30,518 nt of DNA. It comes from a virus. The stretch spans positions 1 to 30,518 of IMG/VR virus record IMGVR_UViG_3300044630_000120; one strand, given 5' to 3'. Made by a program: the position numbers and the translations under genes. This document shows, one piece after another, positions 1 to 30,518 of this stretch (positions within the stretch are counted from its first letter, which is position 1; each line of letters starts with the position of its first letter). The notes beneath the pieces were generated by a model. That model was not told the DNA's origin and ran no database searches. It saw nothing but the letters and a program-made list of their open reading frames with translations.

Positions 1-1465
1 TGCGGCGCTCGATGTTTGGTGGGCAGGTTGCGTCCACGGTCGGCGACAAGGCGAACCTGATCGTGGGGTCTTTGGCAAGTTCCTGCACGTTTTCCCACAG
101 CTCTGTTATTGACTCGGCGATAAACGCGACGGTGACAAGCACCCGACCGTCTGACAGGTTGACGCATCTGGTCGCGCTGTATCTGGAGTCGTCCAGCGAC
201 GATTCAATTGCCACGACCCCACCGCTAGGCACGTCCCCTGTGTATTCCAATGACGGCCAGCGCCCTGGCTCAATCCATCCGCGCACAACACTCACCCAAA
301 GGTTTAGGGATGCGCGCAAGAATGACGCGCGATCGGGGTTTGTGGATTCTTGTCTGATGGTGTCCATGTCCAACGTGTAACCGAGTGCAGGGTTACCCCA
401 CGCCCATGACGCTGGGTGCAACGGGTCAAGGCTTGGGTCGGGAGACCATTCCGCCATATACATCGTTGACGGCTCACCCTTGTCAATGGCTCGAATGCCA
501 GCCTCACGCCAACGCTGGAACAACACACTTTCTTCGGTGCCAGCCGTGCTGAAAAAGCAAGCCAAGGGATTTTTTCGTGCGCGCTGTGCCGGCAAGAGCC
601 CCCCTTCGACAGAATCGGGGTTGACATCAAATAATTCGTCTACCACACATAAGTCAATTGACATACCGTGACCTTGATTGGGTTTCAACGCCTTCACCCA
701 CCACTTGCTGCCGTCTGGCATCGTGGCCTGATAACGGCCGTACGACTTAACGATCTTGGCGCCGTAATACTCCTCAAGAATTGGTGCAAGATCATCAAAC
801 AACAAGCAAGCCAAATCCAATCGGTGCGCGCCCGAAACAATGGTTTGTTTCTGTCCACGTATCTTTGGCATTTCGACTAACCAGGCGAGAATTAGTGCCT
901 GAATAATAGTTGTCTTACCATTTTGGCGCGCCACCGAACAGAGCGTTGAACGATGAACAAAGTGATTGTTCTCATCTACTGCAAGCATTTTTTCAAGTAC
1001 ATGCTTTTGCCACGGCATAAGTGTTACGCCAAGAACCTTCTGGGCCATGTCCCCCACAAGTCCCCCGAATGAGCTCACGTAGTCCGGGCTGATCGTTTCC
1101 AGTCTTGGCCGATCATGGTTGGTTGGCGCTGGTTCAGGCTGATCTTGGCTGGTGGCGACAAAATGATGGATGGGGCTCGGGGGCAGTTGAGAGCTGTATA
1201 AAAAATCGTTTATTGCTTTTTCCCTGTTTTGTTTTGCGTTTGCCAATTTTTTATTGCGATACGTTGCGCCTCGAGCGCTGTTGCATGGCTTGCATGCTGC
1301 GACGTATCCGTCTTCTATTGTTCCGCCTTTGTCTGATTCGACTAGGTGATCTAGTTCTGTTGCTGTGTTGCGTTTGCACCAATGACACAATGGTTGATCG
1401 CGCAACAGTTCAGCCCGTGCCTGTTTGTAAACCTGCGTGTCGTGTTCAGTTAGTTTGCGTGTCAT
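1..1465 (-). CDS. terL: HNH-large terminase fusion, allele 1 (C-terminus cut by window edge)
   Basis: DNA-packaging motor subunit: ATPase plus nuclease that cuts concatemeric phage DNA and pumps it into the prohead. Translating down from the ATG at 1463-1465 gives 488 open codons to the window edge; compared with the complete copy at 14820-16553 about 89 C-terminal residues are missing. The first ~65 residues form an HNH nuclease domain: a CxxC pair at C27/C30, Asp-His at 39-40, and a second CxxC followed by Asn at 58-62. A linker leads to the terminase ATPase with P-loop ARQNGKT at about 179-185. The start overlaps the stop of a 28-aa ORF by ATGA. The allele aligns without gaps to the one at 14820 (offset 15088) but differs at many bases; it is closer to the third allele at the right end. 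Function is well supported; the fusion is read directly from the sequence. Confidence 0.9.
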   Translation of the reverse strand, partial: MTRKLTEHDTQVYKQARAELLRDQPLCHWCKRNTATELDHLVESDKGGTIEDGYVAACKPCNSARGATYRNKKLANAKQNREKAINDFLYSSQLPPSPIHHFVATSQDQPEPAPTNHDRPRLETISPDYVSSFGGLVGDMAQKVLGVTLMPWQKHVLEKMLAVDENNHFVHRSTLCSVARQNGKTTIIQALILAWLVEMPKIRGQKQTIVSGAHRLDLACLLFDDLAPILEEYYGAKIVKSYGRYQATMPDGSKWWVKALKPNQGHGMSIDLCVVDELFDVNPDSVEGGLLPAQRARKNPLACFFSTAGTEESVLFQRWREAGIRAIDKGEPSTMYMAEWSPDPSLDPLHPASWAWGNPALGYTLDMDTIRQESTNPDRASFLRASLNLWVSVVRGWIEPGRWPSLEYTGDVPSGGVVAIESSLDDSRYSATRCVNLSDGRVLVTVAFIAESITELWENVQELAKDPTIRFALSPTVDATCPPNIERR

Positions 1466-1548
1466 GCTCGCGCGCTTCGCTTGCGCTGACGCGGCGCTTG
1501 CGCGCCTTGTCCACGATTGTTGTTTGTCATGTTTGTTGTCGGGTTCAT
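1462..1548 (-). CDS. 28-aa basic peptide ORF overlapping the terminase start
   Basis: A short ORF (28 codons plus stop) starting MNPTTNMT and ending with the basic tail RQRKRSARA. Its TGA overlaps the ATG of the HNH-terminase gene as ATGA, the arrangement used for translational coupling throughout this genome. The same ORF with the same length and frame stands at 16550-16636. Differences between the copies are two Asn-to-Tyr changes plus synonymous changes, while the last ~45 bases are identical. No strong Shine-Dalgarno sequence is visible. I do not recognise a family. It could be a real basic peptide, for instance a nucleic-acid binder, or a leader whose translation delivers ribosomes to the terminase. 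It is far too short to be a standard small terminase subunit. Confidence 0.5.
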   Translation of the reverse strand: MNPTTNMTNNNRGQGAQAPRQRKRSARA

Positions 1549-1794
1549 GTTTGTGCTTTCTTTGTTTGTTAACTGTATGTCATCTGCAGGTCAAGAGATG
1601 TGTGAATGCTCCACCCTCTGGATTGCCCATCCCAGATCCCTATTGCATTACTTCATCAGTCTGTTTACTGATCGCCCAGTCGCATTGCCCAAAGCATTTC
1701 GTCTTGCATGATTCGAGGCGCGACCGTCTACCCACGCTTTCCGTGTGTTACCCGATCACCTTGCGACGGTGTAGGTCGTGCTACTAGCCGATTG
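1549..1794. other. Gene-free region between VRR-NUC gene and terminase operon
   Basis: About 245 bp without a convincing gene. Besides the promoter-like element, the minus strand carries a small hairpin at 1730-1748 (ACxCACG pairing with CGTGxGT around a GAAAG loop). Its counterpart at 16815-16832 has the same stem around a GAAA tetraloop. A 14-codon ORF starting MQDEM occurs in both copies but its remaining residues are not conserved. Lying just upstream of the terminase, the region is a candidate for a packaging-initiation (cos/pac) site or a leader; that is inference. Confidence 0.4.
1566..1594 (-). promoter_or_regulatory. Promoter-like sequence before the terminase operon
   Basis: On the minus strand TTGACC (1589-1594) is followed after 17 bases by TAACAA (1566-1571). 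The -35 is close to TTGACA; the -10 is weak (3 of 6 to TATAAT). The element and its flanks are almost unchanged in the second unit (16654-16682), although sequence further upstream has diverged. Predicted transcription would begin only about 10 bases before the 28-aa ORF. This is the only sizeable gene-free region of the unit, so a promoter here is plausible. Confidence 0.35.
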
Positions 1795-2139
1795 TTACTG
1801 TCTGGGATTGCTGAGAGTGTAGAGAATGTACTCCATGTCACTTGGCTTCCATACCGCTGCATGACAACCAGCTATCTCGCAAGCGTTAAGCCATATCTTT
1901 TGTCCAGGTGTCAATTTGCCCTTCTCTGCTTTCAACTCAATGACCAATGGCCGACCGCCTTGGAATGGGTGCACCATGAACAGATCAGGGAAACCCACAT
2001 CGCCTTGGACGTTTGTCATCCAGCGCCCTCGAGTGTTCTGTGCCGGCAAATCATGATGCACTAACCAGCCGTAACGCTTAGCAACGCTAATCACCATGTC
2101 CTTAAAATCGGCTTCGCTGATCTTTGGGTTTAATTTCAT
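1795..2139 (-). CDS. VRR-NUC domain nuclease
   Basis: A 114-residue single-domain nuclease of the VRR-NUC branch of the PD-(D/E)xK superfamily. The core is visible: GFPDLF at 49-54 with Asp52, then VIELKAEKGKLTPGQ at 66-80 with Glu68 and Lys70 as metal/catalytic residues and the conserved Gln80. Phage VRR-NUC proteins are known or suspected to act on branched DNA such as Holliday junctions or flaps, fitting a role in resolving replicating or recombining concatemers before packaging. The ATG at 2137-2139 is chosen because it overlaps the upstream stop as ATGA and matches the second copy; a longer reading from 2199 would extend into the upstream gene. It is the last gene before the gene-free region. 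Confidence 0.85.
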   Translation of the reverse strand: MKLNPKISEADFKDMVISVAKRYGWLVHHDLPAQNTRGRWMTNVQGDVGFPDLFMVHPFQGGRPLVIELKAEKGKLTPGQKIWLNACEIAGCHAAVWKPSDMEYILYTLSNPRQ

Positions 2140-2309
2140 TCTTTTGCTTCGCGCATTTGTGCCTGCCATATGGCATCGGCGAGGTTCTTGGCTGTCCATT
2201 GCAGCTTTTGTAGCACGTCATCGCTATGCAGAAATTCGTGACCTGTTTTTAGCCGCTCAATCAAATCAAGCACACGGTCAAGGACGCTTATTAGTTCACG
2301 CATTGTCAT
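2136..2309 (-). CDS. 57-aa helical hypothetical protein
   Basis: Small protein starting MTMRELISVLD. It is rich in Leu, Asp, Glu and Lys with a heptad-like pattern over the first ~20 residues, so probably helical. The start at 2309 is favoured because it overlaps the preceding 28-aa ORF by ATGA and has AGGAG 6 bases upstream; the longer 70-aa reading from 2348 lies inside that upstream ORF. It ends overlapping the VRR-NUC start. Unit B has a different 70-aa protein in this slot (17214-17426) with no convincing similarity. No family recognised. Confidence 0.65.
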   Translation of the reverse strand: MTMRELISVLDRVLDLIERLKTGHEFLHSDDVLQKLQWTAKNLADAIWQAQMREAKE

Positions 2310-2392
2310 TTCTTCTCCTGCCACATAATTACTAAAATCGTTCCCCAAATGCCCATGACAATTCCAATAATGTTGAATGCCACGTAACTCAT
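2306..2392 (-). CDS. 28-aa single-pass membrane peptide
   Basis: Very short ORF beginning MSYVAFNIIGIVMGIWG and ending MWQEKK. Residues ~4-23 are almost entirely hydrophobic, giving one predicted transmembrane helix with a basic/acidic tail. Both ends are tied to real genes by ATGA overlaps: its ATG overlaps the stop of the annealing-protein gene (2389-2391) and its TGA overlaps the start of the 57-aa gene. The last codons also carry the Shine-Dalgarno sequence of the next gene. It is absent from the second unit. Function unknown; a small membrane-active or membrane-anchoring peptide is possible. Confidence 0.55.
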   Translation of the reverse strand: MSYVAFNIIGIVMGIWGTILVIMWQEKK

Positions 2393-2943
2393 TTCAGGCG
2401 CTCAATAATCTTGGATGCTTCATGCGATTTCAACAGCTCTAAGACCGCGCTGTCGTCGTTTAGTTCGCGATGTATGAACTCCAACAATCCCAGATCATCC
2501 ATGTTGGCGTCTTTGGCCAGTTTCTTGATGTAACCAATTTGCTTAGGTGTGGCAAATGCACCAGAGGGTATGTGCACAGGGTTCTGCCGTGTATCGGTTG
2601 GTGTGCTTAGGCGCTCGACCTTTTGCATTTCGTTGCGTGACGGCCTAGGGCCGCTTGCAGGTGCTTGAAGTGGGCAATTGGCAATAGCGCGACCAATGGC
2701 GCTTGTTTCACAGTTCTCCACAAATGATGTGGCATTGACGCCACGATCGCTTTTAATTTCTTCCGCATAGCCCGTAGCGACTGGCACCTTGTCGTCCTTG
2801 TCGGCGTACAGTTCGCAGTAGAACACGCAGGCATCGCCTGTGTAATTCATCATGCACGTGTAAACGCGCCCGTTCGGATATGCAGCCCACCAGCGCACCA
2901 AGCGTTGCTCAACTGTCTCGTAGTTGCTTAGGTCAAAGCCCAT
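2389..2943 (-). CDS. Erf/Rad52-like single-strand annealing protein (putative)
   Basis: 184 residues in two parts. The N-terminal ~90 contain a segment typical of phage Erf/Sak-type annealing proteins: ATGYAEEIK near 56-64 followed by NCETSAIGRAIANC at 77-90, resembling the ETSAIGRAL signature of that group. A flexible linker (~95-125) precedes a conserved helical C-terminal domain with TPKQIGYIKKLAK and a final ASKIIERLK. Annealing proteins pair complementary single strands and in phages drive recombination-dependent replication and concatemer formation, which suits the adjacent VRR-NUC gene. The ATG shares one base with the preceding TAA (TAATG). The family call rests on motif recognition only; a general ssDNA-binding role is the main alternative. 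Confidence 0.55.
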   Translation of the reverse strand: MGFDLSNYETVEQRLVRWWAAYPNGRVYTCMMNYTGDACVFYCELYADKDDKVPVATGYAEEIKSDRGVNATSFVENCETSAIGRAIANCPLQAPASGPRPSRNEMQKVERLSTPTDTRQNPVHIPSGAFATPKQIGYIKKLAKDANMDDLGLLEFIHRELNDDSAVLELLKSHEASKIIERLK

Positions 2944-3341
2944 TAGATGCCAGCCCAGACGCTTAGACGCTGTGCATGGTCATGCGCGCCACCGCGCTGT
3001 GCGTAAGCCAGTTCGCCTGTGTTGCGGATAATGCCCTTGCGTGCAGCTGCGTTAAGGCGTCCTGCTAGACCCTTGGTTACGGGGAACTGATCGCCTAAGT
3101 GTTTCCACACATCGTCAGCGGTGAAAAATCCTTTAGCGCGCGCAACGTGCCTGATCGCAGCGTCAACTTGGTTTTGTTGTGGTCGTGTCCAGCGCGCGTC
3201 AGCTGATGATTGTGATGCAAGCATGCCCTCAATAAATGGGGCGTTCTTTCGTGCCGGCACACGGCCATCACAGACAAAGTGTGTTTTGCCTGTTATTTCA
3301 GGGTAAGCAATTTGTTCTTTGCAGATTGTGCAGGTTTTCAT
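2943..3341 (-). CDS. Zinc-ribbon / winged-helix-like protein
   Basis: 132 residues. The N-terminus has a compact zinc-binding pattern, C4-x2-C7 and H21-x2-C24. The C-terminal half (about 60-120) reads like a winged helix: VDAAIRHVARAKGFFTADDVW, then LAGRLNAAARKGIIRNTGE. Together these suggest a small DNA-binding protein, possibly a regulator or replication accessory factor. A strong ribosome-binding site, AAGGAG, stands 9 bases before the ATG, with CCGACA repeated on both sides of it. The gene lies just after the conserved 87-aa gene and before the annealing protein. No specific family recognised. Confidence 0.6.
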   Translation of the reverse strand: MKTCTICKEQIAYPEITGKTHFVCDGRVPARKNAPFIEGMLASQSSADARWTRPQQNQVDAAIRHVARAKGFFTADDVWKHLGDQFPVTKGLAGRLNAAARKGIIRNTGELAYAQRGGAHDHAQRLSVWAGI

Positions 3342-3361
3342 TGTCGGAATCTCCTTGTCGG

Positions 3362-3625
3362 TTAGGAATGTGCTTGTAATGCTTTAATTGCTAAGTCGAG
3401 TGTAGTCACATCGTGCAATGGCATCGGTTCTTCTAATGACAACGAGTTCTTCATGCCTTTAAGACGCTGAATAATGCTTGCGTGCGGGTTAGTGCTGATG
3501 TCTGCAATTTCGTTAATCAAATTAAAGATTGCCATGTCGTGTTTTGTTGTCATCATTTGCTCCATTACCATTCGTCGGGTTTCTTCTGATAGTTCGCCTT
3601 GATTCCATGCAACACCTTCGCTCAT
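3362..3625 (-). CDS. Conserved 87-aa acidic helical protein
   Basis: Starts MSEGVAWNQGELSEETRR and ends AIKALQAHS. It is mostly helical by composition, without hydrophobic segments or cysteines. The start at 3625 is chosen because its ATG overlaps the lysozyme stop as ATGA; an in-frame ATG 12 bases upstream lies inside that gene. The copy in the second unit (18381-18644) differs by a single residue (Met to Leu) and only about 8 bases in 264, the best conserved gene outside the identical block. Function unknown; it marks the junction between lysis genes and nucleic-acid genes. Confidence 0.7.
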   Translation of the reverse strand: MSEGVAWNQGELSEETRRMVMEQMMTTKHDMAIFNLINEIADISTNPHASIIQRLKGMKNSLSLEEPMPLHDVTTLDLAIKALQAHS

Positions 3626-4137
3626 TTCACACTCCATGGCCCCCAGCCGAACCCGTAGCGCTCGACTCCGTAGTTGTATATTTCTAAACCTGCAAGCAAA
3701 TTAGTTTGAGCCTGTAACAGATCTGACGATTGGGTAATGATGCCTTTACCGATAAGCCATTTTGTCCATGACCGACCGTTAATTTGCAGCAATCCCCAGT
3801 CCTGTGATTTGTCACGGTTTAGCGTTTTGTTGTGTGCATTTGGTCGGCAGCCGCTTTCGCGTGCCATCACAGACTCAAGCACGGTGCGTTGATCTGCTGG
3901 CCAGCCTAGGTTGATGGCAAGCGCGCTGAACTGCTCACAAGCCGACGTGTACGGGTCAATGTAAATTGTGGAGCTGGTGGTTGTAGGCGGCTCGATTAGG
4001 TACGGTTCAACGCTTATCGGCTTTAAGGGCATGATGCTAGATAGGTCGCTAGACGCGCTAGGAGCCCCTGTGAGCGCCGTAACGCCAAAGACCGTACAAA
4101 GCACTAGCCCTATGATTTTCTCTGCTAAATAGTTCAT
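3622..4137 (-). CDS. Exported SLT/lysozyme-like muramidase
   Basis: 171-residue peptidoglycan-cleaving enzyme. Residues 1-28 are a signal sequence or N-terminal anchor (hydrophobic from IIGLVL to GVTALTG, then APSA, a possible signal-peptidase site). A Thr/Pro-rich spacer follows, then a lytic transglycosylase-type domain from ~68: VMARESGCRPNA with the predicted catalytic Glu94, GLLQIN at 115-120, and the IYNYGV...GWGPW ending common in such domains of actinobacterial phages. The start at 4137 is preferred over the upstream in-frame ATG because it overlaps the previous stop by ATGA and has GGAGA just before it. It pairs with the M15 peptidase two genes upstream, so the phage has both a glycan-cutting and a peptide-cutting lysis enzyme. 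Confidence 0.8.
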   Translation of the reverse strand: MNYLAEKIIGLVLCTVFGVTALTGAPSASSDLSSIMPLKPISVEPYLIEPPTTTSSTIYIDPYTSACEQFSALAINLGWPADQRTVLESVMARESGCRPNAHNKTLNRDKSQDWGLLQINGRSWTKWLIGKGIITQSSDLLQAQTNLLAGLEIYNYGVERYGFGWGPWSVK

Positions 4138-4310
4138 TTTTTCTCCAAAGGTATTGGCACGCCCCAAGACGAAACGTGCGATCTGAATGCAATTTGTCCC
4201 ATTAGGAACTTGCCCGATTCTGGGTTGGTAAAGATCTGAACCAAGATTTCTTGGCCGTTGTCCATGACTCCTGTATAGACGCTGTAATCAAAGATCTGTG
4301 GGTCAGTCAT
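4134..4310 (-). CDS. 58-aa hypothetical protein in lysis cassette
   Basis: Starts MTDPQIFDYSVYTG and ends VPIPLEKK; probably a small beta-rich cytoplasmic protein with no hydrophobic helix or cysteine. The ATG at 4308-4310 has AAAGGACAGG just upstream; an 80-aa reading from 4376 would extend into the M15 peptidase gene. It is coupled to the muramidase by an ATGA overlap. A closely similar 58-aa copy lies at 19147-19323. No family recognised. Confidence 0.65.
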   Translation of the reverse strand: MTDPQIFDYSVYTGVMDNGQEILVQIFTNPESGKFLMGQIAFRSHVSSWGVPIPLEKK

Positions 4311-4350
4311 TGCCTGTCCTTTTGTCGGTAATTCGACCTTAGGGGATAGG

Positions 4351-4896
4351 TCAAGCCTTAGGTGGGATTTCCCCAAACACCTTTAAAAATGCGGCTTTGA
4401 CAAAGATTACCGAGTCCGCTGCCTGTGGTGAAATCTCAAAGTGGAACCAATCGCCCGTGGGCGCTCCTGAAACTGTTGGCTTGCTGTACTTGCTCCATGC
4501 TTGACGATCGCAACGCCATGCGCGACCGTGCGGTGATGGAAAATAATCAATCACCATCTGGATGCCTAACTCGTTGGCGTTCGCGCACAACTTTTCTACA
4601 AACGGCAACGCAGATTTGCGTGACGATTGCGGGTGACGTGCATCGCCTCGATACGACATGTCAACCGCGCGACCAGTTGCGTGTACTGACAAACTGCCAG
4701 GCTTGCCTTTCATGTCCCTACGCCCGTAAGACCCGTTGTTCCAAAGCGCGCCACCTGAATGGTGTATCAACTGTTTAATAAACTCGTTCATGCCGGCACG
4801 TGGGCCTGCTGCTGGGCCGTCAGCGTTACCGATGTAGTCACGTGCACCTGGCACGCCAGCCTTAGCTTTCGCTGTTGACACGTCCAAAGCCTGCAT
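4351..4896 (-). CDS. M15-family peptidase endolysin
   Basis: Zinc peptidase of the VanY/D-Ala-D-Ala carboxypeptidase type (M15), used by phages to cut cell-wall peptides. The zinc-site pattern is clear: SVHATGRAVD with His72 and Asp79, and WFHFEI with His152. The protein has no signal peptide, so release would depend on the neighbouring membrane proteins. The start is uncertain: the ATG at 4896 gives 181 residues, but a GTG at 4879-4881 or TTG at 4885-4887 aligns better with unit B, which lacks the ATG. It overlaps the end of the holin-like gene in another frame. Confidence 0.85.
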   Translation of the reverse strand: MQALDVSTAKAKAGVPGARDYIGNADGPAAGPRAGMNEFIKQLIHHSGGALWNNGSYGRRDMKGKPGSLSVHATGRAVDMSYRGDARHPQSSRKSALPFVEKLCANANELGIQMVIDYFPSPHGRAWRCDRQAWSKYSKPTVSGAPTGDWFHFEISPQAADSVIFVKAAFLKVFGEIPPKA

Positions 4897-5056
4897 CTTT
4901 AGGGTTTACCCAGCGGAGCAATGGTGGGATGATTGCTGCGATTGCACCTTTGCCGAAGTCACGTGGGTCTGTGGTTCCTGTTGAGTACACGGCGATAAGC
5001 GCGCCAACTACTGATCGTAGGTAACTGGCGATCATGGCTTTGTCTTTAGGGTTCAT
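4862..5056 (-). CDS. Small holin-like membrane protein
   Basis: 64 residues with a hydrophobic stretch SVVGALIAVY (~15-24) and a second, AIAAIIPPLL (~38-47), ending WVNPKDAGFG. The RW/YxNPKDxxFG ending is one I associate with small holin-like proteins in actinobacterial and freshwater phage lysis cassettes. A ribosome-binding site AAAGGACGG precedes the ATG. It overlaps the upstream membrane-protein gene by 11 bases and the downstream peptidase gene. A role as holin is inferred from size, hydrophobicity and position. Confidence 0.6.
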   Translation of the reverse strand: MNPKDKAMIASYLRSVVGALIAVYSTGTTDPRDFGKGAIAAIIPPLLRWVNPKDAGFGRVNSES

Positions 5057-5309
5057 CGTGTCCGTCCTTTGTTTTGTTCTTTAGTCCGTTGGATGCCAAT
5101 AAGCCTATAAGACCGCCAGAGAGGGTCATGAGCATTGGGTTAAGAACCGAAAATGCTTCTGCGTCGTTTGGGGCTTGCTCGAGCGGTTGGGTAACAAATA
5201 GCAGGCCATACAAAAGGGTGAAGATTGAACCGACAAACGCGCATGTCAGACCAATGCCGACGATAAGAATAAGTCGTGCTTTGATTTCGTCGTTGGTGTA
5301 TCTAGCCAC
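5046..5309 (-). CDS. Two-helix membrane protein of the lysis cassette
   Basis: About 87 residues with two clear transmembrane helices (starting at RLILIVGIGL and LNPMLMTLSG) and a charged Lys-rich tail, a class II holin-like topology. No ATG is available. The GTG at 5307-5309 is preferred because it overlaps the upstream stop (GTGGCTAG) and then aligns with the ATG start of the homologue at 20059-20334; a longer reading from a TTG at 5330 is possible. Either this protein or the next could be the holin, with the other an antiholin or pinholin. Confidence 0.6.
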   Translation of the reverse strand: MARYTNDEIKARLILIVGIGLTCAFVGSIFTLLYGLLFVTQPLEQAPNDAEAFSVLNPMLMTLSGGLIGLLASNGLKNKTKDGHDEP

Positions 5310-5463
5310 AGCGCCCACCGCCAACAGCAATTTCTGTTGTCAATGTAATTGCTTTGTTTTTGGTTCGAATGCAGTTCATACGTTCCCGATCAGAACAGCC
5401 AGCGCAACCCCACAAAACGACTGCAATTAACGCGCCGTAGCCGATGAGGTAACGCCATCTCAT
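5302..5463 (-). CDS. 53-aa lipoprotein-like small protein
   Basis: Starts MRWRYLIGYGALIAVVLW followed by GCAGC. The basic N-terminus, hydrophobic helix and cysteine cluster look like a lipoprotein signal, although the lipobox is imperfect. The mature part is short and basic. The start overlaps the preceding stop by ATGA. The copy in unit B (20318-20515) shares the signal segment almost exactly but has a different, Cys- and Pro-rich mature region. A membrane-anchored lysis accessory is plausible; a spanin is unlikely if the host has no outer membrane. Confidence 0.55.
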   Translation of the reverse strand: MRWRYLIGYGALIAVVLWGCAGCSDRERMNCIRTKNKAITLTTEIAVGGGRCG

Positions 5464-5726
5464 TCAAACGGTGGATTTATCGGTTCGGATGGTGGCACAA
5501 ATATGTCTTGATCGGCGTCATAAGAAAAACCTACGCCTGCGTAACAGCCACGGAAGTTTGCGTTATACGAGGTTTCAAGCCATAAACCGTCAAACCCTAA
5601 AGACGCAATAAATGCTTGACCTACTGGTTCGCTTTCTGGGTACGGCAAGTTATGGATTGTTTCGTTGTTAACAACAATCACATTAATGACTGTGTTAGTT
5701 GCGTCGAGTTGCGCGTAATGTGCCAT
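5460..5726 (-). CDS. Tail-fibre-associated protein of a marine/freshwater phage type
   Basis: 88 residues starting MAHYAQLDATNTVINVIVV, with ETSYNANFRG.YAGVGFSYD in the middle and a Pro-rich FVPPSEPINPP end. This pattern (MAHxAxLD..., SYN...R..YAGxGxxYD...F.pP) is a small family I recognise from aquatic tailed phages, usually beside tail-fibre genes and of unknown structural role. It follows the glycine-rich gene with a TGATG overlap. Unit B has an unrelated 63-aa protein in this position. Confidence 0.6.
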   Translation of the reverse strand: MAHYAQLDATNTVINVIVVNNETIHNLPYPESEPVGQAFIASLGFDGLWLETSYNANFRGCYAGVGFSYDADQDIFVPPSEPINPPFE

Positions 5727-6598
5727 CAGAACGTGATACTTCCTGAACCCGTAAACGTGTAAACGTGAAAACCTGCACGACTAGAACTATCAATTGTTGG
5801 GCTTCCTGTTGTCGCTGTTGCAAGATCAAACGCAGTTGAGTACGCAATAATTACTACACCCGATCCACCGTTCGCACCTGCAGCTGATACACCTGACTGA
5901 AACCTACCGCCACCACCGCCACCTGTGTTTACTGTTCCTGCGTCTGGGCCGGTCACGTTATTGCCACCAGTACCACCGCCACCAGAACCACCTGAAGCTC
6001 GTGTGTTTAGGCTGGAACCACCACCACCGCCAGCGCGGGTTGTAGCGCTTCCGTTAATGCTTGATGATGTTCCAGCTCCGCCTGCTGTTGGTGTAGCGCT
6101 TCCAGCGTTGCTCGCTCCAGCACTTGCACCGCCACCACCACCACCAGCTTGATTAGCCGTAGTTGTAGAACCAAAAGATGTTCCACCAGTATTGCCTTGC
6201 GACGGGCTTGTGCTTGGTGTGTTACCTGCACCGCCAGCATAATTGACTGCTTCTGCTCGACCGGCACCGCCACCACCCGAACCACCTGCGGTTGCTGTTG
6301 GCGTGTCAAATGATCCACCTTTACCGCCACCAGTTGATGTAATTGTGCTGAACACGCTGTCTAAGCCATTGTTGCCCGCACCGCTTGTTCCTGCACCGCC
6401 AGCTCCAACGGTAACGGTTAGTGCTACACCTGCTGCAACAGCAAAACTTGCTGATGACCTGTAACCGCCTGCGCCACCGCCACCAGCAGCATTTGCGTTA
6501 ATTGTTGAGTTACCGCCGCCCGAACCACCGCCAGCAATAACTAAGTATTCAACAGCTGTTGGTGGGTTAGCACCGCCTACGCCTGCTAACAGTTGCAT
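5726..6598 (-). CDS. Glycine-rich tail fibre / receptor-binding protein
   Basis: 290 residues of which the central ~230 are runs of Gly, Ser, Ala and Thr (GGGGGG, GGSGGGG), framed by an N-terminal VEYLVIAGGGSGGG and a C-terminal VVIIAYST...FHVYTFTGSGSITF. Such domains are typical of phage tail-tip adhesins in which polyglycine sandwiches display variable loops that touch the host receptor. The start at 6598 is chosen because its ATG overlaps the previous TAA (TAATG); an in-frame ATG at 6652 lies inside the upstream gene. Absent from unit B, so it belongs to an exchanged host-range cassette. Confidence 0.75.
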   Translation of the reverse strand: MQLLAGVGGANPPTAVEYLVIAGGGSGGGNSTINANAAGGGGAGGYRSSASFAVAAGVALTVTVGAGGAGTSGAGNNGLDSVFSTITSTGGGKGGSFDTPTATAGGSGGGGAGRAEAVNYAGGAGNTPSTSPSQGNTGGTSFGSTTTANQAGGGGGGASAGASNAGSATPTAGGAGTSSSINGSATTRAGGGGGSSLNTRASGGSGGGGTGGNNVTGPDAGTVNTGGGGGGRFQSGVSAAGANGGSGVVIIAYSTAFDLATATTGSPTIDSSSRAGFHVYTFTGSGSITF

Positions 6599-6981
6599 TA
6601 TGCAGCCAAGTTGCCAATTACTACCCAAGTGTCGGTAGCAATTTTGCAACATGTCGCGACCGCATATTGGCCGTTAGTTTTAAGTTTTGATCCTGCGCTA
6701 CGAAGCGTTACGCCAGCTCCAGCGGTAATTGTGACTTGACCTGCACCAAGTTGCATGACGTTAATTTGTGTACCAATTCCGTAGGCGACCGTGCCGTTTG
6801 GTGGAATAGTTAGCGCAATTGAAGCTGCGTTGTCGCACGTAACTAATTTGCCGTCATCGGTTAAAACTGTTGTGTAGGTCGTGCCGGTCTGGGCGTTGAT
6901 TGCAACCATGGCCGTAGCCATTGCATCTAATTCGGCTGCCAGGAGTATTTGTCCTGCTGTGAAGTCTTGCCTTGTTGCCAT
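6598..6981 (-). CDS. Tail fibre-like structural protein
   Basis: 127 residues starting MATRQDFTAGQILLAAELDAM. From ~33 onward it reads TTVLTDDGKLVTCDNAASIALTIPPNG...VNVMQLGAGQVTITAGAGVTLRSAG...NGQYAVATCCKIATDTWVVIGNL (quoted in pieces), a beta-strand pattern common in phage fibre proteins. The ribosome-binding site AGGAGCAC precedes the ATG. It follows the distal tail protein and precedes the glycine-rich adhesin, so it probably forms the fibre shaft or adaptor. No counterpart in unit B. Confidence 0.65.
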   Translation of the reverse strand: MATRQDFTAGQILLAAELDAMATAMVAINAQTGTTYTTVLTDDGKLVTCDNAASIALTIPPNGTVAYGIGTQINVMQLGAGQVTITAGAGVTLRSAGSKLKTNGQYAVATCCKIATDTWVVIGNLAA

Positions 6982-6989
6982 AAGTGCTC

Positions 6990-8279
6990 CTATCCTAAGA
7001 CATTTGTTGTGTCAATCGTGCCATATAGCGCGTCATCCAAAATCAGCTCGTAAACGATCGTGGTCGGCGCGGTGCTGTAAAGGACGCTGTGACCTGTGCT
7101 GAAATCCAGCCTATGCTCGATTCCCTCAACTGACAGCTCTTGAGCCAACTGGGTCGTGCCAGTACCGCTAGCGAACGTCTTTTCCACGCTGATTGTGTCG
7201 CCAATGTCCACGGTTGCCAAGGTGTCCTTTTGGGCTGTCGTCAGCATGAGATATTTGGTTGCCACGGACGTGTAACGGGCTTCGGGCTCTGGGTTAAGCA
7301 GATAGGACGCTGCGGTGTCAATCTCTCCCTGCACATGTAACAGGCTGTTTGTAATGCTTGATGTCTGAATAAAATATGTAGCAATAGAACCTGCATCGGT
7401 TGCAGTTGCGGTTTTGCCATCAAGAGCTGTGAGCACCGATCTGTTGATTACAGAGTCAGCCTCAAAACTAATGCCCACACCATCAAACTTGTATCCTGTG
7501 CCGTCGTCGTGGAAATCGGCTACAGGCGCGCTTAACGTATTGCCCACACGCGACTGGAACGTCAAGACCCCCGCGCGTGACATGAACAATCTGCCAAACT
7601 CTGCGGTGTCGTTAATTTGAGTTAGGTATTGCAGCACGTTAGTTCCTGCCGGCACGGTGTAAGCGCTGTCGTGGCCAAGGTTGACGGTGCCTGTGGCGAT
7701 GCTTCGAGCGCCTGCTGGGAAGTCAACCTCTGGTAGGTCTAGGACGGTTTCTATGCGTTCGCCTGATGTCTCGGGGGTGACGTTCAATTGATCTAGATAT
7801 GTTTGTGCAAGTAGGTAGAACTGGTCAGCGCAATAGACGGTTACGGTGTCTAGACCGCCGAGCGCAAAGTTGTAATCGTAATTCACGACAAAACCAGAAA
7901 AGATTGATTCAGGCACATCGGTTGAGCTGTAACGGATTAGTCGGACTTCGCGCAATGGGGCAAGCCCAGGCTTGGCTTGCGGGGTGTCCCAATAGGGCGA
8001 GTTCTGATCAAACGGATTAAAAACCCCTATCACGTCTTGGATGGTGAATGTCATCGTGCCAGCGCTGAACTGATCGCCCACGTCACGGCGACCGCGCCGC
8101 ACGTTAATGCTGACAGTTGAATCCATCACATCGGCAAACTCGGTCGTACCGTCCAGCACATACTCGGTGTTATCCAATACGCCTTTAACAGCGTCGTCAA
8201 GAATAAACGCATCCTGCACAAACCCTGTGGCGATCTGTAAGTCATAGTTGCCAGAATCAACGACTGCTACGCCTGGCAT
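6990..8279 (-). CDS. Distal/minor tail protein
   Basis: 429 residues directly after the tape measure gene, where siphophages encode the distal tail and tail-tip hub proteins. The sequence is beta-rich, with RRGRRDVGDQFSAGTMTFTI and FNPFDQNSPY near the N-terminus, as in minor tail proteins of actinobacterial phages. It starts immediately at the tape-measure stop (8279 shared). The unit B copy (21479-22768) has the same length and most of the same residues, with variation near both ends. Structural role is confident; the exact position in the tail tip is not. Confidence 0.75.
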   Translation of the reverse strand: MPGVAVVDSGNYDLQIATGFVQDAFILDDAVKGVLDNTEYVLDGTTEFADVMDSTVSINVRRGRRDVGDQFSAGTMTFTIQDVIGVFNPFDQNSPYWDTPQAKPGLAPLREVRLIRYSSTDVPESIFSGFVVNYDYNFALGGLDTVTVYCADQFYLLAQTYLDQLNVTPETSGERIETVLDLPEVDFPAGARSIATGTVNLGHDSAYTVPAGTNVLQYLTQINDTAEFGRLFMSRAGVLTFQSRVGNTLSAPVADFHDDGTGYKFDGVGISFEADSVINRSVLTALDGKTATATDAGSIATYFIQTSSITNSLLHVQGEIDTAASYLLNPEPEARYTSVATKYLMLTTAQKDTLATVDIGDTISVEKTFASGTGTTQLAQELSVEGIEHRLDFSTGHSVLYSTAPTTIVYELILDDALYGTIDTTNVLG

Positions 8280-9550
8280 TAGGCCACCTGTAACTGCAAC
8301 GGCCCAGCGCTACGCGAGTAGGCGCGCAAGGCGTTAACGACCGACTCACCGATCTCGGCGCTTGTGGCAAGCCCGCCTGTGACGTTGATAGTCACTCCCC
8401 CGCCAGTATTTAGGCGGTCTAACGGCACTACGGCTTCTGGGCCTGCCTCACCGATTAAGGCAAGAGTAGGGGAGCTGACAATTCCACCTTCGGCCATGCG
8501 CGGGATGCTTGAGCGACCTGGTGCCGGGCGTGTTGGCTCGGTACCGCCAGGAATGAGGTTTGACAAGTTTGGCAGTCCTTCAAGGATGTTTGCCACGTTG
8601 CCAACGATTGGCATGGCTAGTCCGCCAAGGATTCGTGCTGCAAGACCACCAATGCTGTTGATTCGCTCAGCTGCATCTACAAGTTTGTTAAACGCAACAG
8701 CCAATCCAATTACTGCGGCGGTTGCCAAAATAAAAGGGTTAGTAGCCAAAGCAATGTTTAACGCAACTACGGCGGCGGCAATTGCGCCGATGGTCATAGC
8801 GATTCGAGTAAACACTTCTGGGTTGTTTTGTGCCCAATCAGCAAACTTTTGCATGTAAGGCAGAACTTCCTCAAGCACAGGCAAAAACGCTGCACCTATG
8901 CCTTCCTTAGTTTCGGCAATTGAGTTTTTAAAGATTGCCATTTTTCCTGCAGCGGTTTCAGCATTCTTTGCTACCGCTCCACCAAAGGTTCCACCCAGCA
9001 CATCCATGACTTGCTCAAGCGTTGCGCCTTCTTTAATCATTGTTGCCATTTCTGGGCTTAATGATCGGAGCGCCTTAAAGTTGCCTTGATATGCCTTTGC
9101 AAGTGCGTCAGCCACGGTGGTGCTGTCCGCTTGTAGGGCTGTGCTGATGTCCATGACAAGGTTCATGTCTTTCATGGCCAAGTCAACGTCTTTGGTACCG
9201 CGCACAAGTGCTTCAAGTGACTTTCGATATTCGGTATCAGCAATGCCAGACGCTCGAGACATTGCGCTGATCTGTTCTTCAATTTGAGCGGTCTGTGCAG
9301 CGCCTGCGCCAGTCACATTTTGCAAAGTAAGCGCTAAAGCGGCCTGCTCTTGCTGGTCTTCCATGGCGGCCTGAGTGGCATCACCTATGGCAACGGCTAA
9401 ACCAGTCAGCGCGGCAGCTGCTGGTACTGCAGCCTTTTTGATTGCAAACTGGGCTTTTTCGCTTGTTGTTTCAAGTTGCTGAAACTGCTTGATTGCTTTT
9501 TTAATGCCCTTGCCGTCAAACTCGGAAATGATGGGGAGTACTACAGCCAT
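8279..9550 (-). CDS. Tape measure protein
   Basis: 423 residues, the longest tail gene. The N-terminal half is helical and Ala-rich (QFAIKKAAVPAAAALTG, MEDQQEQAALALTLQ). A hydrophobic block about 250-300 contains several membrane-like helices. The C-terminus has the recurrent GGIVSSPTLALIGEAGPEAV motif common in tape measures of this type. At about 1.5 angstrom per residue the length suggests a short tail of roughly 60 nm (inference from the general rule). The start overlaps the previous stop as TAATG. Compared with unit B the ends are conserved but the region after ~285 is replaced and 15 residues shorter. Confidence 0.85.
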   Translation of the reverse strand: MAVVLPIISEFDGKGIKKAIKQFQQLETTSEKAQFAIKKAAVPAAAALTGLAVAIGDATQAAMEDQQEQAALALTLQNVTGAGAAQTAQIEEQISAMSRASGIADTEYRKSLEALVRGTKDVDLAMKDMNLVMDISTALQADSTTVADALAKAYQGNFKALRSLSPEMATMIKEGATLEQVMDVLGGTFGGAVAKNAETAAGKMAIFKNSIAETKEGIGAAFLPVLEEVLPYMQKFADWAQNNPEVFTRIAMTIGAIAAAVVALNIALATNPFILATAAVIGLAVAFNKLVDAAERINSIGGLAARILGGLAMPIVGNVANILEGLPNLSNLIPGGTEPTRPAPGRSSIPRMAEGGIVSSPTLALIGEAGPEAVVPLDRLNTGGGVTINVTGGLATSAEIGESVVNALRAYSRSAGPLQLQVA

Positions 9551-10080
9551 TACATCAGCTCCTTAGAAGTCTTGTCCATGACGCGCTTCACTAAGTCGGT
9601 CATGCGTTGATTGACGTCGTCCTTGTTGCGCTCCCATGCTTTCCACATTACTCGGGATGGTTGTCCGAACTTGGCGTTAAGACGTGAGCCCATTATGCCG
9701 TTGGTCAAAAAGTCAAACAATCCAGCGTCTGGGTTGAGCCACTTAACCACAAAAGTTGCAAGGTTCACATTTTGCCCTGCGTATTCTTTGACCTTTTTGG
9801 TGTTAATCATTGCTTTGACCTGGTTGTTATTGCTCCAAGGGAAAATCTCGTATTGCTTAGGTGCCCATTTGCGCGACCAACCGCTTAATGGTTCCTTTAA
9901 CGGGATTGCTTGATACGCATCGTCAACGACGTTTTGCACAATCATTTTGTAATCGCGTGTAATTTCTCGACGTAAGGATTTGTCAATTTTGTTCAAGGTC
10001 TTTAGGGCGTCCTTGATTCCGACTACCTGTACCGTCGTTTCAATGCCGCGCCCTTGCTCTACATAACCTCTGTATGGCAT
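9550..10080 (-). CDS. Minor tail protein (HK97 gp10-like, tentative)
   Basis: 176 residues, basic, with DALKTLNKIDKSLRREITRD near the N-terminus and MDKTSKEL at the end, reminiscent of HK97 gp10-type tail-completion proteins. Its place between the tail-assembly chaperone and the tape measure is unusual for that family, so the name is tentative. AAGG precedes the ATG, which lies two bases after the frameshifted chaperone stop. The first ~17 residues differ in sequence and length from the unit B copy; the remainder is very similar. Confidence 0.55.
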   Translation of the reverse strand: MPYRGYVEQGRGIETTVQVVGIKDALKTLNKIDKSLRREITRDYKMIVQNVVDDAYQAIPLKEPLSGWSRKWAPKQYEIFPWSNNNQVKAMINTKKVKEYAGQNVNLATFVVKWLNPDAGLFDFLTNGIMGSRLNAKFGQPSRVMWKAWERNKDDVNQRMTDLVKRVMDKTSKELM

Positions 10081-10082
10081 GA

Positions 10083-10492
10083 CTACCTTCTTTTTTTGTT
10101 TGCCTCGTTAAGCACTTTAATGACGGTTGCTAAGTCTCGTGAGTCAAACGCAATGTCGCTAGGCCACCAACCGACCGCGACTAATACTTCTGCTAGTTGG
10201 CGGCGGTAGGTGCCGCGTCCGTAGGGTTTGGGTCTGTCTCGTCCAGTACCGGCAGAATGTCGATGTCAGGGTTTTTGCTAAGCCATTCGCGCCAGTTGTC
10301 ACCAACCTGTTCGCCTTTGATCTTTAAAATCGTGTGCATCCAACAGGCGTAATCCGAGTACAACGGGTTTGCGGAGAGCTGTTGAATGTTGCGACGCTCA
10401 AGGCGTTCCCATTCAGTAACCACAAACAGGTTTGTGTAATAGAACTCGGGTGCGCTGTCAGGGGTGCGCTTTAACTGCAATTTGATTTTCAT
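10083..10492 (-). CDS. Tail assembly chaperone with programmed -1 frameshift (G and GT products)
   Basis: Two overlapping reading frames of the lambda G/GT type. The zero frame (10193-10492, 99 aa, from MKIKLQLKR to PTAAN) ends at TAG. A -1 shift at the CCCAAAC heptamer (10226-10232) joins it to a frame that reads YGRGTYRRQLAEVLVAVGWW and ends NKKRR at 10083-10085, for 136 residues. The length is consistent: 410 nt plus one re-read base gives 137 codons. Such chaperone pairs wrap the tape measure during tail assembly and are lost from the virion; the ratio of the two products matters. Position between tail tube and tape measure is classical. The same site and both frames are kept in unit B at 24587-24996. 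Confidence 0.88.
10226..10232 (-). promoter_or_regulatory. Slippery heptamer CCCAAAC for -1 frameshift
   Basis: Read in frame as C CCA AAC, a perfect X XXY YYZ heptamer: both codons can re-pair one base back (CCC, AAA). It lies 34 bases before the zero-frame stop and opens the frame that runs to 10083. The heptamer is conserved at 24730-24736. Confidence 0.85.
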
Positions 10493-10505
10493 TGTTCTCC
10501 TATGT

Positions 10506-10518
10506 CGGCTTGGAGCCG
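10506..10518 (-). promoter_or_regulatory. Hairpin between tail tube and chaperone genes
   Basis: Minus-strand CGGCT CCA AGCCG forms a 5-bp stem immediately after the tail-tube stop and just before the AGGAGA ribosome-binding site of the chaperone gene. Unit B has the same stem with loop CCG. There is no U tract, so a simple terminator is unlikely. It may tune mRNA stability or translation between an abundant tube protein and a scarce chaperone. Confidence 0.4.
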
Positions 10519-10522
10519 TTGA

Positions 10523-10954
10523 TTATGGTGCGGTTACGTCAACCGAGTACGTGCCCCCCTGGAGCTCGATCTCGTAAACCGAAAGCTCACCCAAAGACGC
10601 GTTCACGACAGGCAGGCTAGAAAAATAAGTATCTGTCAAAATAAAGCCTGGATTAGTTGCCGAATCAGCAGCGCTACTTGGATTTACTTTGACGGTGCAC
10701 TTAGTGCCAAGCAACGGTGCAAGAACCGCGTACGACTCTGACGCTGCATACGATGCGTACACAGTCAAGGTCAATGAGTTGCTGAACAAGCCTGCAGTCA
10801 TGGTGCGTGAAGTCTGACCAAATGCGGTGTCTTCAAGAGCTTCTGCAGTCACAGTCAATGTTGCTGCGCTGACCTGATCGGTGATGTCAACAATGGTGCC
10901 GATTGCGGTTCCAATCTTGACTGTTGGATTCGAGAGGTAAGTTGATGATGGCAT
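10523..10954 (-). CDS. Major tail (tube) protein
   Basis: 143 residues starting MPSSTYLSNPTVKIG, beta-rich and Thr/Ser-rich, with ATLTVTAEALEDTAFGQTSR and a C-terminal NASLGELSVYEIELQGG. Size, composition and position directly before the chaperone pair fit a siphophage tail-tube protein. A strong ribosome-binding site AAGGAGCAAAC precedes the ATG, and a promoter-like element sits further upstream, consistent with high expression. The unit B copy is five residues shorter near the N-terminus and moderately diverged. Confidence 0.8.
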   Translation of the reverse strand: MPSSTYLSNPTVKIGTAIGTIVDITDQVSAATLTVTAEALEDTAFGQTSRTMTAGLFSNSLTLTVYASYAASESYAVLAPLLGTKCTVKVNPSSAADSATNPGFILTDTYFSSLPVVNASLGELSVYEIELQGGTYSVDVTAP

Positions 10955-10978
10955 GTTTGCTCCTTAAGTTCTGATCTG

Positions 10979-10984
10979 ATAGTA
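10979..10984 (-). promoter_or_regulatory. Possible -10 element before tail tube gene
   Basis: Minus-strand TACTAT, about 25 bases before the tube ATG, lies in a short conserved stretch (ATCATCTACTATCAGA) while the bases just upstream differ between the two units. It fits the actinobacterial TANNNT pattern. No -35 is evident, so this is weak. Confidence 0.22.
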
Positions 10985-11010
10985 GATGATTTGTATTCGG
11001 TAGTTGTGGA

Positions 11011-11373
11011 TTATGCGGTCTGGGCTTGAATAGCGCAATCAAGGTCATAGCACGGGTATAGCGCGCCACCAATCTCAAGGCTTGACGGACGGCCAGCCAT
11101 GACGATGATTGACGAGCCAAGCACGCTTGCGACAATGCTTAAGATTGATCGAAGCACCGGCAGACCTGCAGGCCCAGAGCCAATGACCTTTATCGGGAAC
11201 TCAAGGCGCACGATGTTGCCGTTGCCTGCAAACGTGGTGAAGTTTGGTGCGTCAAGGTACACGCAATTAGGTGCAAGTTTTGTTGGGTCGTTTACAACGC
11301 GCAGTCCAGAGACTGCGGTCAGCGTTGCGGTGACATCATCAATCGCTTCGTTAAACAGGTCGGTGTACGACAT
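11011..11373 (-). CDS. Tail terminator-like / head-tail joining protein
   Basis: 120 residues starting MSYTDLFNEAIDDVTATLTA, with an alpha/beta pattern (VRLEFPIKVIGSGPAGLPVLR, then SILSIVASVL). Placement between the connector and the tail tube is the normal position of tail terminator proteins (lambda gpU-like), which cap the tube and join it to the head. It is nearly the same length and sequence in unit B (25500-25862). Assignment rests on gene order and size, so it is moderately certain. Confidence 0.6.
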   Translation of the reverse strand: MSYTDLFNEAIDDVTATLTAVSGLRVVNDPTKLAPNCVYLDAPNFTTFAGNGNIVRLEFPIKVIGSGPAGLPVLRSILSIVASVLGSSIIVMAGRPSSLEIGGALYPCYDLDCAIQAQTA

Positions 11374-12005
11374 TAGGCAACCGCTGGACGAGGGATGCCA
11401 AGCAGCTGCTTGACGATTGGGGTCAGGCTTTGCTGTGGTGCCGAGCCCATGCCGTCAAACGTGGCGTAGGTTGCCTCTATTGAGCCTCTAGAGCGCCACA
11501 GGGCGGCGCAATACATCAAAGTGCCCAATGTGACGTCACCGCCTGGTGAGGTCGTTAGGGAGTCAATATACGAGGACTCCTGACGCCTGCGATAGCAGAA
11601 CTGGTTGCCAGCCGACACCGATTGCGTGAGCAACGTGTAATCGTCCGATGGGTTGGCAATGGTGATGCCAAGGTAAGACATGACCTGCGCGGCCGTCACC
11701 CAAGTGCAAACAGGGTCATACGAAACGGTGCCAGACGCGGCAACACGCTCGACATCGCTTGCGGTCTTGGCGTAAAGCACCTGATCGGCAATTGGCACCT
11801 GATAGTCGTAAAGCAGATCGCCTTCGGTATCAACTCCTAGGAATAGATACTGGGGAAGTGCCCTGACGACATACGAGCCGTTAAAGGTCGCATCCACCGA
11901 TGCAACGACAATTGAACTGCCGACTGCAATCTCCGATGGGGTTAGGAGTTGCAGTACGGCAAAGTTGTCAATCAGGTACTTGTTAGTAACTGTGTATGTT
12001 GCCAT
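11373..12005 (-). CDS. Head-tail connector (adaptor) protein
   Basis: 210 residues in two parts. The N-terminal ~90 are beta-rich and look like a small added domain (EIAVGSSIVVASVDATFNGS). The C-terminal ~110 resemble gp6/gp15-type connector proteins: WVTAAQVMSYLGI...SVSAGNQFCYRRRQES...MYCAALWRSRGS. Connectors form a ring below the portal. The ATG directly abuts a 6-bp hairpin and there is no obvious Shine-Dalgarno, suggesting translational coupling with the capsid gene. Well conserved in unit B (25862-26494). Confidence 0.65.
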   Translation of the reverse strand: MATYTVTNKYLIDNFAVLQLLTPSEIAVGSSIVVASVDATFNGSYVVRALPQYLFLGVDTEGDLLYDYQVPIADQVLYAKTASDVERVAASGTVSYDPVCTWVTAAQVMSYLGITIANPSDDYTLLTQSVSAGNQFCYRRRQESSYIDSLTTSPGGDVTLGTLMYCAALWRSRGSIEATYATFDGMGSAPQQSLTPIVKQLLGIPRPAVA

Positions 12006-12022
12006 GAGCGGTTAGCCCGCTC
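12006..12022 (-). promoter_or_regulatory. Hairpin between capsid stop and connector start
   Basis: Minus-strand GAGCGG GCTAA CCGCTC fills nearly all of the 21-bp gap between the capsid TAG and the connector ATG. Unit B has the identical 6-bp stem with a completely different loop (AGCAT). Conservation of the arms but not the loop argues for selection on the RNA structure, perhaps to reduce connector expression relative to capsid. Confidence 0.55.
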
Positions 12023-12026
12023 TCGA

Positions 12027-13619
12027 CTAAGCCTGGGTGATCTTGCGGATCATTCCAGAGATCGCGGCGAACGTGGATACGTAGCCATGGAAACTCATGT
12101 TGCGTCCCAAGACTGACGGCTGTTCAACGCTCATGAGGCCACGGATTGATTCGTAGAACTCGTAAGCATCGCCTGCACCTTGACCAACGCGGGTAATGAT
12201 CATGGTCTTGGCAGCAAAGTTGCTGTCAACTACCAACTGCAAGCCAAGTGGGTTGCCGTTCCATGAAGATGCCTGACCGCCACCAAGTGCGTTCTGACCG
12301 GTGAGGCCAGCGCCGATGAATGGGAATACTGGACGGCCAGTTGTGTCGGCGAGTTGTCCAAGTTGACCCCAAACGTCTGGGCTTACGAACATGTGGGTAG
12401 GTGTCCAGTTGCGGTTTGTTGAAATGTCAACTGCCGAGTCATAAACGGACTTGAGCAAGTCGGCTACGGTTCCGTCCCAAACGCCTGACGAAGTTGCTGC
12501 GGTAAGCAAGTTGTCTGCAGCCAAGTTGTCAGAAGCGATCATGTATTCGCCCATGAGGTCATTCAAGATCAACTGCATTGCTGCAGGTGAAGTGAAGTCA
12601 ATGTCCTGAACTGACAGCGTTACTTGGCCAGCAAGTGTGGTCTTGCTGATTGAGTTGGATGCAATCACCATGGTTGTTGCTGATGCTGAACCAAGTTCTG
12701 ATTGTGATGCAACGCTGGTGTGCGTGGTGATTGTTGGACGAATAAAAGTCTTTGATTGTCCGCTGTCTGGGTAAGCGCGAGCGCCTACAGCGTCGACTAC
12801 TGGGCGCAAGAAGTTGAGGTCTTGAACCAATGGCCCAAGCACCGGCACAGGGAGCAAACCAGGTGTGTCAGTCGTAAGCACGTCGCCTGCAGCTGCCTGC
12901 AATGCGGTGCGCTTTGATGCGGTGTACTCGGCTACTGCAGCGTTCATGTTCTTGAACGTGTCACCACCGATGTGGTAAGCGGCCATGAACTCGCCTGCTG
13001 ATGGCAAAACGAATTCTTTTTTAGCTTGTGCAAAAATTGGTGCGGTTGGGATTGTTGCCTCAACTGCTGGAACGGTTACTTCTGACATGGGTTCTATCTC
13101 CTGTTCTGGGACTACTTCTTCATTTAACACTACTTCTTCTGGCTCTTGGTGGATACTCGCAGCGACGCTGGCAATGTTGGCCATGTCACCAAATGCGCCG
13201 ATCGGAACGAGTGACAACTCTGTCCAATCCGCTGCTTCAATAATCATGGTTCCTGCTTCGTCGTATGAGAACTTGGTCGGGTTTACGCCAACGGAAACTT
13301 GGTCAATTGTGCCGTCCATGGCCATGATCAAAGCGTCGTTGCCAAGGCTGGTTGCGCTGATCTTGGCGCTGAACAACATTCCCTGCTCGGTATCTACGCG
13401 CTCCGTCACAATTCCTACGGGCATTTCAGCCGAATGGTAGAGGAACAGACGTGGCGCTTTGCCCTCGACTGGCAATGAGCCTGGACGGAAAATAACAGCT
13501 GTGCCATCCGAAACCGTTGCCGGCACGTTGTAAGGAACGGCGGTTCCGCTGATCGTGCGTCGTGGCGCGTCGCCCTTGGCGGCGTCAAGCGTAAAATCTC
13601 CTGCAATTAACTTAATCAT
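12027..13619 (-). CDS. Prohead protease-major capsid protein fusion
   Basis: 530 residues. Residues 1-150 are an HK97-type prohead protease (S78): FLYHSAEMPVG with His62, DQVSVGVNP with Ser109, and Glu134 in WTELSLVP complete a likely triad. A Glu/Pro-rich linker (~157-195) could serve as scaffold or delta region and contain the cleavage site. From ~200 the HK97-fold major capsid protein follows, with NFLRPVVDAVGARAY, NRNWTPTHMFVSPDVWGQLG and a C-terminal SFHGYVSTFAAISGM. No separate protease or scaffold gene exists. Such fusions are known in very small actinobacterial siphophages. The start overlaps the portal stop by ATGA. Confidence 0.92.
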   Translation of the reverse strand: MIKLIAGDFTLDAAKGDAPRRTISGTAVPYNVPATVSDGTAVIFRPGSLPVEGKAPRLFLYHSAEMPVGIVTERVDTEQGMLFSAKISATSLGNDALIMAMDGTIDQVSVGVNPTKFSYDEAGTMIIEAADWTELSLVPIGAFGDMANIASVAASIHQEPEEVVLNEEVVPEQEIEPMSEVTVPAVEATIPTAPIFAQAKKEFVLPSAGEFMAAYHIGGDTFKNMNAAVAEYTASKRTALQAAAGDVLTTDTPGLLPVPVLGPLVQDLNFLRPVVDAVGARAYPDSGQSKTFIRPTITTHTSVASQSELGSASATTMVIASNSISKTTLAGQVTLSVQDIDFTSPAAMQLILNDLMGEYMIASDNLAADNLLTAATSSGVWDGTVADLLKSVYDSAVDISTNRNWTPTHMFVSPDVWGQLGQLADTTGRPVFPFIGAGLTGQNALGGGQASSWNGNPLGLQLVVDSNFAAKTMIITRVGQGAGDAYEFYESIRGLMSVEQPSVLGRNMSFHGYVSTFAAISGMIRKITQA

Positions 13620-14734
13620 CGTGCTAACTCCTCTTGAGTGTTTTCTCTTACAACTACTTCTTCATTATCCATGCGATCAGCCATAAAGTTTTCTTCTAGA
13701 TATTCGTCAGCATCAAACTCAACGTATGTTCCGCGCGGTAGCACGTTGTCCATTGACAAAGCGCCAGCAATTGCGTCGGCATACAATTTTACGCCAAACA
13801 AATAAAGATCGGCGCGTGCTTGCTGTGACGACTGGTATGAGTAAGCGCCAGTAGCAACACCCACCAAATACGGTGGCACGTTTGCAAGGCGCGACATTTC
13901 AAGCGCCTGATATTGCGACGCCTCAATCAAAAGCATCTTGTCAGGTGTGCTGTTTGTTTCCGTGTATGTCAAATACTCGTTAAGCGCTGCAGTCTGGTTG
14001 GTTGCTCGAGCGGCGTTAAACGCGCTAGCCAAATCAGCAAGTTCTTGCGCGCTAAGTGGTTCGCCACCAGTTTGTTTGAGTACGCCGGCAGGAATGCTTG
14101 ACGATGCGTTGCGGTTGCGCGCTGCTTCAAGTTTTAGCGCGGTTTCAATTGCGCCTGGTGCCGAGTAGATCAGGCCTTGTGCTGGAGACAAGAATTGCAC
14201 AAGATTTGCTGGGTCAATTTCTCCGCCTTGAAAATACACTTGTGACGATGGAGCAAACCACACAGGGCCAGCCATGTCGGTAGTAGTAATTGAGCCTGCT
14301 GGCAGTCGAGTGAACGTGGCAGGGTATCCGTCGGCGGTGCGTGAGGTGATGTACCAGAACGCGCGCCCAAACATCATGAGGTCATCAAGAGTCCAGCTCA
14401 TAAGGAACTGGAACGAAACTGTTGGGTCTGGTCGGCGCAACCATGAACGTGGAGCAATGTAAATCTTCTCCATTTCTTCGCCGTTCCAAAACTCGTTGTA
14501 TGAGCGGAGATTCATTGAGCCAATTACCGACGCCATCAGATCGCGCGCACGGTTGATCGTTGGGACGCTGATCGCCGCGTTACGCGCTTCGCCTTCGCGG
14601 TAGGTGTAGTACTGGCCGATCATGTTTACGCCAACATTGGACGACGAATAGCCAGGAGCAAAACCGCCTGCAGCTGCAGCCTTGCTTGGCGCTGGGCTTA
14701 TCGCTGCTTTTTTGGTTTTGTTAAAGATCGCCAT
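13616..14734 (-). CDS. Portal protein
   Basis: 372 residues, an HK97-family (phage_portal) protein that forms the dodecameric DNA channel and docks the terminase. Recognisable segments are NAAISVPTINRARDLMASVIG near the N-terminus, SWTLDDLMMFGRAFWYI, and SRLANVPPYLVGVATGAYSYQSSQQ later on. It is short for the family, matching the mini genome. It starts after an 85-bp gap from the terminase and overlaps the capsid gene by ATGA. Its N-terminal ~220 codons lie in the block identical to unit B; only the last few residues differ in protein. Confidence 0.9.
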   Translation of the reverse strand: MAIFNKTKKAAISPAPSKAAAAGGFAPGYSSSNVGVNMIGQYYTYREGEARNAAISVPTINRARDLMASVIGSMNLRSYNEFWNGEEMEKIYIAPRSWLRRPDPTVSFQFLMSWTLDDLMMFGRAFWYITSRTADGYPATFTRLPAGSITTTDMAGPVWFAPSSQVYFQGGEIDPANLVQFLSPAQGLIYSAPGAIETALKLEAARNRNASSSIPAGVLKQTGGEPLSAQELADLASAFNAARATNQTAALNEYLTYTETNSTPDKMLLIEASQYQALEMSRLANVPPYLVGVATGAYSYQSSQQARADLYLFGVKLYADAIAGALSMDNVLPRGTYVEFDADEYLEENFMADRMDNEEVVVRENTQEELAR

Positions 14735-15071
14735 AGTCCTACTTTGTCATACAAGTGGCAACCGCGCATGACTTATCCGATTCCGACAAAAGGCAAGGTG
14801 CGCGGTCGCCGCGTTTATCTTAGTTATTTACCGCGACAAGCATGGGCTTTCCGCTGTTGACTGGTCGCGCGCAGAGACCAATTCCCCAGACCATTGTGCG
14901 GGCTAACTCAATTGGCCCAGGCGAACGCTTGCTTGAAAGCACGATCGTGTTGTCGGTGCGAACAGCAACGGCGCGCTGCACATGTTCGGCTAACAGTTTT
15001 TCGCCTGTGTGCAGTAGGCGTGCTTCGGCGATCATGTTTTTGGCTAGCGGTGTAAAGCGTCCTAGTTCGGC
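14076..15071. repeat. 996-bp exact repeat, copy 1
   Basis: Identical base for base to 28571-29566 (offset 14495). It covers the 5' two thirds of the portal gene, the 85-bp gap and the 3' end of the terminase gene. Immediately outside on both sides the copies differ by several bases per hundred. Confidence 0.9.
14735..14819. other. Terminase-portal intergenic gap
   Basis: 85 bp without a supported gene, identical in the second copy (29230-29314). It contains a small hairpin (CGCGG TCG CCGCG) near the terminase stop with no U tract on the coding strand, and AGGACT as a modest ribosome-binding site before the portal ATG. Confidence 0.5.
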
Positions 15072-16553
15072 GTAACCGACCACGACCCTGCGGCGCTCGA
15101 TGTTCGGTGGGCATGTGGCGTCCACGGTTGGCGACAGAGCAAACCTGATCGTGGGGTCTTTGGCTAGTTCTTGCACGTTGTCCCACAGCTCTGTAATTGA
15201 CTCGGCGATAAACGCGACGGTGACTAGCACTCGACCGTCTGACAGGTTGACGCATCTGGTCGCGCTGTACCGAGAGTCGTCCAGCGACGATTCAATTGCC
15301 ACGACGCCACCGCTAGGGATGTCCCCCGTGTATTCCAATGACGGCCAGCGCCCTGGCTCAATCCAACCGCGCACAACACTTACCCAAAGGTTTAGAGATG
15401 CGCGCAAAAATGACGCGCGATCAGGGTTTGTTGACTCTTGCCTAATTGTGTCCATGTCCAACGTGTAACCGAGTGCAGGATTACCCCATGCCCATGACGA
15501 TGGATGCAGCGGGTCAAGGCTTGGGTCAGGTGACCATTCCGCCATGTACATGGTGGACGGTTCGCCTTTGTCAATTGCTCGAATGCCCGCTTCTCGCCAC
15601 CTTTGGAACAACACCGATTCCTCGGTGCCAGCTGTGCTGAAGAAAAGTGCCAAAGCATTTTTACGCGCACGTTGTGCCGGCAATAGACCGCCTTCTACCG
15701 AGTCGGGGTTAACGTCAAACAATTCGTCTACCACGACAAGGTCAATGCTCATACCGTGACCTTGGTTTGGCTTTAACGCTTTGACCCACCACTTGCTGCC
15801 GTCTGGCATCGTGGCCTGATAACGGCCGTACGACTTAACGATCTTTGCGCCGTAGTACTCCTCAAGAATTGGTGCTAGATCATCAAACAACAAACAGGCA
15901 AGGTCTAGTCTGTGCGCGCCAGATACCACGGTCTGTTTACTGCCACGTATTTTTGGCATTTCCACAAGCCAAAATAGAATGACCGCCTGGATAATTGTGG
16001 TTTTACCGTTCTGACGCGCGACCGATACAAGGCTCGAGCGATGCACAAACTTGTTATCGGCGTCAACCGCAAGCATCCCCTCAAGAGCGTGCATTTGCCA
16101 TGGCATCAAAGTGACACCAAGTACCTTCTTTGCCATGTCCCCCACAAGTCCAGCTAGTGAGCCGACATGGTCAGGCACCATCGTTTCCAGTCTTGGCTGG
16201 TCATGGCTAATCACGGCCAGTTCAGGCTGGTTCGGGCTGGTGGCGACAAAATGAAGCATGGGGCTCGGGGGCAGTCCATCCGCATACAAAAAATCGTTTA
16301 TTGCTTTCTCACGGTTTTGCTTTGCGTTGGCTAGTTTTTTGTTTCGGTATGTTGCTCCGCGCGCAGAGTTACATGTTTTGCATGCTGCAACGTATCCGTC
16401 TTCAATGCTTCCGCCTTTGTCTGACTCAACAAGATGGTCTAGTTCTGTTGCTGTGTTGCGTTTGCACCAATGGCATAGCGGTGAGTCGCGCAGTAGTTCT
16501 GCTCGTGCTTGCTTGTAGATCGGTGTGTCTTTTTCTTGGCGTTCGCGTGTCAT
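14820..16553 (-). CDS. terL: HNH-large terminase fusion, complete (allele 2)
   Basis: 577 residues, the only complete copy. HNH domain: C27/C30, Asp39-His40, C58/C61-Asn62. Linker ~90-130. ATPase: LMPWQ at 149-153 (adenine-binding type), P-loop ARQNGKT at 179-185, Walker B DLVVVDE at 271-277, and a coupling-type segment FFSTAGTEESV near 308. C-terminal RNase H-like nuclease: VVAIESSLDDSRYSA, PTVDATCPP and a late acidic IAEARLL. HNH proteins encoded beside terminase are known to assist packaging cleavage in HK97-like phages; here the two are one polypeptide. No small terminase gene is recognisable. The start is fixed by the ATGA overlap with the 28-aa ORF. Its last ~80 codons lie in the exact repeat. 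Confidence 0.93.
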   Translation of the reverse strand: MTRERQEKDTPIYKQARAELLRDSPLCHWCKRNTATELDHLVESDKGGSIEDGYVAACKTCNSARGATYRNKKLANAKQNREKAINDFLYADGLPPSPMLHFVATSPNQPELAVISHDQPRLETMVPDHVGSLAGLVGDMAKKVLGVTLMPWQMHALEGMLAVDADNKFVHRSSLVSVARQNGKTTIIQAVILFWLVEMPKIRGSKQTVVSGAHRLDLACLLFDDLAPILEEYYGAKIVKSYGRYQATMPDGSKWWVKALKPNQGHGMSIDLVVVDELFDVNPDSVEGGLLPAQRARKNALALFFSTAGTEESVLFQRWREAGIRAIDKGEPSTMYMAEWSPDPSLDPLHPSSWAWGNPALGYTLDMDTIRQESTNPDRASFLRASLNLWVSVVRGWIEPGRWPSLEYTGDIPSGGVVAIESSLDDSRYSATRCVNLSDGRVLVTVAFIAESITELWDNVQELAKDPTIRFALSPTVDATCPPNIERRRVVVGYAELGRFTPLAKNMIAEARLLHTGEKLLAEHVQRAVAVRTDNTIVLSSKRSPGPIELARTMVWGIGLCARPVNSGKPMLVAVNN

Positions 16554-16636
16554 GCTCGCGCGCTTCGCTTGCGCTGACGCGGCGCTTGCGCGCCTTGTCC
16601 TCGGTAGTTGTATGTCATGTTCGTTGTCGGGTTCAT
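16550..16636 (-). CDS. 28-aa basic peptide ORF overlapping terminase start (unit B)
   Basis: Same ORF as at 1462-1548: starts MNPTTNMTYNYRGQG, ends RQRKRSARA, and its TGA overlaps the terminase ATG. Several third-position changes are synonymous and two residues change. Conservation of frame, length and overlap across diverged units is the main support for it being translated. Confidence 0.5.
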   Translation of the reverse strand: MNPTTNMTYNYRGQGAQAPRQRKRSARA

Positions 16637-16879
16637 GTCTGTGCTTTCTTTGTTTGTTAACTGTATGTCATCTGTAGGTCAAGAGATGTGTGAATGCTCC
16701 ACCCACCAGATTGCCCATCCTGGTACCCATTGCATTCAGCTGATTATGTTTACAGCTCGCCTCGATGCTTTGCCCGTTTCATTTCGTCTTGCATGATTCG
16801 GGGCGCACCGATCTACCCACGTTTCCGTGTGTCACCAACTGCCGTGCGAATGGCTTAGGTCGTGCTACTAGCCGATTGT
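16637..16879. other. Gene-free region upstream of terminase (unit B)
   Basis: About 243 bp. The part nearest the terminase (GGTGGAGCATTCACACATCT and the promoter-like element) is conserved with unit A; the middle is diverged. The hairpin at 16815-16832 has a CACG stem closed by a GAAA tetraloop. No convincing gene. Confidence 0.4.
16654..16682 (-). promoter_or_regulatory. Promoter-like sequence before terminase operon (unit B)
   Basis: TTGACC (16677-16682), 17-base spacer, TAACAA (16654-16659) on the minus strand, the same as in unit A with one spacer change. Confidence 0.35.
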
Positions 16880-17224
16880 TTAAGCTCTGGGATTGCTCAA
16901 GGTGTAGAGAATGTACTCCATGTCGCTTGGCTTCCAGACCGCTGCATGACAACCAGCCATCTCGCAAGCGTTTAACCAAATCTTTTGTCCAGGCGTCAAT
17001 TTGCCCTTTTCGGCCTTAAGTTCAATGACAAGCGGCCGACCGCCTTGGAATGGGTGCACCATGAACAGATCAGGGAACCCTGCATCGCCTTGCACATTGG
17101 TCATCCAGCGTCCTCGACTGTTCTGTGCCGGCAGATCGTGATGCACTAACCATCCGTAACGCTTGGCGACGCTGATCACCATGTCCTTAAAGTCGGCTTC
17201 GCTAATCTTGGAATCAAGCTTCAT
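16880..17224 (-). CDS. VRR-NUC domain nuclease (unit B)
   Basis: 114-residue homologue of the unit A nuclease with all catalytic residues kept (GFPDLF, VIELKAEKGK, Gln after TPG). The ATG at 17222-17224 is chosen by alignment with unit A; another in-frame ATG at 17236 would add four residues. The start overlaps the upstream gene by 11 bases rather than by ATGA, because the upstream gene is a different one. The last residues differ (NPRA rather than NPRQ). Confidence 0.85.
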   Translation of the reverse strand: MKLDSKISEADFKDMVISVAKRYGWLVHHDLPAQNSRGRWMTNVQGDAGFPDLFMVHPFQGGRPLVIELKAEKGKLTPGQKIWLNACEMAGCHAAVWKPSDMEYILYTLSNPRA

Positions 17225-17426
17225 CAGCGGGAACAATTCTTTTGTTGTCTGCTAACCATTCCCATGCTTGCGCCAGTTTTTGCCATGTTTCTCGGCTTGC
17301 TTCTAAATCTTTGTATCGCTTTTCTAGCAGCGCTTTTTCGGCGCGCAAAGTGTCAATAACACCGCGCAAGTAGTCAACTATTTCAACAGGTGTTGCCCCA
17401 GTTTGTTTGTCATCAAACGCGCTCAT
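17214..17426 (-). CDS. 70-aa coiled-coil-like hypothetical protein
   Basis: Starts MSAFDDKQTGATPVEIVDYL. The middle (VIDTLRAEKALLEKRYKDLE) has a clear heptad pattern, so a coiled coil is likely; two Trp-containing helices follow. ATGA overlap with the annealing-protein gene sets the start. It occupies the slot where unit A has a 28-aa membrane peptide plus a 57-aa protein. No family recognised. Confidence 0.7.
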   Translation of the reverse strand: MSAFDDKQTGATPVEIVDYLRGVIDTLRAEKALLEKRYKDLEASRETWQKLAQAWEWLADNKRIVPADEA

Positions 17427-17968
17427 TTTAGGCGCTCAATGATCTTGCTTGCTTCATGCGATTTAAGCAGCTCCAACACGGCGCTGTCATCGTTAAGGTT
17501 AAGTTGAATCATCTCTAGCAATGCCAGATCATCCATGCCTTTGTCTTTGGCTAGTTTCTTTATGTAACCAATTTGCTTAGGTGTGGCAAATGCACCAGAG
17601 GGATTGTGCACTTGCGGTTGTGGTGATGTGGTTAGGCGCTCGACCTTTTGCATCTCATTGCGTGACGGCCTAGGGCCACTAGCAGGAGCCTGCAGCGGGC
17701 AGTTGGCAATAGCGCGACCAATAGCGCTGGTTTCACAGTTTTCCACAAATGAGGTTGCGTTGACACCGCGGTCGCTTTTGATTTCTTCTGCGTAACCCGT
17801 AGCAACTGGCACTTTGTCTTCTTTGTCGGCGTACAGCTCCGCATAGAACACGCACGCGTCGCCTGTGTAGTTCATCATGGACGTATAGACGCGCCCGTTC
17901 GGATATGCAGCCCAGAACCTAACTAAACGCTGTTCTACGGTTTCGTAGTTGCTTAGGTCAAAGCCCAT
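17423..17968 (-). CDS. Erf/Rad52-like annealing protein (unit B)
   Basis: 181 residues, highly similar to the copy at 2389-2943, including CETSAIGRAIANC and the C-terminal TPKQIGYIKKLAKD...ASKIIERLK. The central linker is three residues shorter and differs in sequence. The ATG at 17966-17968 overlaps the previous TGA (TGATG) and matches unit A; an upstream in-frame ATG at 17983 lies inside the preceding gene. Confidence 0.55.
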   Translation of the reverse strand: MGFDLSNYETVEQRLVRFWAAYPNGRVYTSMMNYTGDACVFYAELYADKEDKVPVATGYAEEIKSDRGVNATSFVENCETSAIGRAIANCPLQAPASGPRPSRNEMQKVERLTTSPQPQVHNPSGAFATPKQIGYIKKLAKDKGMDDLALLEMIQLNLNDDSAVLELLKSHEASKIIERLK

Positions 17969-18360
17969 CAGATGCCTGCCCATACAGATAGGCGTTGTGC
18001 ATGGTCATGCGCGCCACCGCGCTGGGCGTATGCCAGTTCGCCTGTGTTGCGGATGATGCCACGTCGAGCGGCAGCGTTTAGGCGTCCAGCGATGCCTTTG
18101 GTGACAGGGAACTCATCGCCCAGGTGCTTCCAAATGTCGTCAGATGTGAAGAAGCCTTTAGTTCGCGCAACGTGCACGATTGCAGCGTCAACTTTGCGTT
18201 GTTCTTCTGGTGTCCATTTGGTGTCTGCGCTTGCTTGCGATAATGCCATGCCAACAGCAAACGGTTTTCTTGCCGGCACACGGCCGTCACATACGAAATG
18301 TGTTTTGCCTTGTATGTCGGGGTAGGCGATCGTTTCTTTGCAGATCGTGCAGGTTTTCAT
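17968..18360 (-). CDS. Zinc-ribbon / winged-helix-like protein (unit B)
   Basis: 130 residues. The CxxC...HxxC zinc pattern (C4, C7, H21, C24) and the C-terminal winged-helix-like part are kept; the region 30-55 between them is diverged and two residues shorter. Preceded by the same AAGGAG ribosome-binding site flanked by CCGACA repeats. Confidence 0.6.
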   Translation of the reverse strand: MKTCTICKETIAYPDIQGKTHFVCDGRVPARKPFAVGMALSQASADTKWTPEEQRKVDAAIVHVARTKGFFTSDDIWKHLGDEFPVTKGIAGRLNAAARRGIIRNTGELAYAQRGGAHDHAQRLSVWAGI

Positions 18361-18380
18361 TGTCGGAATCTCCTTGTCGG

Positions 18381-18644
18381 TTAGGAATGTGCTTGTAGTG
18401 CTTTAATTGCTAAGTCGAGTGTAGTCACATCGTGCAATGGCATTGGTTCTTCTAATGACAACGAGTTCTTCATGCCTTTAAGACGCTGAATAATGCTTGC
18501 GTGCGGATTAGTGCTTATGTCTGCAATTTCGTTAATCAAATTAAAGATTGCCATGTCGTGTTTAGTTGTCATCATTTGCTCCAATACCATTCGTCGGGTT
18601 TCTTCTGATAGTTCGCCTTGATTCCATGCCACACCTTCACTCAT
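18381..18644 (-). CDS. Conserved 87-aa acidic helical protein (unit B)
   Basis: One residue (Leu for Met in RRMVLEQ) separates it from the unit A copy. The start at 18644 follows the ATGA overlap with the muramidase stop. Low divergence at DNA level as well, in contrast to both neighbours. Confidence 0.7.
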   Translation of the reverse strand: MSEGVAWNQGELSEETRRMVLEQMMTTKHDMAIFNLINEIADISTNPHASIIQRLKGMKNSLSLEEPMPLHDVTTLDLAIKALQAHS

Positions 18645-19150
18645 TTTGTTGCACTCCATGGCCCCCAGCCGTAACCGTGTTTGTCGACGCCGTAGTTGTA
18701 AATCGCTAACGCTGCGCGCAAATTAACATCAGCCTGTAACAAGTTTTCTGCGCTAGTAATAATGCCGGCATCGGTTAGCCATGGTGTCCAAAATCCGTTT
18801 ATTTGCATTAGTCCGCGCGACCCGCCGTTTGGGTCTTTGCTGTTGACCGCGTTTGGTATGCAACGCGACTCCCTAAACATGATTGACTCAAGCACGGTGC
18901 GCTGATCGGCAGGCCAGCCAAGATTGACGGCAAGCGCGCTAAATTGCTCACAAGCCGACGTGTACGGGTCAATGTAGATCGTGGAGCTGGTAGTTGTAGG
19001 CGGCTCGATTAGGTAGTTCTGCACGTCTAAAGGCGCTAAGGCAATGGTGCCAGATGGGTCGCTAAACGCGCTAGGAGCCCCTGTGAGCGCCGTAACCCCA
19101 AAGACCGTACAAAGCACTAGCCCAATGATTTTCTCTGCTAAATAGTTCAT
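18641..19150 (-). CDS. Exported SLT/lysozyme-like muramidase (unit B)
   Basis: 169 residues. The signal segment and Thr/Pro spacer are nearly the same as in unit A (LIEPPTTTSSTIYIDPYTSA is shared), but the catalytic domain is different in detail: SIMFRESRCIPNAVNSKDPN, then SRGLMQINGFW, closer to the standard SLT pattern. The predicted catalytic Glu is in FRES. The start at 19150 overlaps the preceding stop by ATGA with TGGAGA upstream. Confidence 0.8.
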   Translation of the reverse strand: MNYLAEKIIGLVLCTVFGVTALTGAPSAFSDPSGTIALAPLDVQNYLIEPPTTTSSTIYIDPYTSACEQFSALAVNLGWPADQRTVLESIMFRESRCIPNAVNSKDPNGGSRGLMQINGFWTPWLTDAGIITSAENLLQADVNLRAALAIYNYGVDKHGYGWGPWSATK

Positions 19151-19323
19151 CTTTTCTCCAAAGGTATGGGCACGCCCCAAGATGAAGCGTGCGATCTGAA
19201 TGCGATTTGTCCTTGTAAGTATTTTCCCGAGTCGGGGTCTGTGAAGATTTGCACCAGAATTTCTTGACCGTTATCCATCACGCCTATATAGACGCTGTAG
19301 TCAAATATCTGTGGTTCAGTCAT
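19147..19323 (-). CDS. 58-aa hypothetical protein in lysis cassette (unit B)
   Basis: Translating from the ATG at 19321-19323 gives MTEPQIFDYSVYIG to VPIPLEKR, the same length as in unit A with about eight substitutions. The identical AAAGGACAGG ribosome-binding site precedes it, and the stop overlaps the muramidase start as ATGA. Function unknown. Confidence 0.65.
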   Translation of the reverse strand: MTEPQIFDYSVYIGVMDNGQEILVQIFTDPDSGKYLQGQIAFRSHASSWGVPIPLEKR

Positions 19324-19363
19324 CGCCTGTCCTTTTGTCGGTAATTCGACCTTAGGGGATAGG

Positions 19364-19900
19364 TCAAGCCTTGGGTGGGATTTCCCCGAACACCTTTAAG
19401 AATGCGGCTTTAACCCAGATCACCGAGTCGGCGGCCTGTGGTGTGATTTCAATGTGGAACCAATCGCCACCTGGTGCACCGTGGATTGTTGGCTTGTCAT
19501 ATTTAAGCCATGCGTACCGATCGCAACGCCATGCTCGACCTTGTGGTTCTGGGTAGTAATCCAAAATACATTGCAGACCAAGATCGTTGGCATTGGCAAC
19601 CAGTTTGTCAATAAAGACAAGCGCTTCTTTACGGCCTGCTTTTGGGTTCTTTTCGCTTTTGCGATACGACAGATCAACAGCTCTGCCAGTCGCGTGCACC
19701 GACAATGAGCCTGGCTTCCCGCGCATGTCACGTTGACCCCAAGACCCGTTGTTCCAAAGCGCGCCATTTGATGCAGCGATTGCTTGCTTTATCCATTCGT
19801 TCATGCCGGCTCGTGGTGCTGGTGATGCACCGTCCGCGTTGCCTATGTAGTCGCGTGCGTTTGGAACGCCTGCTTTAGCTTTGGCTATTGCCACGACCAA
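19364..19900 (-). CDS. M15-family peptidase endolysin (unit B)
   Basis: About 178 residues with the M15 zinc pattern SVHATGRAVD (His69, Asp76) and WFHIEI (His149). There is no ATG at the start; TTG at 19898-19900 or GTG at 19892-19894 are the candidates, both inside the holin-like gene's end. Core and C-terminus match unit A; helices between the metal motifs differ. Confidence 0.85.
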   Translation of the reverse strand: MVVAIAKAKAGVPNARDYIGNADGASPAPRAGMNEWIKQAIAASNGALWNNGSWGQRDMRGKPGSLSVHATGRAVDLSYRKSEKNPKAGRKEALVFIDKLVANANDLGLQCILDYYPEPQGRAWRCDRYAWLKYDKPTIHGAPGGDWFHIEITPQAADSVIWVKAAFLKVFGEIPPKA

Positions 19901-20072
19901 ATGCCAGGTCTTTAGGGTTCACATATCGGATAAGAACTGGCACAAGCGCGGCGAGCGCTGCTTTGCCTAGATCGGCTGGGTTTGTGTTGCCTGTCGAATA
20001 AACCGCAATGACCGCTGCAATGACCGAGCGACCGTATGAGGCGAGTAAGGCTTTGTCTTTAGGCTTCAACAT
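19875..20072 (-). CDS. Small holin-like membrane protein (unit B)
   Basis: 65 residues starting MLKPKDKALLASYGRSVIAA, two moderately hydrophobic segments and the ending RYVNPKDLAFG. Overlaps both neighbours. Homologous to 4862-5056. Confidence 0.6.
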   Translation of the reverse strand: MLKPKDKALLASYGRSVIAAVIAVYSTGNTNPADLGKAALAALVPVLIRYVNPKDLAFGRGNSQS

Positions 20073-20334
20073 CTTTGGCTCCTTCTTTTGCTTTTGACTT
20101 TAGTCCGTTTGAGGCCACTAAGCCTGACAACGTGCCGGTCATAAATACGGTCAGGGTTGAGAGCAGGTCTATGAATGCGGAGTCGTTAGGGCTTTGGTGG
20201 CCTATTGGCTGGGTCACGAACATAAGCGCATAGACAAAGCCAAGCACGGTAATAGCAAACACGCTGGCAAGGATGATTCCTACAACAACGATGAGTCGTG
20301 CGTGAAGCTCTTCGGGTTTAAGGCGTGGTCTCAT
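20059..20334 (-). CDS. Two-helix membrane protein of the lysis cassette (unit B)
   Basis: 91 residues with an ATG start, two transmembrane helices (starting at LIVVVGIILA and STLTVFMTGT) and a Lys-rich tail. It overlaps the lipoprotein-like gene by 17 bases. Its N-terminus guides the GTG start choice in unit A. Confidence 0.65.
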   Translation of the reverse strand: MRPRLKPEELHARLIVVVGIILASVFAITVLGFVYALMFVTQPIGHQSPNDSAFIDLLSTLTVFMTGTLSGLVASNGLKSKAKEGAKDVEA

Positions 20335-20515
20335 AAATTAAATCCCGTGTGCATGTTCCAGATGGGTTGCAGATCGGTGGTTCGCATTCAGGTTTTTGCC
20401 AGTTTGACGGGTCTTGGCATGGGTAGCGATATGACCCGTCGTAAGCACATCCCGCGCAACCCCACAATACGACCGCAATTAACGCGACGTAGCCGATGAG
20501 GTAACGCCATCTCAT
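20318..20515 (-). CDS. 65-aa lipoprotein-like small protein (unit B)
   Basis: Shares the MRWRYLIGY...LWGCAGC N-terminus with the unit A protein, but the rest (YPCQDPSNWQKPECEPPICN) is Cys/Pro-rich with four further cysteines, suggesting a small disulphide-bonded exported domain. TAATG overlap with the gene upstream. Confidence 0.6.
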   Translation of the reverse strand: MRWRYLIGYVALIAVVLWGCAGCAYDGSYRYPCQDPSNWQKPECEPPICNPSGTCTRDLIYETTP

Positions 20516-20706
20516 TAACTTAGTAGCGCGGCTACTTCGTCGGCAGTAAGTCCAAGTTTGGCGATTGTTGCGTCTTTAAGTTTTGCTTGTGCGGTTGCTG
20601 CTTTGGTGCGTGCTTTGCCTTCGGCAATGTCTTTGTCACGTTGCGCGATTTCTTCGTCGGTCATGTCGCGCACTTCTGTTCCAATTTGGATTGTGTATTC
20701 GCTCAT
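20515..20706 (-). CDS. 63-aa tail-fibre-associated hypothetical protein
   Basis: Starts MSEYTIQIGTEVRDMTDEEI and ends LGLTADEVAALLS, an Ala/Lys-rich helix with a C-terminal motif often seen in small genes following phage tail-fibre genes. The start at 20706 has TTAGGAAC upstream; the longer 85-aa reading would begin inside the fibre gene. Found only in unit B. Confidence 0.6.
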   Translation of the reverse strand: MSEYTIQIGTEVRDMTDEEIAQRDKDIAEGKARTKAATAQAKLKDATIAKLGLTADEVAALLS

Positions 20707-20710
20707 GTTC

Positions 20711-21469
20711 CTAACTTTCGTTGAATCCGTAAACACGGTAAAAGCCTGTGATTGTTCCGCTGCTGGTAACAAATGTCAGACCGTCGTTTGCTGCGGTTGA
20801 TGTCATTGAAAAACCACAAAAACCAGTTGCGCCGATGCCGTTGTTATCAATTCCGCCGACCCAAGTGCCGTTTGCGGTTGTCATTGTTCCTGAGTTTGCT
20901 GGGTCGTAAACAATTAATGAGTTTGTGGCATAAGCAATGTAACTACTGTTGCGTACTTCGTTGATTAGCGCCGATGTTTGGCTCGTTGCATTTCCTTGAT
21001 CGTTTGCAGCGCTGTTGTAAAACACGCCACCTTTACCCCAGGCATATGCGCCAGAAGTACTGTTAGGTGAGCCAGCAACATTGACTCGACATAAAACATC
21101 GATATCGGTTGATGCAGCTGTGATTTGCAAAATGACCTGATAGGTCTTGTATGTCGTGGTAAATGTGCTGGCAGGCATTGAGATGGTGCCTTGTGCGGTA
21201 AACGATGCGCCTGTGATGTAACGCATGCCAGGGGTAAGGCCAACTGTTTGCCATGATGACGAATCGTAATACTGGGTCGTGTTGGTGTCTTCAAGGTAAG
21301 CAAATTGTCCTTCGGCAAGCACTTTTTCGCCTGCACCACCAAACGCAGCATCGCGCGCCGTGGTGTTTGCAAAAACAGGAATACCTGTGTTGATCTGCGT
21401 TTGTTGTGCTGCGGTGAGCACCTGTCCAACGGTAAAGGCTGGAACTGCGGTTTGTGCGTTAACTCCCAT
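20711..21469 (-). CDS. Tail fibre / receptor-binding protein
   Basis: 252 residues starting MGVNAQTAVPAFTVGQVLTA. The N-terminal ~75 (FANTTARDAAFGG...YLEDTNTTQYYDSSSW) is a tail-attachment motif common in phage fibre proteins. The remaining ~175 residues are beta-rich and Ser/Thr/Asn-rich, ending VTSSGTITGFYRVYGF, probably the host-contact domain. It replaces three unit A genes (5460-6981). The ribosome-binding site AAGGAGCAC matches the position used in unit A, so the upstream boundary of the swap is near the distal-tail stop. Confidence 0.7.
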   Translation of the reverse strand: MGVNAQTAVPAFTVGQVLTAAQQTQINTGIPVFANTTARDAAFGGAGEKVLAEGQFAYLEDTNTTQYYDSSSWQTVGLTPGMRYITGASFTAQGTISMPASTFTTTYKTYQVILQITAASTDIDVLCRVNVAGSPNSTSGAYAWGKGGVFYNSAANDQGNATSQTSALINEVRNSSYIAYATNSLIVYDPANSGTMTTANGTWVGGIDNNGIGATGFCGFSMTSTAANDGLTFVTSSGTITGFYRVYGFNES

Positions 21470-21478
21470 AAGTGCTCC

Positions 21479-22768
21479 TTATCCTAAAACATTTTCGGCG
21501 TCAAGTACGCCATAGATGAGATCATCCAATATCAGCTCGTACACGATCGTGGTTGGCGCGGTGCTGTACAGGACGCTGTGGCCTGTGCTGAAATCCAGCC
21601 GATGCTCGATGCCCTCAACTGACAGCTCTTGGGCCAACTGGGTTGTGCCAGTACCGCTCGGAAACGTTTTTTCTACGCTGATGGTGTCGCCAATGTCCAC
21701 GGTTGCCAAAGTGTCTTTTTGGGCTGTGGTCAGCATCAGATATTTGGTTGCCACGGACGTGTAGCGCGGTTCGGGCTCTGGGTTAAGCAAGTAGGACGCT
21801 GCGGTGTCAATTTCTCCCTGCACGTGTAGCAGGCTGTTTGTGATGCTTGATGTCTGAATAAAATATGTAGCAATAGAACCTGCATCGGTTGCGGTAGCGG
21901 TTTTGCCGTCTAAGGCTGTAAGCACCGATCTGTTGATTACCGAATCAGCTTCAAAACTAATGCCCACGCCATCAAACTTGTACCCTGTGCCGTCATCATG
22001 AAAATCGGCTACTGGCGCGCTAAGCGTGTTGCCAATGCGGTTTTGGAATGTAATAACTCCAGACCTTGACATAAACAGACGCCCAAACTCGGCGGTGTCG
22101 TTAATTTGGGTTAGGTATTGCAGCGCGTTAGTTCCTGCCGGCACGGTGTAAGCGCTGTCGTGGCCAAGGTTTACCGTGCCTGTGGCAATGCTTCGAGCGC
22201 TTGCTGGAAAATCAACTTCTGGCAGGTCTAAGACGGTTTCTATGCGTTCGCCTGATGTCTCTGAAGTGACGTTTAGTTCGTCTAGGAATGTTTGTGCAAG
22301 CAAATAGAACTGGTCAGCGCAATACACGGTGACGCTGTCGAGACCGCCAAGCGCAAAGTTGTAGTCATAATTGATAACAAAACCAGAAAAGATTGACTCA
22401 GGCACATCGGTTGAGCTGTAACGAATGAGTCGGACTTCGCGCAATGGGGCAAGCCCAGGCTTGGCTTGTGGGGTGTCGTAGTACGGGCTGTTTTGGTCAA
22501 ACGGGTTAAAGATGCCGTCCACGTCTTGAATGGTAAATGTCATTGTGCCAGCGCTGAACTGATCGCCCACATCACGGCGACCGCGCCGCACGTTAACGCT
22601 GACAGTCGAGTCCATTACATCGGCAAACTCGGTCGTGCCGTCCAGCACATACTCGGTGTTATCTAATACGCCTTTCAGCGTGTCGTCTAAAACGAACGCG
22701 TCAACCTGAAACCCTGTGGCGATTTGCAAGTCATAGTTGCCAGAGTCAACGACCGATACGCCTGGCAT
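21479..22768 (-). CDS. Distal/minor tail protein (unit B)
   Basis: 429 residues, same length as the copy at 6990-8279 and closely similar throughout. Differences cluster near residues 18-30 (GFQVDAFVLDDTLKG) and in the last ~12 residues (LIYGVLDAENVLG). Confidence 0.75.
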   Translation of the reverse strand: MPGVSVVDSGNYDLQIATGFQVDAFVLDDTLKGVLDNTEYVLDGTTEFADVMDSTVSVNVRRGRRDVGDQFSAGTMTFTIQDVDGIFNPFDQNSPYYDTPQAKPGLAPLREVRLIRYSSTDVPESIFSGFVINYDYNFALGGLDSVTVYCADQFYLLAQTFLDELNVTSETSGERIETVLDLPEVDFPASARSIATGTVNLGHDSAYTVPAGTNALQYLTQINDTAEFGRLFMSRSGVITFQNRIGNTLSAPVADFHDDGTGYKFDGVGISFEADSVINRSVLTALDGKTATATDAGSIATYFIQTSSITNSLLHVQGEIDTAASYLLNPEPEPRYTSVATKYLMLTTAQKDTLATVDIGDTISVEKTFPSGTGTTQLAQELSVEGIEHRLDFSTGHSVLYSTAPTTIVYELILDDLIYGVLDAENVLG

Positions 22769-24084
22769 CAGGCCACCTGTAACTGCAACGGTCCAGCGCT
22801 ACGCGAGTAGGCGCGCAAGGCGTTAACGACTGACTCACCGATCTCGGCGCTTGTGGCAAGGCCGCCTGTGACGTTAATTGTTATTCCGCCACCGTTGTTT
22901 ATGCGATCTAACGGCACTACGGCTTCTGGGCCTGCTTCACCAATAAGGGCAAGTGTAGGGCTTGACACAATGCCACCTTCGGCTAGTCGAGGGATGTTCA
23001 TGCGGCCTGGTGCGGGAGTGTTGGCTGTTCTGCCAAGTTGTGGCACCGGCACGGTTGGGGCTTTTGGAATATCTGGCAACAATGGGATTGAGTTGTACGC
23101 GCTAATAATTGCGTTTACTGCGCCAATTGCAGCGTTGACCATGCCAGCAAAAAATCCGATAACGGTGTTAACAATTAGGTTAATTCCGTCGCGGAACCAT
23201 TCAAATTTGTTGTATGCGGCAACTAAGCCAACAATCAGCAATGCGATGCCTGCCGCAATAAGGCTAAATGGGTTGAGTGCCATAGCAATGTTTGTGGCTA
23301 CGATCGCCGCGGCAACTATGCCGATAGCAGCTGCAATTGCCAAAAACGCTTTGGGGTTGTCTTGTGCCCACATTGCGAACTTGTTAAGTATCGGAAGCAC
23401 GGCCTCGACTACTGGCAAGAGCGCAGCGCCGATTGACTCTTTGGTTTCGCCAATGGAGTTAGACAAAATCTTCATTTTGCCTGCTGCGGTTTCCGCGCTT
23501 GCAGCGGTAGCACCGCCAAAGGTTCCACCCAGCACGTCCATGACTTCGTTAAGGCTCGCGCCCTCTTTAATCATTGTTGCCATCTCTGGGGTCAATGATC
23601 GCAGCGCCTTAAAGTTGCCCTGGTATGCCTTGGCAAGCGCGTCTGCAACGGTGCTGGAATCCATCTGCAACGCCGTGCTGATGTCCATGACAAGGTTCAT
23701 GTCCTTCATAGCCAAGTCGACATCTTTGGTACCGCGAACCAAAGCCTCAAGGCTCTTGCGGTAATCGCTGTCCGCAATTCCAGACGCTCGACTCATCGCC
23801 GATATTTGTTCTTCAATCTGTGCGGTCTGTGCAGCACCCGCGCCAGTCACATTTTGCAAAGTAAGCGCTAACGCCGCCTGCTCTTGCTGATCTTCCATTG
23901 CAGCCTTAGTTGCGTCGCCTAATGCAACGGCTAAACCTGCAAGCGCTGCAGCTGCCGGCACCGCCGCTTTCTTGATTGCAAACTGGGCTTTTTCGCCTGT
24001 GGTTTCTAATTGCTTGAATTGGGCGATTGCGCGCTTAATTCCTTTACCGTCAAATTCTGAAACGATCGGGAGTACTACAGCCAT
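22768..24084 (-). CDS. Tape measure protein (unit B)
   Basis: 438 residues. The first ~250 and the last ~75 residues match unit A. The hydrophobic middle differs: a longer stretch with LIAAGIALLIVGLVAAYNKF and INLIVNTVIGFFAGMVNAAI gives more membrane-like helices. The C-terminal GGIVSSPTLALIGEAGPEAV motif is kept. The start overlaps the previous gene by TAATG. Confidence 0.85.
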   Translation of the reverse strand: MAVVLPIVSEFDGKGIKRAIAQFKQLETTGEKAQFAIKKAAVPAAAALAGLAVALGDATKAAMEDQQEQAALALTLQNVTGAGAAQTAQIEEQISAMSRASGIADSDYRKSLEALVRGTKDVDLAMKDMNLVMDISTALQMDSSTVADALAKAYQGNFKALRSLTPEMATMIKEGASLNEVMDVLGGTFGGATAASAETAAGKMKILSNSIGETKESIGAALLPVVEAVLPILNKFAMWAQDNPKAFLAIAAAIGIVAAAIVATNIAMALNPFSLIAAGIALLIVGLVAAYNKFEWFRDGINLIVNTVIGFFAGMVNAAIGAVNAIISAYNSIPLLPDIPKAPTVPVPQLGRTANTPAPGRMNIPRLAEGGIVSSPTLALIGEAGPEAVVPLDRINNGGGITINVTGGLATSAEIGESVVNALRAYSRSAGPLQLQVA

Positions 24085-24584
24085 TACATGAGCTCCTGTG
24101 AGGTCTTATCCATGACGCGCTTCACCAGGTCGGTCATTCGTGCGTTGACGTCGTCCTTGTTGCGCTCCCATGCTTTCCACATTACTCGTGACGGCTGACC
24201 AAACTTGGCGTTAAGACGTGAGCCCATAACACCGCTGTCTAAGAAGTCAAACAAGCCAGCGTCTGGGTTTGTCCATTTAACAACAAAGGTTGCAAGGTTG
24301 ACATTTTGCCCTGCGTATTCTTTAACCTTTTTTGTGTTAATCATTGCTTTGACCTGGTTGTTATTGCTCCAAGGAAATATCTCGTATTCTTTTGGAGCCC
24401 ATTTTCTTGCCCAACCGCTTAAAGGTTCTTTTAACGGAATGGCCTGATATGCGTCGTCAACTACATTTTGCACAATGCCCTTGTAGTCCCTCGTAATTTC
24501 TCGGCGCAAAGATTTGTCAATTTTGTTGAGGGTCTTTAGGGCGTCCTTAATGCCAGCAACTTCAATGTTTGCCTGGACTGCCAT
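24084..24584 (-). CDS. Minor tail protein, gp10-like (unit B)
   Basis: 166 residues, homologous to 9550-10080 but with a shorter, different N-terminus (MAVQANIEVAGIKDAL). The ATG is two bases after the frameshifted chaperone stop, preceded by AAGAAGG. Confidence 0.55.
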   Translation of the reverse strand: MAVQANIEVAGIKDALKTLNKIDKSLRREITRDYKGIVQNVVDDAYQAIPLKEPLSGWARKWAPKEYEIFPWSNNNQVKAMINTKKVKEYAGQNVNLATFVVKWTNPDAGLFDFLDSGVMGSRLNAKFGQPSRVMWKAWERNKDDVNARMTDLVKRVMDKTSQELM

Positions 24585-24586
24585 AA

Positions 24587-24996
24587 CTACCTTCTTTTCT
24601 TGTTTGCCTCGTTAAGCACTTTAATGACAGTTGCTACATCTCGAGCGTCAAACACAATGTTGCTAGGCCACCAACCGACCGCAACTAAAATCTCTGCTAA
24701 TTGGCGGCGGTAGGTGCCGCGTCCGTAGGGTTTGGGTCAGTCTCATCCAATACCGGAATGATCTCCAGCTCTGGGTTTTTGCTAATCCATTCGCGCCAAC
24801 TGTCGCCAATTTGCTCGCCTTTAAGTTTCAATATGGTGTGCATCCAACAGCAGTAATCGCTGTAAAGCGGTTGCGTTGATAGTTGCTGAATGTTGCGGCG
24901 CTCGAGTCTCTCCCACTCGGTCACCACAAACAGGTTTGTGTAGTAATACTCGGGCGCGCTGTCAGGCGTGCGCTTTAACTGCAACTTGATTTTCAT
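24587..24996 (-). CDS. Tail assembly chaperone with programmed -1 frameshift (unit B)
   Basis: Zero frame 24697-24996 (99 aa). Shifting -1 at CCCAAAC (24730-24736) opens YGRGTYRRQLAEILVAVGWW to NKKRR with the stop at 24587-24589; the product is 136 residues, equal in length to unit A. Several DNA changes in the second frame are conservative or synonymous (QLAEVL/QLAEIL, DLATVI/DVATVI), which shows it is under protein-level selection. Confidence 0.88.
24730..24736 (-). promoter_or_regulatory. Slippery heptamer CCCAAAC (unit B)
   Basis: Identical in sequence, frame and distance to the zero-frame stop to the unit A site. Confidence 0.85.
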
Positions 24997-25009
24997 GTTT
25001 CTCCTATGT

Positions 25010-25022
25010 CGGCTCGGAGCCG
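25010..25022 (-). promoter_or_regulatory. Hairpin between tail tube and chaperone genes (unit B)
   Basis: CGGCT CCG AGCCG on the minus strand, with the same stem as in unit A, just before the chaperone ribosome-binding site. Confidence 0.4.
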
Positions 25023-25026
25023 TTAG

Positions 25027-25443
25027 TTACGGGTTAGTGACGTCAATTGTCAACGCGCCACCCATAAACGTGATGTCATAGGTTGACAACTCGCCTAGGG
25101 ATGCGTTGATAACTGGCAACGACTCAAGGTAGCAATCAGTCAAAACAAACCTTGGGTTTGTTGCTGAATCCACAGCTGATGTTGGCTTAAGCGTGATAAT
25201 GGTTTTTGTGCCAACCAAAGGCTGCAATGTTGCGTAGGTTTCGCTTGATGCAAACGATGCGTACATTGTCAAAGTCACTTCGTTGTTAACCAGTCCTGCG
25301 GTGTAGGTGCGCGAATTGGTGCCGAACGCGGTGTCTTCCAAAGCCTCAACCAAATAGGTCAAAGTTGCTGCGCTGCACATGTCCGTCAAATCAACGCTGT
25401 TGATGGTGAGGACTGGGTTTGAGAGATATGTTGCTGATGCCAT
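25027..25443 (-). CDS. Major tail (tube) protein (unit B)
   Basis: 138 residues starting MASATYLSNPVLTINS. Shares ALEDTAFG and NASLGELS.Y with unit A but is more diverged than most structural genes and lacks a short N-terminal segment. Preceded by AAGGAGCAA. Confidence 0.8.
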   Translation of the reverse strand: MASATYLSNPVLTINSVDLTDMCSAATLTYLVEALEDTAFGTNSRTYTAGLVNNEVTLTMYASFASSETYATLQPLVGTKTIITLKPTSAVDSATNPRFVLTDCYLESLPVINASLGELSTYDITFMGGALTIDVTNP

Positions 25444-25467
25444 GATTGCTCCTTAAGTTCTGTTCTG

Positions 25468-25473
25468 ATAGTA
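25468..25473 (-). promoter_or_regulatory. Possible -10 element before tail tube gene (unit B)
   Basis: TACTAT in the same conserved context as at 10979-10984. Weak, no -35. Confidence 0.22.
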
Positions 25474-25499
25474 GATGATTGCTGTTACTTAGTTGTGGA

Positions 25500-25862
25500 T
25501 TATGCGGTTTGGGCTTGGATAGCGCATTCAAGGTCGTAGCACGGATACAACGCGCCACCAATCTCAAGGCTTGACGGACGGCCACTCATGACGATAATTG
25601 ACGAGCCAAGCACGCTTGCGACGATGCCAAGGATTGATCGGAGTACCGGCAGACCTGCAGGTCCAGAGCCAATGACCTTGATCGGGAACTCAAGGCGAAC
25701 GATGTTGCCGTTTCCAGCAAACGTGGTAAAACTTGGAGCTTCTAAATAAACCGAATTAGGAACAAGACGTGTTGGGTCATTTATTACACGGAGTCCAGAC
25801 ACAGCGGTTAGCGTTGCTGTGACATCGTCAATCGCTTCGTTAAACAGGTCGGTGTACGACAT
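25500..25862 (-). CDS. Tail terminator-like protein (unit B)
   Basis: 120 residues, nearly the same as 11011-11373 with scattered substitutions in residues 26-50. It starts at the connector stop (25862 shared). Confidence 0.6.
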   Translation of the reverse strand: MSYTDLFNEAIDDVTATLTAVSGLRVINDPTRLVPNSVYLEAPSFTTFAGNGNIVRLEFPIKVIGSGPAGLPVLRSILGIVASVLGSSIIVMSGRPSSLEIGGALYPCYDLECAIQAQTA

Positions 25863-26494
25863 CAGGCAACCGCTGGACGGGGGATGCCAAGCAGCTGCTT
25901 GACGATCGGGGTCAGGCTTTGCTGTGGTGCCGAACCCATGCCGTCAAACGTGGCGTAGGTTGCCTCTATTGACCCTCTGGAGCGCCACAGAGCGGCGCAA
26001 TACATCAAAGTGCCCAATGTTGCGTCACCGCCTGGTGAGGTCGTTAGGGAGTCGATATAGCCCGACTCTTGACGCCTGCGATAACAGAACTGGTTGCCCG
26101 CCGACACCGATTGCGTCAACAACGTGTAATCGTCAGACGGGTTCGTGATCGTGATGCCAAGGTAGGTCATGACCTGCGCGGCCGTCACCCATGTGCAAAC
26201 AGGGTCATTGGCAACAGTCCCAGACGCGGCAATACGCTCAACATCGCTTGCGGTCTTGGCGTAAAGCACCTGATCAGCGATCGGCACCTGATAGTCGTAC
26301 AGCAGGTCGCCCTGTGTATCAATACCAAGAAACAAATACTGGGGAAGCGCCCTAACGGAATACGAGCCATTAAAGGTTGCATCGACACCCGCAACAACGA
26401 TTGAACTGCCGACTGCAATCTCCGATGGGGTCAGAAGTTGCAGTACGGCAAAGTTGTCAATCAGGTACTTGTTGGTAACTGTGTATGTAGCCAT
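25862..26494 (-). CDS. Head-tail connector protein (unit B)
   Basis: 210 residues, no length change from unit A and only scattered substitutions. The ATG abuts the conserved hairpin. Confidence 0.65.
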   Translation of the reverse strand: MATYTVTNKYLIDNFAVLQLLTPSEIAVGSSIVVAGVDATFNGSYSVRALPQYLFLGIDTQGDLLYDYQVPIADQVLYAKTASDVERIAASGTVANDPVCTWVTAAQVMTYLGITITNPSDDYTLLTQSVSAGNQFCYRRRQESGYIDSLTTSPGGDATLGTLMYCAALWRSRGSIEATYATFDGMGSAPQQSLTPIVKQLLGIPRPAVA

Positions 26495-26511
26495 GAGCGG
26501 ATGCTCCGCTC
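26495..26511 (-). promoter_or_regulatory. Hairpin between capsid stop and connector start (unit B)
   Basis: GAGCGG AGCAT CCGCTC on the minus strand: arms identical to unit A, loop changed at nearly every base. Confidence 0.55.
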
Positions 26512-26515
26512 TCGA

Positions 26516-28111
26516 CTAAGCCTGGGTGATCTTGCGAATCATGCCACCGATTGCAGCGAACGTTGAAACGTAGCCGTGGAATGAGAATTGACGACCCAAA
26601 ACTGAAGGCTGTTCAACGCTCATTAGCCCACGAATTGACTCGTAGTACTCGTACGCATCGCCTTGGCCTTGACCTACGCGGGTGATGATCATGGTCTTGG
26701 CAGCGAAGTTGCTGTCAACTACCAACTGCAATCCGAGTGGGTTGCCGTTCCATGAAGATGCTGTTGCGTTGCCAAGTGCGTTCTGACCGGTGAGTCCTGC
26801 GCCGATGAATGGGAATACTGGACGGCCAGTTGTGTCGGCGAGCTGTCCGAGTTGACCCCATACGTCTGGGCTGACGAACATGTGCGTCGGTGTCCAGTTG
26901 CGGTTAGTTGAAATGTCAACAGCCGAGTCATAAACAGACTTCAACAAGTCGGCTACGGTGCCGTCCCAAACACCTGACGAATTTGCGGCGGTGAGCAAGT
27001 CGTCTGCTGCTTTGTTGTCTGAAGCGATCATGTATTCGCCCATGAGGTCATTCAAGATCAACTGCATTGCTGCAGGTGAAGTGAAGTCCATGTCCTGTGC
27101 GGACAAAGTCACTTGGCCAGCAAGCGTGGTTTTTGCAACCGAGTTGGATGCGATCACCATGGTGGTTGCAGATACAGCTGACAATTCAGTTGACTGTGTT
27201 GCAACGCTTGTGTGCGTCGTGATGGTTGGACGAATAAAGGTTTTCTGCTGACCATTGTCAGGATAAGCGCGAGCGCCTACAGCATTAACTACAGGCCTCA
27301 AAAAATTTAGGTCCTGTACGAGGGGGCCGAGCACAACGGTGCTCAGCAACCCGGGTGTGTCGCTCGAGAGCACATCGCCTGCGGCCGCTTGTAGTGCGGT
27401 GCGCTTTGATGCGGTGTAATCAGCAACTGCAGCGTTCATGTTCTTGAACGTGTCGCCACCGATGTGATAAGCGGCCATAAACTCGCCTGCGGTTGGCAAG
27501 ACAAATTCTTTTTTAGCCTGTGCGAAAATTGGTGCGGTTGGGATTGTTGCCTCAACTGCTGGTGCGGTTACTTCTGACATGGGTTCTATCTCCTGTTCTG
27601 GGACTACTTCTTCATTTAACACTACTTCTTCGGGCTCTTGGTGGATACTCGCTGCGACTTTGGTGATGTTTGCGGCATCGCCAAACGCGCCGATCGGAAC
27701 TAGGGATAATTCCATCCAGTCGGCTGACTCAATGATCATTGTTCCTTCTTCGTCGTACGAGAACTTGGTCGGGTTTACGCCAACCGACACCTGATCAATG
27801 GTTCCATCTTGGGCCATAATCAAAGCGTCGTTGCCAAGGCTGGTGGCGCTTATCTTTGCGCTGAACAACATTCCCTGCTCGGTATCTACGCGCTCCGTCA
27901 CAATTCCTACTGGCATTTCAGCCGAATGGTAAAGGAACAGACGTGGGGCTTTGCCTTCGACTGGCAATGAGCCTGGACGGAAAATCACAGCTGTGCCGTC
28001 CGAAACTGTTGCCGGCACGTTGTAGGGAACTGCGGTTCCGCTGATGGTGCGTCGTGGTGCGTCGCCTTTGGCGGCGTCAAGTGTGAACTCTCCTGCGATT
28101 AATTTGATCAT
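26516..28111 (-). CDS. Prohead protease-major capsid protein fusion (unit B)
   Basis: 531 residues. Protease residues (His62, Ser109, Glu134) and the acidic linker are kept. The capsid domain differs mainly around 265-330 (STVVLGPLVQDLNF, QSTELSAVSATTM) and near FIGAGLTGQNALGNATASSW. The start overlaps the portal stop by ATGA. Confidence 0.92.
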   Translation of the reverse strand: MIKLIAGEFTLDAAKGDAPRRTISGTAVPYNVPATVSDGTAVIFRPGSLPVEGKAPRLFLYHSAEMPVGIVTERVDTEQGMLFSAKISATSLGNDALIMAQDGTIDQVSVGVNPTKFSYDEEGTMIIESADWMELSLVPIGAFGDAANITKVAASIHQEPEEVVLNEEVVPEQEIEPMSEVTAPAVEATIPTAPIFAQAKKEFVLPTAGEFMAAYHIGGDTFKNMNAAVADYTASKRTALQAAAGDVLSSDTPGLLSTVVLGPLVQDLNFLRPVVNAVGARAYPDNGQQKTFIRPTITTHTSVATQSTELSAVSATTMVIASNSVAKTTLAGQVTLSAQDMDFTSPAAMQLILNDLMGEYMIASDNKAADDLLTAANSSGVWDGTVADLLKSVYDSAVDISTNRNWTPTHMFVSPDVWGQLGQLADTTGRPVFPFIGAGLTGQNALGNATASSWNGNPLGLQLVVDSNFAAKTMIITRVGQGQGDAYEYYESIRGLMSVEQPSVLGRQFSFHGYVSTFAAIGGMIRKITQA

Positions 28112-29229
28112 CGGCTTGCTATCTCCTCTTGAGTGTTTTCTCTTACAACTACTTCTTCATCGTCCATGCGATCGGCCATAAAGTTTTCTTCTAGGTATTC
28201 ATCGGCATCAAACTCGACGTATGTTCCACGCGGTAACACGTTGTCCATTGACAAAGCGCCAGCAATTGCGTCGGCATACAATTTCACGCCGAACAAATAA
28301 AGGTCGGCGCGCGCTTGCTGTGACGACTGGTATGAGTAAGCGCCAGTAGCAACGCCCACCAAATACGGTGGCACGTTTGCAAGACGCGACATTTCAAGCG
28401 CCTGATATTGTGACGCCTCAATCAGGAGCATCTTGTCTGGAGTGCTGTTTGTTTCCGTATATGTCAAATACTCGTTAAGCGCTGCAGTTTGGTTGGTTGC
28501 TCGAGCGGCATTAAACGCGCTAGCCAAATCAGCAAGTTCTTGCGCGCTAAGTGGTTCGCCACCAGTTTGCTTGAGTACGCCGGCAGGAATGCTTGACGAT
28601 GCGTTGCGGTTGCGCGCTGCTTCAAGTTTTAGCGCGGTTTCAATTGCGCCTGGTGCCGAGTAGATCAGGCCTTGTGCTGGAGACAAGAATTGCACAAGAT
28701 TTGCTGGGTCAATTTCTCCGCCTTGAAAATACACTTGTGACGATGGAGCAAACCACACAGGGCCAGCCATGTCGGTAGTAGTAATTGAGCCTGCTGGCAG
28801 TCGAGTGAACGTGGCAGGGTATCCGTCGGCGGTGCGTGAGGTGATGTACCAGAACGCGCGCCCAAACATCATGAGGTCATCAAGAGTCCAGCTCATAAGG
28901 AACTGGAACGAAACTGTTGGGTCTGGTCGGCGCAACCATGAACGTGGAGCAATGTAAATCTTCTCCATTTCTTCGCCGTTCCAAAACTCGTTGTATGAGC
29001 GGAGATTCATTGAGCCAATTACCGACGCCATCAGATCGCGCGCACGGTTGATCGTTGGGACGCTGATCGCCGCGTTACGCGCTTCGCCTTCGCGGTAGGT
29101 GTAGTACTGGCCGATCATGTTTACGCCAACATTGGACGACGAATAGCCAGGAGCAAAACCGCCTGCAGCTGCAGCCTTGCTTGGCGCTGGGCTTATCGCT
29201 GCTTTTTTGGTTTTGTTAAAGATCGCCAT
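28108..29229 (-). CDS. Portal protein (unit B)
   Basis: 373 residues. The protein matches unit A except near the C-terminus (MDDEEVV and EEIASR). The first two thirds are in the exact repeat; the last ~460 bases carry ordinary divergence, mostly synonymous. Confidence 0.9.
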   Translation of the reverse strand: MAIFNKTKKAAISPAPSKAAAAGGFAPGYSSSNVGVNMIGQYYTYREGEARNAAISVPTINRARDLMASVIGSMNLRSYNEFWNGEEMEKIYIAPRSWLRRPDPTVSFQFLMSWTLDDLMMFGRAFWYITSRTADGYPATFTRLPAGSITTTDMAGPVWFAPSSQVYFQGGEIDPANLVQFLSPAQGLIYSAPGAIETALKLEAARNRNASSSIPAGVLKQTGGEPLSAQELADLASAFNAARATNQTAALNEYLTYTETNSTPDKMLLIEASQYQALEMSRLANVPPYLVGVATGAYSYQSSQQARADLYLFGVKLYADAIAGALSMDNVLPRGTYVEFDADEYLEENFMADRMDDEEVVVRENTQEEIASR

Positions 29230-29566
29230 AGTCCTACTTTGTCATACAAGTGGCAACCGCGCATGACTTATCCGATTCCGACAAAAGGCAAGGTGCGCGG
29301 TCGCCGCGTTTATCTTAGTTATTTACCGCGACAAGCATGGGCTTTCCGCTGTTGACTGGTCGCGCGCAGAGACCAATTCCCCAGACCATTGTGCGGGCTA
29401 ACTCAATTGGCCCAGGCGAACGCTTGCTTGAAAGCACGATCGTGTTGTCGGTGCGAACAGCAACGGCGCGCTGCACATGTTCGGCTAACAGTTTTTCGCC
29501 TGTGTGCAGTAGGCGTGCTTCGGCGATCATGTTTTTGGCTAGCGGTGTAAAGCGTCCTAGTTCGGC
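28571..29566. repeat. 996-bp exact repeat, copy 2
   Basis: Identical to 14076-15071. The right boundary is sharp: the next bases (29567 on) no longer follow the second terminase but resemble the first one at the left edge of the window. Confidence 0.9.
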
Positions 29567-30518
29567 ATAGCCAACGACGACCCTGCGGCGCTCGATGTTT
29601 GGTGGGCAGGTTGCGTCCACGGTCGGCGACAAGGCGAACCTGATCGTGGGGTCTTTGGCAAGTTCCTGCACGTTTTCCCACAGCTCTGTAATTGATTCGG
29701 CGATAAATGCGACGGTGACAAGCACCCGACCGTCTGACAGGTTGACGCATCTGGTCGCGCTGTATCGGGAGTCGTCCAGCGAAGATTCAATCGCCACGAC
29801 GCCACCGTTAGGGATGTCCCCTGTGTATTCCAACGACGGCCAACGCCCTGGCTCAATCCAACCGCGCACGACCGACACCCAAAGGTTGAGGGATGCGCGC
29901 AAGAATGACGCGCGATCGGGGTTGGTTGATTCTTGCCTAATTGTGTCCATGTCCAACGTGTGACCGAGTGCAGGATTACCCCACGCCCATGACGCAGGAT
30001 GCAAAGGGTCAAGGCTTGGGTCAGGCGACCATTCCGCCATGTACATCGTTGACGGTGTTCCCTTGTCAATTGCTCGAATGCCCGCTTCTCTCCAGCGCGC
30101 GAACAACACGGATTCTTCGGTGCCAGCTGTGCTGAAAAAGCACGCGAGAGGATTTTTTCTAGCGCGCTGTGCCGGCAACAGACCGCCTTCAACGGCGTCT
30201 GGGTTGACGTCAAACAATTCGTCAACGATCACTAGGTCAATGCTCATGCCGTGACCTTGGTTTGGCTTTAATGCTTTGACCCACCATTTGCTGCCGTCTG
30301 GCATTGTCGCTTGATAACGGCCGTACGACTTGACAATCTTGGCGCCGTAATACTCCTCAAGGATTGGTGCCAAATCATCAAACAACAAGCAAGCCAAATC
30401 CAATCGGTGCGCGCCCGAAACAATGGTTTGTTTCTGTCCACGTATCTTTGGCATTTCGACTAACCAGGCGAGAATTAGTGCCTGAATAATAGTTGTCTTA
30501 CCATTTTGGCGCGCCACC
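29315..30518 (-). CDS. terL: Large terminase, allele 3 (N-terminus cut by window edge)
   Basis: 400 codons, beginning at the residue equivalent to 178 of the complete copy, so the edge falls at the P-loop (ARQNGKT) and the HNH domain lies outside. Walker B DLVIVDE and the C-terminal nuclease segments are present. It is a mosaic: the last ~80 codons are identical to allele 2, the rest is closer to allele 1 (offset 29583), and the final 145 bases equal 791-935 exactly. GTG at 30515-30517 is an internal Val, not a start. Confidence 0.92.
   Translation of the reverse strand, partial: VARQNGKTTIIQALILAWLVEMPKIRGQKQTIVSGAHRLDLACLLFDDLAPILEEYYGAKIVKSYGRYQATMPDGSKWWVKALKPNQGHGMSIDLVIVDELFDVNPDAVEGGLLPAQRARKNPLACFFSTAGTEESVLFARWREAGIRAIDKGTPSTMYMAEWSPDPSLDPLHPASWAWGNPALGHTLDMDTIRQESTNPDRASFLRASLNLWVSVVRGWIEPGRWPSLEYTGDIPNGGVVAIESSLDDSRYSATRCVNLSDGRVLVTVAFIAESITELWENVQELAKDPTIRFALSPTVDATCPPNIERRRVVVGYAELGRFTPLAKNMIAEARLLHTGEKLLAEHVQRAVAVRTDNTIVLSSKRSPGPIELARTMVWGIGLCARPVNSGKPMLVAVNN

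Follow-up and report, generated by a model that had tools for sequence, protein, structure and literature searches.

The 30,518-bp window analysed here, which is the complete IMG/VR record IMGVR_UViG_3300044630_000120 (classed there as linear), carries a tandem that very probably arose when a short-read metagenome assembler threaded through several strains of a mini-siphophage, rather than a double-length virus genome. We favour strain-threading because the contig's own de Bruijn graph closes into two circles, because 127-bp lassos occur in independent contigs of the group, and because a second assembly continues one of the units differently. The initial annotation had preferred either a strain-threaded assembly or a mixed concatemer, and the evidence selects the first of these.

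Layout of the window and divergence between the copies

From the letters alone, the window had been described as two diverged mini-siphophage units of 15,088 and 14,495 bp in tandem, followed by the start of a third, and self-BLAST confirmed this layout (Table 1). Positions 1-2124 matched 15089-17209 at 84%, 8731-16023 matched 23265-30518 at 86%, and 1-935 matched 29584-30518 at 90.6%. The overall identity between copies was ~86%; this ~14% divergence rules out a plain concatemer of one genome. Compared in 200-bp blocks, units A and B were mostly ~75-93% identical, with no relatedness left in the tail-fibre region, and the three terminase-region alleles all differed where they overlap (A-B 86.2%, A-C 90.4%, B-C 86.2%).

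The further claim that the copies differ at many sites and have swapped modules also held, in that the tail-fibre replacement is real: the region at 5.1-6.9 kb in unit A and that at 20.1-21.4 kb in unit B shared just 24-27% amino acid identity. Among viral contigs, the unit-B version of the tail-fibre-like gene had 59 relatives and the unit-A version only 6. Between units A and B, protein identity was 63% for the major tail protein and 76% for the tape measure. For the alignable genes outside the replaced fibre region, dN/dS between the copies was 0.02-0.36, which indicates that both copies derive from functional lineages.

Each unit encodes on its minus strand an HNH endonuclease and a large terminase (TerL) in one frame, a portal, a fused protease/capsid, an adaptor, a major tail protein, a tape measure, tail proteins, a lysozyme-like protein, and a VRR-NUC nuclease. 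When the HNH-TerL frame was compared with Pfam, TerL_nuclease scored above the cut-off, and HNH_5 and TerL_ATPase scored below it.

The sole exact repeat longer than 145 bp in the contig is a 996-bp perfect repeat (edge R in Table 1). The two junction intervals that the initial annotation had singled out for checking coincide with it. We also observed a perfect 145-bp repeat (edge E) whose end is the contig's final base, and a perfect match between 1-106 and 29584-29689, so that the contig start, too, lies within an exact copy of the opposite side.

Table 1. Coordinates of units, graph segments, cos sites, and genes in the window
Feature	Position	Strand	Details
Unit A	1-15088		15,088 bp
Unit B	15089-29583		14,495 bp
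Unit C, first 935 bp only	29584-30518		further terminase-region allele
Graph tail, third terminase-region allele, entered once	1-790		sole source vertex at K = 107-151; joins edge E at 791 for K up to 145
Shared edge E, first pass	791-935		145 bp, identical to 30374-30518
Unit A body	936-14075		with R and 29567-30518 closes the 15,088-bp circle (K = 127 simple cycle)
Shared edge R, first pass	14076-15071		996 bp, 5' part of portal to 3' end of terminase
Unit B body	15072-28570		with R closes the 14,495-bp circle (K = 127 simple cycle)
Shared edge R, second pass	28571-29566		perfect repeat of 14076-15071
Start of unit C, allele leading back to edge E	29567-30373		90% to 1-790, 86% to unit B
Shared edge E, second pass, path stops	30374-30518		perfect repeat of 791-935
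Joined cos, unit A	1171-1181		core TGGGGCTCGGG; same core in unit B
Joined cos, unit B	16259-16269		11 nt TGGGGCTCGGG, missing at linear ends, present in spanning contigs
HNH endonuclease (aa 4-82) and large terminase (aa 112-569), one frame across cos	14820-16553; unit A copy 2-1465	-	PHROG 589 (HNH), PHROG 9 (TerL)
Portal	A 13616-14734; B 28108-29229	-	PHROG 12, E 6e-30
Fused protease/major capsid	A 12027-13619; B 26516-28111	-	PHROG 2263 and PHROG 80
Major tail protein	A 10523-10954; B 25027-25443	-	PHROG 4574
Tape measure	A 8279-9550; B 22768-24084	-	PHROG 28 and others
Tail-fibre-like	A 5726-6652; unrelated module in B 20711-21469	-	PHROG 2295, Pfam Gly_rich_2; ~27% aa identity between copies
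Lysozyme/transglycosylase-like	A 3622-4167; B 18641-19180	-	Pfam SLT_3 and SLT
VRR-NUC domain nuclease	A 1795-2199; B 16880-17236	-	Pfam PF08774, E 3e-8

The contig's own de Bruijn graph and the shape of its relatives

We built a de Bruijn graph from the contig itself over a range of K that included 107-145. At each K tested within 107-145, the graph had one source (base 1) and zero sinks, with a 790-bp tail running into two circles. At K = 127, there were exactly two simple cycles, of 14,495 and 15,088 bp, and a 996-bp edge was common to both. Each cycle contained a single cos core and, for every long gene, a single intact copy; the 577-aa HNH-TerL frame is among these genes. The exact overlaps (996 and 145 bp) are at least as long as the k-mer and the graph offers no other exit, as strain-threading demands. 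The unit lengths fit single genomes of the group, since one relative (L089) measures 14,669 bp end to end and two others, L088 and G038, are exactly circular at 13,891 and 14,941 bp, the terminal repeat of G038 being exactly 127 bp.

The same shape recurred in related contigs. Among the 35 related contigs of at least 13.2 kb, eight (L084, L085, L087, L091, L094, L247, L248, and L249) consisted of a diverged tail and a single circle without a sink. The closing overlap was exactly 127 bp in five of them (L084, L087, L247 [G029], L248 [G031], and L249 [G032]) and 126 bp in L091; 127 is a usual largest k of SPAdes-type assemblers. The ends of these eight contigs and of L083 overlap via diverged copies; all slightly exceed one genome, and the true length of each is probably one graph cycle, 14.1-15.3 kb. 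We also found a second diverged tandem, G028 (L245 and L246; IMGVR_UViG_3300042289_000054), 27,037 bp long and with copies 90-94% identical. That record amounts to nearly two units and belongs to a more distant branch of the group.

A second assembly bears on unit B directly. IMGVR_UViG_3300042542_000096 (6,750 bp, metagenome 3300042542) corresponds to 19289-26032 of unit B, exactly over 6,744 bp, and leaves it at 26033 to follow another allele to its own end, with AGGAGA instead of TGGTGA. At this position, either the strain is itself different or one or both of the assemblies switched strain. Perfect matches hundreds of bases long are common between contigs of the group, so shared edges that give assemblers a place to switch are to be expected. 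Exact 36-base probes directed at the 996-bp stretch, unit A, or unit C hit no further viral contig, and single-strain versions of these parts were thus not exhibited.

We propose that the sample would have contained at least two related lytic mini-siphophages, of ~14.5 and ~15.1 kb, with their ends joined at cos in cells, as circles or concatemers. Identity of these strains over 996 bp, from portal to terminase, would have given a figure eight in the assembly graph: two circles with one common edge, and side branches for further alleles. The assembler would have entered by the side branch at 1-790, followed the 15.1 kb circle, crossed the 996-bp edge, followed the 14.5 kb circle, and crossed the 996-bp edge again, halting when it re-met a used edge (791-935, identical to 30374-30518). 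We infer that the k used for this sample lay within 107-145 and that the reads carried no strain linkage; the two circles may be strain mosaics themselves. Points that count against an assembly artefact are the absence of probe hits in other viral contigs and two features of the joins. The joining repeat measures 145 bp rather than exactly 127 bp, and the 996-bp edge exceeds a normal short insert in length, which means that coverage, or a lack of alternatives, must have carried the assembler across.

Repeated genomes in IMG/VR contigs have been treated by CheckV as probable assembly artefacts, with terminal repeats at assembler k-mer lengths (PMC8116208). The concatemer artefacts described by CheckV and MetaVR (PMC8116208, PMC12807716) are like the window in their head-to-tail genome, over-long contig, and k-mer-length terminal repeats. 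However, one circle is traversed twice in that type, whereas several strains are threaded here. The mean 21-mer multiplicity of the window was only 1.09, because its copies are ~14% diverged, and this value falls below the MetaVR concatemer threshold of 1.4 (PMC12807716).

Joined genome ends and the HNH-terminase frame

We placed the terminal 250 bp of ~80 related contigs on the window. At the equivalent of 16258, 24 contigs ended, one of which was a base short; L089 and L095 started at the equivalent of 16270. Loci that end or start around the equivalent of 16257-16270 include L004, L007, L011, L061, and L089. As L089 spans from one end position to the other, it constitutes an end-to-end genome. 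The fixed ends and the 11-nt gap between them identify cos phages with linear virion genomes of ~14-15 kb, and the window traverses two joined cos sites. Judged from the sequences, the loss of the 11 nt at both ends would fit a 3' single-stranded extension that was trimmed off when the libraries were prepared; 3' extensions of 8-13 nt are usual in actinophages (PMC7302621, PMC5513430). The group shows the marks of cos-packaging mini-siphophages, namely a genome of 14-16 kb, fixed ends, a fused protease-capsid, and a siphophage tail gene set that includes a tape measure, and contig ends alone sufficed to locate the cos site of this uncultured group.

The frame that runs from HNH through cos into the terminase was open in all 36 spanning sequences, six of which have a terminase of only ~50% identity, and no conserved start codon lay between cos and the PRLET motif of the terminase. 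Internal starts at approximately aa 136, 139, or 149 of the frame are possible. In the linear genome, the HNH-TerL gene is divided between the two ends. On the strength of the reading frames, we lean slightly toward the HNH nuclease and the large terminase of the window being translated as one protein from the cos-crossing frame. If so, the packaging-motor gene would be whole only after end joining and would be split by its own product at every packaging event. The HNH part alone had no match in the phage collection. A literature search, incomplete in coverage, returned nothing on point for a terminase gene spanning cos, and we did not find this single-frame variant described.

The nearest likenesses among phages come from actinophages. 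Arthrobacter phages of cluster AN (Decurrovirus; Elkhorn, MF140409, and Kels, ON970580) are siphophages of 14.8-15.7 kb (PMC5513430) with the same order of terminase, portal, fused protease-capsid, adaptor, major tail, and tape measure genes, and with an HNH gene at the right end by the genome end. However, the best identities to cluster AN were just 28-29% for the portal and 26-27% for TerL, which places the window outside Decurrovirus proper, and HNH and terminase are separate there but form one frame here. Rhodococcus phage RRH1 (14,270 bp) shares the size class, the right-end HNH, and the left-end terminase; it is distant in sequence and differs in having a separate small terminase gene and a lysin in the head operon. 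In Elkhorn, Kels, RRH1, and Bintii, HNH is a separate gene at the right end. Gordonia phage Emperor (MH271296) resembles the window in that its annotated HNH gene extends over the joined cohesive ends, but that gene terminates ahead of the small and large terminase genes, which are separate, and Emperor has an integrase.

Alternative readings and implications

The alternative that survives best, although improbable, is a real mixed concatemer, in which co-infecting relatives would have recombined in the portal/terminase stretch during rolling-circle replication, the product being cut later at each cos. Such a molecule would account for the two cos sites of the window being joined, as in replicating DNA, and for both units being intact, and the long exact stretches that relatives share despite their divergence elsewhere show frequent recombination in the group. 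However, recombination between two circles should return the first strain after the second shared stretch, and we found a third allele there (90% to A, 86% to B). A contig with three different alleles at a single site requires three parents, so at least three would have to meet in one molecule. The path also ends on an exact repeat of its own earlier sequence, and relatives do likewise at 126-127 bp. Finally, exact self-closure was seen in only 2 of the 35 long relatives and overlap with diverged copies in many; taken as real molecules, the diverged overlaps would make mixed concatemers more numerous than pure ones. A heterodimer circle formed by one crossover was ruled out, since the third unit is not unit A again.

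Tandem prophages occur in bacteria. We consider an origin from two related prophages side by side in a host chromosome very improbable: the window has no host flank and no integrase among its annotated genes, its units do not meet at an attachment site, and a capsid query against bacterial and archaeal genomes (genome_contigs, 84,980 species) returned no prophage relative and no host.

A genuine 30 kb genome with two complete virion gene sets, already ranked least likely by the initial annotation and favoured by nothing other than the contig itself, is effectively excluded, as each unit has its own cos where 24 related contigs end and packaging would yield ~15 kb pieces, as two portal genes occurred in none of 27 other contigs longer than 9 kb, and as the relatives in which the capsid gene occurs twice are themselves loops of this type, overlapping or tandem.

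Taken at face value, the tandem would distort what is concluded about genome size, gene duplication, and recombination in a phage group with hundreds of IMG/VR relatives. A contig made of diverged copies passes the k-mer concatemer test, as the window does, whereas asking whether the de Bruijn graph of a contig lacks an exit would reveal such loops with nothing but the sequence. Overall, the tandem is almost certainly an artefact, yet it brings to light the joined genome ends of a large group of uncultured phages: the joined units reveal where the genome ends lie and a terminase gene that seemingly crosses them, which is testable.
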